Assembly (NCBI GenBank): GCA_024281995.1
Contig: JAMWZW010000001.1
Span: forward strand, 1 to 64,000
DNA: 64,000 nucleotides
DNA from: Nitrosomonas sp.
GTDB lineage: Bacteria; Pseudomonadota; Gammaproteobacteria; Burkholderiales; Nitrosomonadaceae
Reading direction: 5' to 3'
Positions 1-64,000 of the stretch are shown here, one piece after another. Made by a program: the position numbers and the translations under genes. The notes under the pieces are model-generated. The model worked only from the letters and a program-made list of their open reading frames with translations. It was not told the origin of the DNA and searched no databases. Within the stretch, counting starts at the first letter, position 1, and each line of letters opens with the position of its first letter.

Positions 1-107
1 AAAGTGTTTGGCAATTTTGCGCGCATACAGGAATGGACAATGCGATCAATTCGCATCAATGATTCCGATAACGGTTGATGTACATGGGAATAAACAGTAA
101 CCGCACT
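1..107. other. Left-edge noncoding sequence
   Basis: No coding sequence, tRNA or convincing hairpin is visible before the stop of the first minus-strand gene. The window edge may cut a downstream element. Confidence 0.4.
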
Positions 108-1004
108 TCATGCGACCAACTGATCCATCAACCCAAAGAGATGCTCCCGTTCTACCGTCCTAATCAGGCGATCACCTTGTTCCGAGAGGATGGCCTCTTT
201 TAATAAATTTAGTTCTGCCGGATTGATTGTGCTCCTCAGTAAAACATAGTAAATCAATTCATACCGGATCTGGCTAAGATTTTCTACGATCAATGAAAAT
301 CCTTCACGCTTCACACAAGTGATCATGGCTCTGCGTTGCAGCCATAAATCTTTCGTCCAAATGTCCGCGCCATCTTTCAGGTTGGTCAATGCAATTTTCC
401 GAATGATGTCAGAATCGATGTGGTGGTTGATGAGGTATGACAGTGCAAAGAATAGCGCTGGGTATAACGCATGGAATTTGTCCCATTCGGTACTGGCTGT
501 CAGCAGTTCATCGGCAAACAACAAATTTTCATCATTGGAATTTGGTTTTCTTTTTTCTTTTTCCTTGCCGATACCGAGAACCCACCAATCATAATAGGAA
601 TTCAGCAATTCAATGGCGTTGCTGTTTAATCTTTCCTGATCGGCCATGATCCGGTTCCAGCGGATTTCATCGCTCAAGAGTTCTATTCGACTGAGTTCCG
701 CCCGTAATAGGTCATTGTGGCAAGCTTGCCGTTTGGTGAAATAAGCTTGTACGGCCCCTTGCCCAAATTTATTCTGCAGGGTATTGAATAATCCGGCATC
801 AAAGCCATGCGTAAAGTAGTGATCGTATAAGCGGCAGAATGCCAGATCGATCAGCGGTTCCGGATTATTGGGATCTTCCAGTTGTTCGATCTCGGTTTTA
901 AGATCATCGGCTTCTTCAAGATACGCAAACCGACTATAAATGCCATGTCTTTGACCGGATGCCACGAAGTAAAGCATTGCGGATTCATAACAATATTCAC
1001 ACAT
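108..1004 (-). CDS. Unrecognised cytoplasmic protein with N-terminal CxxC
   Basis: I do not recognise the family. The start is placed at the ATG at 1004 because AAGGAG lies 8 nt upstream; a GTG three codons earlier is possible. The protein is about 298 aa, begins MCEYCYES (a CxxC pair at residues 2-5), has no signal peptide or obvious membrane segment, and looks mostly alpha-helical with many charged residues. A KEKEKRK cluster sits near the middle. It lies downstream of, and in the same direction as, the integrase at 1120-2406, so it may be cargo of the same mobile element. No catalytic motif was found and no function is proposed. Confidence 0.6.
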   Translation of the reverse strand: MCEYCYESAMLYFVASGQRHGIYSRFAYLEEADDLKTEIEQLEDPNNPEPLIDLAFCRLYDHYFTHGFDAGLFNTLQNKFGQGAVQAYFTKRQACHNDLLRAELSRIELLSDEIRWNRIMADQERLNSNAIELLNSYYDWWVLGIGKEKEKRKPNSNDENLLFADELLTASTEWDKFHALYPALFFALSYLINHHIDSDIIRKIALTNLKDGADIWTKDLWLQRRAMITCVKREGFSLIVENLSQIRYELIYYVLLRSTINPAELNLLKEAILSEQGDRLIRTVEREHLFGLMDQLVA

Positions 1005-1119
1005 ACTGACCACTCCTTAACGTTATTAGAAAAAACAATGTTCTTCCTAAAATTAGTGTGGCCGGCTCGTGCTTGTGGAATTTATAGTTTAATAATTCCC
1101 ATTAATAATCATTTGCCTA

Positions 1120-2406
1120 TTAAACCAGAACTAGGCTATCAAGATGGTCTGCCCATTTTTGTAACCATATACGACACTCTACTTCATAACTATGTAAATC
1201 ATAAGTTCCTTCAATACCTTTTCTTGAATGGCCGATTATTGCCTCAGCAACTTCATTTCTGCATCCTAATCGGGATAGGCCAGTTCTCACAGTTCTTCTT
1301 AAATCGTGGGGAGTCCAATGATCAATATCCAACATGCGTTTTGTTTCTCTCAAGCGCCAACTTTGTTCAGTTAAAGATTTTTGTTGTAAAGGCAATCCGG
1401 TTTTCTGTGATGGAAACAAATATTCTCCAGTTGATAGTTTTAGTTGCTCCAAGAATTCAATGGCTTGTTGAGGTAACTGCACATATCTTTCTATTCCAGT
1501 TTTGTTGGATTTTAAATGCCAGGTTTTGTTTTTAAGATCAATATCTGACCAAGAGGCAGCACAAACTTCCCCGGTTCTGCAAGCAGTCCAAAGAGTAAAT
1601 CGAATTACATTTTTTTGGGTTGGTGTAAAAACTGATCCTGGTAACCAGTTAAGAAGCCAAGTTAGTTCTTTGTCACTCAGAACACGCTTGCCCTTCTGGT
1701 GCGTAAGTCTGACCTTTGCTTGCCGTAATCCGGATTTTGCTAGCAATGCGGGATTTGCAAAGTCATCACTAAATTTACCCAAGCCAATCGCGTAGTCGAA
1801 TGCAGCTGACAGTTCTCGTAGCACATTGCCTGCTTGCACATTTGATCCTCGGCCAACAATTTCCATAATGAGATTAACAACATCCTTTCGGGTGACCAAA
1901 CAAGCTGGTTTACTGCCGAGCGCTCGTACTGCATCTCCGTATAAAGTTCTCCTAACCTCGGATTGCCCTTTTGGTTTTCTGGCTCCAGAAACAATTTTGC
2001 CATTAACTAATCTGTCCTCTATATGCTGAGTAAGATACAACTCAATCATTGTTTTAATGGTGAAATTGCTTATAGCCTGTTCTTGTTGTAATTGCACCTC
2101 TATTTTTTTTTGTTGTGATTTAAGCTCATTTGCAGGACAGCGTCCGGAATTCCTTATTACTCTGTATTCCTGAAGTTTAATTCTTGCTTCAGCTAATGAC
2201 ATAGTAGGAAAATGCCCTAATCTCATTTGTACAAGTTTTTTTGTGATAGGGCTTCGATATCGATAGAAGAAAGTTTTTGTACCTGATCCGCTGCAACTAA
2301 CTCGAAGACCTCTATTTTCACCTGTGTCAGATTTGGTGTTGTCACCCGGCTTCATTGTTGCAATTTCTCGTGATGATAGTGGCTTATTATTATCTTGGTA
2401 ACTCAC
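1120..2406 (-). CDS. Tyrosine-type site-specific recombinase (P4-like integrase)
   Basis: Phage/island integrase, 428 aa from a GTG start. The N-terminal part resembles the Arm-DNA-binding domain of P4-type integrases (FFYRYRSP, then MRLGHFPTMSLAEAR). The C-terminal catalytic domain shows the expected set: Arg in TACRTGEVCA, HDLRRT giving His-x-x-Arg, the IIGHS histidine, and the nucleophile probably in GTYDLHSY. It appears full length. Integrases of this family usually insert at tRNA 3' ends, but no tRNA or flanking direct repeat is visible here, and only one further gene lies with it, so it may be the edge or remnant of an island. The upstream 230 bp to mutS is AT-rich. Confidence 0.9.
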   Translation of the reverse strand: MSYQDNNKPLSSREIATMKPGDNTKSDTGENRGLRVSCSGSGTKTFFYRYRSPITKKLVQMRLGHFPTMSLAEARIKLQEYRVIRNSGRCPANELKSQQKKIEVQLQQEQAISNFTIKTMIELYLTQHIEDRLVNGKIVSGARKPKGQSEVRRTLYGDAVRALGSKPACLVTRKDVVNLIMEIVGRGSNVQAGNVLRELSAAFDYAIGLGKFSDDFANPALLAKSGLRQAKVRLTHQKGKRVLSDKELTWLLNWLPGSVFTPTQKNVIRFTLWTACRTGEVCAASWSDIDLKNKTWHLKSNKTGIERYVQLPQQAIEFLEQLKLSTGEYLFPSQKTGLPLQQKSLTEQSWRLRETKRMLDIDHWTPHDLRRTVRTGLSRLGCRNEVAEAIIGHSRKGIEGTYDLHSYEVECRIWLQKWADHLDSLVLV

Positions 2407-2639
2407 AATAAGATTCCAGCATTAGTTAATTTAATTCTAAAAAGGAAAAGGAGTAATTAGATTTAGTATAGTTTTTGAATACTTATTAATAGTTAAAAGG
2501 AAATTCCTATACTTTATACTACACTAAATTTCGAGATTAAGTGAAATCTTAAGAGACGTAATGAAATATAAAGGAATCATGAAATTGTTGTTATATAATA
2601 TGTTTACCAAGATATATAAGAAAAATAACAAGGAATATA

Positions 2640-5231
2640 ATGGATATGGTTAGTAAACACACACCTATGATGCAGCAATATTTACGCATCAAGGAACAGT
2701 ATCCGGATATGTTGCTGTTTTACCGCATGGGAGATTTTTATGAGTTGTTTTTTGACGATGCGGAAAAAGCGTCAAAACTATTGGGAATTACTTTAACGCA
2801 ACGAGGCGCTTCTGCCGGTGAGCCGATTAAAATGGCCGGGGTTCCCTATCACGCGGCTGAGCAATATCTGGCAAAGCTGGTTAAGTTGGGTGAATCGATC
2901 GCGGTGTGCGAGCAGGTTGGCGATCCCGCCGCGAGCAAAGGACCGGTAGCGCGTGAAGTTACCCGTATTATCACGCCGGGCACCTTGACTGACGCAGCAT
3001 TGCTTGAGGATAAGCGCGACTGCATCTTGCTGGCGCTATTGCCGAATGATTCGATTTTGGGATTGGCGTGGCTGAATCTTGCCGCCGGGCAATTGCGCGT
3101 CATGGAAACATCTTCGCAACATCTGCTTGCTGAGCTGGAGCGGTTGCAACCAGCAGAAATACTTTTACCCGAAACGCTTACATTTACCGAATTGCAAGGG
3201 AAAAATTGGGTATTGAAGCGTTTGCCCGTTTGGCAATTTGATCGCGATAAAGCTATCAGTGCGCTGACGCGGCAATTTGAAACACATGATCTCCAAGGAT
3301 TTGGTTGTGATGATCTGTTGATTGCTTTGTGTGCTGCCGGCGCGTTATTGGAATACGTACGCTTGACGCAAGGATCCGTGGCGCTTCCAGTGACATCATT
3401 ACAGGCGGAACGGGAAGATGTTTATGTACGCATGGATGCTGCAACCCGCCGTAATTTGGAAATTTCCGAAACCATCCGTGGTGAACGATCGCCTACGTTG
3501 CTATCGTTACTGGATACCTGTTCAACCCATATGGGCAGCCGTTTGTTGCAATTCTGGCTGCATCATCCGTTACGTGATCGGGATACGATACAGAAACGTC
3601 TGGATAGTATTGCGGCTTTGATCGGAGAAAACGGGGAAAGTACGCATTGCACCGTGAGAAAGTTACTCAGGCCGGTTGTTGACATTGAACGAATTACCGC
3701 ACGTGTTGCGCTTAAATCAGCCCGGCCGAGAGATCTATCGGGTTTGCGCGATAGCCTGAAATTGCTACCCGAAATTATCCAAGCTATTGCAACATGCCCG
3801 AGTGAGAGAACGGGTCAATTGATCCAGGCCATGCAGATTGAGTCTGCACTGGTGGAGTTATTGCATAAAGCCTTGCTTGAAGAGCCCGGTGTAGTGCTGC
3901 GAGAAGGCAATGTGATTGGCGATGGTTATGATGCTGAATTGGATGAATTGCGAGCATTACAGAATAACTGTGGCGAATTTTTGCTGCAATTGGAAATTCG
4001 TGAAAAGCAACGTACCGGGATTCCCACTCTAAAAGTCGAATATAATCGTGTGCACGGATTTTATATCGAAGTTACGCACGCACACAGTGAAAAAATTCCT
4101 GATGATTATCGGCGCAGGCAAACATTGAAAAGTGCTGAACGCTATATTACGCCGGAACTGAAAGCTTTTGAGGATAAGGCCTTATCTGCGCGAGACAGAG
4201 CGCTGGCACGCGAAAAGTATTTATATGATGGATTGCTCGAAATGCTGTTGCCGTACTTGCATGCGTTACAAAAACTTGCGGCAAGCATTGCTGAAATCGA
4301 TGTGTTGTGTACCTTGGCAGAACGAGCCCAGGCGCTTGATTACACAGCACCACAATTATGCGGAGAAAATGTGATTGTCATCGATACCGGCCGTCACCCA
4401 GTAGTTGAGAAACAAGTGGAAAATTTTGTCGCCAATGACATACAACTGGGTGGTGAATCAACTGGTAAACCCCAGATGCTGATGATTACCGGTCCGAATA
4501 TGGGTGGGAAATCCACATACATGCGGCAAATTGCATTGATCGCATTAATGACGCACTGCGGTAGTTTTGTACCTGCAAAAAGAGCGAGCATTGGCGTACT
4601 GGATCAAATATTTACCCGCATCGGTGCTGCCGATGATTTAGCCAGCGGTCGCTCAACTTTTATGGTCGAAATGACCGAGACCGCGAATATTTTGCATAAC
4701 GCTACTGCGCAAAGCTTGGTGCTCATGGATGAAGTGGGGCGTGGCACGTCTACCTTTGATGGTTTGGCGCTAGCATTTGCAATCGCCAGGCAGCTCGTGA
4801 CCAAGAACCGCAGTCTCACGCTTTTTGCAACGCATTACTTTGAATTAACAAAGCTTGCTGAAGAATTTAAACATATCAAGAACGTGCATTTGGATGCCGT
4901 GGAGTTCAAGCACCATATTGTTTTTCTTCATAAGGTTTCAGAAGGTCCGGCGAGCCAGAGCTATGGCCTGCAGGTTGCAGCGCTGGCAGGCGTGCCTGAC
5001 GCGGTGATCAGGACAGCTAGGAAGCATTTGATTAAGTTGGAACAAGAAAGCGTCAGCAGAAGACCGCAATTGGATTTATTTTCTAGCGTTACGCAACAGC
5101 ATGAAGATATTACCCCATCAGATCATCCCGTCATTGCAATGCTGCAAAATCTATCACCGGATGAACTCAGTCCCAGGCAAGCTTTGGAGCAGATTTATGT
5201 GTTGAAAAAAGCTGTTGATACAACAGAATAA
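2640..5231 (+). CDS. mutS: DNA mismatch repair protein MutS
   Basis: Recognises mismatches and short insertion loops and starts mismatch repair with MutL. The 863-aa length is typical. The N-terminal mismatch-recognition domain has the Phe-x-Glu signature in [11 protein letters not shown] (around residues 35-45). The C-terminal ABC-type ATPase has Walker [10 protein letters not shown], Walker B in [14 protein letters not shown], and a downstream ATHYFEL segment. The start ATG follows AAGGA by about 6 nt; a second ATG lies two codons in. It is transcribed away from the integrase and stands alone; the next gene converges on it. Confidence 0.98.
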
Positions 5232-5266
5232 CAGCTAATTTTCAAGCATTTGTTTGATTATTTCCG

Positions 5267-5746
5267 TTAATGCTCATGACCATGCGCACCATGCACATGT
5301 TGATGAGAAATTTCTTCCACGGTGGCCGGGCGAATTGCAGTAACCGTACAGGAGAAATTTAATGCCATTCCTGCAAATGGATGATTGCCATCTACCGTAA
5401 CGGTATCATCACTCACATCAATGACCTTGTAGATGAGAATATCATCCGAGCCCTCAGCACCACCTTCAAAATGCATGCCAACCGCAACATTGTTAGGAAA
5501 TGAACTACGGGGTTCCTCACGAATTAAATCAGCATCATATTCACCAAAAGTATCGTGCGGCTCCATCGAAATGGAGCATGAATAACCAATTTCCATTTCG
5601 TGCAAAGCTTCTTCAACCAGGGGAAAGATACCGCCATAACCGCCATGCAAATAACTGATCGGAGTGTCCGTTTTTTCCAGAATTTTTCCAGTGGCATCTG
5701 ACAATTCATAGTCAAGGGAAACAACAGTATTTTTTTCGATGCGCAT
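5267..5746 (-). CDS. FKBP-type peptidyl-prolyl cis-trans isomerase, SlyD-like
   Basis: Protein-folding helper of the SlyD/FKBP family, 159 aa. The N-terminal FKBP half begins VSLDYELSDATGKILE and contains YLHGGYGGIFPLVEEAL; an insert-in-flap-like chaperone segment follows (about residues 65-120). The C-terminus is histidine-rich (HQHVHGAHGHEH), as in SlyD proteins that bind nickel or other metals, so a role in metal handling next to a copper-enzyme locus is possible but unproven. No signal peptide, so cytoplasmic. Its stop lies 35 nt from the mutS stop, in convergent orientation. Confidence 0.88.
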   Translation of the reverse strand: MRIEKNTVVSLDYELSDATGKILEKTDTPISYLHGGYGGIFPLVEEALHEMEIGYSCSISMEPHDTFGEYDADLIREEPRSSFPNNVAVGMHFEGGAEGSDDILIYKVIDVSDDTVTVDGNHPFAGMALNFSCTVTAIRPATVEEISHQHVHGAHGHEH

Positions 5747-6066
5747 ATATAGATGTCCTTGTTAATCAACAGAATATTAATAATACCAAGCAGTTGTGTT
5801 GAGCTTAAACCAAATTGAGAAAATGCCATTATACGCACAAAGCGATTTTTTTCCTCATTATGAGTACATCACTTCAACAGTTAAATTACCTCCGGCAGCA
5901 TGAGAGGTAATTTAACTGAAAATATTTCCTATCCGTAGATTAAAATTCAGAGGATTTAAGTCAATTCTGAATACAAAATCATTCGTTGCTTCGAAAAATG
6001 ACTATCTTCCTATATCTAGTCTTTGCATTAGATAATTGTCTGCACTTTTTTATCCTCCAGTTAATA
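5747..6066. other. Intergenic region before the copper-oxidase locus
   Basis: About 320 bp with no gene. It must carry the promoter of the SlyD-like gene and holds the strong hairpin at 5878-5918, which probably ends the tyrosinase transcript. Confidence 0.5.
5878..5918 (-). terminator. 14-bp hairpin downstream of tyrosinase operon
   Basis: A perfect inverted repeat, CAGTTAAATTACCT (5878-5891) and its complement (5905-5918), with a 13-nt loop. It lies about 150 nt past the tyrosinase stop on the minus strand. The run of T after it is weak (TTGAAG), so it could also be an mRNA 3'-end stabiliser. Confidence 0.55.
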
Positions 6067-7551
6067 TCATCCTTGGGTTACTCGAATGGAATAGGATCCT
6101 GTCCCGATAGGTGAGTAATGCCTAACCCTGGCGTAATACTCACCCGGCGAAAGCTGGCGTTGGATACGCGCATTGAAGGAAACGCCGCCGTCGTCATTCC
6201 GGTCAATCTCCGGTATCTGACTATTCGGACCGTGCAATGTCATGAAAGTATCCGTGGTTCCGCTTGTCTCAACTGTGTAAATAGCTTCAGTTGTTACATT
6301 AAATCGGTACACATCGCTTTCATTCGCTGCGGAAATAGCGGCATCGATATTTGCACCATTAACAACAAGCTCAGGGATGGGATTGGCAGGTGCACCATCG
6401 GAACGTACCGCGACTGCATAATTTCCTGTTGCGTTCGGACTGAAAAGACGAATGCGTAAGTAATAGGTTCCTGCAGAGAGATTGCGGATGATTTGTGCGT
6501 TAAAATTCTCGCCTGCATCATCGTCTGATGTCACTTCGACATTCGCATCGTTCGGACCAAACAATGTCATGAATGTATCGGATGGTCCGGTGGTGAACAT
6601 CGTGTGCGGACCGAAGGTTGGAACTTCAAACCGAAAAACATCGGTTTCTCCCGCTGCCGCGATATCGGCTGGTGTAGGAGCAGCTCCGACAATAATGAGC
6701 GGTGGTGGTGGAGGCGGAGGCGGTGGAGCAGCGGCATCGTCATACTCAATACCCAAGGCCACACTGTTTAGAACGTCGATAGGACGTGAGCCCACTGGTC
6801 CTGAAGGCGTGTTATTCATAGGATCGGTCAAATTTTGCCCAAAAGGGCCCCCATTTGCAGGAAGATAACCTTGATTCGGGAATCGTATTTGCCACTCGTG
6901 CCAAATTTTATCGACCATGCAATGATTCATGAAGAACACTGGATCATTCGGCGAAGTCATCGGTAACATCGAACCGCCCACCCAGACATGTCCGCGGTTA
7001 TGCAGATTAGGGCCAATCCAGCCTTCCAGTTGATTGCGGAAACTTGGATTGCTGTTCATGCTCCAAGGTGGCGTGTCATAAGGCGTGACAGCCATAACTT
7101 GATTAATTTCAGCCTGAGTAGGTAAGGTTGGCAATCCATTTTGGCCAAATTCGCGCATCAATGGGCCCGCTGGCACTCCACTGGAATTGATAACGGTCCA
7201 CTGACCGGCACGGAATGGTCCGGTGCGGACAACACCACCGGCATCGCCATCTCCGCCGAGTAAATCGTCATCCCACATGGAAGCATTAGCACCACCTGAA
7301 GGCCAGTTCCAATATGGTATGCCAAGATTGGGATTGCCCGAGACGCGCTGCAATTCTAGTTCGAGATCATAAATAAAACGGCGGTGCCAGGGCAGGAAAG
7401 CAGGGCAGCGATGAATGGCGCTCATAATAGCGTTGGCATGTCGGAGAACAAATTGATCATAAACACCTTCCGCTTTCAAAGCTTGAATGGCGGCAACGAA
7501 TTCCGCGCGTTCCGTAGCAGTGAGGGTATTTGCATCTTTTCTGATAGCCAT
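6067..7551 (-). CDS. Tyrosinase (type-3 copper) with two C-terminal PPC-like domains
   Basis: Type-3 copper oxidase of the tyrosinase family, expected to hydroxylate monophenols and oxidise o-diphenols with O2. Start chosen at 7551 (MAIRKD) because a full AGGAGG lies just upstream; an open frame extends 59 codons further but overlaps the upstream gene. With this start the protein is 494 aa. CuA histidines: H38, H47 and H56 (HRCPAFLPWHRRF). CuB: H184 and H188 (HNRGH) and H210 in DPVFFMNH. A nine-proline linker follows, then two tandem repeats of about 100 aa (about 285-385 and 395-494), each with an SDTFMTL(F/H)GPN motif, like bacterial pre-peptidase C-terminal domains. No Sec or Tat signal is visible. 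It lies 31 nt after the 70-aa gene. Confidence 0.92.
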   Translation of the reverse strand: MAIRKDANTLTATERAEFVAAIQALKAEGVYDQFVLRHANAIMSAIHRCPAFLPWHRRFIYDLELELQRVSGNPNLGIPYWNWPSGGANASMWDDDLLGGDGDAGGVVRTGPFRAGQWTVINSSGVPAGPLMREFGQNGLPTLPTQAEINQVMAVTPYDTPPWSMNSNPSFRNQLEGWIGPNLHNRGHVWVGGSMLPMTSPNDPVFFMNHCMVDKIWHEWQIRFPNQGYLPANGGPFGQNLTDPMNNTPSGPVGSRPIDVLNSVALGIEYDDAAAPPPPPPPPPLIIVGAAPTPADIAAAGETDVFRFEVPTFGPHTMFTTGPSDTFMTLFGPNDANVEVTSDDDAGENFNAQIIRNLSAGTYYLRIRLFSPNATGNYAVAVRSDGAPANPIPELVVNGANIDAAISAANESDVYRFNVTTEAIYTVETSGTTDTFMTLHGPNSQIPEIDRNDDGGVSFNARIQRQLSPGEYYARVRHYSPIGTGSYSIRVTQG

Positions 7552-7582
7552 GAGAATTTCCTCCTCTTTTAATAGATGTGAA

Positions 7583-7795
7583 CTACTCTTGTACGTGAGA
7601 AAACTCGACAGAGTTTTTGGCGATTGCCCGAGCCAGTTCCAGTAATGAGCCATATAAAGTATAGGGCATGTATTTCGATGAAAATTTATCTTTTGCCGCA
7701 TCATACTGGTAGTCGATTTCTTTGCCATTGATTGTCAGGTTCGCACCGTCTATCACGATAGTGCAACCTTCAAAAATTTCTGTATGTTGTGCCAT
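7583..7795 (-). CDS. 70-aa protein upstream of tyrosinase
   Basis: Small unrecognised protein. An AAGGAG box precedes the ATG by a normal distance and the stop is 31 nt before the tyrosinase start, so the two are almost certainly co-transcribed. It is soluble-looking, with an N-terminal beta-rich part (GCTIVIDGANLTINGKEIDY) and a C-terminal helix (SLLELARAIAKNSVEF). It has one Cys and no signal peptide. Some tyrosinases need a small partner for copper loading or export (for example Streptomyces MelC1); this protein does not look like MelC1 in sequence, so a helper role is inferred from position only. Confidence 0.72.
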   Translation of the reverse strand: MAQHTEIFEGCTIVIDGANLTINGKEIDYQYDAAKDKFSSKYMPYTLYGSLLELARAIAKNSVEFSHVQE

Positions 7796-7925
7796 GTTAT
7801 CAACTCCTTATATGAATAGTGAAAATTAATTTTTCTTCTTTGTGGAGAAAAAATTTTTACGGTAACTTTTTCCACGTTAGCCTTTGCTTCATTGTGACAA
7901 ACTGGAATAGCATTTTCTTGCGGTG

Positions 7926-8402
7926 TTAATCATTTATCTCACACTGCAATTTAGAGGTGGTAATCATATTTATAGGGCGCCCGTGTCCGCGCAGCACAGC
8001 CGAGATATCCACCAAAAAACCGTCCAGCTTGTCGTAATTTATATTTGCAAATCCCAGCGTTCTTGGAAAATCCGCCTCCACGTCTTTGATTTTCGTTGCC
8101 TTGGTAGTCAGTAATTCAAGGCTCAGGGCTTCGGTAAACCGCGAGAACTGAAATCTACCTGATTTGGTTACTTGTTCGACCATGAAACAACCATGATATT
8201 GAGCTTGCAGTGTAAAAGTACCTGCTTTGGCAATAGCCAGTGTTCCGGAATGCAGCGTGGGTATTCCTGTGCATCCATCTGTTTCCGTTGAACTGATATG
8301 ACAAGTCATGTTTTTCATTTCAAAATACTCCTGTGACAAGACAGCAGAACTTTTTCCAGCTGCGATCAGAATACCTATAAAAATCACAGCAGATGGTTTC
8401 AT
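7926..8402 (-). CDS. Exported protein of unknown function
   Basis: 158 aa with a plausible short Sec signal (MKPSAVIFIGILIAAGKSSA, then a likely cleavage near SAVLSQ). The mature part contains four cysteines, in MTCHIS, DGCTG, YHGCFM and LQCEIN, that could form two disulfides in the periplasm. I do not recognise the family. It sits between the six-Cys protein and the 70-aa/tyrosinase pair in the same direction, so it is probably part of the same transcription unit. No catalytic motif is visible. Confidence 0.65.
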   Translation of the reverse strand: MKPSAVIFIGILIAAGKSSAVLSQEYFEMKNMTCHISSTETDGCTGIPTLHSGTLAIAKAGTFTLQAQYHGCFMVEQVTKSGRFQFSRFTEALSLELLTTKATKIKDVEADFPRTLGFANINYDKLDGFLVDISAVLRGHGRPINMITTSKLQCEIND

Positions 8403-8477
8403 GGCACTTTTTCTAACGCAGCAAACTAAGGAACAACCAGCCGCATCGTGCAGAATCCATTTTAGGCGTACTTACAA

Positions 8478-9314
8478 TTACTTCACGCATATGCCTGCAC
8501 AATCGGCGCCGCCTTTAGTCGGATCGCAATCATCTGTGGGGTCATCGACACACTTCATGCCTTCAGGGCATGGAAAAGCGGCAATTCCACCACACATTTG
8601 TCTGGGTTTATAGTCGTTGTAAGCAGCGCTTCCTTTGGGTGGATAATCGATGCGTTTGCCTTCTCCTGGTTTGGATGATTGTGTTGATCCCAATTTGACA
8701 GTATCGCGAATTTTGTGCGGTTGAACGGTTTCGACATCGATCGATTCAACGTCCCCGTCAGTATGCCGAGCGGTATATACGCTCACGACGTCCAAGGGAA
8801 CAGGGCTTTTTATCACCAGAAATCCTTCCAAAAATGCGAAATCCACACACACGCCATCAATCGGGCAAAAGTAGCCTGCAACATCAAAGCAATTTACCCC
8901 GACTGCGCCATCCGGTTGCAGAGTAATTCCCTTGAATGGTGTAACATCGAAAGGGCCCGGTTCGGACCCCATTTGTGTTGCAAGCGCAACTTTAGCTGCA
9001 ATAGTGATCTTTTTATCACCAGGATTGTGTATATTGACGATGGTACGGTAGGTACCTCTCGCTAAACTTCCATCCTGGTGCGGTAGCAGTAACGAACAGG
9101 CGACTTTTGCCGCATATTGATACTCTGTTTTGATTGTGTTTGAGTAGGTCACCGATTCCGCCCGCACAACCTGTTGCATAGCGATGAAACCGAAGCAGAA
9201 AGCTAAACCGAGTAGCATGGTGATGCGCCTGACAGATCGTTGAGAAACTATCTGCATTGCACCTGCAGTATTGAAATTTGATTTGTAGCGTGATTGATAT
9301 GCACTTTTTTTCAT
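8478..9314 (-). CDS. Exported protein with C-terminal six-Cys module
   Basis: Start set at 9314 (MKKSAYQ) because GAGGAGG lies a few nt upstream; a GTG 9 codons earlier is less likely. The protein is about 278 aa. A basic N-terminus, then the hydrophobic stretch MLLGLAFCFGFIAMQQVVRA (about residues 33-52), looks like a long signal peptide or anchor. The middle region (about 60-190) is beta-rich and unrecognised. The last 36 residues hold six cysteines spaced as in CGGIA, PCP, KCVDDP, DDCDP, GGADC, GIC, closely matching the C-terminus of the Kazal lipoprotein at 12596-13045. That shared module suggests a common binding or docking role. Co-directional with the copper-oxidase genes. Confidence 0.7.
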   Translation of the reverse strand: MKKSAYQSRYKSNFNTAGAMQIVSQRSVRRITMLLGLAFCFGFIAMQQVVRAESVTYSNTIKTEYQYAAKVACSLLLPHQDGSLARGTYRTIVNIHNPGDKKITIAAKVALATQMGSEPGPFDVTPFKGITLQPDGAVGVNCFDVAGYFCPIDGVCVDFAFLEGFLVIKSPVPLDVVSVYTARHTDGDVESIDVETVQPHKIRDTVKLGSTQSSKPGEGKRIDYPPKGSAAYNDYKPRQMCGGIAAFPCPEGMKCVDDPTDDCDPTKGGADCAGICVK

Positions 9315-9398
9315 GATAAACCTCCTCGCCCCACAGGGCATTATAGTTTACGTTTTATTGCTGTTATCTTGCTTCTTTGCGGTACCTCCCTTCTAAGA

Positions 9399-12300
9399 CT
9401 AAGAAATTAATACAAATCTCGCTTCCGATGGCACGTTCTGGTTATCGACTATGAACAGCATGTAGTATCCTGGCGGTGCGATATTGCCATGCGCTGGAGC
9501 AGTAGTTTCCAGGGTGGTAGCAGTGCGCGAATTGATTGGCAATTTGATATAACGCTGACCAGCATCGGTATGGTGTGTCACTGAAATGGGTGCGATCAAC
9601 ACCACCGCATTGATATCCGCCGCTTGTGTTGTTTCAATCACAAAAATACTCGCATACGTGACAGCGGGCGGCGCATTCGTTATAACCGGCCGTGTACCCA
9701 GGCTAAGATAACCCGGCGAATAAAGCTCAACCGAGTGTTGATCCGGATCCGCGGTACCCGGCGCAACCCCGCCGGCAGCAAGAACTTTTCCATCTGGCAG
9801 CAAGATGCACACTGAATGATACTGACGCGGGAAATTCAGTGGTGCGCCCACGGTCCATGTATTTATTGCCGGGTCATAGATTTCTGTTTCCAGTACGGGT
9901 GTCGGTGACCATTTTTGGCCATTGCTATGTCCGCCGATGATGAGTATCTTGCCGGTGGGTAATACCACGGCATTTACATTCGTGCGGCCAAAATTCATGT
10001 CTGCGGTACGCGTCCATGCCGCACCCGCAATGCCGCCATTGAATTCGATTACTTCAGCGGTCGCGTTATTGCGTGCAGTGGCAGGGCCGGATACGCCGCC
10101 GCCGAAGACATACAAGTGCGTACGCACTGGATTTACGGTCGTATCGAGCATGAGCAGGCTCATGCCTTCCTGGCGGTCATAAAATTGTTGCTGTCCGTAA
10201 TCAGTCCAGTTACCGCTATTTGGCCCGGTCATGGTCAAGTAAGCGGTCTGAGTTCCATTTGCACCAGCCCAACCGGCGCGGGTATAGAAAATTTCTCCGG
10301 AAGGAAGCAGGTGCATGCCGGGATACAATTCATCGAATGAACGGCTTGCCCCGGCGATCGGTGCCCAAGCTCCGCCGCCGAATATTTCAACTTGCGCCGC
10401 AACCGGGTGCCCTCCTGAGAAAGCGAGTATGCGCCCATCATTGAGACTCACCGCGGTTGGATACCACCGCGCATTGGTCATGTTGGTGGCTGGACTAAAC
10501 GTACCGCCATCGGGATTCGCTGCATTAGGCGTATAGATATAACAGCGATTGTTGCTATGTCCTTGACCAGTTGGTGTTGTGTCTCCGCCGATCACAAGCA
10601 AACGGCCATCACTTAAAAATGTATGTCCGCTACAGAATAGATCTTCCGGCAAAGTAATGATGCCTGGCATAATTTGCTTGGTAGCAGGATCCCATACGCG
10701 GGCTTCGAGCGGATACGCAACCCGATCAAGGCTTTCTGTTGCGCCTGAGAAAAGCAATACATGGCCTGTGTTTAATAGCGCGCCGTGAACAACGAAAATC
10801 GGTGATGGGTTCAGCAGTTCCCAGCTATCCTGGCCGTCTCCGCCGCAAGGGTGATGATCGACTTCTGGGCATTGATGCGCATGCACGGTCGGCAATTGGT
10901 AACAAATTCGCTTCAGTTCCTCATCGCTTAGTTCGACTTCCTGTGTGGCGCGGAGCACCGCCACCATGCCTTCCATCATGTGCATCTCGACATGGCAGTG
11001 AATCAGGAAATCACCTTGTAAGCAATATTTCTTGCGTTTTTTTCCATATTGATCGGAACAAGCGCCGTTCGATGGGTATTCCTGTTTATGATCGGATGTT
11101 GACGAGGAGGAATGGGGAGATTGCTTAGATTCAGTTTCCGACACAGAGCGATAATTTCCCTCGGATCCGTGATGGGAAGGGCCATGTCCACCTCCTTCCT
11201 CAGTCGGGGATGAATGAGAGTGCGTGTCCCCCTCATGCGGTTTACACGCACAGTCAAGCGGCAAAGGCATAAGAATGACCGGTGGTACGATGGTATCGGC
11301 GACAAAAGACTCGGCAGGTCCGAATGAACGGGTATCGATCCATTCATTGCCCCATCGCCAGCGTTGTCCATGTAAATGGAAATTGTGCCATAACATGCCC
11401 AAATCCAGATTGAAGACATACCAGCGCACGCGCGTTCCGCATTTAGCCACGATGGTAGGCGTATTTCCCGAGAATGTGCGCCCGTTGATGGCATATGATT
11501 CCAGCCCGGCGCCACTGCGCTCGGTTACAGTATGGGGTTGATTGCCTGCATGATTCCAAGTGACTACAGCACCTGCGCCAACGGTTATATCATCAAGTTC
11601 GAAGCGTGCCGGCGTATCCAGAATATTAATCGTGGCGGTTAGAGGGCCGGCCGCGGTGACACGTACGCGCCCTTGCATAGGATGGAAACGGCAATAGTAC
11701 TCGAACGTGCCTTCCTGATTGAAAGTAAATGTGAATAAATCGCCTGCATCAAGCGAACCACTATCGAAAAGCGCATTGCCGACTTTTGCGGTTAGGCGGT
11801 GAAAAAAAATGGGTACTTCAAGGTCTGCCTTATCGCAATGAGGATCGCGAACCACGATGCCGCCGAACAGTCCACGCTTTACGGCCTCTTCGATATGCAT
11901 GTGATGATCGTGGAAAGGCCATGCGCCAATGGTATCTTCTTTCACATCAAAAATATAACACCACTGATCGCCCGGACAAATCGCATCGCTGCGATTGGGG
12001 CCATCCTGTTCTTGCACGCCAAAAGGCCAAGCGCCATCCGAGTCGATGCCATAATGCAGACCGTGCACATGAAGGCTGCGAGGCTTGCTGTCACCATTGA
12101 GTACATGGATATAAAGCCTCTCCCCAGGTTGTGTATAGATGACTGTGCCGGGAATTCTCCGTTCGACACGGGGCTCATTGATGTCTGCCGCAATGAGCGG
12201 CGTGTTTTTTATGACAGTGTAGGCGGCATCAAGGTATTCGTGGTAAACCAGGGCATCCAATGAACGGCGATCCACTTCCGTTTGGGGAATGGTCGTGTCG

Positions 12301-12419
12301 CTATGCTCCATGTTTCTCATGCAATCAAGACGGTGCTTGTGATGTTCCGCATCATCAGGCGCAACGGGACTGTAGTTTGGTATTGCTTCGATTTTGAGGT
12401 ATATATGCCTTACATTCAT
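9399..12419 (-). CDS. Multicopper oxidase fused to galactose-oxidase-like copper-radical oxidase
   Basis: 1006 aa, ATG preceded by AAGGAG. The N-terminal half is a multicopper oxidase with all four ligand clusters: H117-V-H119-G, H170-D-H172-H, H345-N-F-H348-L-H350 and H474-C475-H476 with H480 and M485. Between clusters 2 and 3 is an extra cupredoxin-like region: C243-x2-H246-P-M248 comes first and a TWNHAGNQPHTV segment (H290, H296) second. A His/Ser-rich linker lies at about 390-450. The C-terminal half (about 530-1006) is a Kelch propeller plus DUF1929-like domain with galactose-oxidase-type residues: C596 (FCSGH), Y653 (ARWYP), Y867-H868 (RQYHS) and H949/H950. The expected chemistry is O2-dependent oxidation of alcohols or aldehydes, with H2O2 formed by the radical domain. 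No signal peptide is seen. Confidence 0.9.
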   Translation of the reverse strand: MNVRHIYLKIEAIPNYSPVAPDDAEHHKHRLDCMRNMEHSDTTIPQTEVDRRSLDALVYHEYLDAAYTVIKNTPLIAADINEPRVERRIPGTVIYTQPGERLYIHVLNGDSKPRSLHVHGLHYGIDSDGAWPFGVQEQDGPNRSDAICPGDQWCYIFDVKEDTIGAWPFHDHHMHIEEAVKRGLFGGIVVRDPHCDKADLEVPIFFHRLTAKVGNALFDSGSLDAGDLFTFTFNQEGTFEYYCRFHPMQGRVRVTAAGPLTATINILDTPARFELDDITVGAGAVVTWNHAGNQPHTVTERSGAGLESYAINGRTFSGNTPTIVAKCGTRVRWYVFNLDLGMLWHNFHLHGQRWRWGNEWIDTRSFGPAESFVADTIVPPVILMPLPLDCACKPHEGDTHSHSSPTEEGGGHGPSHHGSEGNYRSVSETESKQSPHSSSSTSDHKQEYPSNGACSDQYGKKRKKYCLQGDFLIHCHVEMHMMEGMVAVLRATQEVELSDEELKRICYQLPTVHAHQCPEVDHHPCGGDGQDSWELLNPSPIFVVHGALLNTGHVLLFSGATESLDRVAYPLEARVWDPATKQIMPGIITLPEDLFCSGHTFLSDGRLLVIGGDTTPTGQGHSNNRCYIYTPNAANPDGGTFSPATNMTNARWYPTAVSLNDGRILAFSGGHPVAAQVEIFGGGAWAPIAGASRSFDELYPGMHLLPSGEIFYTRAGWAGANGTQTAYLTMTGPNSGNWTDYGQQQFYDRQEGMSLLMLDTTVNPVRTHLYVFGGGVSGPATARNNATAEVIEFNGGIAGAAWTRTADMNFGRTNVNAVVLPTGKILIIGGHSNGQKWSPTPVLETEIYDPAINTWTVGAPLNFPRQYHSVCILLPDGKVLAAGGVAPGTADPDQHSVELYSPGYLSLGTRPVITNAPPAVTYASIFVIETTQAADINAVVLIAPISVTHHTDAGQRYIKLPINSRTATTLETTAPAHGNIAPPGYYMLFIVDNQNVPSEARFVLIS

Positions 12420-12595
12420 GATCTACATCTCCTTTTCAGGAAGGTACTCATAAACATAAAAAGTATGCTTAGTTAGCCGCAATAACCACGTCAACCTTGC
12501 TTCATCCTGGTCTATTGCGGCTCATTTCTGATGATGTCAGATAAAATTCAACCGCTTATTTCCTAGCGTACTTTTTCCTTACGTGCCACGACAAT

Positions 12596-13045
12596 CTATT
12601 CGACTTTACATATTCCTGGACAATCCGCTCCCCCTTGTGCAGGATCGCAGTCGTCAGCAGGATCATCGATACAAGTCTGTCCATCCGGGCATTGAATGCC
12701 TGCGATTCCACCACACGCTTGAGGCGTAGCTTTACATTCCCCAGGGTGATCAATGGACATACCCGCTGCTGCTGCTTCACAGGCATTGCCATAAGTTTTT
12801 CCATCGCAACCGCAAACCGGCTTGTACTCTTTTGTGCATATTTCGGGTTTGGTTTTACAAATGCCTTGCGCATCGGCAACCTTGCATTGACCCACCCCGA
12901 AGTCGCAATACTGTTTATCTGGGCACGCTAATCCCTGGATCGTGCCGCAAATCGTTTCTTGCGGCGGTGCCGGCTGATTATCTTTACAGCCAGCCACTAC
13001 TAAAGAGATAAAAAAAACAACGAATAGAGTGAAAAGTGTATGCAT
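12596..13045 (-). CDS. Kazal-type, cysteine-rich lipoprotein
   Basis: Start at the ATG at 13045 (MHTLFTLF), preceded by GGGAG; a TTG seven codons earlier is less likely. 149 aa. The signal ends in a lipobox (VVAGC), giving a predicted outer- or inner-membrane lipoprotein. The mature part has an N-terminal Cys cluster beginning CGTIQGLACP, a Kazal-like serine-protease-inhibitor domain (PVCGCDGKTYGNACEA at about 77-92), and the C-terminal six-Cys module also found in the 8478-9314 protein. Kazal-like domains in bacteria are not always inhibitors. It is first in the minus-strand copper-oxidase run, 176 nt before the oxidase fusion, and may protect or scaffold exported partners. Confidence 0.85.
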   Translation of the reverse strand: MHTLFTLFVVFFISLVVAGCKDNQPAPPQETICGTIQGLACPDKQYCDFGVGQCKVADAQGICKTKPEICTKEYKPVCGCDGKTYGNACEAAAAGMSIDHPGECKATPQACGGIAGIQCPDGQTCIDDPADDCDPAQGGADCPGICKVE

Positions 13046-13409
13046 GATGTTTAACTCCCTTTTCAACAGATAGCTGGCGAATCGCCAGGTTTTCTTGATT
13101 AGTGATTAAACTGCTTGAGCTACAGGATTAGTTAGCTAATCCTTTTTTCATCATGCTCTTTGTTTCTTTACTTTGCAATAGTGAACTTAAAAATGGCATA
13201 GTAGCTTGAAATATTATTAATTTTGTGCGGCAGTGGCTTCAGTTCTTATGAGTTACTTGATCTGCCGGCTAATCTAATCATAATGGAAGGCGACAACCTA
13301 TCTTCTTGCTATTGCACAAGCCGGAAAGTAACATTGAAATTTGTTAAAGATTGGCTTATTCATTATCAACGATAAGAATCTCGCAATAATTCTGCTTATT
13401 TGTGATGAA
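13046..13409. promoter_or_regulatory. Divergent promoter region of the copper-oxidase locus
   Basis: About 300-360 bp between the divergent Kazal and oleate-hydratase genes. It must contain promoters for both arms. I see AT-rich stretches around 13190-13220 but no operator palindrome I would name. Confidence 0.4.
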
Positions 13410-15005
13410 GTGAAACGGAAACTATCAAAAGACACCACGGTTTACTTGGTTGGCAGCGGTATCGCAACATTGGCCAGCGCATACTATCTCATAAACGATG
13501 CGGGTGTGAGCGGTAAAAATATTCACATTCTGGAGCAGGACTCAGTCATAGGTGGCGCTTGCGATGGCTCTGGCAATGCGGAGCAGGGCTATGTGATTCG
13601 TGGCGGCAGAATGCACGAAGCGCATTATGTGTGTTATTGGGATATGCTATCGCATATCCCTTCTTACGATGATCTCAATGTTTCCGTCAAGGATGAGTCC
13701 TTTGCTTTTAATCAGCGTTATGTATCCAATGCCAAAGCACGATTACTCAAGAACGGTGAGAAAATTGACACTACCCGCTTAGAATTGTCGCTACGGGATA
13801 AAATAGATTTGCTGCAATTGATTCTGACAACGGAACACGGTTTAGCTAATATGAAAATTGAGGATTGGTTTTCTGCAGCATTTTTTTCTACCGTTTTCTG
13901 GTATCTGTGGACATCCATGTTTGCTTTCCAACGTTGGAGTTCGCTCGCGGAAATGCGCCGTTATCTGCGGCGCTTCATACATCTGGTAGAAGGCTTGGGG
14001 CATTTAGGCGGCATAATGCGCACTCGCTATAACCAATATCATTCGGTAATTGTTCCACTGCAGCGATACCTCCAAAAAAACGGCGTGCAATTTCAAATGC
14101 AAACTCAAGTTGTCGATATCGATTTTGAATTTCACGCAGACAAAAAAACTGCAACGGCTCTGCACTTGCTCCATTTCAATGGCTTGTCAAGCAAGGTGGT
14201 TTTGGGTGTTAACGATGTAGTATTCATTACCAATGGCTCAATTACCGATAGCACCAGTCAGGGCACCTGGACAACCGCGCCGGTATTGAAAGAGAAATCA
14301 TCTTCCGCAAGCTGGATGTTGTGGCAGTGCATTGCCAGCAAAAACAAGGCGTTTGGTAATCCCGGCGTGTTCAGTGATCATATCGAATTGCAAAAATGGT
14401 ATTCATTTACGGTCACATTGAAAGACACTACTTTTCATGATCATATGCATGCGTTCAGCGGGAATATCGACGGTACAGGTGGTCTGGTGACGATGATTGA
14501 TTCGAACTGGTTGCTGTCAATTGTCATTGCTCGCCAGCCTCATTTTCCTGATCAGCCGGAGTCTGTAAAGATTTTTTGGGGGTACGGATTATATCCGGAG
14601 CGCAAAGGTAATTACGTGCAAAAAACGATGTCGGCATGCAGCGGCGCAGAAATTTTGCAAGAATTGTGGCATCACCTGAAAGTACTGGAAATCATGCAAC
14701 CGATAACTGATTCTGGAAAGATTAGGTGTATCCCGACAGCCATGCCATTTATTGATAGCGCATTCATGCCTCGATCAGCCGGGGATCGTCCTGACGTCGT
14801 ACCTGCGGGAGCCAGCAATTTCGCTTTTATCGGGCAGTTTGCCGAATTGCCTGAGGAATGCGCATTTACCGTCGAATATTCGGTACGCAGTGCTCAAACA
14901 GCCGTCTATGGACTTTTTGCAACCAATAAAACAGTACTGCCAATTTACGATTCAATTCATCGTCCCAGTGTTCTAATAAAAGCCATGCAAGTCATTAACC
15001 GTTAA
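13410..15005 (+). CDS. ohyA: Oleate hydratase-like FAD protein (MCRA family)
   Basis: Family that adds water to the cis-9 double bond of unsaturated fatty acids, giving 10-hydroxy acids. FAD-binding motif VGSGIATLASAYYL followed by IHILEQDSVIGGACDG matches the family, as do GGRMHEAHYVCYWDML and the closing YSVRSAQTAVYGL segment. The start is uncertain: the open frame begins with TTG at 13341, whose first 23 codons look unlike a protein start; the GTG at 13410 (VKRKLSKDTT) gives 531 aa. Neither has a clear ribosome site. No signal peptide. It is divergent from the copper-oxidase arm and may supply or detoxify lipid substrates; that link is inferred. The family normally has GGREMENHFEC where this has GGRMHEAHYVC. 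Confidence 0.85.
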   Translation: MKRKLSKDTTVYLVGSGIATLASAYYLINDAGVSGKNIHILEQDSVIGGACDGSGNAEQGYVIRGGRMHEAHYVCYWDMLSHIPSYDDLNVSVKDESFAFNQRYVSNAKARLLKNGEKIDTTRLELSLRDKIDLLQLILTTEHGLANMKIEDWFSAAFFSTVFWYLWTSMFAFQRWSSLAEMRRYLRRFIHLVEGLGHLGGIMRTRYNQYHSVIVPLQRYLQKNGVQFQMQTQVVDIDFEFHADKKTATALHLLHFNGLSSKVVLGVNDVVFITNGSITDSTSQGTWTTAPVLKEKSSSASWMLWQCIASKNKAFGNPGVFSDHIELQKWYSFTVTLKDTTFHDHMHAFSGNIDGTGGLVTMIDSNWLLSIVIARQPHFPDQPESVKIFWGYGLYPERKGNYVQKTMSACSGAEILQELWHHLKVLEIMQPITDSGKIRCIPTAMPFIDSAFMPRSAGDRPDVVPAGASNFAFIGQFAELPEECAFTVEYSVRSAQTAVYGLFATNKTVLPIYDSIHRPSVLIKAMQVINR

Positions 15006-15206
15006 AGAATCATCAAGAGACTGCGCTGCAGTGCAGCAACAAAGTTAATAACGGCGCACGATGCACAACAAATATGCATCAGCTATTTTTTCCTTTTTCT
15101 TTTTTCGATTTCATGCTTGATCAAAGCGAGCAATACATTATAGAGTAAGGTTTTTTAGGCTGCTACTCGACTATAAAAGAGTGAATGATGATTTTGTCCC
15201 AACATA

Positions 15207-16688
15207 ATGGTGGAAAATAAGCCCTTGACAGAGCAATCGGAGGTCAGTAGCCCACCTGCAGTAACCATGCAGGCATCTGATCATCTTTATCAATGGTTGG
15301 ATAGCGAACAGATCAGCTTTGCTTTTACAACCTATCAGGCCAATCGATTGTTTTTGGTGGGGCGGAAAGAAAATGGCCGTTTGGCCGTCAATGAGCGTTT
15401 GTTCGATAAGCCGATGGGGTTGTATACCTGTCACGAGCAACTTTTCATGGCGACACGCTATCAGATTTGGCAACTTGAAAATCGCTTGGCCACGGGCGAG
15501 TGGTATCAAGATTGTGATCGCTTGTATGTGCCTACTCAGTCGCACACCACGGGTGATTTGAGTGTGCACGATCTTGCTGTGACGGATAAGCAAGAAATTT
15601 TGTTTATTAATACTAATTTTAGTTGTATTGGCAGATTGCAAGCCGGTTACAGTTTTGCGCCTATTTGGAAACCGCCTTTTATCACTAAACTTGTTGCGGA
15701 AGATCGTTGTCATTTGAATGGATTGGCACTGCAGGATGGTGAGCCTGCATATGTGACGGCATGCAGTGTTACCGACGTTGCCGCTGGCTGGCGTGATCGC
15801 CGCTTGGATGGCGGTGTGGTGGTGCATATTCCTTCGAATGAAATTATTGCTTCCGGTTTATCCATGCCGCATTCGCCGCGCTGGTATCAAGGCAGATTGT
15901 GGCTGCTCAATTCCGGTACAGGAGAATTTGGTTATCTCGACAGCGGTCGGTTTATGCCGGTTATTTTTTGTCCAGGTTTTGTGCGTGGTTTGGCATTCTG
16001 GAAAAATTTTGCTTTAGTAGGTTTATCCAAGCTGCGCTCGAAAGTGTTTACAGGGTTGGCTTTGGAACAGCGGCTCGCACATGGCCATATGACATCGCAG
16101 TGTGGACTGATGATCATTGATCTCAACAGGGGTAATTTACTTCATACGCTACGGATTGATGGCGTGGTTGAAGAACTATTTGATGTGGTGGTGTTACCTG
16201 GCGTATCCCGGCCTAAAGCTCTAGGTTTTCAGAATGACGACATTGATCGGCTGATCTCTTTTCCCGGTTCGGGAGGTATCATCACGACTAAGCCAGTGGT
16301 GCAACGTCCTGGTTTGAGTCAACTCGTGCAGAAGCCTGGAGTGCCGCGTGCCTCGCAGTTGGATTATGGTGAGAAACCCGAAATTAAATATCAAAAGGTG
16401 CTTAATTTAACGCCAGAGAACCTTCTGGCTTATGAGTCGATGACCCAACCCAGTTTGCGTAATCGTTGGCTTACGCAGCCGCAACGCGGAGAACTGCTGG
16501 GTGTATCTGCTTCCATTAACGGCGAGATGGTTGGCTTCGCGGTAGCGGAATCGTGGCAAGAAGCAGGCGACTCACATATTGAGTTACTTTCATCGTATGT
16601 GTTGCCCGAGTACTGCCATCATCCGATTGAACAGAAGTTGCATGTGTTCTTACAACAAGCACTGAGTAATACCGGGAAGTTAGTTTAA
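15207..16688 (+). CDS. TIGR03032-like beta-propeller protein with C-terminal extension
   Basis: 493 aa. Residues about 25-350 match what I recall of the TIGR03032 family (function unknown): WLDSEQISFAFTTYQANRLFLVG, SVHDLAV, CHLNGLAL, GLSMPHSPRWY and GLSKLR motifs in a propeller-like series. The last about 100 residues (from LNLTPENLLAYESM) form a separate segment with LLGVSASINGEMVGFAVAE and IELLSSYVLPEY, which looks like part of a GNAT-type acyltransferase fold; this is tentative. The ATG lies about 200 nt after the oleate hydratase stop, with no strong ribosome site. No signal peptide. Its place between the hydratase and the giant oxidase makes it part of the locus by position. Confidence 0.78.
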   Translation: MVENKPLTEQSEVSSPPAVTMQASDHLYQWLDSEQISFAFTTYQANRLFLVGRKENGRLAVNERLFDKPMGLYTCHEQLFMATRYQIWQLENRLATGEWYQDCDRLYVPTQSHTTGDLSVHDLAVTDKQEILFINTNFSCIGRLQAGYSFAPIWKPPFITKLVAEDRCHLNGLALQDGEPAYVTACSVTDVAAGWRDRRLDGGVVVHIPSNEIIASGLSMPHSPRWYQGRLWLLNSGTGEFGYLDSGRFMPVIFCPGFVRGLAFWKNFALVGLSKLRSKVFTGLALEQRLAHGHMTSQCGLMIIDLNRGNLLHTLRIDGVVEELFDVVVLPGVSRPKALGFQNDDIDRLISFPGSGGIITTKPVVQRPGLSQLVQKPGVPRASQLDYGEKPEIKYQKVLNLTPENLLAYESMTQPSLRNRWLTQPQRGELLGVSASINGEMVGFAVAESWQEAGDSHIELLSSYVLPEYCHHPIEQKLHVFLQQALSNTGKLV

Positions 16689-17087
16689 CTTGCAGTAACT
16701 TAAAAGAGTCAAAGTGTAAGACTCGGCTATTATTCTTGCTACCACCTATCCATTGGCTTTGAGGATTTTTAGGGGTTTTTCAGAGTTGGTCAGTATGAGT
16801 GGCGATAGGTATTGGATGCCTATACCACATTTCTTTTTAGTGCCCACATACTGCGACGGCCAACTGGACAGCACGCGATACGTAAGCTAACGTCCATGCT
16901 TTATAGCGCGCGTGATATTTACGTCAGTAGTTAATAAAGTGGCACACTTACTGACAAGAAGATCCACCAACAATTTTGTGACATTTATCACAAAATATTC
17001 TACGGATTTCTGATATAAATAAAAATACAGAAGCTTGCTGTTAAAAAGAGAGTGGCTAGAGATTTAACGCATGTCAAGGTGAGAAAA
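16689..17087. promoter_or_regulatory. Intergenic regulatory region upstream of giant oxidase genes
   Basis: About 400 bp without a gene. It holds the CRP-type palindrome at 16973-16996 and a good -10-like TATAAA at 17014-17019. The rest (16700-16960) shows no gene or repeat that I can name. Confidence 0.5.
16973..16996. promoter_or_regulatory. CRP-family operator (perfect palindrome)
   Basis: Two perfect 9-bp arms, ATTTTGTGA and TCACAAAAT, separated by 6 nt, giving TGTGA-N6-TCACA, the exact CRP/Vfr half-site spacing. A -10-like TATAAA sits at 17014-17019, which would put the centre of the palindrome near -41, the class II activator position. It precedes the genes at 17088 and 17759. Confidence 0.68.
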
Positions 17088-17741
17088 ATGGGAATTCCAT
17101 CAAATTTTAGTGATGAAGGTCTGACTGGATTTCATGTCTCTTCATCCACACTTGTAAAGATTGAACAGCACTATGAAAGTGCAACAGGCGAGTCCCTTGT
17201 GTCTAGTGAAGGTTGTTTTGTTCGAATTGACGATCCTCGCGCTATTGACTCGGATGGCTTAAGACTACCTGAAGCCAAAAATGCAGCGATAAGCTTAGTA
17301 GGCGAAAAAAACTGGCTGCCGCGTACTCACGCCGACGGTACATTGACACATGGTGGCAGGGGTGCATGGCTGGAATGCAGGAATATACGGATACCAAAAA
17401 ACAAGCGATTGTGGTTTCGATACACTTTTTTACGGTTTGCTTCGCTACCTACTAATGCGTTTGCCGCACTTTTGTTTTTTCCCAACGACAACACCAACGA
17501 TGCTCCCCTGGCACCTCACTGGATTTGCTGTGTTAAGGATCTGCAGCAAGATAAAGGTGGCATTTACCAAACCGGCTGGAACGAAGATTGGGTAACAGTC
17601 GATTGCAGCGGTGATTTTCAAGGAACTGCCAGATGGGTTGTTTCGACGGGTCATTCTGTAAGCGATCAAGGAGCAATACCAGATAACACCCGTTTTGCCT
17701 GGCCAGGCTGTTTGCTTATAGATGCTATCGACATTCGCTAG
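17088..17741 (+). CDS. Unrecognised protein co-transcribed with giant oxidase
   Basis: 217 aa from the ATG at 17088, preceded by AAGGTGAG; the frame is also open from a GTG at 17052. I do not recognise the family. The protein is acidic-to-neutral, lacks a signal peptide, and has a central segment GRGAWLECRNIRIPKNKRLWFRY split by basic residues, followed by LPTNAFAALLFFPND and HWICCVKDL with adjacent cysteines. It could be a beta-sandwich binding domain. Its stop lies 17 nt before the start of the 1865-aa oxidase, so the two are almost certainly one transcript under the CRP-type site. Confidence 0.65.
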   Translation: MGIPSNFSDEGLTGFHVSSSTLVKIEQHYESATGESLVSSEGCFVRIDDPRAIDSDGLRLPEAKNAAISLVGEKNWLPRTHADGTLTHGGRGAWLECRNIRIPKNKRLWFRYTFLRFASLPTNAFAALLFFPNDNTNDAPLAPHWICCVKDLQQDKGGIYQTGWNEDWVTVDCSGDFQGTARWVVSTGHSVSDQGAIPDNTRFAWPGCLLIDAIDIR

Positions 17742-17758
17742 TCAACAGGAGGAATACA

Positions 17759-20700
17759 ATGTCTTACTTAAATCGTTTATTCCTGAGCTGTATACTGATT
17801 TTTCTCACAGCCGCCTGCAAGATAATCGATGATAGTGGTGATAATGGCCGCCTTGTGCAACGCATCGTACATGTCGATGTCGTAGCGCTCGAGCAGCCGC
17901 TTTATTACAACCGATTTGGATCGGTGAATCCTTATGGAATGATTTATGCATTGAAGCGAGATGTCACTGAAGTTATGGAAGGCGAGGAATGGCTGCCTGG
18001 ATTATCCTGCCCGTCAAAAGTACGCCTGCAAACAGGAAAACGGCCCCGGCCACTTACATTGCGTGGCAATGTCGGGGATATTTTGGAAATCACCTTTACC
18101 AATCAATTATTGGCGCAGCAGCCGGATATCAGTCAATGCAAACTACTCGACAAACAATCACCTTACGCACATTTAGTTAATGTAGGCGACCCAATCGAAG
18201 CTATTGATCCCGATGAACATGAACTGCGTCCGGATAAAGGAGGGGCCGAAAATGTGGCACCGGCTGATTGGCCGAAAACACGGTCGGCAAATATCGCTAT
18301 TCCCGGTTTGACTAGTTTGTTGGGCTCCGAGCCGAAATGCAATGGATTGCAATCTATCGATCCCGGAGAATCAATCACTTGTCAGTGGAAGCTTGAGCGG
18401 GAAGGTACGCATTTATTTTCCAGCCTTGGTGCGCCTGCGGGTGGTGAAGGTGATGGTGGCAGTCTGACGCATGGATTATTCGGTGTAGTCATTGTCGAAC
18501 CTAGAAACAGCAAATGGTACCGCAGCCAGGTGACCGCGTCTGTTTTCGATAAAGTTTGGCTGCGCCAGCAGGAAAATGACAGTGCGCGCAAGGGTAAATT
18601 GCAATATGACGCGGTCGACGCGAATGGTATTCCCTATCTGAACATGCTTAAGGCAGCCGGAAAAGGCGATTCAAAAAATACCATGCGTTATGAACTTATT
18701 TATGGCGACCTAAATGCTGTGATTTTGGAAGAAACCCCTAAAAATCCTAATACACCGGCATTTCGTGAGTTTACGGTTGTTTTTCATGACGAGCTAAAAA
18801 CTTTTTATGCCAAAAACTTCCAGGAATTGGCAACTAGCCGGCAATTGAGTGGTGTTGGTGATGGATTCGCCATTAATTATGGCGCCAGCGGAATGGGTTC
18901 TATATTACTGGCGAACCGTAAGGAAATAGGACCTGCCGCTGAATGCGCAGAATGTTTCTATGAAGAATTTTTCCTGCAATCATGGGCGAATGGCGATCCC
19001 GCACTGCTAGAGCATTTTGACGATGATCCCTCCAATGTCACGCACTCTTATTTAAATGACCGCATTAAGTTCCGGAACTTGCATGCAGGTCCGAAAGAAA
19101 CGCATGTTTTTCACTTGCATGCCCACCAATGGCTGTCAACCGCAGATACTAATACCGGCACATATCTTGATTCACAAACTATTGCGCCACAGCAGGGATT
19201 TGACTATTCCATCTACGATGGCGGTCTATCTAATTGGGGAAGTGAAGGTAATTTTCACACAAACGGTAGCGGTAATCGCAATCGTACTACTGGAGATTCT
19301 ATTTTTCACTGCCATCTTTATCCCCACTTCGCCCAAGGTATGTGGGCGCTCTGGCGTGTACATGATGTGATCGAGGATGGTACTCGTAGATTGCCGGATG
19401 GACAGCCTGAAGTACGTTATTACGGCCAGCCAAGCGTGGCATTGTCTATAGAGAGATTGGAGGTGAATGGAAAACGGCCTGGAACTGACCCAGTTACTGG
19501 TGTCAGTGGTGCCGGTACTCCCATTCCTGCAGTACTTCCACTTCCCGGCCAAAGCCTGCCCCCACTTCCCACATATGCACAGGTTCAGAATACCGAAAGA
19601 CCTGAGTCATATGCTATGCCGGGGTACCCATTTTATATTCCTGGCGAGCCAGGCCGAAGAGCGCCGCAACCTCCACTGGATTTTGCTAAAAATGAGAATG
19701 GATCGCTGATGCACGGCGGCCTTCCAAGACATGTAGTTAAAAGTGGCGAGCGTAAACCCGTTTTTCTACCTGACGACTCGGTAAATCAGTTACCTGATGA
19801 TCCGGATACGCGCATGGCAAAACTCTTGCGAAAATCCCTTGCGTTAGGAGATTTTCGTCTGGAATTAACTCAGGCCGACATCACTTTGCTAAATCACGAA
19901 GGCGAGCCTATAGAACGGCAAGCAATGGATTTTCATGCTGGAAAAGCCATTAGAATCCGGCTTGCTGATGGATCCTATGTTTCATATGATTCGACCGGAT
20001 CCGGCTATCCGTCTTTGACACCAGAAGGTAAAGCCGCACATTTTTATGTGAATGGCGCCTTACCTGCACCCGGTGCACCTTTCGCGGATCCTTGTCACGA
20101 TCCCGCAAAAACGGGGAATCGGCAATATGAGGTGTCGGCGGTCGGACTCAATCTGGTGGTAAATCGTGCCGGCTGGCATGATCCACAGGCGCGCATCAAT
20201 GTTCTGACCAAAGATGCTGAAAGCATCGAAGGACATCGACGGCACGACATGGAACCATTCTTTTTCCGAGCTGCTTCCGGTGAATGTATAGAATTCAAGC
20301 ATCAGAATAGAACGCATAAGGAGCTTGAACTGGACGATTTTCAGGTTGCTACACCTACCGATATCATCGGTCAACATATCCATCTGGTTAAATTTGACGT
20401 GACATCCTCTGATGGTTCGGGGAATGGATTTAATTACGAAGATGGCACGTTCTCGCGTGGCGCCGTTGCAGAACGCATTGCCGCTGCCCAAGGCATTGCC
20501 ATGACATCCAAGGGCGAACAGAAACAACTCACCGTAGGTAGAGATTTTGATGGCCAACCGGTTGGCGATTATCAAACAACCGTACAACGCTGGTTTGCTG
20601 ATCCATTGCTGACGGTGCGAGATAAAGATACGACAGATACCATGCATACCATGCATGGCAAAGCATCACCGGACAGACCGTGTCGGATACAAACCGATAA

Positions 20701-23356
20701 GGAATGTATCGACCGTACGTTGCGTACAGTTTTTACGCATGATCATTTTGCGCCTTCTTCCATACAACAGCATGGCTTTTATTCTGCTCTGCTCGTTGAA
20801 CCAGCTGGTTCAAAATGGTTGCAGCCCAATGGGAGTGTGCTTGTAGATGGTGTGGGTTCAAAAGCCATCATTGTCGATGCCGATGATTGGTTAATCCATG
20901 AAAATCACCGTGAATATGCACTTGCAGTGGCTGATTTTGCTTTACTTTATGAACCAACGTTATATCAGCCGTGGCTGGATCAAACAGTCAACAATGGTAT
21001 GGCAAGATTGCTTCATGAATCCGGTAAAGAAACAAGCAATCCGATCATGGCGGTATTGTCCGCTAATCTCGAACAACATGCCAAGCAGTGGTGGAAACAA
21101 TACGGTAAACCTGTTGATCCGCCGTTCAAGCCTGAAGCTATTTCCAAGGATCACCACAATCCGTACTTAGTAAACTATCGTCATGAGCCGATTCCACTGC
21201 GTATTGGAAAGATGGAAGAAAAACTGCAAGCCCCTGAAGAAACAAATTGTGGCCAATATGCACAAACTCGCGATGCCAATGGCTATTTAACTAAAAGGGA
21301 AAGTATTGTCAGTCAGAGGACGGACAACGATGGTGATATGGCATTTGTTTTTGCCACTCGTGAGCACGGAGACCCATGTACTCCAATATTGGAAGCATAT
21401 GAGGGTGAAAAAATCCAAGTCCGTATGATTCAGGGTGCACAAGAAGTGCAGCATACCTTTGCGATTGAAGGTTTATACTGGCCGCGCGTAATCGATTATT
21501 CCGCAAGTAATCATTTTTCGGAACAAGCACAGGTGAAGCGCGATAATCCGTTGGCATTGGTTGCTGCGCAGGAGATAGGAATATCCGAGCATTTTGAAAT
21601 GCGTCTGCCACCCATTGGAAATGTAACCAGTGGTGCAACTGTAAATGACTATCTCTATCATTTTGGAACTGTCGATGCATTATGGAATGGTGCCTGGGGG
21701 ATATTGAGAGTGCACAATGGCATTACATCTCCGGATTCGCAAGCTTGCGGCCCCAATCAAAACCCATTGAGTAGCAAAGCATCTGACAAATGGTTTGCGC
21801 GCAGAAATTTATTCGCGCGTGATGGTGAGGGCATTCCACCTTCATGCCAACAAGCAATTGGAGAGCGGTTGAAGCCATTGCCAGGGCATGGGGTAGGAAA
21901 AATAAAGCTGAAAAACCCATCAGATCTTTGCCCCAGTGAATCAAGACCGGTCAATTATACAGTTGTAGCAATCCGGACTGATTTACTGATTTCTTCAGAA
22001 AAGAATCGCTTATTTTACGATCGTGATAATCAAATTTTCGATCCCGACGCGTTAATACTGCTGGCTATGCCATCCGGCAATTCCGCACCTACGCTTGAAG
22101 ATGTCCGCGGTATATATCAGGAAAAGGCCGATGCAGGCAACCTGGAACCGTTAGTTCTGCGCGCCAATGCCAACGACTGCATCGAGCTTAATGTTCACAA
22201 TCTGCTGACCAAGAATGAAAAAGAAACATCGTTACCAGATTCCAGCGGAGATGCATTAATGCCCAAAATCGTTCCGCTGAATGTCGACAAGTCTGCTGAT
22301 CCGAACGCAGACGATATTAAACCATCAGCGCGTTTGTCGATCTCGATACCAATGCTGCCTAGCGTTGGATTCACCAATTACCATAATATCGGTATCGGTA
22401 TGAATCGCAGTATGGAACCAGTACCGAGTGGACGGCAGATTAATTTGCGTCTTTATGCAGGCAAACTGGAGCTGGAGCCAGGAGAAAAAGTTAAAGGTGT
22501 ACCTGTTTGCGACGACCAAGAGGAATGTTCTTATACTTTAAACGGAATTCCTTATGCTTTTGGAACGATACCGATCAAGGCATTTGGCGACGTTATCGGT
22601 CATGGCACGCATGGTTTGTTTGGTACGCTCATCATCGAACCGGAAGGTGCGACCTATCATGACCCTAAGACTGGAGCATTGGTTTCGGATAATGATCGCT
22701 GGCACCTCGGATCGGAAGCTTTAATCAAATACACCGATGAAAAAGGCGATATGCGAACATTCCGTGAATTCGTAATCGCTTATCAAGACGGATTGAATCT
22801 GCATTGGAATCCGCCATTGAAGTCCACCAATGTATCCGAACCGATTGGCGATTGTCCAATCTGCGATGATTCATATGATCATGGAGAAAAAGGGCTTAAT
22901 TATCGCACTACACCTTTCTGGTCAAGACTGCGGCATGGCGTTGATATTAATGGAAATATCGTTAAGAATAATATCAATGTCGACACGGATTTGAATCAAA
23001 TAAAATTTCCAAATAATTTTCTGTTGGAGTCATGGGCCAAGATACCGACACCCATTTTTCAAGCTAAAGTTGGTGAAGAAGTACGCTTTCGTATTTCGCA
23101 ACCTCATGGTCGAGCTCGCCAGCGCGCGTTTTTAAGCTTTGGACATGATTATCGGGATGTAATACCTCAATTCGGCTCAGCACATGCTGCGCTATTATCT
23201 CCAGGCAAGTCTATCACGGCTGCTTTATCGGGTACGGCTAAAGAGGGCTGCTATCTCTATCGTGACGGTCCGATGCATATTTTTGCAGGAGGTGTATGGG
23301 GGCATTTCAGAGTTAACCCGGCGGATGGCACTACCTTGAAATGTGTAGAATCATAA
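17759..23356 (+). CDS. Giant multicopper oxidase lipoprotein (MofA/MnxG-like)
   Basis: 1865 aa, start preceded by GGAGG. The N-terminus ends in a lipobox (LTAAC, Cys at 20), so it is exported and lipid-anchored. Copper ligands are in an unusual order: HLHAHQW (about 449-457) and HCHLYPHFAQGMW (about 517-529) come first; QHIHLVKFD (about 873) and THDHFAPSSIQQHG (about 992) come later. Three tandem cupredoxin-pair modules can be seen from repeated THGLFG(V/T)(V/L)I(V/I)EP-type and FxxxGxWGxxRV-type ends (about 238, 1000 and 1615; 530, 1310 and 1845). The third module has lost its ligands. Size and permuted order recall the MofA/MnxG manganese oxidases, but function here is unproven. Last gene of the plus arm. 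Confidence 0.87.
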   Translation: MSYLNRLFLSCILIFLTAACKIIDDSGDNGRLVQRIVHVDVVALEQPLYYNRFGSVNPYGMIYALKRDVTEVMEGEEWLPGLSCPSKVRLQTGKRPRPLTLRGNVGDILEITFTNQLLAQQPDISQCKLLDKQSPYAHLVNVGDPIEAIDPDEHELRPDKGGAENVAPADWPKTRSANIAIPGLTSLLGSEPKCNGLQSIDPGESITCQWKLEREGTHLFSSLGAPAGGEGDGGSLTHGLFGVVIVEPRNSKWYRSQVTASVFDKVWLRQQENDSARKGKLQYDAVDANGIPYLNMLKAAGKGDSKNTMRYELIYGDLNAVILEETPKNPNTPAFREFTVVFHDELKTFYAKNFQELATSRQLSGVGDGFAINYGASGMGSILLANRKEIGPAAECAECFYEEFFLQSWANGDPALLEHFDDDPSNVTHSYLNDRIKFRNLHAGPKETHVFHLHAHQWLSTADTNTGTYLDSQTIAPQQGFDYSIYDGGLSNWGSEGNFHTNGSGNRNRTTGDSIFHCHLYPHFAQGMWALWRVHDVIEDGTRRLPDGQPEVRYYGQPSVALSIERLEVNGKRPGTDPVTGVSGAGTPIPAVLPLPGQSLPPLPTYAQVQNTERPESYAMPGYPFYIPGEPGRRAPQPPLDFAKNENGSLMHGGLPRHVVKSGERKPVFLPDDSVNQLPDDPDTRMAKLLRKSLALGDFRLELTQADITLLNHEGEPIERQAMDFHAGKAIRIRLADGSYVSYDSTGSGYPSLTPEGKAAHFYVNGALPAPGAPFADPCHDPAKTGNRQYEVSAVGLNLVVNRAGWHDPQARINVLTKDAESIEGHRRHDMEPFFFRAASGECIEFKHQNRTHKELELDDFQVATPTDIIGQHIHLVKFDVTSSDGSGNGFNYEDGTFSRGAVAERIAAAQGIAMTSKGEQKQLTVGRDFDGQPVGDYQTTVQRWFADPLLTVRDKDTTDTMHTMHGKASPDRPCRIQTDKECIDRTLRTVFTHDHFAPSSIQQHGFYSALLVEPAGSKWLQPNGSVLVDGVGSKAIIVDADDWLIHENHREYALAVADFALLYEPTLYQPWLDQTVNNGMARLLHESGKETSNPIMAVLSANLEQHAKQWWKQYGKPVDPPFKPEAISKDHHNPYLVNYRHEPIPLRIGKMEEKLQAPEETNCGQYAQTRDANGYLTKRESIVSQRTDNDGDMAFVFATREHGDPCTPILEAYEGEKIQVRMIQGAQEVQHTFAIEGLYWPRVIDYSASNHFSEQAQVKRDNPLALVAAQEIGISEHFEMRLPPIGNVTSGATVNDYLYHFGTVDALWNGAWGILRVHNGITSPDSQACGPNQNPLSSKASDKWFARRNLFARDGEGIPPSCQQAIGERLKPLPGHGVGKIKLKNPSDLCPSESRPVNYTVVAIRTDLLISSEKNRLFYDRDNQIFDPDALILLAMPSGNSAPTLEDVRGIYQEKADAGNLEPLVLRANANDCIELNVHNLLTKNEKETSLPDSSGDALMPKIVPLNVDKSADPNADDIKPSARLSISIPMLPSVGFTNYHNIGIGMNRSMEPVPSGRQINLRLYAGKLELEPGEKVKGVPVCDDQEECSYTLNGIPYAFGTIPIKAFGDVIGHGTHGLFGTLIIEPEGATYHDPKTGALVSDNDRWHLGSEALIKYTDEKGDMRTFREFVIAYQDGLNLHWNPPLKSTNVSEPIGDCPICDDSYDHGEKGLNYRTTPFWSRLRHGVDINGNIVKNNINVDTDLNQIKFPNNFLLESWAKIPTPIFQAKVGEEVRFRISQPHGRARQRAFLSFGHDYRDVIPQFGSAHAALLSPGKSITAALSGTAKEGCYLYRDGPMHIFAGGVWGHFRVNPADGTTLKCVES

Positions 23357-23420
23357 GCTCTGTGGATTCAAGTAATAACTGCGATAATACTTATCGAGAT
23401 GGATAAGGTGGTGATAGAAA

Positions 23421-23996
23421 TTAGCTTGCACTACTTCGGAAATTCTTCAGTGCTTTTACCGGTGCAAAAGTGTGACGGTGTATGGCGCAAGCGCCATATT
23501 TCCGTAATGCTGCCAAATGCGCTTGGGTGGGATAGCCTTTATGGCGGTCGAATTCGTACCACGGATAAATTTGGTGTAAACGCTTCATTTCTGCATCGCG
23601 TGCAGTTTTGGCGAGAATCGACGCGGCGGAGATTTCAGGGACTAGGCTGTCACCATTGATGATTGTTCGCACCGGGCAACTAAGGTGCGGACTTTGCTTG
23701 CCATCGACAAGAACCAACTGTGGAGAGAGTGGTAGACTTTCTACCGCGCGTTGCATGGCAAGCAGGCTTGCTTGCAAGATATTAATTTGATCGATTTCTT
23801 GTGCTGTAGCTGACGCAATGGCCCATGCGATGGCATATTGTTTGATCTCAACGGCAAGGGCATCGCGCTGTTTTTCGCTCAATTTCTTGGAATCGGCAAG
23901 TCCATCAATGGCATGCGATGGATTCAAAATTACACTTGCTGCGTACACTGGTCCCGCCAGTGGTCCTCTCCCAGCTTCATCGACACCGCAAATCAA
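23421..23996 (-). CDS. rnhB: Ribonuclease HII
   Basis: Removes ribonucleotides and RNA primers from RNA-DNA hybrids. 191 aa from a TTG start with AAGGG upstream; a stop codon lies in frame just before, so no longer form exists. Motifs: [14 protein letters not shown] near the N-terminus (catalytic Asp-Glu), LVDGKQ, an [17 protein letters not shown] segment, and a [11 protein letters not shown] motif. It is convergent with the giant oxidase. In many proteobacteria rnhB follows lpxB; here it is instead separated from fabZ by an RTX gene. Confidence 0.95.
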
Positions 23997-24395
23997 TTTT
24001 TTGTACCCTTGTTTTCGGTATTAGGCAAAATTCTTCGCACTTTATCGGATACCACTCATTTGTCGTGAATATCACCTACTTAGTTATTGACGATTAAAAG
24101 CGATAAGCTCTATGTTACTAACACTCAGTGCTCGCTAGACTATATGCTATTGAAATTATAGCTATTTTAATTCTAAATTATACGTTTGATATCATACGAA
24201 TAGCAACGAAAAATTAATCAAGGAACGTAATTATAATAAAAGTGTTTACGCAACATTAATTATAGCGTCCATGCATATCTTTTTTGTATGTGATAGTATG
24301 AAAAAATGAAAGGAAAATTTTCATAGTAGTCTATTAAGGATTTAAAATCATTATGTCAAAATAAATTAGAAAGTTATAAAAGGAGATAAGTATTT
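23997..24395. other. AT-rich spacer upstream of RTX gene
   Basis: About 400 bp, clearly AT-richer than its flanks, with no gene I can support. It presumably carries the RTX-gene promoter. No remnant of lpxB or lpxA is recognisable in it. Confidence 0.45.
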
Positions 24396-25310
24396 ATGGT
24401 TACAATTAGGGAAGATGTACTGGAAGGAACTGATGGGAATGATATTTTATATTCAATTGTTGATGGAGAGGGGGATTATTATTATAAAATAGCAGGTTGG
24501 TTGGGCAATGATAAAATCTATGCTGGTGGGTTGCGTGATTATGTTTGGGCTGGCGGTGGCGATGATATTGTATATGGGTACAATGGTGATGATGATATTT
24601 ATGGGCAGGATGGGGTAGATGTTTTACATGGCGAGGAAGGAATTGATTATCTTTTCGGCGGAAATGATGGAGATTTTCTCTACGGAGGTGCAGGCAACGA
24701 TAGCATGTGGGGAGAGTCGGGGAGTGATCACTACTTTGTAGACCAGAGCAACGATAATGTCATCGAAGCAGTGAATGCGGGTAACGATTCTGTTCATACT
24801 ACAATTAATTTTACGTTACCGAATAACGTTGAACATCTATTTTTAGGGGGAACTGCTATTTCAGGAGTAGGAAATAATCTGCCTAATACAGTACAAGGTA
24901 ATGGTAGCGCTAATACTATTAATGGGATGGATGGCAATGATTTCCTTTCTGGTTTAGGAGGAAATGATACTATTTTGGGTGGTAATGGAAACGATTTAAT
25001 TCGAGGCGGTAATGGAATTGATCACTCAACGGGAAATAGTGGCGCAGACACTTTTGATTTTGATTATGTTACTGAAAGTCCTGAAGGTAATAATAGGGAT
25101 TTGATTACCGATTTTACTCCGGGAAGTGATAAGTTAGATCTGTCAACCATTGATGCGAACCTAAATATTGCTGGTAACCAAGCCTTTACTGCAAGTCAGG
25201 GATCGTATGTATCAGGAATTTTAACTGCTGATGTTATTGGAGGAGCAGATATTCAAATTGGATTAATTGGTGCTCCTGCTCTTAACGCGTCGGTGGATAT
25301 TATTTTGTAA
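24396..25310 (+). CDS. RTX-repeat calcium-binding secreted protein
   Basis: 304 aa, start ATG preceded by AAAAGGAGA. The N-terminal two thirds contain many nonapeptide RTX repeats of the GGxGxDxxx type (for example GGAGNDSMWG, GGNGNDLIRGG), which bind calcium outside the cell. The C-terminal part (ESPEGNNRDLITDFTPGSDKLDL at about 228-250) matches the C-terminal domain of serralysin-type RTX proteins, which carries the type I secretion signal. No enzyme domain precedes the repeats, so it is probably structural, adhesive or a surface-layer piece. No secretion genes (ABC/HlyD) are in the window. The gene is AT-rich and interrupts a conserved minus-strand cluster, which suggests later insertion. 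A hairpin follows at 25327-25360. Confidence 0.9.
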   Translation: MVTIREDVLEGTDGNDILYSIVDGEGDYYYKIAGWLGNDKIYAGGLRDYVWAGGGDDIVYGYNGDDDIYGQDGVDVLHGEEGIDYLFGGNDGDFLYGGAGNDSMWGESGSDHYFVDQSNDNVIEAVNAGNDSVHTTINFTLPNNVEHLFLGGTAISGVGNNLPNTVQGNGSANTINGMDGNDFLSGLGGNDTILGGNGNDLIRGGNGIDHSTGNSGADTFDFDYVTESPEGNNRDLITDFTPGSDKLDLSTIDANLNIAGNQAFTASQGSYVSGILTADVIGGADIQIGLIGAPALNASVDIIL

Positions 25311-25326
25311 TTAGAGATATTGAATA

Positions 25327-25360
25327 AATCTCCCTCGTTTGTCATTAAATGAGAGAGATT
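25327..25360 (+). terminator. Terminator of RTX gene
   Basis: Inverted repeat AATCTCCCTC / GAGAGAGATT (one mismatch) with a 14-nt AT loop, 17 nt after the RTX stop and before the convergent fabZ end. Poly-T is weak. Confidence 0.55.
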
Positions 25361-25410
25361 ACAAATGGAATTGCTCTAATTACATTTCTTGCAAAATTTC
25401 GCATAATCCT

Positions 25411-25854
25411 TTACACATTTCTCGCAGTACACATTAATTGTGCTTCCGTTACGAGTTGTTCATCGACTTCGGCGCGTGCGGAATATTTCCACAATCCTTT
25501 GATCTGGCGCTCGATGGCAACTTTGAGAATAAGCTGATCACCGGGCATTACAGGTTTTTTAAAACGCACACCATCAATGCCCACAAAATAATAAACCGTG
25601 TCGTCTTTATTGATGGTATCTTCGGTACGCAATGTCAGAATGGCAGCCGCTTGGGCTAAAGCCTCAACAATGAGAACCCCGGGCATGACAGGATGATGGG
25701 GAAAATGTCCGGGAAAGAAAGGTTCATTGATTGAAACATTTTTTAACGCCACGATATTTTTGCCTGCTTCATAAGTAATTACTTTATCCACCAATAAAAG
25801 AGGATAACGATGGGGAAGGTATTTAAGGATTTCGTGGATATTCATGGTATTCAT
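25411..25854 (-). CDS. fabZ: 3-hydroxyacyl-ACP dehydratase FabZ
   Basis: Dehydrates 3-hydroxyacyl-ACP in type II fatty acid synthesis. Start set at 25854 ([10 protein letters not shown]), with AAAGGAAA upstream; an upstream start adds seven codons. 147 aa, the usual size. Catalytic His in [15 protein letters not shown] and the Glu in VEALAQ are present, as is the [11 protein letters not shown] opening. It follows ompH by about 60 nt. In most proteobacteria lpxD stands between these two genes and lpxA/lpxB follow fabZ; none is present here. Confidence 0.97.
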
Positions 25855-25913
25855 AGAGTTTTCCTTTAAATGCAATATCCACCTGAAAGGATGGATGAGG
25901 TCCCGGTTATGGA

Positions 25914-26456
25914 TTATTCATTCTCAAGTGCTTTGATGACTTGATCTGTGATATCGATACGCTGACTTCTATATACGAAATCCTGTAGCTGCAAGATCAA
26001 ATCATATTGTTCTGTTTCCGCAATTTTATTGATAGCGCGATTGGTGCGTTCTAAAATGGCATTATATTCTTCATTTTGCCGTACGCTTAAATCCTCGCGC
26101 ATTTGTTTTTGTGCACGTTGATAATCTCTGCTCAGATTAGCGAGGTTTCTTTCCAGGTTTCGGCGTTCCGTTTCTGCCATTGTGGTACCGTTTTTTTCAA
26201 GTCTTTCTTGGAGTGCTTTAGCTTGTATGGCAATTTTCTTGATATCTTCGTCGCGCGGTATAAATTCTTGTTCAATTTTTTTTTGGGCTTGTATTGCCGG
26301 TGAAGATTCACGCAATATTTTCTCGGTATTGATGACACCAATTTTGAGATCGCCGGCAAATGCCACCAAGTGTCCAGTGCTGCAAATTAGGACCATTAAA
26401 ACCATAACCATCATCATCTCAAACCACCACTGATTAATTCGCCGTAATGTTTTCAC
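25914..26456 (-). CDS. skp: Periplasmic chaperone Skp/OmpH
   Basis: Holds unfolded outer-membrane proteins in the periplasm and hands them to BamA. 180 aa. A long hydrophobic signal ([21 protein letters not shown]) ends before [17 protein letters not shown], the typical mature start. The rest is a highly charged, coiled-coil-like helical region (about 60-140), the Skp tentacles. It is 21 nt downstream of bamA in the same direction, the usual pairing. Confidence 0.95.
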
Positions 26457-26477
26457 TGGGTAGAGTACCGATTAAAT

Positions 26478-28790
26478 TTAGAACTGTTGCCCGAACATAA
26501 ATTGGAACCTTTGTAAGTTGTCTGCCGGAATGTCATTAAGTGGCTCTGCAATACTAACTTTTAATGGTCCCATGGGTGAAACCCAGGTCAGTGCAATACC
26601 AGCGGAGTAGCGAACAAGGTTATTAAGTTCGTGAAATTTGTTAAAGGTGGTTCCGCCGTCGAGAAATAAACTGAAACGAAATGATCGATCCTCTTTCAAA
26701 AACGGCACGGGAAACATTAATTCAATATTACCGACGACACGTTTGCTCGCACCTACCGCGAACAATCTCGAGTTGATGCCTGGTGTGCCTGTGGGGATTA
26801 CTTCGTCACGAGGGCCCAACGAATTCAGGTCATAGCCACGTACTGAGTTATTACCACCGGCAAAAAAGTTCTTGAAAAAGGGCAGGGATTTCCCTGTATA
26901 ACCATCGCCATAACCAAATTCGCCATTCAGCATTAATGTCAGCCAGTCGGTAATCGGATAGAACCATTTTTGATGGTAACTAACTTTATAATAATTCAGG
27001 TCACCGCCAGGTATACTCACTTCACCAAACAATCGGTGCGTCGTTCCGGATGTTGTCCAGATTGCACTGTCACGGCGGTCTCGTGCCCAGCTAAGTGTAA
27101 GGGGAAAATTGTTGGTGGTTGTGCCAAAGTCATCGACGAAATCTTTGTAACGGGGGGGGCTTTTGTCAAAAATACCCAGTTTCGTATTTTCAGCCGCAAG
27201 ACCCAGCGATACGATGTCATTTTCAGCGATTGGTATGCCTACCCGTACTCCAGCACCTAACGTTTCGGTTTTAAACTCACCAAACGCCCTGAGTGGGCGT
27301 GTATCCACATCACGCTTGTAAACATCGAATCCAAGGCTTACGCCGTTAATTGTAAAATAGGGATTGGTAAACGATGCCGCGTAGGTTTTATTGATAGCTC
27401 CTGTATTAACATCCAGGCTAAAGAAATTACCTGTACCAAAAATATTGTTCTGAGAAATTGAGCCATTCAGGATTAATCCCTGGCGATCTGAGTAGCCGGC
27501 ACCAAACATGATAGACCCGGTTGGTCTTTCTTCGACTTTGATATTAAGATCGACTTGGTCAGTTTTGTTTGGGACAGCAGGTGTTTCTACATCAACTTTG
27601 TTAAAGAAAGCCAATCGATCAACACGCTGCTTGGAAAGATTAATCTTTGTGGTGGAATGCCATGCGCCTTCCATTTGACGGAATTCTCGGCGGATCACTT
27701 CATCACGAGTTCGGTCATTACCTGAAATGTTGATATGGCGTATGTAAACCTTTCGTCCTGGGTCGACAAAAAAGGTAAAGGCTGCTTGCCGTTTTTCATA
27801 ATCCAGTTCGGGTGCTGCATTGATATTGGCAAATGCATAGCCATCATCGCCTAAACGATCAGTAATTAGTTTAATCGACTCCGTCAATTTCTCGCGGGCA
27901 AATACCTCGCCGGACTTTATCAATATCAATTTTCGAATTTCTTCTTCAGGAATGATGAGGTCGCCGGCGACTTTAACATCGGAAACAGTATATTGGGAGC
28001 CTTCAGTAACATTGATTGTAATATAGATATCACGTAGATCCGGAGTAATGGATACTTGCGTCGATTCAATATTGAATTCCAAGTAACCACGATCAAGATA
28101 ATAGGAACGAAGTGTTTCAAGATCGGCTGCTAGTTTTTGCTTGGAATATTGATCATTTTTAGTAAACCAGCTTAATAAATCAGGTTTTCTCAGAACAAGT
28201 ATACCGCGCAGCTCGTTGTCCTTAAATTTCTCGTTACCCACAAAGTTAATTCTTTTGATGCGTGCTGTACGGCCTTCGTTGATATCAAAATTAATTCCTA
28301 CACGGTTGCGCTCTAGCGGTGTTGTGGTGGTGGTTATTTTGACGGCATATTTTCCCCGGGTGATATATTGGCGTTTTAATTCTAATTCTGCTCTCTCCAG
28401 TAATGAGCGACTGAAAATCCGCGATTCCGATATACCTGCTTGCTTTAGGCCTTCAAGTAGTTTGTCTTTTTCAAATTCTTTGGCACCATTAATAGTAATT
28501 TCAGCAATGGCTGGCCGTTCATCGACTTCTACGATTAAAACACCTTTTTCAGTTTTGATTCTGACATCTTTAAAGAAACCTGTAGCATACAATGCTTTGA
28601 TGGCTTCTGTTGCTTTTGCCTCATCAAATATATCGCCAACTTTAACTGGGAGATAACTAAATACAGTACCTGCTTCGGTACGCTGAATACCTTCAACACG
28701 AATATCTTTGACCACAAAAGATTCACCGGCCCAAGAAGAAATAGCAAAGAAGAAACTTACAAGTACAACAGAAAACTTGAAAAATTCCAT
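26478..28790 (-). CDS. bamA: Outer membrane protein assembly factor BamA
   Basis: Central beta-barrel of the BAM complex that inserts outer-membrane proteins. 770 aa with signal peptide (VVLVSFFFAISSWA), five POTRA domains (about 22-425; first begins VVKDIRVEGIQRTEAGTV) and a C-terminal 16-strand barrel. The conserved barrel motifs GxNSVRGYDLNSLGPRD and the terminal FQFMFGQQF with a final aromatic residue are present. It follows rseP by only 3 nt, so translation is likely coupled. Confidence 0.98.
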   Translation of the reverse strand: MEFFKFSVVLVSFFFAISSWAGESFVVKDIRVEGIQRTEAGTVFSYLPVKVGDIFDEAKATEAIKALYATGFFKDVRIKTEKGVLIVEVDERPAIAEITINGAKEFEKDKLLEGLKQAGISESRIFSRSLLERAELELKRQYITRGKYAVKITTTTTPLERNRVGINFDINEGRTARIKRINFVGNEKFKDNELRGILVLRKPDLLSWFTKNDQYSKQKLAADLETLRSYYLDRGYLEFNIESTQVSITPDLRDIYITINVTEGSQYTVSDVKVAGDLIIPEEEIRKLILIKSGEVFAREKLTESIKLITDRLGDDGYAFANINAAPELDYEKRQAAFTFFVDPGRKVYIRHINISGNDRTRDEVIRREFRQMEGAWHSTTKINLSKQRVDRLAFFNKVDVETPAVPNKTDQVDLNIKVEERPTGSIMFGAGYSDRQGLILNGSISQNNIFGTGNFFSLDVNTGAINKTYAASFTNPYFTINGVSLGFDVYKRDVDTRPLRAFGEFKTETLGAGVRVGIPIAENDIVSLGLAAENTKLGIFDKSPPRYKDFVDDFGTTTNNFPLTLSWARDRRDSAIWTTSGTTHRLFGEVSIPGGDLNYYKVSYHQKWFYPITDWLTLMLNGEFGYGDGYTGKSLPFFKNFFAGGNNSVRGYDLNSLGPRDEVIPTGTPGINSRLFAVGASKRVVGNIELMFPVPFLKEDRSFRFSLFLDGGTTFNKFHELNNLVRYSAGIALTWVSPMGPLKVSIAEPLNDIPADNLQRFQFMFGQQF

Positions 28791-28793
28791 TAT

Positions 28794-30161
28794 CTAACCA
28801 CTGATAAGGCGACTAATGTCATTATATATTGCGAAAGTCATTAGTGTTAGCAACATAGCCAGGCCAATCTTCTGACCCATTAATACGGCTTTGTCAGAAA
28901 GTGGGGTACCTTTGACCATCTCGATGAGGTAATACATAAGATGTCCACCATCTAAAATAGGGATCGGTAATAGATTTAACACACCGATGCTAACACTGAT
29001 CAAAGCGAGGAATGCCAAATAGGAGACCAATCCCATTTGTGCTGATTGACCGGCATAATCTGCAATTGAAATCGGTCCACTGATATTTTTCCACGATACA
29101 TCGCCAGTAATCATCTTCGATAGCATTTGTAACGTGAGTACAGTTGTTTCCCAAGTTTTTACAATGGCTTTCTGAATGGCTATTGCTGGGGGATAGCTGA
29201 TGGTTATTATTAATTCTTCGAATTCAGCCTGATTGATAACAGGAGCTATGCCAATTCTACCCACTTGCTTACCATTTTCTATCGTTACTTCCGGTGTAAT
29301 ATCAAATGTGATTACACGGTCATTACGTAGAATTTCAATTTCTAGCATACGTCCAGGATTGGCACGTATTTTTTGTACGAGTTCTGACCAGGTTTTAATT
29401 TCATCGGAATCAATAGCTAAAATTTCATCTCCCGCCATTAAACCAACATGATGGCCAACTCCACCGGTCACGACTTCCGCAATTACCGGTTCTACTGTAG
29501 GTTGGTAGCTATTCAACCCAATTACAGCAAGTAAATTTTCATTGAGCTTGTCGGGGTCAATTTGACTTAAGTCCAGGTAACGCCAATTTATTTCGCCATT
29601 CTTATTGATGGTTTGTATCTTGATGTTTGCTGTTTGGTCAATAGCGTATCGTAATAAGGTCCAGCGCGCGTCTTGCCAGCTGGCGATAGCTTCATTTTCG
29701 ATACTAACGATAGTTTCACCTGCTTCAAATTTGGCATACGCAGCAGGAGTCTCCGGTTCAACGGGGCCTAGTACCGCTTTCATACCACTCACCCCTAGAA
29801 TAAAAAGTAGCCAGTACAAAACAACAGCAAACAAGAAATTGGCGATGGGGCCAGCTGCAACGATTGCAAAACGGCGGGTAACAGGTTGGCGGTTAAATGC
29901 GCGAGGTAAATCTTCAGGAGCTACTTTACCTTCATTTTCATCCAGCATTTTGACGTAGCCACCCAATGGAATCGCTGCAATTACCCATTCTGTTTGATCT
30001 TTGCCCCAACGTTTGCGAAAGATCGGTTGACCAAAACCAACACAGAACCGCAGGACTTTAACGTTATTCCAGCGGGCTATCAGATAATGACCGAATTCAT
30101 GAAATGTAATCAGTATGCCTAAAGCAATGACGAAGGAAAGGATGGTGTAAGTTATAGACAT
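28794..30161 (-). CDS. rseP: Site-2 zinc protease RseP
   Basis: Inner-membrane intramembrane metalloprotease that cuts anti-sigma factor RseA during envelope stress and clears signal peptide remnants. 455 aa. Zinc motif HEFGHYLIAR lies in the first membrane helix (about 21-30); the second catalytic motif NLLPIPILDGGHL is near residue 395. Two central PDZ domains (about 120-310) and terminal membrane helices are visible. It lies between dxr and bamA as usual. Confidence 0.97.
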   Translation of the reverse strand: MSITYTILSFVIALGILITFHEFGHYLIARWNNVKVLRFCVGFGQPIFRKRWGKDQTEWVIAAIPLGGYVKMLDENEGKVAPEDLPRAFNRQPVTRRFAIVAAGPIANFLFAVVLYWLLFILGVSGMKAVLGPVEPETPAAYAKFEAGETIVSIENEAIASWQDARWTLLRYAIDQTANIKIQTINKNGEINWRYLDLSQIDPDKLNENLLAVIGLNSYQPTVEPVIAEVVTGGVGHHVGLMAGDEILAIDSDEIKTWSELVQKIRANPGRMLEIEILRNDRVITFDITPEVTIENGKQVGRIGIAPVINQAEFEELIITISYPPAIAIQKAIVKTWETTVLTLQMLSKMITGDVSWKNISGPISIADYAGQSAQMGLVSYLAFLALISVSIGVLNLLPIPILDGGHLMYYLIEMVKGTPLSDKAVLMGQKIGLAMLLTLMTFAIYNDISRLISG

Positions 30162-30296
30162 ATCAATTTTTGTTGCAAAACATGCTGGATGAGAGATTTA
30201 ACTGCACAGCGCTAATCATTCCATAATTTGATTGAGTAGGTAGATACTATCATTAATTTATAAAAATTGAATCCAGCCATCTATTTGCAATATATT

Positions 30297-31484
30297 TTAT
30301 TGCAGCTTTGTAAGCCATCCCCTTGCTTTATTGCGGGCTAGTTCATCGGCTATTAAAACATCATCCAGCGTAGTAATTTCTTCTTGAATTACTGTTTGCA
30401 TTACGTGTTTAATCATCGCTGGAATAGCTGTAAATGCCATGCGTTTGTTAAGAAAAGATTCTACAGCTACTTCATTAGCCGCATTTAATATTGCGGGCAT
30501 ATTGCCACCGGCAGCAAGTGCTTGATATGCCAATTCTAGACATGGAAATTTTTTTAAATCAGGTTCTTCAAAATCAAGATGACCTACTTTAAACATATCC
30601 AAAGCTGGAACACCGCTTTCTATTCGTTCAGGATAACCCATTGCATGGGCTATCGGGGTACGCATATCAGGATTGCCCAGTTGCGCAATGACTGAGCCAT
30701 CCACATAAGCAACCATGGAATGAATTACGCTTTGTGGATGGATTACTACTCGAATTTTTTCGGGAGGAGCATCAAACAGCCAATGTGCTTCAATGACTTC
30801 TAATCCTTTGTTCATCATGGTTGCTGAATCAACTGAAATTTTCTGACCCATATCCCAATTGGGATGAGCGCATGCTTGCTCGGGCGTTACTTTCTCTAGA
30901 GAAGCTAAGGGAGCGCATCGAAATGGGCCACCCGAGGCGGTAAGTAATATGTGACTAATACCAGATGCTGTTAAATTGCCATTAAAATGATGAGGTAATG
31001 ATTGGTAAATCGCATTATGTTCACTATCGATAGGCAGTAGGGTGGCATTATTTTGCTTTACTAGATCAATGAAAATTCGTCCAGCCATTACTAATGTTTC
31101 TTTATTGGCGAGCAGTATGAGTTTTCCTGCACGTGCTGCAGCAAAGGCTGGGCGAATACCTGCAGCACCAACAATGGCTGCCATCACTGCATGCACTTCG
31201 GGATGAGATGCTACTTTTTCGAGGGATTCAATTCCTGAAAGTACTTCTGTATTGAGGCCTGTAGCTTTTGCGGCTTCAGTGAGTTGCTGGGCGCTTTGTG
31301 TGTCAAGCATTACTGCGTAACGCGGTCGAAAACGTTGACATTGCAATAGCATTTTCTCAACATTATTGTTAGCAGTTAGTGCAAAAGCCTGAAAACGATC
31401 AGGGTGACGTGCTATAACATCCAGCGTGCTTTCTCCAATACTTCCAGTCGATCCTAATATAGTTATTTGGCGGATAATTTTCAT
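30297..31484 (-). CDS. dxr: 1-deoxy-D-xylulose 5-phosphate reductoisomerase
   Basis: Second step of the MEP isoprenoid pathway, NADPH-dependent formation of methylerythritol phosphate. 395 aa. N-terminal NADPH site ILGSTGSIGESTLDVI; metal-binding acidic motif PIDSEHNAI; ATMMNKGLEVIEA, and the C-terminal helical domain beginning near LDFEEPDLKKFPC. The start overlaps the end of cdsA by 4 nt, indicating coupled translation. A 135-bp spacer before rseP could hold a promoter. ispE of the same pathway is also in this window. Confidence 0.97.
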   Translation of the reverse strand: MKIIRQITILGSTGSIGESTLDVIARHPDRFQAFALTANNNVEKMLLQCQRFRPRYAVMLDTQSAQQLTEAAKATGLNTEVLSGIESLEKVASHPEVHAVMAAIVGAAGIRPAFAAARAGKLILLANKETLVMAGRIFIDLVKQNNATLLPIDSEHNAIYQSLPHHFNGNLTASGISHILLTASGGPFRCAPLASLEKVTPEQACAHPNWDMGQKISVDSATMMNKGLEVIEAHWLFDAPPEKIRVVIHPQSVIHSMVAYVDGSVIAQLGNPDMRTPIAHAMGYPERIESGVPALDMFKVGHLDFEEPDLKKFPCLELAYQALAAGGNMPAILNAANEVAVESFLNKRMAFTAIPAMIKHVMQTVIQEEITTLDDVLIADELARNKARGWLTKLQ

Positions 31485-32305
31485 GACAAGGGCGTGTAAT
31501 AAATAAGTAACGCTGCAGCAGCAAGTGGCAATGAAGAAGTCAGTGCATCAATTCGATCAAGAATTCCGCCATGACCCGGTAAAATATTACCACTATCTTT
31601 CAAGTTGGCCTGCCGCTTTAGCATTGATTCGTATAAATCTCCGACAATTCCCAATATAGCCATTACAATCAATAATGGTACCAATGCCAGCACTACAGAT
31701 TCGTCAGTTACTGAGAAACTCCACACAAGGCCATAAACGAGTACGGCAATCATAGCACCGATGACCCCTTCCCAAGTTTTATTAGGACTAATGGTTTGAG
31801 CAAGTTTATGTTTACCCAATGCTCGCCCAGTAAAATAGGCTGCCGTATCAGAAATCCACAGAGTTGCCATAAAGCCTAGCAAAAGTAAGGGACTAATAAA
31901 ACGTAGCTGGTACAATGCAAGACAAGTTGGCAACAATACAATCCACCCAGTTAGCATCCACAGAAATGGATTTGTAATCGTATAGTATTTTTTTAGATAA
32001 ATTGGTACTCCTACAATCCAAAAAATAACTGACAAAATGTATACCCATATAACATGGGTTGAATAAGCGTTGACTTGTATGGATTCTCGTAATAAAAATA
32101 ATAGTTCACTACCGATTATGACTGTCAATAACATAAAAACGATTGTATTTTTCACCGAAAACTGCGCCAATTTGCTCCATTCACGTGCGCCAATAACCGT
32201 TAATATCAGCAATAATGCTAGCCAAAAAATATCCTGCAGGTAAAATAAGGCAGATAAAAATAAGGGTAAAACAATGATTACTGTAAGAACGCGAGCTTTT
32301 AACAT
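31481..32305 (-). CDS. cdsA: Phosphatidate cytidylyltransferase
   Basis: Makes CDP-diacylglycerol for phospholipid synthesis in the inner membrane. 274 aa with about eight hydrophobic segments. The C-terminal CDS signature is present: SDTAAYFTGRALGKHK, SPNKTWEG, and IVGDLYESMLKRQANLKDSG followed by PGHGGILDRIDAL. It sits between uppS (14 nt upstream) and dxr (overlap), the usual betaproteobacterial order. Confidence 0.96.
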   Translation of the reverse strand: MLKARVLTVIIVLPLFLSALFYLQDIFWLALLLILTVIGAREWSKLAQFSVKNTIVFMLLTVIIGSELLFLLRESIQVNAYSTHVIWVYILSVIFWIVGVPIYLKKYYTITNPFLWMLTGWIVLLPTCLALYQLRFISPLLLLGFMATLWISDTAAYFTGRALGKHKLAQTISPNKTWEGVIGAMIAVLVYGLVWSFSVTDESVVLALVPLLIVMAILGIVGDLYESMLKRQANLKDSGNILPGHGGILDRIDALTSSLPLAAAALLIYYTPLS

Positions 32306-32319
32306 GTAAATGGCTCTTT

Positions 32320-33087
32320 TTACCCTTCAGCAGATATCGTCATTTTTATCTGTTCACTGGTGCGACCAAATCTACGTTCTCGTTGTTGATAAGATTGGAT
32401 GGCTAATTCTAGTGCATGTTCATCGAAATCAGGCCATAGCGTATTGGTAAAATACAGTTCAGTATATGCGAGTTGCCATAATAAAAAATTGCTGATGCGA
32501 CACTCGCCGCCGGTGCGAATAAATAAATCCGGTTCAGGAGCATAGTTAAGAGCAAGGTATTGTGCTAGATTTTCTTCCTCAAAATTAAGGGAAAGATCGG
32601 GTGATTGTGCCATCATTTTGCGCATAGCTTGCATAATATCCCAGCGTCCACCGTAGTTTGCCGCGATAGTAAATGTTAATCGCGTATTTTGAGCGGTTAA
32701 TTGTTCTCCACTATGAATGAATTCGATAATTTTTGGATCAAATTTTGATAGATCACCTATGACTTTGAATCGAATGCCATTTTCATGCAACTTACCAATC
32801 TCTTGCTCTAACGCTCCAGTGAAAAGTTGCATCAAATATGAAACCTCGTCGGCAGGACGACGCCAGTTTTCACTACTAAATGCAAACAGCGTAAGATATG
32901 CAATGCTACGTTCTATGCACGCTTTTATAACACCGCGAACTGTTTCTACGCCTTGCTGATGTCCTGCCATACGGGGCATAAAGCGCTTCCTGGCCCAACG
33001 GCCATTACCATCCATGATAATGGCAACATGTTTAGGTATTGAACCAGTTTCGGGTATTTCTCTTGTTGAGCTTTGACCTTGAGGCAT
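32320..33087 (-). CDS. uppS: Undecaprenyl (isoprenyl) diphosphate synthase
   Basis: Adds isoprene units to make the C55 lipid carrier for cell wall and LPS synthesis. 255 aa. Signature [11 protein letters not shown] with catalytic Asp, then [20 protein letters not shown], and the C-terminal [18 protein letters not shown] and TLWPDF motifs. It follows frr closely (3 nt apart) within the operon. Confidence 0.97.
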
Positions 33088-33090
33088 ATA

Positions 33091-33648
33091 TCAGACAGCC
33101 ATCAATTCGGTTTCTTTTACTTGTAGAACTTTATCAATTTCAGTGATATAGCGATCGGTCAACTTTTGAATGTCATCTTGGCCACGACGCTCATCGTCTT
33201 CAGATATTTCTTTAGATTTTATTAATTCTTTAAGGTGAGCATTGGCGTCCCGGCGGATATTTCGCATCGCGACACGAACAGCTTCAGCTTCTTGTTTAAC
33301 TACTTTAATAAGTTCACGTCGGCGTTCTTCTGTGAGAGCAGGCATGGGCACCCGTATCGTTTCACCTACTACCATTGGATTTAAACCTAAATCAGATTCG
33401 CGGATTGCCTTTTCTACCGCATTTGCCATCTTTTTATCCCAAGGAACAACACCAATTGTCCGCGCATCAATCAGATTAATATTGGCTACTTGATTGAGTG
33501 GCGTTGCAGCACCGTAATAATCAATAGTAATGTGATCAAGGAAACCTGTATGTGCTCGCCCACTTCTTACTTTACTTAAATCCACTTTTAATGCTTCAAG
33601 ACTTTTCTGCATTTTTTGTTCAGCAGATTTTTTTACATCGGCAATCAT
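33091..33648 (-). CDS. frr: Ribosome recycling factor
   Basis: Splits post-termination ribosomes with EF-G. Start set at 33648 ([13 protein letters not shown]), which has AAGGGA upstream and gives 185 aa, the standard size; the frame stays open ten codons further. Family motifs: [43 protein letters not shown] and the C-terminal [11 protein letters not shown]. Placed between pyrH and uppS. Confidence 0.98.
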
Positions 33649-33699
33649 AATATTTATCCCTTTATACCGTTGTTGCAAGAGACTCTGATTCTATTTGGA

Positions 33700-34416
33700 T
33701 TAGATTGTTACTAAAGTCCCTTCATCTTCTCCGATTATTATACGTTTAAGTGCTCCAGCCTTGAAAATACTAAATACGTTTAATGGTAATTTCTGGTCAC
33801 GGCAGAGTGTTAATGCAGTTGCATCCATTACTTGCAGATTCTTGGCGATTGCTTCATCAAAAGACAGCTTGCGAAAACGTGTCGCTTCTGGGTTAATTTT
33901 AGGATCACTGGTATAGATGCCATCCACTTTAGTTGCCTTCAACATAATATCGACATTCATTTCCATACCACGTAATGCTGCTGCGGTATCAGTAGTAAAA
34001 AAGGGATTACCAGTTCCTGCTGCGAAAATTACAATCTTACCGTCTTTTAAATAGCGTATAGCTCTGCCACGAATATAAGGTTCCACCACTTGTTCTATAC
34101 GTAAAGCAGATTGAATACGTGGTACTAGTCCGACTAGTTTCATGGCATCTTGTAAAGCTAAGGCATTCATGACTGTAGCCAACATACCCATATAATCCGC
34201 AGTAACACGTTCGAGTCCGTCATTTGCTGACTTCATGCCACGAAAAATATTGCCGCCGCCTACAACTATGGCAATTTCAATACCAAGGGTGCTAATTTCT
34301 GCAATTTCAGCTACGATTCTTCCCATTACTGAGTGATTGATACCATACTTATCCTCACCCATTAAGGCTTCACCAGAGAGCTTAAGCAAAATACGTTTGT
34401 AGGCGATTGCGGTCAT
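33700..34416 (-). CDS. pyrH: Uridylate kinase
   Basis: Phosphorylates UMP to UDP; a hexameric amino-acid-kinase-fold enzyme controlled by GTP and UTP. 238 aa. N-terminal [13 protein letters not shown], glycine-rich [10 protein letters not shown], and [15 protein letters not shown] are all typical. It lies 38 nt downstream of tsf and about 50 nt before frr, the usual order. Confidence 0.98.
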
Positions 34417-34453
34417 TGAGAGTAAAGTTGTGAGAATTGTTTTCCTTTTGATG

Positions 34454-35335
34454 CTATAGCTGTCCCATTTGTGCTTTTACTTCTTCAGCAAAATTTTCAG
34501 ATTTTTTTTCAATGCCTTCACCTACAACAAACATGGTGAACCCATTGATTCTGGTAGATTTTTTTGTTAGTAATTGCTCTACAGTTTGTTCCGGATCTTT
34601 AACAAATGGTTGGCCTAATAATGTTATTTCAGCTAAATATTTTGCGATACGGCCGTCAACCATTTTTTCGATAATATTTGCAGGCTTACCACTTTCTGCG
34701 GCTTGAGCAGTAAAAATTTGGCGTTCATGTTCGAGTACATCCTTTGATACTTGCTCTTTGGATACGCATATTGGTTTACTAGCTGCAATATGCATTGCGA
34801 TATCTTTGCCTAGTGCGTCATCATCGCTTGTGTAATCGACGATCACACCGATTTTAGTGCCATGAAGATAAGAAGCTAATCGGCCTTGCGTTGTATGACG
34901 TGAGCAGCGGCGGATGCTAATATTTTCACCTAACTTCATTACCAATGCTTTACGGGTTGATTCTACAGTTTCACCCGTTGGTAGCAATGCGTCATTCAAT
35001 ACTGCTACATCAATCAGGTCTTTAGTTGCTATGAGTTCCGCTAGGTTTTTGGAAAAGTTAACAAAGTCATCGTTTTTTGCTACAAAATCTGTTTCACAAT
35101 TAACTTCAACTAAGGCACCATATCGATTATCAGGTGATATATATATTCCAATTACACCTTCTGCTGCGATTCGACCCGCTGCTTTGCTTGCTTTAGCGCC
35201 ACTTTTAATTCTTAATAAATCTTCCGCGGCTTTCATATCACCATCAGTTTCAGCTAAGGCTTTTTTGCATTCCATCATGCCGAGCCCTGTCATCTCACGC
35301 AATTCTTTTACCATGCTTGCGGTAATTTCCGCCAT
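34454..35335 (-). CDS. tsf: Elongation factor Ts
   Basis: Nucleotide exchange factor for EF-Tu. 293 aa, full length. N-terminal UBA-like domain [24 protein letters not shown], then the core with the [13 protein letters not shown] signature (about 78-90) that contains the conserved TDFV loop inserted near the EF-Tu nucleotide site. It follows rpsB, separated by 185 bp that contain a long inverted repeat. Confidence 0.98.
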
Positions 35336-35462
35336 TTACTCGACTCCTGATAACAATTTGTTTATGAAAGGGATATCTGCCTTTTGCTCAACAAAAGAAA
35401 ACATACTTAATTAAAAAAACCTCGTGTCTTAATAAGACAAAAGAATATAAGTAGTTTCTAAA

Positions 35463-35522
35463 AAGTAAGGTAATGCCAATATCCCAATAACAAATACAAT
35501 AAAAAAATCCTTTACCTTACTT
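35463..35522 (-). terminator. rpsB-tsf intergenic hairpin (possible attenuator)
   Basis: Arms AAGTAAGGTAA (35463-35473) and TTACCTTACTT (35512-35522) are complementary, with a 38-nt loop; on the minus strand the distal arm is followed by a T run. One arm overlaps the rpsB stop. It could partly end transcription between rpsB and tsf, adjusting their ratio. Confidence 0.4.
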
Positions 35523-36243
35523 ACTCGCCTTCAGCATTACTCATTTCTACAATTTCTTGAATAGCTTGGTTACGGCCTTCCAAGATCGCGTCGGCTACAC
35601 CTCGGGCATAGAGACGAATTGCCCTGCTAGAATCATCGTTTCCTGGAATAATGTACTGTAATCCATCGGGGTTATGATTGGTATCAACTACACCAATGAC
35701 AGGAATACCAAGTTTTTTAGCTTCAGTGATAGCGCCTTTTTGATAACCCACATCGATTACAAATAAAGCATCCGGTAACCCCTTCATATCTTTAATGCCA
35801 CCAAGGCTCTTGTTGAGTTTATCTAATTCTCTTTGTAGATCAAGCGCTTCTTTTTTTACTAATTTATCCAGAGTGCCGTCTTGCACCATAACTTCCATAT
35901 CTTGTAAGCGCTTGATTGATTGTTTAATCGTTTTAAAATTGGTCAGCATTCCACCTAACCACCGTTGATCGACATAAGGAGAGTTGCAGCGTAGTGCTTC
36001 TTCGCGAACAATTTCGCGCGCTTGTCGCTTGGTGCCAACAAATAATATAACACCTTTGTTTACTGATAGTTGGCGTACATACTTCATGGCTTCTTCATAC
36101 ATCACCAAGGTATTTTCAAGGTTGATAATATGAATTTTATTACGATGACCAAAAATGTACGGAGCCATTTTGGGGTTCCAGAAGCGAGTTTGGTGTCCAA
36201 AATGAACACCTGCTTCCAGCATTTGACGCATGGTTACAGACAT
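35521..36243 (-). CDS. rpsB: 30S ribosomal protein S2
   Basis: Small-subunit ribosomal protein needed for S1 binding. 240 aa. It opens with [24 protein letters not shown], typical of S2, followed by [31 protein letters not shown], and the [10 protein letters not shown] region. AGGAG lies before the ATG. It heads the long minus-strand operon; an FNR-like box lies about 95 nt upstream. Confidence 0.98.
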
Positions 36244-36337
36244 AGATTCTCCTTTAGGATTGAGCCTCCATTTGCCCTATTACCGTAACAAGGTATCGGT
36301 ATAGGCAAATGTGTGAATTTAACTTGACTGGACATTT

Positions 36338-36351
36338 TTGATCAGCGTCAA
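36338..36351. promoter_or_regulatory. FNR-like box upstream of rpsB
   Basis: TTGATCAGCGTCAA: left half-site exact (TTGAT), right half GTCAA (one base off ATCAA) at the proper 4-nt spacing. It lies about 95 nt upstream of the rpsB start and downstream of the fnr stop. Occupancy is inferred only. Confidence 0.4.
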
Positions 36352-36498
36352 TCAAGTCATTTTTTATTATAGCATTGGTTACTTACTCAAGTTAACACTA
36401 ACTAACCAAAAATATGAGATTGTAATGATGCGTTTACGATGAAGATTTGATTAATTTGGGAATGTCTTTTAGTTTTAATACACGCGTCTTGGGTTATA

Positions 36499-37260
36499 TT
36501 AACTAAGACATGCCGAGTTACCCATTTTCATTTTTAAACGGCTAATATCGTTTATTTGTACTTGTTTATTATCAATGGTAATGATGTTTTCATCTTGGAG
36601 TTTGGAAAAAGCTCGACTAACAGTTTCTAGTTTTAGCCCAAGATAGCTACCAATTTCTTCTCTTGTCATGCGGAGATTAAAGTTGTATTCGGAATAACCG
36701 CGCATCACAAGTCTGCGAGACAAATTTAATAAAAAGGTCGCTAATCGCTCTTCCGCTTTCATGCTACCCAATAACAACATCACGCCATGATCTCGTACAA
36801 TTTCGCGACTCATTATTTTATGGAAGTGATGCATTAGCGATGGGATTGTACGGCTTATTTCCTCTAATTTAGCAAATGGAATTTCACAGGCTTCGCTATC
36901 TTCAAGGGCAACGGCATCACAAGTATGCATTTCTCCACTTATGGCGTCTAGACCTAACAATTCGCCTGTCATATGAAAACCGGTAACTTGTTGTCGACCA
37001 TCTTGCTCAAGTATGCACGTCTTAAAAAAGCCGCTACGAATGGCGAATAGAGATTGGAATTTTGAACCTGCATGATGTAAATATCCACCACGTGGAATTT
37101 TACGCTTATGGCTGGCTAGATTGCCGAGTATTTGTATTTCTTCCTCATTAAGGCCAACTGGCAAGCATAACTCACGCAAACTGCAAGTGGCGCAGCTTGA
37201 TCTTATATGTGAGATATCAAGATCATCCGGTAAGGTTTGTGATGGCAAAATGTTTCCCAA
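36499..37260 (-). CDS. fnr: FNR-type oxygen-sensing transcriptional regulator
   Basis: Crp/Fnr-family regulator, 253 aa. Four cysteines fit the [4Fe-4S] ligands of FNR/ANR: C23, C26 and C32 in SSCATCSLRELC and C114 in MHTCDA. An effector-domain beta-roll follows, then a winged helix with the recognition helix ETVSRAFSKLQ, whose Glu, Ser and Arg are those of FNR that read TTGAT. It is expected to switch genes when oxygen falls. An FNR-like box (37289-37302) lies about 29 nt upstream of the start, so it may autoregulate. The divergent neighbour is a HemN-like gene. Confidence 0.95.
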   Translation of the reverse strand: MGNILPSQTLPDDLDISHIRSSCATCSLRELCLPVGLNEEEIQILGNLASHKRKIPRGGYLHHAGSKFQSLFAIRSGFFKTCILEQDGRQQVTGFHMTGELLGLDAISGEMHTCDAVALEDSEACEIPFAKLEEISRTIPSLMHHFHKIMSREIVRDHGVMLLLGSMKAEERLATFLLNLSRRLVMRGYSEYNFNLRMTREEIGSYLGLKLETVSRAFSKLQDENIITIDNKQVQINDISRLKMKMGNSACLS

Positions 37261-37288
37261 ATTAAAAAATTATATTTCAATGCCTTGA

Positions 37289-37302
37289 TTGATCTGAGTC
37301 AA
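37289..37302. promoter_or_regulatory. FNR-like box between fnr and hemN-like gene
   Basis: TTGATCTGAGTCAA, with TTGAT exact and GTCAA as the right half at 4-nt spacing. It is in the divergent intergenic region and could act on both fnr and the HemN-like gene. The right half-site deviation is the same as in the box near rpsB. Confidence 0.5.
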
Positions 37303-37482
37303 AGCTATTCTTCATAATTTGTGCATAATTTTACCGGTATTACTGAATAAAATGGAAATTCTTTTTTGCTTTTTTGACGATGTGTAAAAACACAAATGTA
37401 CGTAGCAGTATCTGATTAATGCATATTACCTATTAATTTTAGTCTTTTGATTTCAATTTCTCACAAGGGAAAATAAATCTAA

Positions 37483-38856
37483 GTGCAATCAATGCTGGTT
37501 TCTGATTTTTTTGAAACTTATTCTGATCTTATTCGTCGTTTTGGGTGTAATGATGCGGATTATCGTTTGTACCCAGAAATCAGATATTTTGTTGAAGCAT
37601 TCGATGCAAACGCTTATTCAGCGTGGCTTAGTCATTATAAAACACGGCGTTTCTGTCGATCGTTGACGGTGAATGTTCATATTCCCTTTCGTCACTCGTT
37701 GCATTTTTATTGTCATTTTGATCAGATGGCTTGCAATGATAGTGACAGCATTAAGAAGTATCATGATTATTTATTACGAGAAATCACGCTTTACAGCCAG
37801 CTATTAAAAGATCCGCCAATCGTTGAGCAAGTATATGTTGGCGGTGCCCCTAATTATTTAAGTGATAACCAATTAAATAGTGTTTTACATGAAATACAAA
37901 AGAAATTTACCCTAATGAAAGGAGGAAAGCTATGTATAGAGATGGATTCAAGGCAAGTTACTAAATCCTCCTTACAGGCATTAAGAGAAATGGGTTTTAA
38001 CTGTGCTGTTATTGGTGTACAAGATTTTGACCAAGGAATTCAACAACCATTACATGATTCCTTGATAGAAGCCAATACATTATGCGCTATTCGTAATGCG
38101 CATCAAGCGGGTTTCAAAACAATTAAAATTGAATTGTTTTACGGGTTGCCCAAACAAAATCTGGAAAAATTTGCATATATACTGGAAAAAATTATTGCTG
38201 CTAATCCTGATCAAATTAATTTGTTAAATTATTTCCATCGCTTAGATAAATTTAAGCAGCAAAGAAACATTAGCCTGAATGATTTGCCGAGTAAAGAGGT
38301 TAGACTTGAGATGCGGTTATTTGCAATGATTCGTTTAACTAATGTAGGTTATGTCTATATTGGGATGGGACTTTTTGCCAGGCATAGCGACCCATTAGTA
38401 GTAGCAAAGCACCAAGGAAGGCTCCAATATGGTTTGCAGGGATACTCTACCTCTTCTGACAGTTGTTGTATTGCACTAGGTATTTCGGGTGTTGGTAATA
38501 TTGGTCCTATGTTAAATCAGAATGCTTGCGACCTTATGAGTTATTACAGCAAATTGGAACGCAATATGCTTCCAATTATGCGCTGTATAACGTTAAGTGG
38601 CGATGATTTGATACGACGCTCAGTTATGCAAGCACTGATTTGCCATTCAGTGCTGTCAATTGAATCGGTAGAAACTTTTTTTCCGATTGACTTTAAAAAT
38701 TACTTTGCAATGGAACTCGCAGAACTTGTAACGTATGCCCAAGCCGAGCTAATAACCTTGGATGATGAACAAATAGTCGTTACGCCCAAAGGGTGGCTAC
38801 TGATAAATAATATTTGTGGAGTTTTCGATAAATATCTACGTACCAGCAGGCAATGA
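37483..38856 (+). CDS. HemN-like protein lacking radical-SAM cysteines
   Basis: 457 aa, clearly homologous to oxygen-independent coproporphyrinogen III oxidase (HemN) along its length: VQDFDQGIQQP, LFYGLPKQ, an LNYFH segment, QGYSTSSD and ALICH all align. But the iron-sulfur motif CxxxCxxCxC is replaced: in HIPFRHSLHFYCHF the positions are R70, H74, C77, F79, so only one of four cysteines remains. The SAM motif GGGTP reads GGAPN, and the GMDHF segment reads GMGLF. It probably cannot do radical-SAM chemistry and may instead bind haem or porphyrin, as related HemW proteins bind haem. The GTG start is uncertain (ATG three codons on). Divergent from fnr. Confidence 0.85.
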   Translation: MQSMLVSDFFETYSDLIRRFGCNDADYRLYPEIRYFVEAFDANAYSAWLSHYKTRRFCRSLTVNVHIPFRHSLHFYCHFDQMACNDSDSIKKYHDYLLREITLYSQLLKDPPIVEQVYVGGAPNYLSDNQLNSVLHEIQKKFTLMKGGKLCIEMDSRQVTKSSLQALREMGFNCAVIGVQDFDQGIQQPLHDSLIEANTLCAIRNAHQAGFKTIKIELFYGLPKQNLEKFAYILEKIIAANPDQINLLNYFHRLDKFKQQRNISLNDLPSKEVRLEMRLFAMIRLTNVGYVYIGMGLFARHSDPLVVAKHQGRLQYGLQGYSTSSDSCCIALGISGVGNIGPMLNQNACDLMSYYSKLERNMLPIMRCITLSGDDLIRRSVMQALICHSVLSIESVETFFPIDFKNYFAMELAELVTYAQAELITLDDEQIVVTPKGWLLINNICGVFDKYLRTSRQ

Positions 38857-38881
38857 GAAATTATTCAATGCTTAAATAACA

Positions 38882-38907
38882 CCTGAGAATTTATCGAAAT
38901 TCTCAGG
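38882..38907. terminator. Bidirectional terminator
   Basis: Perfect 11-bp stem CCTGAGAATTT / AAATTCTCAGG with the tetraloop ATCG, between the convergent HemN-like and cytochrome genes; A/T runs lie near both sides. Confidence 0.75.
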
Positions 38908-38914
38908 CAAAAAA

Positions 38915-39226
38915 CTACTTAACTTCACTATTAGCTAGTATATATTCAGCTAAGCGATCTGCCGCCTCACCTTGAATATTTTTAAATGCAGGCATTCTCA
39001 TACTTCCTGATTGAAATTTCTTAATAATTGCTTCCTTATTAGCAACTTTCTCGCTTAATGTCATTGCAACGTTAGCGCTTAGGGGTTTATGACATTCAGT
39101 GCAAGCTGTACTGAATATCTTTTCGCCCGAGGCATCTGCTTGAGGTGTGTAGTCTCTACCAGCTCCACATCCGACTAAAATGGGGATTGCTAACATAGCC
39201 AGCACAAAATTTGATTTTATTTTCAT
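38915..39226 (-). CDS. Small c-type cytochrome lipoprotein
   Basis: 103 aa electron carrier. The signal ends in a lipobox (ILVGC), giving a membrane-anchored periplasmic protein. Haem c is attached at CTECH (about 42-46); the probable sixth ligand is the Met in SMRMPAF (about 75-80). Size fits a class I mono-haem cytochrome (cytochrome c5/c551 type). Such proteins pass electrons to terminal oxidases; a direct partner cannot be named. Convergent with the HemN-like gene. Confidence 0.9.
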   Translation of the reverse strand: MKIKSNFVLAMLAIPILVGCGAGRDYTPQADASGEKIFSTACTECHKPLSANVAMTLSEKVANKEAIIKKFQSGSMRMPAFKNIQGEAADRLAEYILANSEVK

Positions 39227-39565
39227 TTCATAACTCCAATTTGTAGTTTTATTACGTTTAATATACGGAAGTTAGTTCGTACTAAACTTCGTTACACATT
39301 TTACGATCACTTTTTTCTATTTCTATGTACATAAAACATAGAAGGGAGTTTAACATACCCAGTGTTACGGCGACTTGTCAAACAATGTTTTAGATAGTTT
39401 TATTAGTGTCTGCTATCGCATCTGTTATAAATGCAATTTATAGTGCAATGATTAATTAGAGAAAAAATATAAGAAAATTTTTTCACAAGCATCCGTCAAT
39501 TAAGTAATTAAATTTTAAATACAATTTATTTAATTTTTCCGCTTATTGATGATAATAGCTTTTTT

Positions 39566-39581
39566 CTTAACATTTTCTTGA
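39566..39581 (+). promoter_or_regulatory. OmpR/PmrA-type direct repeat, copy 1
   Basis: CTTAACATTTTCTTGA: two CTTAA-like half-sites 11 bp apart, the spacing used by PmrA/QseB-class response regulators. Part of a longer direct repeat (26 bp, one mismatch) with the copy at 39709. Confidence 0.35.
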
Positions 39582-39708
39582 CATTTTCTATGTTATTTTT
39601 CGCCGCAAGGTAATAGACGGAAAGTTGGTTTTGTTATACCTCTATATTTAGGTTATTAAATTTTAATTGTAATTAGTATTAATACCATTGTTTGTGATAG
39701 TTGTTTTT

Positions 39709-39724
39709 CTTAACATTTTCTTAA
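39709..39724 (+). promoter_or_regulatory. OmpR/PmrA-type direct repeat, copy 2
   Basis: CTTAACATTTTCTTAA: exact CTTAA half-sites 11 bp apart. It lies just upstream of a probable promoter for the DUF2490 gene, about 205 nt before its start. No cognate two-component genes are in the window. Confidence 0.4.
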
Positions 39725-39750
39725 CATTTGCTGTGGTAATGTGCGCAGCG

Positions 39751-39783
39751 GTAAACAAGAATGGAGAAACAATTCTTGTTTAC
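39751..39783 (+). other. 12-bp hairpin in DUF2490 leader
   Basis: GTAAACAAGAAT pairs perfectly with ATTCTTGTTTAC across a 9-nt loop. It lies about 150 nt before the DUF2490 start and could be an mRNA leader stabiliser or attenuator. There is no T run after it. Confidence 0.45.
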
Positions 39784-39931
39784 TAAAAGATTGATCATCA
39801 CTTTGGGGAATGAAGCAAACAAGGCGGCAATTATAAGAAAAGATGAGTTGTTGCAGGCAATGGGTGTTGTTTTAACAATAAAATTTAAGTAAATAATTTC
39901 ATAATTAAATCTTTCTAAAAAAGGAGATTGC

Positions 39932-40693
39932 ATGTTTAAAAAAATAAACATTTTTATTTTATGGGCTACGTTAGGTTTGATTTTGAGTAATCCGGTAGCA
40001 GCCGATAGGACCGTAGAAGATTTTCAAGTGTGGGGAAATATCACGGCACTGGGTAATTTTGGTTTCGTCAATCCTCAAAATCCTGATTTAAAGAAATTCA
40101 GATGGTGGATGGAAGGACAAGGGCGTTTTGGTAATGATGCTACGCAGTTTACCCAGTCCTTGATACGTCCTGGTTTAGGTTATGCAATAACCGACAAAAT
40201 TGTTGTGTGGGCAGGTTACGCTTGGGCACCCACCGCTGAACCATTAACGCTAGACTCAGGGCATCCATTTAATGAGCATCGTATCTGGGAGCAGGTAACG
40301 TGGGCTGATAATTTTTCATTTGGCAGATTGTCTGCGCGTAGTCGCTTTGAGCAACGATTCTTCGATCATAATGCACCCATTGCTGGTAGTGATGATGTGG
40401 CTCATCGATTCCGTCAATTGGTTAAACTAGCCGTTCCAATGCCGGCAATAGATCCAAATCTTAGTTTCATTGTTCAAAGTGAATTGTTTATCGCCATGAA
40501 CACCGTCGATAATCCCGGGTTTATATCTCGTGGTTACGACCAGAACCGCGCTTTCGTGGGATTAGGTTACAAAGTCAATCAGTATGCGACTGTTGAATTG
40601 GGGTATATGAACCAATTCATCAACAGGCCACATAGTGCTCGTCCCGATCAGATGATGCACAATTTTATAGCCAATTTATTTTTGAATTTTTAA
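39932..40693 (+). CDS. DUF2490 outer-membrane-like protein
   Basis: 253 aa with a Sec signal (MFKKINIFILWATLGLILSN, cleaved near PVAAD). The mature part shows alternating aromatic beta-strands (FQVWGNITALGNF, GLGYAITDKIVVWAGYAW, FSFGRLSARSRFEQR) and ends in NLFLNF with a final Phe, which fits a small outer-membrane beta-barrel. It resembles the DUF2490 family, whose function is unknown. AAAGGAG precedes the start. Transcribed alone between a long regulated spacer and a strong terminator. Confidence 0.85.
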   Translation: MFKKINIFILWATLGLILSNPVAADRTVEDFQVWGNITALGNFGFVNPQNPDLKKFRWWMEGQGRFGNDATQFTQSLIRPGLGYAITDKIVVWAGYAWAPTAEPLTLDSGHPFNEHRIWEQVTWADNFSFGRLSARSRFEQRFFDHNAPIAGSDDVAHRFRQLVKLAVPMPAIDPNLSFIVQSELFIAMNTVDNPGFISRGYDQNRAFVGLGYKVNQYATVELGYMNQFINRPHSARPDQMMHNFIANLFLNF

Positions 40694-40762
40694 TAAACAT
40701 TTCTGTAATTCGTAAAGCGTCAGACTTGCTGTGAGCTGGCTTTAACGCATACTGTGCTATTA

Positions 40763-40808
40763 TTTAGCCGGTAATTCCTAAGTATAGGAACTACCGGCTA
40801 AATTTTTT
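40763..40808 (+). terminator. Rho-independent terminator after DUF2490 gene
   Basis: Stem of 18 positions (TTTAGCCGGTA, one A-C mismatch, TTCCTA) with loop AGTA, followed by TTTTTT. A textbook intrinsic terminator about 70 nt after the stop. Confidence 0.9.
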
Positions 40809-40933
40809 ATATCATTTTGATTGTACATACAGAAGCGATAAGCTAATTTTTTACTTTTGATTTTCTTCATAGAACTTCAACAAACAAACAAAAAATAAAA
40901 TATTTTTCTTTACTTTCAATCACAAAGTCATTC

Positions 40934-43834
40934 ATGCACGATTTTAAGCCTGGACAACGTTGGATTTGCGATGTTGACTTACAACTTGGGCTGGGGACAA
41001 TTCAAGCCGTTGAACATAGAATTGTTACCATCGTTTTCAATGCAGCAGGTGAAACTCGTTCGTACGCCAAGCATTCAGCACCTCTGACACGTGTGGTTTT
41101 CAAAGTGGGCGATGTTATTATCAGTCATGACGATATTACGCTAAAGGTCACTGAAGTTCATGAACGCAATGCTTTAATCGTTTATTTCGGGGTCAGTGAA
41201 AGTGGAGAAAAAATAGAACTTGCTGAAGAACAGTTAGCGCATTATTTAAAGTTAAATCGTCCAACTGAGCGCTTGTTTACCGGTCAATTCGATCAGGATA
41301 AGTGGTTCAAGATCCGTTATCAGACACTGTTAATACGCAATCGCTTGGTTAGCGCCCCGCTGTATGGGTTGGTGGGTACGCGTACCAGTTTGATACCGCA
41401 TCAGCTCTATATTGCTCATGAAGTTGCGCGCCGCTATGCACCACGTGTTCTATTAGCTGACGAGGTAGGACTGGGAAAAACGATTGAAGCGGGACTCATC
41501 CTGCATCAACAATTGTTGACTGAACGCGCCAAGCGAGTACTCATTGTGGTTCCGGAAACTTTGATCCATCAATGGCTGGTGGAAATGCTACGGCGTTTCA
41601 ACCTGCAATTTAGTATCTTTGATGAAGAGCGTTGCCTGTCGCTTGAAGAAAGCAACGAATGGGAAAATCCATTTCATAGCGAGCAATTGGCGCTGTGCAG
41701 TCTGAATTTTCTGCGCCAGTATCCCAAACGCTTTCAAGCGGCGCTGCATGGCAATTGGGATTTACTCGTGGTTGACGAAGCGCATCATTTACGTTGGTCT
41801 GAGCAAGCCGCCAGTCCGGAGTATGTCATGATCGAACAACTGGCAGGTTGCACCAAGGGCGTATTGTTATTGACAGCCACTCCGGAGCAATTAGGTAAAG
41901 CCAGTCATTTTGCCCGTTTACGCCTGTTGGATCCGCATCGTTTCAACAGCTTTGCGGCTTTTATAGCCGAGGAACAATCGTATGAACCCATTGCTAAAGC
42001 AGTGGAAGCATTGCTCGAAAACCAGGATTTGAGCGATGCAGTTAAACAAACTATCCTGTCAACCACCAATCCCGCTCAATCCCAAGCATTACTGACACAA
42101 TTACAAGATAAACAAGCCAATGAACAACAAAACCGGCAAGCAAGGAAAATGCTGGCTGATTTATTGCTGGATCGGCACGGTACTGGACGCATTTTGTTTC
42201 GCAATACACGTGCAGCGGTAAAAGGATTTCCTGAACGCAAGCTCAACCCGGCTCCGCTGATATTGCCGGATGAATACCGGCAATGCTTGAATACATTTGA
42301 AACTACCCGTTTATCCAAGCCGCAATTATTGCTATGTCCTGAACTGCTCTACCAGGTCAGAGCCGAGCCGGAACAGCCTTACTGGACCGAAATCGATCCG
42401 CGCGTGAATTGGCTGATCGCCACGCTCAAGCGGGTAAAACCGGAAAAAGTGCTGGTCATCGCCGCCAACGCACAAACCGCACGCGATTTGGCGCAAGCGC
42501 TAAAAGAAAAAACCGGGCAATTCATTCCGGTATTTCACGAGAGCATGAGCCTGGTCGAACGCGACCGCGCCGCGGCATTCTTTGCCGACCGCGAAACCGG
42601 CGGCCAAGTGCTGGTATGCTCGGAAATCGGCAGCGAAGGACGCAATTTCCAGTTTGCGCATCATCTGGTGCTATTCGATCTGCCGCTCAATCCCGATCTG
42701 CTCGAACAACGCATCGGACGTCTCGATCGCATCGGCCAAACCGAAACCATCCAAGTTCATGTGCCCTACCTGGAAAACAGCGCGCTGGCGGTGATGTTTC
42801 ATTGGTATCACGAAGGCTTAAATGCATTCGAAAAAACCTGTCCGGCCGGTCAAACCGTCTTTGTGCAGGTGGAAGACACGCTTGTCACTGCGCTGCACCA
42901 ACGCCAGACTGATATCAATGTGCTCGCAGACTTGATCAGCACTACGCAATCAGCTAACCAAGCTCTTAACAATGCATTAGATCGCGGACGCGATAAGTTA
43001 CTGGAATACAATTCTTTCCGCCCTGCCATTGCCGAACAACTTTACCAGCAAGCACAAGCGCAGGATGACGATCCGCTGCTGCCGCAGTATATGGACACGG
43101 TATTTGACTGCTGCGGCGTGCACATCGAAGAACACCGCACCGGCAGCTTCCTGATCGAACCGAGCGAGCACATGAGCATGCCGTTTCCCGGTTTAGACGA
43201 TGAAGGCTCGGTCATCACCTATTCGCGCGGTGTGGCTCTGAGCAATGAGGATATGCACTTCCTGACGTGGGAGCATCCGATGGTTACGCACGCGATGGAA
43301 CGGATCCTGAGCCACGAAAACGGCAACGCCGTGGTTGCGATGATGAGAAATCCACGCGTGCAACCCGGCACCTTGCTGCTGGAAACCCTGTTCGTGCTCG
43401 AAGCGGGCGGAAACAACGTACAGCAAAGCAACCGCTATTTACCGCCCGCCGTGATCCGCATTTTGCTCGACGAACAAGGCAGCGGCGACTATCCGTTTCT
43501 CGATCACGACTCGGTCAATCAGCACCTGCAACCGGTCGCAACCGGCATCGCCAAGCAAGTGATTCAACTGAAAGAAAACGCCATCCGTGAGCTGTTAACC
43601 GTCAGCGAACGACAAGCCAGCGCGCAAGCCCCGCAACTCATCGCTCAGGCTGAAGCACGTATCCGGCAAACCTTCGCCCCGGAAATCGAACGCCTCAAGG
43701 CGCTGCAGCAAGTCAACCCGAATGTGCGCGACGAAGAAATTCAATTTTTCGAGCAACAATTGCAGCAACTGACTGCCGCGCTGAAATCCAGCAATCTGAG
43801 ACTTGACGCCGTGCGGGTGATTGTGGCGACTTAA
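40934..43834 (+). CDS. rapA: RNA polymerase-associated ATPase RapA
   Basis: Swi2/Snf2-family ATPase that frees and recycles RNA polymerase after termination. 966 aa, standard size. N-terminal Tudor-like domain (FKPGQRWICDVDLQLGLGTI), then Walker A LADEVGLGKTIEAGLI (about 177), DEAH motif VVDEAHHLRW (about 283), and helicase-C motifs CSEIGSEGRNFQ and LLEQRIGRLDRIGQ (about 555-600). The gene changes composition inside: up to about 42350 it is average, afterwards it is visibly GC-rich with GC-rich third positions, although the protein reads on without a break. It is followed by a defence-like gene group on the other strand. Confidence 0.97.
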   Translation: MHDFKPGQRWICDVDLQLGLGTIQAVEHRIVTIVFNAAGETRSYAKHSAPLTRVVFKVGDVIISHDDITLKVTEVHERNALIVYFGVSESGEKIELAEEQLAHYLKLNRPTERLFTGQFDQDKWFKIRYQTLLIRNRLVSAPLYGLVGTRTSLIPHQLYIAHEVARRYAPRVLLADEVGLGKTIEAGLILHQQLLTERAKRVLIVVPETLIHQWLVEMLRRFNLQFSIFDEERCLSLEESNEWENPFHSEQLALCSLNFLRQYPKRFQAALHGNWDLLVVDEAHHLRWSEQAASPEYVMIEQLAGCTKGVLLLTATPEQLGKASHFARLRLLDPHRFNSFAAFIAEEQSYEPIAKAVEALLENQDLSDAVKQTILSTTNPAQSQALLTQLQDKQANEQQNRQARKMLADLLLDRHGTGRILFRNTRAAVKGFPERKLNPAPLILPDEYRQCLNTFETTRLSKPQLLLCPELLYQVRAEPEQPYWTEIDPRVNWLIATLKRVKPEKVLVIAANAQTARDLAQALKEKTGQFIPVFHESMSLVERDRAAAFFADRETGGQVLVCSEIGSEGRNFQFAHHLVLFDLPLNPDLLEQRIGRLDRIGQTETIQVHVPYLENSALAVMFHWYHEGLNAFEKTCPAGQTVFVQVEDTLVTALHQRQTDINVLADLISTTQSANQALNNALDRGRDKLLEYNSFRPAIAEQLYQQAQAQDDDPLLPQYMDTVFDCCGVHIEEHRTGSFLIEPSEHMSMPFPGLDDEGSVITYSRGVALSNEDMHFLTWEHPMVTHAMERILSHENGNAVVAMMRNPRVQPGTLLLETLFVLEAGGNNVQQSNRYLPPAVIRILLDEQGSGDYPFLDHDSVNQHLQPVATGIAKQVIQLKENAIRELLTVSERQASAQAPQLIAQAEARIRQTFAPEIERLKALQQVNPNVRDEEIQFFEQQLQQLTAALKSSNLRLDAVRVIVAT

Positions 43835-44085
43835 AACTGACAACGATAAGATATTAAACCGGAAGTTGGGGGATGTAAATTACATAGTAATTCTACATTT
43901 TCTATCTTAGTTTGTACCCGATTCTGTGATTTCTTCCACCACATTATATATGTTACTACTGGTAAGCCCGAGCCAGATGCATCAGAAGCAAATAGATCTG
44001 CCCCAGGACAGCACTGACAATTAGCATCATTGAAATGGCTGCTTCCGGCTAATAGCGGACATTTAGGCGCAGCGGCTTCTGTTTA

Positions 44086-44855
44086 TTAAAGCTTAAATTC
44101 AGGGAGGGCTTTAAGGGCAAAATCTCCTGCCATTGAAGAAAATAGTTCAAGAATCTCGATTTTTGATTTTCCTGCAGCTGTTACTTCAATAATCTCATTA
44201 AACGATAGATCAACAACATAATTCTTACGTGGATTAAGGAGCGTTACACTTTTCCATTCGAGAGTATTCTGCTCAATAGCGGAAACATAGCTAAGCAACC
44301 AATACATTAAGACTTGCCTATAATCGGCAGATCCAAAATTACTACTTGAACATTTTACTTCAATAAGAGTTTGCCCTAGTGAAAAATCACCTTCTCCAGA
44401 TGCAATCCATTGATATCCAGGTACCCTAGGAGAATGGATTAACTCATACTCAGGAGCGTTTAATTTCATATAGTGAAGCATGGCAGCAAGATTGTTTGCG
44501 ACATGTTCAGCAATCTTTCTGTCGGTTGGTAAAATTTCATCGGGTAATTGCGCATCAAAGTGACGACGCTGCCTTCGAATGGCGATATGTAAACAGTCAT
44601 CCCAATCTGCTTCAGGAAGTCCATTTAGAATTTGTTCGCCTCTTGCAAAAGCAATCTCGAATAACATAGCTTTTTGAAGTGTGCTGGACTGCACACCGTC
44701 TTCAGAGAGGACTTTTAAATCAGAAAAAATTACTGCTTTTTGTTGAAATAAGCAACAGTGCCCGGTGTCAATTGAGGAAATATGACATCAAAAATTCCCG
44801 GGATGTCGCGTGCAACAGTGCGTGGGTCTTTCATCGGAAAGCGGCTATATCCCAT
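44086..44855 (-). CDS. PD-(D/E)XK nuclease-like protein, apparently frameshifted
   Basis: The uninterrupted part (GTG at 44694 to 44086) reads 202 aa and shows a restriction-type nuclease core: D103 in GEGDF, E112-x-K114 in LIEVKC, and Q127-x3-Y131 in a QVLMY segment, as in RecB-like nucleases. I do not recognise the exact family. The real start is probably further upstream: from ATG 44855 (which overlaps the reverse-transcriptase stop by 11 nt) the frame reads MGYSRFPMKDPRTVARDIPG and runs to an A5 tract (T5 at 44737-44741 on the plus strand). One extra A there joins it to AVIFSDLKVLSEDGVQ and the nuclease part, giving about 256 aa. So this is either a broken gene or a base-calling error. 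Translation is probably coupled to the RT gene. Confidence 0.62.
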
Positions 44856-46483
44856 TTACATTTACAGCCCATTCTTCATAGAGCTTGCAAAAAGTAAGCT
44901 TGTTATCTTGTTCAATTCCTAATGCCCAAGCTTTCGGTAATGATAATTTAACTTGAGAACGAGAGTGTCGACCTTCATCCCCTAAATCTGCAAAAGCTAG
45001 CCATATCATGCGCTGCTCCTCTGTGCCAAGGGTATGCCATCGATTTTCTAAGAGTAATAAACTGTGGACGATCCTTCCAGGCACGCCAGCAATCTATGCA
45101 TGCTCGTTTAACAGATTCCGATTTTGTAGAATCGTAGGTTCCAAGTACAAATTGCGCTCTTTTTTCAGTTCGCTTAAATCTGATAGTCTTGAGGTAGTGA
45201 AGACAATTTGATTCAGCCTGTAAAAGATGAGAGGAATGAATGGGAATCTGATCGAGCATTTCATCCAGCTCATTAAAGATAATATCGTTGTCATTATCAG
45301 AGCGAACGGCAGCAACGCCACGCATGATCGTCGACCAAGAAGCTCTGAATGAATGTAAGTTTTTTGAGTTTAGTAATGTTGCACAAAGTTGAATCGCAAT
45401 ATTGGGAGAGTGAAATTTTAATGTCCGCCCAATTTGAGCCACCAAAAATGTGTCGGGCTGGGCCTTTTTCAGCTCTAAGTTCAGCAAAGTTTGAATATCC
45501 AAACTTTTTACAGTTTCCTGAAGCGCATTGTAATTTTCATCAGGAGAATCAGAATATGGGTCAAAGTGTAAGTCAATCTCCCTTAAGGCTTTACTTTCAT
45601 CGTCAGCTCCTCCTAGCTGAGTATTGATGTAGTCCTTATAGTGCTTAGCATTTAGAATGGTCGTTTTGGATTTATTCAATGATAATCCGTAGTCGGCTAA
45701 TGCATGAGATAAGATCGATAGAGCACGGTATGCATCCTCCTGTGACTTTGTAATAAGTACAAAATCATCAACATAACGATGCCAAATTATCTCTCTATCG
45801 CTTAACATTTGATCAATTGACGACATTAGCAATTCCGCAAGTATTCTTGCGCATTGTCCACCAACAGGAAGGCCGAAAGAACGACCAGAGGCAAACTTAC
45901 TCAAAAGTCGATCAATTTGAACAGCAACCGTTGAGTTATTGGAGAATAAATCATTGATACAATTTTCAAGGCGGTGATGATAAATATGTTCATAGAAACT
46001 GGAAATATCAGTTTGGACAATAACAGCACCATCATTCTTTAATGCTTTGTCGGCAAGTGTAGCCTCTCTGTAAGCACGCCATGATTTATTACGATCAAAT
46101 AGCCCCTCTTCATCTTGAATGTAACGATAGGAATGTGCGCGATCGCTACGGGATGGCTCATGCTTCTCTGCTATAGCGACACCAAGGCCATTAAAATATA
46201 CATTCCAGAAGGGATGAAGTTTTGTCGTGATGCGAAATCCAGCAGAGCCTGTAGGAACAAGCAACCGCTCAGAAAAAATTTGTAGGGCATTAATTTTTTT
46301 TGCCGCTTCTTTACGATCTTTACTGTTTACTTCACAGAAATACTCATATGCCACTTTAGCAAGATCATCTTGTTTATCTTTAATAAAGCGATTGTCCATA
46401 TCGAATGGAAGCGTATCATTATCACCGTGGGCGCCTATATCTGCTGCTGCGCGCTTAAAATGATCTAAACTAACATCAGGCAT
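44845..46483 (-). CDS. Reverse transcriptase of defence (UG/Abi-like) type, apparently frameshifted
   Basis: RNA-directed DNA polymerase. RT motifs: A in VQTDISSFYEHI (D159), B in SFGLPVGGQCARI (about 202-214), C in HRYVDDFVLI (Y237, D239, D240), D in GLSLNKSKT. There is no group II intron maturase/endonuclease domain, no retron msr/msd and no template/variable repeat, so it fits the unassigned or abortive-infection RTs used in phage defence. The frame from 46483 stops at 44975 after a non-protein-like tail. Dropping one base at an A4 tract (T4 at 45044-45047, plus strand) restores NRWHTLGTEEQRMIWLAF and continues to 44845, about 546 aa in all. The downstream nuclease-like gene overlaps its end. 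Confidence 0.75.
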
Positions 46484-46642
46484 ATAAATTTATTTCTCTC
46501 ACGATAATTTTCCTTGAGCATTTCTGTACTAACACTCCACAGACATCAAAGTAAGCTATGGGTCGAATTCAGTCAATCAATGCCAGATTAAATGGAAGCT
46601 ATTTCGAGTAGTTTTTTAGTGCAAACATATCATGCATTCGCA

Positions 46643-47749
46643 TTATGGATAGGGCGCCACGGTGTTGTCATCCCGCGTCAGTAAATGCATCAGCTTGGGA
46701 TGAATAAAGAGCTTTTCCCGTCCCACGGTTCTTTCCTCCAGCACGCCGATGTCAACCAGCTGCTTGAGATAGCGAGAGGCGGCCTGGCGTCCGACGATGT
46801 TTTTTTCGACCAGGTTCTGAATCCGGCAGTAAGGCAAATCAAAAATCAGATCGACCAGTTCGCGGCTGTAGATTTTCGGTGCCGATTGTTTCACATGCTC
46901 AATCGTTAATCCTGACAGGTTGCGGATCGCGGCGATTTTGGCGGTGGTCCAGCGCGCCGTGTCTTCGATGCCTTGCAGCAAGTAGACAATCCAGGGTTCC
47001 CATGCCTGATTTCGTGTGACATCCAGCAGCAGAGGGTAATATTCGGTTTTGTTCTTGATGATGTAACGGCTAAGATACAGAATGGGCAGAGTCAGCAAAT
47101 CTTCCTGGATGAGAAACAGGCTATTCAGCACACGTCCGGTGAGGCCATTGCCGTCGGTGAACGGGTGAATCGCTTCGAATTGATAATGTCCGGCTGCCAT
47201 GCGAATCAGCGGGTCGATCTCGCGTGCTTCGTGCAGGTAGCGTTCCCAGTTGGCTAATTGAGAGCGCAGGAGGTTTTCGCCGATGGGTGGCGTATAAATC
47301 ACTTCGCCGGTTACCTGATTGGCGAGTGCCGTTCCGGGTACGGGTCGCACTTGCATATCCGTGCCCTTGATGCGCGTGCATACTTGTTCCGCAGTGCGGG
47401 TGTTCAGCGGGTGCTGTTGTAATGTTTGGAACCCTTCGAGCAAAGCACTGCTGTAGCGTAGGGCTTCGCGCGTGGCAGGGTCGGCATACTCGTTCGTGTT
47501 TTGAAACTGAAATAACCGGTCTGTCGTGGTGACGATGTTCTCGATTTCCGAGCTGGCTTGGGCTTCAAGCAGCGGCAAGGTATTGATCAGAACGCCTTGA
47601 TTGGGAATGAGTTCGGCAGCTTGCTTAAGTTCCGCCAGTGCTGCCCGGGCAGCGATGCATTGCTTGAGTACCGTGCGGGTTTCTAACTCAGTTGCGGGAG
47701 GTAAAAGCGGAAGATCGTTGTAGGGCTGTTCCGGGCGCCAAGCTGTCAT
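46643..47749 (-). CDS. Fic-domain protein with altered Fic motif
   Basis: 368 aa, typical two-part bacterial Fic protein: an N-terminal Fic_N region (NDLPLLPPATELETRTV), the Fic core with HPFTDGNGLTGR (about 195-206), and a C-terminal winged-helix-like region (SRYLKQLVDIGVLEERTVGREK). Fic enzymes transfer AMP or other groups to proteins. The consensus HPFxDGNGRxxR has Leu in place of the first Arg here, which normally contacts ATP phosphates, so activity may be low or altered. The segment with SEIENIVTTTDRLF may be the inhibitory helix. Often linked to toxin-antitoxin systems; here it is beside a reverse-transcriptase defence pair. Confidence 0.9.
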   Translation of the reverse strand: MTAWRPEQPYNDLPLLPPATELETRTVLKQCIAARAALAELKQAAELIPNQGVLINTLPLLEAQASSEIENIVTTTDRLFQFQNTNEYADPATREALRYSSALLEGFQTLQQHPLNTRTAEQVCTRIKGTDMQVRPVPGTALANQVTGEVIYTPPIGENLLRSQLANWERYLHEAREIDPLIRMAAGHYQFEAIHPFTDGNGLTGRVLNSLFLIQEDLLTLPILYLSRYIIKNKTEYYPLLLDVTRNQAWEPWIVYLLQGIEDTARWTTAKIAAIRNLSGLTIEHVKQSAPKIYSRELVDLIFDLPYCRIQNLVEKNIVGRQAASRYLKQLVDIGVLEERTVGREKLFIHPKLMHLLTRDDNTVAPYP

Positions 47750-47854
47750 GGTTTAATTTCTACATTTTTGCGACACGTTGTCAGTTTATGTCGCCCGTAG
47801 TGACAAGTCAACCAGATATGTCGCACAAACAGAAAATTTGCGACATATCAATAA

Positions 47855-48946
47855 TCATACATTGAAGCGGAAGTGCATCACATCGCCGTCCTTGACGATG
47901 TATTCTTTGCCTTCGAGGCGCATTTTGCCGGCTTCTTTGGCGCCTTGTTCACCGTTGTAGGCGATGAAATCGTCATAACTGATGACTTCGGCGCGAATGA
48001 AGCCTTTTTCGAAATCGGTGTGAATGACACCGGCTGCTTGCGGCGCGGTATCGCCTTTATGGATGGTCCAGGCGCGGACTTCCTTGACGCCGGCGGTGAA
48101 ATACGTTTGCAAACCAAGTAATTCATAGCCGGCACGTACCAAGCGATTGAGTCCGGGTTCTTGCAAATCGAGGTCGGCTAAAAAGATTTTTTTGTCTTCG
48201 TCGGAAAGCTCTGCGATTTCCGCTTCAAGTGCGGCACAGATTGCCACTACTGGTGCATCTTCGCTCGCTGCATATTCTTTTACACGCGTTAGCAAGGGAT
48301 TATTTTCAAAACCGCGATCATTGACATTGGCAACGTAAATGGCTGGTTTCGCAGTTAACAAGCATAATGGCTGCAATAGCTGTTGTTGCTCTTTTTCCAA
48401 AGCAAGTGTTCTGATGGGTTTGCCGTAATTAAGATGCGTCTGTGCCATTTCCAGCAAGGCACAAAATTTGATGGCATCCTTATTACCAGATTTAGCTACC
48501 TTGGATTCGCGCTGCAGTACTTTCTCGATAGTGGCCAGATCGGCCAGAGCCAGTTCGGTTTGGATAACTTCTATATCCGATATGGGGTCTACTTTACCGG
48601 CAACATGCACGACATTATCGTCGGAGAAGCAACGCACCATATTGACGATACCATCTGTTTCACGGATATTGGCTAGAAACTTGTTGCCGAGTCCTTCGCC
48701 TTTCGATGCACCAGCGACCAATCCGGCAATATCCACGAATTCTACGATGGCCGGCTGCACTTTCTGTGGTTTGACGATTTCACTGAGTTTTTGCAAACGG
48801 AGATCTGGCACTTCAACAATGCCTATATTGGGATCGATCGTGCAAAAAGGATAATTTTCTGCGGCAATTCCTGCTTTGGTCAATGCATTAAATAAGGTGG
48901 ATTTCCCAACATTGGGAAGACCCACGATTCCGCATTTAAGACTCAT
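47855..48946 (-). CDS. ychF: Redox-regulated ATPase/GTPase YchF
   Basis: Conserved Obg-related P-loop protein that binds ribosomes and prefers ATP. 363 aa. P-loop [17 protein letters not shown] at the N-terminus, switch region [21 protein letters not shown], specificity NVNDR (in place of NKxD), and the C-terminal TGS domain with [17 protein letters not shown]. It lies about 60 nt after pth, the usual pair. Confidence 0.98.
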
Positions 48947-49003
48947 ACCTGACTCTCATAAAAAGAATAACACAATGATTGTACGAAAATTTTTACCGAA
49001 TTG

Positions 49004-49573
49004 TCAGACTCTGGTGTGCAATTTCAGCATAGCTGCTTCACAAGCACCTTGTGCAATGAGAGGCCAGACGTCCAGGCTTCTTTCAATGGCTTCATCAATC
49101 AATGGCGCTTCTTCTTTTCTCGGTTGGTGCAATACATAACCAACTACTGCATTACGGTCGCCCGGATGCCCAATGCCTATTCTTAATCGCCAGAAGTCCT
49201 GTGTACCCAATTTTGCTGCAATATCTTTGAGACCATTATGACCACCTAAACCGCCACCTTTTTTCAATTTTGCAATGCCAGGCAGCAAATCCAGTTCATC
49301 ATGCACAACAATAATTTCATCAGCTTGTATTTTATAGAACTGACACAATGCAGCTACCGATTGTCCGCTTCTATTCATATAGGTCTGCGGTTCCAGTAGC
49401 CACAGATCCATATCTTTCTGGCGGATCTGTGTGCATAACCCATGAAATCGCGCCTCCAGTTTCAGTGTTGAGTGTAATATTGCAGCCAATCGATCCACCC
49501 AATGAAAACCGGCGTTATGACGCGTGCCTTCATATTCTTTACCGGGGTTGCCTAATCCAACAATGAGCTTCAT
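49004..49573 (-). CDS. pth: Peptidyl-tRNA hydrolase
   Basis: Frees tRNA from peptidyl-tRNAs that drop off ribosomes. Start set at 49573 ([20 protein letters not shown]), giving 189 aa; the frame is open 13 codons further but those are atypical. Conserved catalytic His in TRHNAGF, and Asn/Asp/His sites in [19 protein letters not shown] and GGHNGLKDI are present. Follows rplY. Confidence 0.97.
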
Positions 49574-49609
49574 GGAATAAGGTAAGGCAATATCAGCATT
49601 TGAAACAAA

Positions 49610-49652
49610 CACAAAAACAAAATCTGCCAGTATTTATTAATACCAGCAGATT
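49610..49652 (-). terminator. Terminator between rplY and pth
   Basis: On the minus strand a stem AATCTGC..GTATT / AATAC..GCAGATT with a small internal mismatch is followed by TTTTGTTTTTG. It may partly separate rplY from pth transcription. Confidence 0.6.
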
Positions 49653-49686
49653 CATGTAATTTTTAATGTAATAACAAATGCGTTTC

Positions 49687-50316
49687 TTATCCAGCAGTTT
49701 TTTTCTCTGCATCAGTTTCTTCGGCGGAAGCTTCTTCAGCAAGTACAGAACGTGGGATTACAATTGTTACCACTGATGAATTATCTCCTCTTGTCAGCGC
49801 AACAATTTCTACGCCTTTAGGCAATACTAGATCACTCAAATGTAATGTGTGTCCTGCAGTTAATTGAGCCAAATCCACTGAAATAAATTCGGGGAGATCT
49901 GCCGGTAAACAACTGACATCGACTTCATTCAAAATATGAGAAACAATACCCCCTGATGTTTTTACGCCCGGAGAAATTTCTGCATTGATAAAATGCAAGG
50001 GTACTTTCATGTGTATTTTTTTGTTTTTATCAACTCTCTGAAAATCCACATGCAATACCTGCTGTTTGTATGGGTGCATTTGTATGTCGCGTAGTAGAAC
50101 TTGTTCACTTTTTCCTGCAACACTCAGTGACAGAATCGATGCATGAAAAGCTTCCAACTTAAGTTTGTAAAACAAATCTTTGTGATCCATTTCAATCGAT
50201 TGCGCGGCTTGTTCTCCGCCGTAAATGACTGCTGGTACTTTGCCAGTGCGACGCAGGCGGCGGCTCGCACCCTTTCCCTGCAGTGTACGCTGATCGGCGC
50301 TGATTTCAATTTTCAT
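49687..50316 (-). CDS. rplY: 50S ribosomal protein L25 (CTC type)
   Basis: 5S rRNA-binding ribosomal protein with the longer general-stress CTC C-terminal domain. 209 aa: N-terminal L25 domain opening [25 protein letters not shown], and the C-terminal TL5 part ([20 protein letters not shown]). A short acidic tail ([13 protein letters not shown]) ends it. The prs-rplY-pth order is typical of betaproteobacteria. Confidence 0.97.
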
Positions 50317-50378
50317 TGTATTGACTCCTTAGTGATGATTTGTTCGCGACCAAACAAACCGGTTAAAAAAAACTTAAT

Positions 50379-51329
50379 TTATTCCATGAATAACGAGCTT
50401 AGCGAGCTTTCATTACTAATGCGTAACATGGTTTCCGCCAGCAGATTAGCAATGCTTAACTGACAAATGCGATCACACGCCATTGCGTCTTCGCGCAAAG
50501 GGATCGTATCAGTGACCACTAATTTATCCAAAGCAGAGTTTTGAATGCGTTCTACGGCATGACCTGATAATACCGCATGGGTCGAATAAGCCAATACTGC
50601 TTTTGCACCGTGCTGTTTTAATGCTTTTGCTGCTTCACATAATGTATTTGCGGTATCCACCAGGTCATCGATGATGACGCACGTACGGTCTTTGACTTCG
50701 CCGATGATGTTCATCACTTTTGCTTCATTGGGTTTAGGACGCCTTTTATCAATTATTGCTAAATCACATTCAAGACGCTTGGCAAGATGTCGCGCGCGTA
50801 CGACCCCGCCAACATCAGGTGATACCACGATTAGATTCTGATAATTATGTTTCCAGATATCTCCAAGCAAAATTGGCATACCGTAAATATTGTCAACGGG
50901 GACATCAAAGAAACCCTGAATCTGATCTGCATGCAAATCCATGGTCAGTAAACGATCGATGCCAACCGTCGTGAGTAGATTGGCTACTACTTTTGCTGTA
51001 ATTGGTACACGAACAGAGCGTGGCCTTCTGTCTTGACGCGCATAGCCAAAATAAGGAATCGCTGCAGTGATGCGGCCTGCCGATGCGCGTTTCAGTGCGT
51101 CAACCATGACCAATATTTCCATCAGGCTGTCATTAGTTGGAGCACAAGTGGATTGCAATACGAAAACATCTTTTCCACGCACATTCTCAAGAATTTCCAC
51201 CATGATCTCGCCATCGCTAAAACGCCCAACAGTCGCACGTCCCAAATGAATGTTGAGATGCTTTACAGCATCCTGAGCTAATTTAGGATGGGCGGTTCCA
51301 GTGAAAACCATTAAGCTGTCATACGACAT
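50379..51329 (-). CDS. prs: Ribose-phosphate pyrophosphokinase
   Basis: Makes PRPP from ribose 5-phosphate and ATP for purine, pyrimidine, histidine and NAD synthesis. 316 aa. Motifs include [45 protein letters not shown] and the PRPP loop [13 protein letters not shown]. Just downstream of a tRNA-Gln and ispE in the same direction. Confidence 0.98.
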
Positions 51330-51481
51330 GTTCTTCTTAAGAAATGATTAATTGTACGTATTGCAAAGGAGAAACATGAATTTCTCCTATTATTTTGAGT
51401 CACTTATAGAAGTTGAAATTTTATTTATCTAATTGATTTAATCGGCTAACTAAATTAGATATCGTGCTTACAAAACCAACT

Positions 51482-51556
51482 TGGCTGGGGAGGTAGGGAT
51501 CGAACCTACGAATGCCGGAATCAAAATCCGGTGCCTTACCGCTTGGCGACTCCCCA
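51482..51556 (-). tRNA. tRNA-Gln (anticodon TTG)
   Basis: 75-nt cloverleaf on the minus strand. Acceptor stem TGGGGAG/CTCCCCA, anticodon arm CCGGA-TTTTGAT-TCCGG with anticodon TTG (reads CAA), T arm containing GGTTCGATCC, and an encoded 3' CCA. It lies between ispE and prs. Confidence 0.95.
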
Positions 51557-51567
51557 AAAACTTTATC

Positions 51568-52407
51568 TTAACTCCTGAAATTATAGATCGGATGAGAATC
51601 TAATCCTTTTGCTAAAAAAGCTTTCATGTTTTCAGGAACTTGCTCTAATGCAGCCTGTGCTTTTGATTCTGTTGGAAACTCAGCAAATACACAAGCACCT
51701 GAACCGCTCATCGAGACTATTGTAGTATCTTCTAGCCGCTTTAGCCACTCTAAATATCTTGCAATTTCAGGGTACGCCCGGCAAGTGACAGATTCTAAAT
51801 CATTACGTCCTTGCCAGACAGAAAAGGGCGGTATTTTGATAGGTAATGTGTTGCGTGTCAATTCCTTACTTGCAAAAATTTCTGCGGTTGATACGTGAAC
51901 AGTTGGTACAAGAATTAAATACCAAGCCGGTGGTAATTGAAGAGCAGTTAATTTTTCACCAATTCCTTCGGCGAAAGCATTTTGTCCAAAAATAAATATA
52001 GGAACGTCAGCACCTAATTGGAGCCCTAATTCAAGCAATTGCTCTTTATCTAAATTTATTTTCCATAATCGATTGAGTGCGAGTAATGTGGTTGCAGCAT
52101 CAGAACTGCCACCACCCAAGCCTCCTCCTATAGGAATCTGTTTTTGCAAAAAAATATCAACGCCTTGCTCCACGTTCATTTTCTGCTTTAATAACTTTGC
52201 TGCGCGAACACAAAGATCTTTTTCTTCTGGGACACCAGCAATGGGATTGTGCAGTTTGATAACGCCATCACTACGCAACCGGAAACTTAATTGATCACAA
52301 TAATCAATCAAGCGAAAAACTGTTTGTAATAGATGGTAGCCATCTTGTCGACGACCTATGACATGTAAAAAAAGATTGAGCTTGGCGGGTGCCGAAAAGG
52401 TATGCAT
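51568..52407 (-). CDS. ispE: 4-diphosphocytidyl-2-C-methyl-D-erythritol kinase
   Basis: GHMP kinase of the MEP isoprenoid pathway. 279 aa. N-terminal SAPAKLNLFLHVIGRRQDGYH, the ATP-binding IPIGGGLGGGSSDAATTL, and MSGSGACVFAEF near the C-terminus are all characteristic. Between lolB and tRNA-Gln, the usual place. Confidence 0.97.
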   Translation of the reverse strand: MHTFSAPAKLNLFLHVIGRRQDGYHLLQTVFRLIDYCDQLSFRLRSDGVIKLHNPIAGVPEEKDLCVRAAKLLKQKMNVEQGVDIFLQKQIPIGGGLGGGSSDAATTLLALNRLWKINLDKEQLLELGLQLGADVPIFIFGQNAFAEGIGEKLTALQLPPAWYLILVPTVHVSTAEIFASKELTRNTLPIKIPPFSVWQGRNDLESVTCRAYPEIARYLEWLKRLEDTTIVSMSGSGACVFAEFPTESKAQAALEQVPENMKAFLAKGLDSHPIYNFRS

Positions 52408-52442
52408 GTATCTAAAAGGATAGCAATAAGATGAAGAACTAA

Positions 52443-53120
52443 TTATTCAGAATTCCAACTATCAATAACCAACCTGATTTTTAAATCTTCATAGTGAAGT
52501 GATAATGTCCTGGGAAAAGTAGCAACATTGGGCTGTGCCGGCATATAGCTTAAATATTGAATGGTCCAACCATCTTGCCGTACGGCGATAACTTGATCTT
52601 TGTTATTTAAATCCTTTTCAGCAATGGTACTGGGAGAATGTACACCCTGTATCCAATATTGCAAGCCACTGAGTGGTAAGCGCCACCCCAGAATTTCTTC
52701 CGTCAAGCTTTCTGCATCGTTGGCATAAAATGCTTCAAGTTTGGTTGTAATCAAACGAAAGCCGTTATGATCTCTGGCTATTTCTGCTATTGCCTGACCA
52801 AGGGATGTAAATAACAAGATTTCATCGCTGATTGTTAAATGTTGCCAACGAAAGCTGCCAGAAAAATTTTGATTTCTGCTTTGGATAGATATTCTGCCAA
52901 GTAGATTAAAATCTGCTGCGGGTGTGGTTTGCGCATTTGCATCAGGTTCGATCACAATAGTTTTGACCGTAGTTTCCGGTACCATCTGATGAGTCGGAGT
53001 AACGCAAGCAGAAACACATAGAAAGAGACTGCCTAGCAGAATTTTATAATAAAGCGCTTGGCGATTAATTTTTAACCAAAACGATGGTGGTTGTAGGTTT
53101 CTCACTATTAAAAGTCTCAA
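52443..53120 (-). CDS. lolB: Outer-membrane lipoprotein receptor LolB
   Basis: Receives lipoproteins from LolA and puts them in the outer membrane; itself a lipoprotein. The lipobox is LCVSAC (Cys near residue 39 with the longest start). The mature part shows the LolB pattern FNLLGRISIQSRNQNFSGSFRW and the later GWRLPLSGLQYWIQG. The start is uncertain: the open frame begins at TTG 53120; a GTG lies five codons in, and the true start may be nearer the signal peptide. The lnt and lol steps for the lipoproteins of this window are thus both encoded here. Confidence 0.9.
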   Translation of the reverse strand: MRLLIVRNLQPPSFWLKINRQALYYKILLGSLFLCVSACVTPTHQMVPETTVKTIVIEPDANAQTTPAADFNLLGRISIQSRNQNFSGSFRWQHLTISDEILLFTSLGQAIAEIARDHNGFRLITTKLEAFYANDAESLTEEILGWRLPLSGLQYWIQGVHSPSTIAEKDLNNKDQVIAVRQDGWTIQYLSYMPAQPNVATFPRTLSLHYEDLKIRLVIDSWNSE

Positions 53121-53169
53121 GCCATTGTTTTCTCAATGATCATAAAACTTAATCTCGATTTATTTATTT

Positions 53170-53448
53170 TTAGTTATTGAGTTGTTTATTGGAATGTTGA
53201 TAATCAGGCAATATGATATTTAATTCCAATGTTTCCTGATTTTCATCCTGCTCGAAATTAACAGATATTGCATCCTGATCTACATTGACATATTTGCGAA
53301 TGACTTCCAATAGCTCTTTCTGCAATTGCGGTAGATAGGAAGGTTGATTGCGATAACTGCGTTCATGCGCCACAAGAATTTGCAATCTTTCTTTGGCAAC
53401 TGAAGCAGTTTTAGGTTTAGACGATCTGAAATAATCCAGTAAGCTCAT
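53170..53448 (-). CDS. minE: Cell-division topological specificity factor MinE
   Basis: Drives MinD off the membrane, so the division inhibitor oscillates pole to pole. 92 aa. N-terminal membrane helix [22 protein letters not shown], contact helix [12 protein letters not shown], and a C-terminal dimer domain. The start overlaps minD by 4 nt, so translation is coupled. Confidence 0.97.
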
Positions 53449-54257
53449 TTTTTTCCTCCGAAAAGCCTCCTGAGAAACCCTTGTTTGCTATCAATAAATC
53501 GATGTGGCCGCTCTTCTCCTAAATATCGCGCAACGACATCAGCATAGGCCTGACCCGCTTCACTTTTTTCATCCAGAATAACCGGTATGCCCGCGTTAGA
53601 TGCTGACAAAACTGATTTTGATTCAGGGATAATACCTAACAGTTGTAAAGATAAGATTTCTTGAACATCATCAAGACTCAACATTTCGCCTAACTTGACT
53701 CGATCGGGATCATATCGGGTGAGCAGCAAATATTCCTTGATGGGTTCTTCATTTCTCTCCGCACGCCGTGATTTACTGGATAGAATGCCTAACATGCGGT
53801 CAGAGTCTCGGACTGAAGAAATTTCTGGATTGGTGACGACAAAGGCGTCATCGGCGAAATATAGTGCCAAATTGGCCCCTTTCTCGATACCGGCAGGAGA
53901 ATCACAAACGATATATTGAAATTCTCTGGTTAATTCATCGAGAACTTTGCCGACGCCTTCTTGCGTTAATGCATCCTTATCACGCGTTTGCGAAGCGGGG
54001 AGAATGTATAGAAGATTACAGTTTTTATCACGAATAAGTGCTTGATTCAGAGTGGCTTCGCCATTAATAACATTGATGAAATCATAAACTACACGTCGTT
54101 CGCATCCTAGAATCAAATCCAAATTACGTAAACCTACATCAAAATCAATAACGGCTGTCTTATGACCTCTTTTTGCCAGCCCCATAGCAATTGCTGCACT
54201 TGTTGTTGTTTTTCCAACACCACCTTTGCCTGATGTTACGACTATGATTCTTGCCAA
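53445..54257 (-). CDS. minD: Septum-site ATPase MinD
   Basis: Membrane-binding ATPase partner of MinC and MinE. 270 aa. Deviant Walker [17 protein letters not shown], switch [26 protein letters not shown] and the C-terminal amphipathic membrane helix ([13 protein letters not shown]) are present. Order minC-minD-minE is standard. Confidence 0.98.
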
Positions 54258-54283
54258 TTGAGTCTCCTTTGCTATATCTGGTC

Positions 54284-55051
54284 TTACGCGATTTCTTTAA
54301 TGATCAATGCATGGTCTTGTAAATATATCTGTACAGGCCCATGGTATGTTTGCTTATTTAAATCCTCACTGGTTTTATAATCCCCGGCGATTGAAATAAG
54401 CTCAGCTTGTAGATCAAAACAAAATATCCTTGCACTGGTATTGCCATGTACGCCTGCTAAAGCACGTCCCCTAAGCGTATTATAGACATGTATATTGCCT
54501 TCAGCCATGATTTCGGCACCTGCGCTGACTTGTGAGGTAATAATTAAATCACTAGAGGCATAAATGCGTTGCCCTGATCGGATCGGTTGGGTTACTAATG
54601 TTGATGTAACAGCTACGGGTGGAATCGGAGCAGGATTAACTGAAGGCTTGGCAACGGTTGTTACCGGCTGCGAGGAGGGTTGTGGATTCATTTCCGGTTT
54701 CTGTACATTTCCGGCGATAATCGGAGCACCTTGTTCGCGGACGGTATCTATTGGTATTGACAATGCCCGTGCTTGTTTATTTTGCTGATCATTACCTCCG
54801 CGAATGCCTACCGGGAAAAAACCTACTCTACGCAATAGTTGAGTGAGGTGAGTAAAATCCAAATCCTGATTTTGTTTGTTTAAATCACGCAAATCGATAA
54901 TGAGCGGGGAGTCTCTAAAAAACTCTGGTGCCAAATTGATTTTGGCATGTAGTGTTTCTTCAATCGCCGCCATGTCATTGTTGAAAAGAATTAAAATGGG
55001 CGCAAAAAAAGTACTACTTTTAAACTCAAGTACAGATGAAGTATTAAGCAT
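54284..55051 (-). CDS. minC: Septum-site inhibitor MinC
   Basis: Blocks FtsZ assembly away from midcell. 255 aa. The start at 55051 keeps the MinC_N opening LEFKSSTFFAPILILFNNDMAAIEE. A Pro/Thr-rich linker (about 118-155) leads to the C-terminal beta-helix domain (IYASSDLIITSQVSAGAEIMAEGNIHVYNTLRGRA broken by Gly turns), which contacts MinD. The first gene of the min operon, 147 nt downstream from the start of the region after the TPR gene. Confidence 0.96.
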   Translation of the reverse strand: MLNTSSVLEFKSSTFFAPILILFNNDMAAIEETLHAKINLAPEFFRDSPLIIDLRDLNKQNQDLDFTHLTQLLRRVGFFPVGIRGGNDQQNKQARALSIPIDTVREQGAPIIAGNVQKPEMNPQPSSQPVTTVAKPSVNPAPIPPVAVTSTLVTQPIRSGQRIYASSDLIITSQVSAGAEIMAEGNIHVYNTLRGRALAGVHGNTSARIFCFDLQAELISIAGDYKTSEDLNKQTYHGPVQIYLQDHALIIKEIA

Positions 55052-55198
55052 TTTTGTGGATTTTATCGAAACCCATGAGCAATTTGTTGATTATTCTGAT
55101 AATACTGATCAATTGGAATGCCAAGTATAGCCGATTGCATCAGAAGGCTGGTTTATTAATTTGTTTTAGTGGGATTATCAATCATCTTCAATCAGATA

Positions 55199-56935
55199 TT
55201 AGTCTACTTTTTTCTTTTTAATTAAGCGCTGCAAAGTTTCTACTAATACTTCATTATCTGGATCCTTCTCGAGGGCGAAGCGCCAGATTTTTTTTGCATC
55301 TTCTTTGGCACCTTGTATCCATAATACCTCTCCCAAATGGGCTGCAATTTCTGGATCGGGGCGGGCAGCATAAGCCAAATTCAAGTAATTTAACCCTTCA
55401 ACAATTTTGCCCATACGGTAATAAACCCAACCTAGGCTATCCATAATATAAGGATCTTCAGGGGATAATTCGACTGCTTTTTTTATTAATTTCAGGGCTT
55501 CTGGTAATTGCGCGCCACGTTCCGCGAGACTGTAACCCAGTGCATTATATGCATGGGCATTGTCTGGTTTAAGTTTTATTAATTTGCGCAGATCTTGCTC
55601 AAGAATCGCAAACTTACCCAGTTTATCCGCCGCCAGTGCCCGGTCGTAAAGTAACTCAGGGTAGTCAGGCAATTTCTTTAAACCGTCATTCAATAAATCA
55701 AATACTTCGCGGTGTGCTTTAGATCTTCGCAATATTTGAGCTTCTGCCAATATTAAGTGAGCAGTTTGCTGATCGTTGGAGGCAGGAAGTTTGTGTAAAT
55801 GTTCACGCGCTTCTTTTAAATAACCTTTTACAGCCAGCAAATCAGCATAACGTATTTGTGCAGGCAAATAGCGCGCGCCGCTTTTGACCATCTGATACGA
55901 TTCCATGGCTAACTCAGGGCGTTTGGTTTCCTCATAGATCTGTCCCAAATGAAAGTGGATAGCACTTGGATCTTTGTATCCCAAGCTAAGTGCTTTCTTA
56001 AAGGTTGTTTCTGTAATATCGAAATTACCTATTTCAGTTGCTAATAACCCAATGGCCAACATGATTTCTGGATCTTCGGGTTTTTTATCCAATAAAACTT
56101 GTAGTTGTTCTAATGCCAAATCACTGCGATCGTCATTAATGAGTAGTCGCGTGTAAGCAATCCTTACTTCATCAGCTGTTGGATACTTAGTTAAGTAATT
56201 TTGATAGAACTCGCTTGCATTTCCATTGGGGATGCGTTGCAAAATTCTGCCATTATGAATGGCGGCAATTTCCCAGTCGGGACGTAACACGAGCGCGCGT
56301 TGCATTTCTTCTAGCGCAAGTTGATGTTGACTAGCAAACCATGCAGCTTGAGAAATTGCGAAATGTGCTTCCGGTAAATCCTTATAGGGTTGAGAAAGCT
56401 GTTGAATTAATCTTAAAGTTGCCGCCTTATTGGAATTACGTGATAACAACTGATTGAGCTGCATAAAGGCACTCCCAACATTGTCTTTTTCTGAAGCGAG
56501 CAATTTTTCTAGATGAGGTCGTGCGGCATCTAATTTCCCTAGGTTTACCATCAAGGCCGCAATAGTTTGACGTGCGTCAGCCGAATCGGGCTCAAGCTGA
56601 ACCCACAACGTTGTTGCTTGTTCCGCGGCAACGGGATTGCCTGCATGTAAAGCAATTTCGCTGGCGCGTTTTGCAATTCGTGGGTCGCGCGTTGTGGTGG
56701 CCAGTTTGACGTAGCGATCCACAGCGATATTCAGGTTACCTCGTTGTAAAGCCGTTTCACCAATCAAAAAATCAAATAAAATAGGTGCAGTTAATTCTTG
56801 CTTAGGCAAATTAGCTTGACTGACTTCTTCCTGCTCAGTGGATTCTTCCGCCGCTTCTTTTTCCTTTGTAGTGGGAATCTGCGCACAAGCAGTCAAACCA
56901 CATAACAGTAATACACATAGAATTTTAAATTTCAT
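55199..56935 (-). CDS. TPR-repeat lipoprotein
   Basis: 578 aa. The signal ends in the lipobox LTAC (Cys at 17), so it is a lipoprotein, probably on the outer membrane facing the periplasm. The mature part is a long run of tetratricopeptide repeats, best seen at LKPDNAHAYNALGYSLAERGAQLPEAL and PEDPYIMDSLGWVYYRMGKIVEGLNYLN segments. Such proteins are scaffolds; in betaproteobacteria an equivalent gene usually lies next to lolB. Here minCDE lies between them. An acidic linker (EKEAAEESTEQEE) follows the lipobox. Confidence 0.88.
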   Translation of the reverse strand: MKFKILCVLLLCGLTACAQIPTTKEKEAAEESTEQEEVSQANLPKQELTAPILFDFLIGETALQRGNLNIAVDRYVKLATTTRDPRIAKRASEIALHAGNPVAAEQATTLWVQLEPDSADARQTIAALMVNLGKLDAARPHLEKLLASEKDNVGSAFMQLNQLLSRNSNKAATLRLIQQLSQPYKDLPEAHFAISQAAWFASQHQLALEEMQRALVLRPDWEIAAIHNGRILQRIPNGNASEFYQNYLTKYPTADEVRIAYTRLLINDDRSDLALEQLQVLLDKKPEDPEIMLAIGLLATEIGNFDITETTFKKALSLGYKDPSAIHFHLGQIYEETKRPELAMESYQMVKSGARYLPAQIRYADLLAVKGYLKEAREHLHKLPASNDQQTAHLILAEAQILRRSKAHREVFDLLNDGLKKLPDYPELLYDRALAADKLGKFAILEQDLRKLIKLKPDNAHAYNALGYSLAERGAQLPEALKLIKKAVELSPEDPYIMDSLGWVYYRMGKIVEGLNYLNLAYAARPDPEIAAHLGEVLWIQGAKEDAKKIWRFALEKDPDNEVLVETLQRLIKKKKVD

Positions 56936-57293
56936 GAAAAATCAAATTGCTTCTCAAAAGTAAAATAGAAGGTGCACTAATTCTGCACTACCATGAAACA
57001 TCAGCAAATTAAGTCCGTTAAAAAACTCATCGATTTATTCTTACCGGTTAATGCGCATATTCTACTTTTATATCAGCAATAAAGTGAACAAATAATTATT
57101 TTGCATGGGTATTGCGGTATTTAAGCTACCATGAAAAAGCAAAGTGCAAAAAGTGCGCAAATAGGTGCTGATTAATTTATGATAGGCACTTAGTGAGAGC
57201 AACATTAAATCATGAAAGTTCATGTCTTTATTATGTATTTTGACGAGAAGCGTGGGCTTGTAATGTCACAATATTTTTATTGTTCAAATCGGG
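56936..57293. other. Divergent spacer before lnt
   Basis: About 360 bp between the divergent TPR-lipoprotein and lnt genes. It must contain both promoters; no RNA gene, palindrome or small ORF I can support is visible. Confidence 0.4.
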
Positions 57294-58820
57294 GTGTATC
57301 TGAACTTGGCTCAATTCAAGCATCTATATAATCTTCATCTGATTATCGTTTTTTTACTGGGAGCGCTGACTGTACTTGGTTTTGCGCCGTTTTACCTTTT
57401 TCCAATTCCGGTCATTACATTGTCGTTTTTGCTGGGTTTTTGTTGTAACAATCCATCTCCGCGGCGAGCAGCTTTACTTGGGTTTTTCTTTGGTATGGGG
57501 TTATTCAGCGCTGGTGTAACCTGGCTTTATGTCAGTCTGCATGATTTTGGGGCAATGTCTACACATACTGCGGTTTTCGCATTGATTATTCTGTGTGCTT
57601 ATTTGGCGATGTTTCCAACGATGAGTATCTGGATAATGTGCAAACTACGTCTGAATTCTCCTTTTCTCTGGATTCTGGTTGCCGCTGCTTTATGGGTATT
57701 GGGCGAATGGTTGCGCGGTACGCTATTCACTGGTTTTCCTTGGCTTACTCTTGGTTATTCGCAAGCGCCGTATAGTCCCTTGGTGGGCTTTGCCCCGGTT
57801 GTGGGCGTATATGGGATTTCCATGTTACTAATAGTGAGCGCTGCACTACTGTATTTATGGTTTGACAAAGGATTTAGAAATTGGCGTTATGGATTGCCAT
57901 TGCTTGTTATTTGGTTAAGTGGATTGAGCTTGCAAGCAATTGAATGGGTACAGCCCGATGGCGATCCGATTACAGTAAGCTTGCTGCAAGGCAATATCGC
58001 ACAAGATCTGAAATGGCGGGAAGATTATCTCGAAAATACCATGGAAACCTACGCCAGATTGATTTTGGAAAGCGATAGCCGTCTAATTGTTACACCGGAA
58101 ATTTCCATTCCACTTTTTAGCGATGTCATGCCAAGGTCTTATTTGTCGCATTTGGCTGAACATGCCAAAAAGAATAACGGTGATGTACTGATTGGCTTGG
58201 CCGAACGTACTACTCATGACAGTGATGATTATTACAATACCATGTTCAGTTTTGGCTCCGCGCCCGAGCAGCGTTATCGTAAGCATCACCTGGTTCCTTT
58301 CGGTGAATTCATTCCGCTGAAGCCCATTTTTGGCTGGGTTATTGAAGTACTGAAAATTCCATTATCAGATTTCTCCCGTGGCAGCCTTGATCAGCAACCG
58401 ATGGAATTGGCAGGGCAGCGGGTTGCCATTAATATCTGTTATGAAGACGTATTTGGCGAAGAAATCATTTACCAGTTACCGCAAGCAACACTGCTGGTCA
58501 ATGTCAGCAACGACGCCTGGTTTGGGCGCTCAATCGGGCCGCAGCAACATTTGCAAATTTCCCAAATGCGTGCTCTGGAAACCGGTCGTTATATGCTGCG
58601 TGCCACCAATACTGGTGTGACGGCGATCATCAACGAACGAGGCAAGGTGTTGCAAACCATAGAAATTTTTACGACTGCGGCATTGCATGGACTGGCACAA
58701 GGCTTTACCGGCGCTACGCCTTACGTGCGCACAGGTAATTACCCGGTACTTGGATTGGCAGGGTTATTATTGTGCATCGGATTACTTTCCGCCTTTCGCA
58801 CAGCACGTAAAACCCGGTAA
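57294..58820 (+). CDS. lnt: Apolipoprotein N-acyltransferase
   Basis: Adds the third acyl chain to lipoproteins in the inner membrane. 508 aa from a GTG start. About six N-terminal membrane helices (about 10-210), then a nitrilase-like domain with the catalytic triad: Glu in TPEISIPLF, Lys in RYRKHHLVPFGEF, and Cys in NICYEDVFGE. The C-terminus has a last membrane helix (VLGLAGLLLCIGLLSAF). First of a plus-strand run with glyQ and glyS. Confidence 0.97.
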   Translation: MYLNLAQFKHLYNLHLIIVFLLGALTVLGFAPFYLFPIPVITLSFLLGFCCNNPSPRRAALLGFFFGMGLFSAGVTWLYVSLHDFGAMSTHTAVFALIILCAYLAMFPTMSIWIMCKLRLNSPFLWILVAAALWVLGEWLRGTLFTGFPWLTLGYSQAPYSPLVGFAPVVGVYGISMLLIVSAALLYLWFDKGFRNWRYGLPLLVIWLSGLSLQAIEWVQPDGDPITVSLLQGNIAQDLKWREDYLENTMETYARLILESDSRLIVTPEISIPLFSDVMPRSYLSHLAEHAKKNNGDVLIGLAERTTHDSDDYYNTMFSFGSAPEQRYRKHHLVPFGEFIPLKPIFGWVIEVLKIPLSDFSRGSLDQQPMELAGQRVAINICYEDVFGEEIIYQLPQATLLVNVSNDAWFGRSIGPQQHLQISQMRALETGRYMLRATNTGVTAIINERGKVLQTIEIFTTAALHGLAQGFTGATPYVRTGNYPVLGLAGLLLCIGLLSAFRTARKTR

Positions 58821-58868
58821 AATCCGGATTTATGTGCATTTATACAAGTACGCTAGTTTAATCTATTC

Positions 58869-59804
58869 ATGTCAACACTTACTTTTCAGGAAATTATTTT
58901 AACCTTGCAGCGGTATTGGGATAAGCAAGGATGCGCAATCCTTCAACCATACGATATGGAGGTCGGTGCCGGAACCAGTCATACTGCAACATTTTTGCGT
59001 GCGATAGGCCCGGAACCCTGGAAAGCCGCGTATGTTCAACCATCACGCCGGCCAAAAGACGGCCGCTATGGCGATAACCCCAATCGTTTGCAGCATTATT
59101 ATCAATTCCAGGTAGTCCTGAAGCCAGCGCCGAAAAATATACTGGATTTATATTTTGATTCATTGCGCGAACTGGGTTTCGATTTAACACAAAACGACGT
59201 GCGCCTGGTTGAAGATGATTGGGAAAACCCAACGTTGGGTGCCTGGGGCTTAGGCTGGGAAACTTGGCTTAATGGCATGGAAGTTACACAATTCACTTAC
59301 TTTCAACAAGTTGGCGGAATCGATTGCAAACCGATTACCGGGGAAATCACCTACGGATTGGAACGTTTGGCGATGTACTTGCAGGGCGTGGAAAGCGTGT
59401 TTGACCTGATCTGGACCAAAGGCCTGACGTACCACGATGTTTACCATCAAAACGAAGTGGAACAATCGACCTACAACTTCGAACAAAGCGATAGCGAATT
59501 TCTGTTTTTGGCGTTCGGTAAGCACGAAGCGCAAGCCAATCATTTGATCACGCAGAAATTGGCATTGCCAGCCTACGAGCAAGTGTTAAAAGCGGCGCAT
59601 ACCTTCAATTTGCTCGATGCACGCGGCGCCATTTCGGTGACTGAACGCGCAGCGTATATCGGACGCATCCGTAATTTGTCGCGGCAGGTAGCTAGGGCCT
59701 ATTATGACAGCCGTAAAAACCTTAACCCGCCATTTCCCATGGCACCGCGCGAATGGGTCGCACACATGCCGGATATGCAGGATATGCAGGAATCCGCATC
59801 ATGA
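58869..59804 (+). CDS. glyQ: Glycyl-tRNA synthetase alpha chain
   Basis: Catalytic subunit of the tetrameric glycyl-tRNA synthetase. 311 aa. Opens [25 protein letters not shown], with motif 2-like [21 protein letters not shown] and the [12 protein letters not shown] and [13 protein letters not shown] segments. Its stop overlaps the glyS start (ATGA). Confidence 0.98.
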
Positions 59805-61921
59805 CCAAGAATTTACTGGTTGAATTATTGGTTGAGGAGTTACCGCCCAAGTCACTCAAACAATTGGGTAACAGTTTTGCCGAATTATTAGCCGCAAGCT
59901 TGAAAACACTTGGTTTGATCGCGCAGAATGCAATCGTTACGCCTTATGCAACGCCCAGACGGTTGGCAGTACATATCGCCAGCGTCGCGGCACAAGCCGC
60001 CGATAAAGCGGTCACGCAAAAACTGATGCCGGTCAAAGTCGGCCTGGACGCCGCAGGGCAGGCTACACCGCCGTTATTAAAAAAACTGGCCAGCCTTGGT
60101 GCCGATGCATCGGCAGTGCCGCAACTCAAACGCGCGTTGGACGGTAAAACCGAAACATTGTTTTGGGACAGCATCGTTGCAGGTATTTCATTGACCGATG
60201 GCTTGCAAAATGCCTTGCAGGATGCGATTGATCAATTACCCATTCCCAAGGTAATGACCTATCAATTGGCGGACGGCTGGCAGAGCGTACATTTCGTGCG
60301 TCCGGCGCATGCGCTGGTTGCTTTGCATGGCGCGGATATCGTGCCGGTCAATATATTGGGTTTGCAAGCCGGACGGGAAACGCAAGGGCATCGTTTCGAA
60401 GCGAAAGTCAATCCTATCCTATTGCATAACGCTGACAGCTATGCGCAACAACTGCAAGACGAAGGTGCGGTGATTACCCATTTTGCACAACGCCGCGCGG
60501 AAATTGTGCGTCAACTGACTGCGGCTGCCGCCCGGGAGCAGTTTACTTTGCTTGACGATGACGATTTGTTGGGCGAAGTCACCGCATTGGTTGAACACCC
60601 CAATGTGCTGGCTGGTAAATTCGATGCGGAATTTCTGCAAGTACCGCAAGAATGCTTGATCCTGACTATGAAAGCGAACCAGAAATACTTTCCTTTGCTC
60701 GATTCGCAGGGAAAACTGGCCAATAAATTCCTGCTGGTTTCCAATATATGCCCCATCGATCCTACCCAAGTCATAACCGGTAATGAGCGCGTAGTACGCT
60801 CGCGATTGGCCGATGCCAAGTTTTTCTTCGATCAGGATCGCAAAAAAACACTGGCATCGCGAGTGCCGGAATTGGATAACGTGATTTATCACAACAAACT
60901 CGGCACCCAAGGTTTGCGCATGCACTATGTCCGTGCCATTGCAAGAATGCTTGGTGAGCAACTGGGCGGCGAGGCATTGGCCAGTCAAGCTTATGAAGCA
61001 GCCACACTGGCGAAAGCGGATCTGCTGACCGATATGGTCGGAGAATTCCCCGAACTGCAAGGAATCATGGGACGCTATTACGCGCAATATGAAGGTTTAA
61101 GCGACGACATTGCATTTGCCATCGAAGATCATTACAAGCCGCGTTTTGCCGGGGATGAATTGCCGCGTTACCTGGTGGGTGTTTGTGTGGCACTGGCGGA
61201 TAAATTGGAAACGTTGGTGAATATGTTCAATATTGGTGAAGTACCAACCGGTGACAAGGATCCCTTTGCGTTGCGCCGCCATGCTTTGGGTGTTATACGC
61301 ATTTTGATTGAGAAAAACTTGCCACTTAAACTAGATGAATTGATTAGGCAGGTAAAAATAGAAACTCGCACTGGCACAACACCCAGTATAAGTAAAAGTT
61401 CCAGCACACCTGATTTGCATGTGTTTTTTCATGAAAGACTCGCTGGTAATTTACGCGAACAAGGCTACACCGCCCAGGAAGTCGATGCCGTACTCAGCTT
61501 GAATCCACAACTGTTATGGGATATCCCCAAACGCCTTGCCGCTGTGCGTGCTTTCTCCGTATTGCCTGAAGCGGCCAGTTTGGCGGCTGCAAACAAGCGG
61601 GTCGGCAATATCCTTAAGAAGTCAGAAGGCGCTATTCGTGACATTGTCGATACCGGTTTATTACAAGAATCTGATGAGCGGGCGCTTTATCAGGCTTTGC
61701 AAGATATTCAGCCGCAAACCGGAAAAGCTTTTGTTGCAGGGGATTACACCACTTCGCTGCAAATATTGGCTGCATTGAAATCGCCGGTAGATGCTTTTTT
61801 TGATCATGTGATGGTGAACGTTGATGATGAGTCGCTGCGCAATAACCGCTTGGCTTTATTGGCCCAGCTTCATCGAATGATGAACCGCGTGGCGGATCTT
61901 TCAAAATTGGTGGTTAATTAA
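59801..61921 (+). CDS. glyS: Glycyl-tRNA synthetase beta chain
   Basis: tRNA-binding subunit of glycyl-tRNA synthetase. Start set at 59801 ([21 protein letters not shown]), overlapping the glyQ stop as ATGA, giving 706 aa; an upstream start inside glyQ is rejected. Family features: an [10 protein letters not shown] segment, EYPNVLxGxF-like [16 protein letters not shown], an [13 protein letters not shown] segment, and the HD-like C-terminal part ending [18 protein letters not shown]. Confidence 0.98.
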
Positions 61922-61922
61922 T

Positions 61923-62462
61923 ATGAAACTGATCATCCTCGATCAAGCCGGTGTGATTAATCAAAGCAGTGATACTTTCATTAAAACACCGGATGAGTGG
62001 ATACCTATTCCAGGAAGTCTTGAAGCAATCGCCCGGCTGACGCATTCCGGTTATCGCGTGGTGATTGCCACCAATCAATCGGGTATCGGACGCGGTTTGA
62101 TCGATATGGCGACGTATAATGCGATTAACGACAAAATGTATAAAGCGGTTAATCAAGCGGGCGGACGGATCGATGCCATATTCTTTTGTCCGCATACCAG
62201 CGCGGATCAGTGTTCCTGCCGTAAACCGGAAACAGGCATGTTTAATGAAATCATGCAGCGCTATGGTGTCAATTTAAAAAATGTTCCGATTATTGGCGAT
62301 TCCTTAAAGGATTTGCAAGCTGCTGCGGTAGTTGATGCAATACCGGTGCTGGTGCTAACCGGAAACGGAAGGGAGACAAGCACAAATACAGAAATTCCGC
62401 CCGATACCCAGATTTTTGAAAACCTGGCGGCGGCAGTTGATACTTTGGTCGGAACAGCATGA
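61923..62462 (+). CDS. gmhB: Heptose 1,7-bisphosphate phosphatase with altered HAD motif
   Basis: Removes the C7 phosphate from D-glycero-beta-D-manno-heptose 1,7-bisphosphate in LPS core synthesis. 179 aa, HAD family. TNQSGIGRG, FFCPHTSADQCSCRKPETGM and IIGDSLKDLQAA motifs are intact, including the zinc-binding Cys/His. Motif I, usually DRDGVIN, reads LILDQAGVIN: the nucleophile Asp is kept but the acid/base Asp two residues on is Ala. That should cripple catalysis unless another residue replaces it. It starts 1 nt after glyS, so it is in the same transcript. Confidence 0.88.
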   Translation: MKLIILDQAGVINQSSDTFIKTPDEWIPIPGSLEAIARLTHSGYRVVIATNQSGIGRGLIDMATYNAINDKMYKAVNQAGGRIDAIFFCPHTSADQCSCRKPETGMFNEIMQRYGVNLKNVPIIGDSLKDLQAAAVVDAIPVLVLTGNGRETSTNTEIPPDTQIFENLAAAVDTLVGTA

Positions 62463-63190
62463 TATCAGCAATCTTACGTTCGTCGCTGTACATGCTGTTG
62501 CAAATATTGATTACTCCGCCGTATGCCCTGTTTACATTGGCGTGCTTTTGGTTATCGCCGCATAACCGATATCGCGTGACTTCCAGTTGGACGTTTATCA
62601 TGCTGTTTCTACTGCGTCATGTGTGCGGCATCCGCTATCAACTTACCGGTGCGGAAAATATTCCAAAAACTCCAAGCATAATACTTTCCAAACACCAATC
62701 GGCATGGGAAACGCTGGCGTTCCAAGAAATATTTCCACCACAAGTCTGGGTACTGAAAAAAGAGTTACTATGGATTCCATTTTTCGGCTGGGGATTGGCG
62801 ATGACCAGTCCGATCGCCATTGACCGGAGTGCGCGCAAAAAAGCGCTGGAACAAATCGTCGAACAAGGCAAAGACCGTTTAAGCCAGGGATTCTGGATCG
62901 TGATTTTTCCCGAAGGCACGCGCATACCGCCAGGACAACGCGGCAAATACCGCATTGGCGGCGCTTGGCTGGCAACTCATACCGATACCCTGGTAGTACC
63001 GGTGGCACATAATGCCGGAGAATTATGGGGCAGAAATTCATTCATCAAATATCCTGGCACGATTACGGTTAGCATTGGCAAGCCCATCGACCCCGCCGGC
63101 ATGGAAGCCGGTGAGTTGAACGCGCAAGTGGAAGCATGGATAGAAAATGAGATGCTGCGCATCGGCCAGATCAATCCGCGACAACCTTAA
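62459..63190 (+). CDS. plsC: 1-acyl-sn-glycerol-3-phosphate acyltransferase
   Basis: Acylates lysophosphatidate in phospholipid synthesis. 243 aa with an N-terminal membrane segment (LQILITPPYALFTLACFWL). Active-site motif KHQSAWETLAF (His-x4-Glu variant usual for this branch), GWGLAMTSPIAIDRS, FPEGTRIPPGQ and VVPVAHNAGELW are all present. The start overlaps gmhB by 4 nt. The gmhB-plsC pair downstream of glyS is common in betaproteobacteria. Confidence 0.95.
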   Translation: MISAILRSSLYMLLQILITPPYALFTLACFWLSPHNRYRVTSSWTFIMLFLLRHVCGIRYQLTGAENIPKTPSIILSKHQSAWETLAFQEIFPPQVWVLKKELLWIPFFGWGLAMTSPIAIDRSARKKALEQIVEQGKDRLSQGFWIVIFPEGTRIPPGQRGKYRIGGAWLATHTDTLVVPVAHNAGELWGRNSFIKYPGTITVSIGKPIDPAGMEAGELNAQVEAWIENEMLRIGQINPRQP

Positions 63191-63192
63191 TC

Positions 63193-63894
63193 GTGCCGAC
63201 ACAAACCGCCTTGCAAATCGCTAGACTCGGCGACCAAGAAATTACCTACACTCTGACACGCAGCCGGCGCAAATCAATCGGTCTGCAAATCAGCCAGTAC
63301 GGACTGCGCATCAGCGCGCCATTGCATACCCCGCTGCCGTATATCGACAATGTGCTGCAGCAAAAAGCCGGCTGGATCACAAACAAACTCACACAATGGC
63401 AGGAGAAAAAAAGCCTCGTTCCGGTCTGGACGCTTGATGCCGCCTATCCATTGCTTGGCGAACCGTGGCGCATCACGATAAAGCCGACTGGCGAAATCAC
63501 ACTAGCACCGCAACTAGCATTTGCAATCACTCAACCACCCGAAATCGAACTAACGCCACACCGGATCGAAAAATTCGTAATGAATTGGTATCAACAGCAA
63601 GCGATCACCTGCTTCCAGCAGCGCATCGACATTTACGCGTACAAATTAGCAGTGCCTGCCCCGCCCTTCCGCCTTTCCCAAGCCAAAACCCGCTGGGGCA
63701 GTTGCAACAGCCGCGGCATCATCAGCCTCAACTGGCGCCTGATCCAACTGCCGCTGCACTTGGTCGACTACGTCGTCGCGCACGAACTCGCACATTTAAT
63801 CGAAATGAATCACTCGAAAGCGTTTTGGGAAGTGGTGGAGAAGGTTTGTCCTGGTTACCTGATAGCGCGGCAAGAGCTAAAGCAGTATGGTTAA
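63193..63894 (+). CDS. YgjP/SprT-like metallopeptidase-domain protein
   Basis: DUF45-type protein (YgjP family), 233 aa. Zinc motif HELAH with downstream His (VVAHELAHLIEMNHSKAFW, about 196-214), preceded by the family signature TRWGSCNSRGIISLNWRLI. N-terminal part begins RSRRKSIGLQISQYGLRISAP. The physiological substrate is unknown. It lies 2 nt after plsC, so it is in the same transcript; GTG start. Confidence 0.92.
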   Translation: MPTQTALQIARLGDQEITYTLTRSRRKSIGLQISQYGLRISAPLHTPLPYIDNVLQQKAGWITNKLTQWQEKKSLVPVWTLDAAYPLLGEPWRITIKPTGEITLAPQLAFAITQPPEIELTPHRIEKFVMNWYQQQAITCFQQRIDIYAYKLAVPAPPFRLSQAKTRWGSCNSRGIISLNWRLIQLPLHLVDYVVAHELAHLIEMNHSKAFWEVVEKVCPGYLIARQELKQYG

Positions 63895-64000
63895 TATACG
63901 GTTTAATGGCGCAAACCAAGTCGGGCCTTACAATCGTCCCTTGACTGATGTGCTGCATAATCGATTGGCGAGCGTGTAGTATTTTCACTCCTGAGCAAAC

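Follow-up and report, generated by a model that had tools for sequence, protein, structure and literature searches.

A likely caddie-like partner of a tyrosinase in a mosaic copper-enzyme locus of Nitrosomonas

Introduction

In Streptomyces, the tyrosinase MelC2 is encoded directly downstream of MelC1, a small protein with the caddie fold. According to the accessible part of PMC6312201, the caddie assists copper loading, its Tyr98 blocks the active site like a plug, and it is released once Tyr98 becomes a quinone; the same text reports that hydroxylamine (NH2OH) speeds copper incorporation, oxidation of the caddie tyrosine and release of the active enzyme in Streptomyces. MelC2 itself carries no signal peptide, as far as the accessible part of PMC2758597 describes it, and that part also presents a second Streptomyces pair, MelD1-MelD2, in which an intracellular polyphenol oxidase has a helper, MelD1, that lacks a Tat motif in S. 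coelicolor, and melD is reported as protective against phenolics.

Among larger copper enzymes, GlxA and galactose oxidase are radical copper oxidases, and MnxG and McoA are manganese oxidases. A 1886-aa multicopper oxidase of Nitrosomonas europaea has already been listed with MnxG proteins (PMC3600357, accessible part), and putative manganese oxidases of Nitrosomonadaceae are already in print, Mn(II) oxidation being described there as yet to be demonstrated for members of these nitrifier families (PMC11995701, accessible part).

Here, we analyse a stretch of 64,000 nucleotides (the window) from the genome of a Nitrosomonas sp. that carries ammonia monooxygenase and has N. communis, N. mobilis, N. 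aestuarii and Nitrosomonas sp. JL21 among its named relatives. As in MelC1-MelC2, a small protein with a predicted caddie fold, which we call c2, is encoded directly upstream of a MelC2-like tyrosinase without a signal peptide, and it keeps the putative plugging tyrosine. Unlike MelC1, c2 has only 70 residues and lacks both a Tat signal and the His82/Met84/His97 relay; the tyrosinase here bears two PPC domains, and the gene of a signal-peptide-bearing protein, sm158, precedes the pair. The absence of a Tat motif from the helper of an apparently intracellular enzyme recalls MelD1-MelD2 of S. coelicolor (PMC2758597, accessible part), although c2 belongs to another phylum and is a bare domain. 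We consider it probable that the stretch is a mosaic built at a variable mutS-slyD/rnhB site, not one pathway, and that c2 is a caddie-like helper of the tyrosinase. Literature searches, for which subscription papers were mostly outside reach, returned no description of this locus, of this enzyme combination or of a nitrifier caddie.

Results

The copper-enzyme genes lie between mutS-slyD and rnhB (Table 1; genomes are denoted by G numbers, the window genome being G000, and loci by L numbers). The variable region begins on its left, next to mutS, with a gene for a tyrosine recombinase/integrase (1120-2406, minus strand; PF00589 plus an arm-binding domain), and an RTX-repeat protein is encoded between rnhB and fabZ (24396-25310, plus strand).

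Table 1 Genes of the mosaic locus and its borders in the window
Feature	Position	Strand	Remarks
mutS	2640..5231	+	Left border of the mosaic locus; Pfam MutS domains; same border in G063, G075 and G013
SlyD-like FKBP-type isomerase	5267..5746	-	Named from sequence; adjoins mutS likewise in G063, G075 and G013
Tyrosinase	6067..7551	-	494 aa; MelC2-like catalytic domain and two PPC domains; PF00264 4.9e-40; start moved from 7728
c2	7583..7795	-	70 aa; orthologue of NE1242/2jv8; likely minimal caddie-like protein
sm158	7926..8402	-	158 aa; signal-peptide-like N-terminus; four invariant Cys (alignment A2)
cys287	8478..9341	-	Exported-looking; C-terminal six-Cys module; exact start uncertain
MCO-GO fusion	9399..12419	-	1006 aa; multicopper oxidase and GlxA/galactose-oxidase-like radical copper oxidase
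cys156	12596..13066	-	156 aa; Kazal-type, lipoprotein-like; same six-Cys module; likely start Met 13045
Oleate hydratase (MCRA family)	13341..15005	+	PF06100 3.1e-201; NF010584
TIGR03032/DUF4915 protein	15207..16688	+	Extra C-terminal part
orf229	17052..17741	+	No family match; directly upstream of giant MCO in relatives
Giant MnxG/McoA-like multicopper oxidase (giant MCO)	17759..23356	+	1865 aa; lipobox-like N-terminus by eye
rnhB	23421..23996	-	Right border of the mosaic locus; named from sequence; borders the locus in G063, G075, G013, G005 and G032

An earlier sequence-only reading of this DNA had proposed a tyrosinase with six copper-binding histidines, a fusion of a multicopper oxidase with a galactose oxidase, a giant multicopper oxidase, an oleate hydratase-like protein, a TIGR03032-like protein and two proteins sharing a six-Cys module, and our comparisons bore out each of these assignments. 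The tyrosinase, the only PF00264 match in the window genome, matches PDB 1wx2_A (1.2e-64), with all six histidines aligning to the copper ligands of a solved tyrosinase; its score against the NCBIfam MelC2 equivalog NF047834 (256.5 bits) is under the cut-off of 450. The fusion contains Cu-oxidase_3, Cu-oxidase_2, Kelch and GO-like_E_set domains, and residue alignment of its Cys, Tyr, Tyr-His and His positions with the catalytic residues of GlxA points to a putative Cys-Tyr cofactor, an axial Tyr and two His. It differs from GlxA and galactose oxidase in being fused to a multicopper oxidase and in having no signal peptide by eye, and at 225 bits it falls under the GlxA equivalog cut-off of 800. 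The giant MCO matches MnxG in NCBIfam (5.8e-197) and in the PDB (9bxa, 6.3e-90), barely registers in Pfam (0.039) and keeps the HxH and HCH copper motifs of MnxG in the aligned stretches; its assignment to the MnxG/McoA manganese oxidases is putative, at 657 bits under an equivalog cut-off of 3100. Both the oleate hydratase (687.6 bits against NF010584, cut-off 567) and the TIGR03032 protein (470 bits, cut-off 251.5) exceed their family cut-offs; cys156 holds a Kazal_1 domain (2.1e-8), and sm158, cys287 and orf229 gave nothing significant in Pfam or NCBIfam.

The suggestion that the proteins are exported held for part of the set: cys287 looks exported and cys156 has a lipobox by eye, whereas no signal peptide was visible by eye at the N-terminus of the tyrosinase or the MCO-GO fusion, either in the window or in the relatives compared. 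Exported proteins commonly carry PPC domains, and the two copies here sit oddly with a cytosolic tyrosinase.

Gene c2 had been concealed by the start given to the tyrosinase in the list of open reading frames. Opening that frame at 7728 gives a 553-aa protein, a reading that we rejected: its extra 59 codons are c2 translated out of frame, and relatives carry stops there. In these relatives the tyrosinase reading breaks near residue 50 and a conserved small protein, c2, occupies that place, read in a different frame from the tyrosinase and provided with its own Shine-Dalgarno sequence (AAGGAG). The true start of the tyrosinase is most likely Met 7551, which has AGAGGAGG upstream.

A profile built from 20 c2 sequences matched 24 of 149 relatives, the same 24 genomes that carry a tyrosinase of at least 60% identity, and c2 adjoins the tyrosinase in every one. 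Thus, c2 and this tyrosinase go together without exception among the genus members searched; beside the more distant tyrosinases of the same genus in G077 and G024, no c2 was found. At class level (369 genomes), seven matches were obtained, comprising G000, G006 and five others, four of which lie directly upstream of a tyrosinase gene; the fifth, in G195 (E 3e-4), has no adjacent tyrosinase and is probably a chance match. At phylum level only G000 and G006 of 299 genomes matched, and c2 is therefore rare. Its median dN/dS of 0.15 (70 usable of 120 pairs, 16 sequences) indicates that c2 is under purifying selection. The gene for sm158 lies upstream of the c2-tyrosinase pair in all 24 tyrosinase loci of the genus and, by BLAST, beside one of the four class-level c2-tyrosinase loci outside it; as a caddie candidate in its own right, sm158 was rejected, having no profile similarity to MelC1.

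One of the c2 proteins, from G038, is identical over 71 aligned residues to PDB entry 2jv8, the protein NE1242 of N. europaea, released in 2007 and deposited as uncharacterized. Because of this identity, we take G038 to be N. europaea; its genes for sm158, c2 and the tyrosinase are direct neighbours. In the literature searched, no paper naming NE1242 or 2JV8 was found.

We compared c2 with MelC1 in fold, position and residues. The predicted model of c2, made from a shallow alignment (20 rows) and of moderate confidence (pTM 0.57), has the caddie fold, which suggests that c2 shares the fold of MelC1; searched against known structures with Foldseek, the model gave no match at E 0.001, and 2jv8 was absent among the 50 matches listed. 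The MelC1 model in Pfam did not match c2, and its NCBIfam counterpart NF047833 matched two of the 20 c2 members weakly (E 0.025). By eye, c2 has neither a Tat nor another signal peptide and starts at its domain. Its position directly upstream of a MelC2-like tyrosinase is kept in 24 of 24 genus loci, and its Tyr45, invariant in 20 of 20 sequences, is the putative counterpart of the active-site Tyr98 of MelC1; a c2-like protein of Nitrosospira has Phe at this place. The copper-relay residues His82, Met84 and His97 align with Asp28, Gln30 and Pro44 of the window c2 (MelC1 numbers were transferred by spacing from the invariant H92, M94, H107 and Y108 of alignment A3 and from the titles of PDB mutant entries). 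We conclude that c2 is likely a minimal caddie-like tyrosinase partner, which gives 2jv8 a likely role; that it acts as a chaperone in copper loading we infer from its fold and its place.

An invariant plugging tyrosine together with other residues at the three relay places in the window would also suit a caddie-fold inhibitor, a lid that silences the tyrosinase but does not help to load its copper. We hold this to be a possible though rather unlikely role for c2 since, in the accessible parts of PMC2758597 and PMC6312201, a single Streptomyces protein performs both jobs, and we infer from the latter text that a supply of Cu(I) may make the relay unnecessary for copper entry.

With c2 read as a caddie-like helper, the next level is the locus around it, which in relatives separates into three modules. 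Module A, on the minus strand, is a tyrosinase operon of cys156, an optional MCO-GO fusion, cys287, sm158, c2 and the tyrosinase, the last being the most constant piece of the copper-enzyme cluster. An intact fusion lies within the operon at five of the 24 tyrosinase loci (G000, G005, G011, G075 and G013) and is collapsed in G063 and in G072, in the latter in frame at a repeated AADIN; beside the tyrosinase in the remaining loci, none was found. The six-Cys modules shared by the C-termini of cys287 and cys156 are visible in the DNA too, as direct repeats that flank the fusion gene (8478-8640 and 12596-12760). G032 (L161, 1701-2171) has lost both the fusion and cys287, and its cys156 tail ends like that of cys287 (ICVK instead of ICKVE), although over the last 120-150 bases this tail is closer to cys156; the arrangement suggests that the loss may have occurred by recombination between the shared modules.

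The two genes of module B, for the oleate hydratase and the TIGR03032 protein, adjoin each other in G000, G005, G063 and G032. Module C consists of orf229 and the giant MCO; it is next to rnhB in G000 and G063, and apart from rnhB in the stretches read in G064, G030 and G038; orf229 is paired with the giant MCO in G063, G064, G030, G038 and G010, and weakly in G072. A 1568-aa protein near the G010 tyrosinase, of giant-MCO-like length, was set aside on finding no match to the giant-MCO profile. Other copies of the giant MCO, at L088, L092, L096 and L097 (G072, G067, G075 and G058), stand beside propeller-like (weak match), SCO1/SenC and cytochrome c-like (weak match) proteins, genes that are not adjacent to the copy in the window.

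The contents of the mutS-rnhB interval vary among relatives, an integrase gene lies at its left end, and in G005 and G032 the place next to rnhB that orf229 and the giant MCO take in the window is held by a 962-aa RTX-like gene, larger than the RTX gene of the window. These observations would fit a pure hot spot, in which mobile DNA lands between the two borders and the modules have no functional link. We find this account doubtful, however, since tyrosinase and giant MCO also lie close together elsewhere on the chromosome (G006, G004 and, across contig ends, G064), and three Nitrosospira and G073 have MCO-GO genes near tyrosinases that are not orthologous.

In all, a giant MnxG-like MCO occurs near a tyrosinase in four contexts (G000/G063, G006, G004 and G064), at a distance of 10 kb in the window, ~5 kb in G006 and ~600 bp in G004, where it is of a third giant-MCO type. 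The linkage in G063 is pieced together across two contigs, and in G064 the orf229-giant MCO pair appears, as read across two contig ends, to fill a ~93 bp gap between two genes next to the tyrosinase; in G033 this gap is empty. Within the tyrosinase stretches read in G038 and G072, no giant MCO was found, and the contigs of G010 and G081 are too short for such a reading. For MCO-GO there are three contexts: five Nitrosomonas; three of the six named Nitrosospira/Nitrosovibrio loci (L101, L103 and L114), with a different tyrosinase; and G073, where an MCO-GO-like gene of another subtype lies near a tyrosinase-VWA protein, a third kind of tyrosinase. Because these neighbours recur in separate contexts, the data support a loose association between tyrosinases and multicopper oxidases and not a fixed pathway.

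At the three Nitrosospira loci, a minus-strand block at ~7400-9700 encodes the different tyrosinase, a c2-like 161-aa protein (cad161) and a conserved 269-aa protein, divergent from MCO-GO. Located between the tyrosinase and MCO-GO, cad161 resembles c2 (hhalign 85%) and shows no clear resemblance to MelC1 in a profile alignment (8%), so that a caddie relationship is only a lead.

Finally, we counted the enzymes across 85 genus members, many of them drafts in which genes may be hidden. The limits that we chose were at least 70% identity near full length for MCO-GO, at least 45% over 400 residues or more for the giant MCO and at least 60% for the tyrosinase; the third giant-MCO type, tyrosinase hits at ~28-50% and MCO-GO hits that covered one half or belonged to a different subtype were left out, and a different giant MCO of 2400 aa, present in eight genomes, was counted apart. 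The tyrosinase accompanies the oleate hydratase in seven of seven hydratase genomes (p 7e-5), the giant MCO in eight of 12 (p 0.0033) and MCO-GO in six of 10 (p 0.027), p values that carry no correction for ancestry or for the 15 comparisons made. All four classes meet in one genome of the 85, G000, and MCO-GO and the giant MCO co-occur in one genome against 1.4 expected.

These counts bear on the proposal of the sequence-only reading that the four enzymes form one pathway for the cross-linking of a surface polymer or the oxidation of lipids, phenols or Mn(II). Tyrosinases, multicopper oxidases and radical oxidases are known O2-using classes; the hydratase is not among them. The genes are neighbours in the window, and the pairings of tyrosinase with hydratase and with giant MCO speak for some association. 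Four of the seven hydratase genomes share a single locus, however; MCO-GO is missing from the operon, or collapsed there, in seven genomes that keep the tyrosinase (G059, G050, G073, G038, G032, G063 and G072); and by eye neither the hydratase nor the TIGR03032 protein has an export signal. With the full set confined to one genome and the locus divided into modules in relatives, we abandon the idea of a four-enzyme pathway as very improbable, in favour of a mosaic.

Discussion

The single enzyme classes of this locus have been described before, and the strongest result is the minimal caddie-like tyrosinase partner in a nitrifier. In the mechanism we propose, c2 would bind newly made apo-tyrosinase in the cytoplasm, and its Tyr45 would enter the active-site pocket, keeping the pocket silent, and open for the loading of copper. 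Since the positions of His82, Met84 and His97 carry other residues in c2, the copper would come from another donor, and c2 would be a caddie that retains the plug and has lost the relay and export parts. Oxidation of Tyr45 would then release c2, and the active tyrosinase would oxidise phenols to quinones, with neighbouring multicopper and radical oxidases as optional partners acting on phenols, alcohols/aldehydes or Mn(II).

Hydroxylamine is the product of ammonia monooxygenase. Since ammonia oxidisers make this compound and their putative caddie appears cut down to its plug, it is conceivable, if a long shot that draws on the Streptomyces analogy, that hydroxylamine switches on the tyrosinase: the c2 plug would serve as a sensor, NH2OH would reduce the copper, the caddie tyrosine would be oxidised and the caddie would leave, so that phenol oxidation would start only during ammonia oxidation.

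The caddie reading offers a concrete function for 2jv8, a structure released in 2007 and deposited without one, and comes with a moved tyrosinase start that uncovers a small gene. If true, it would extend caddie-dependent tyrosinases beyond the Streptomyces cases compared and separate the plug from the copper relay; as N. europaea is a culturable model nitrifier, the idea is directly testable there. At the level of the locus, the four-enzyme pathway gives way to smaller linked units that recur.

Outside these units, we made some further observations. MCO-GO relatives with 57-70% identity, two of them partial, occur beyond the family in Anaeromyxobacter, a Methylococcaceae bacterium and Crenothrix polyspora (L111, L112 and L115). 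A second amoA-like match in the window genome (G000:C21:56648-57357) is apparently split in two, one piece having an internal TGA. The window also encodes a DRT type 8-like anti-phage pair (44086-46483, minus strand), consisting of a reverse transcriptase (PADLOC Drt8, 483 bits) and a PD-(D/E)XK partner (RTasPDDEXK, 216 bits), which is adjoined by a SoFic-like Fic protein (46643-47749).
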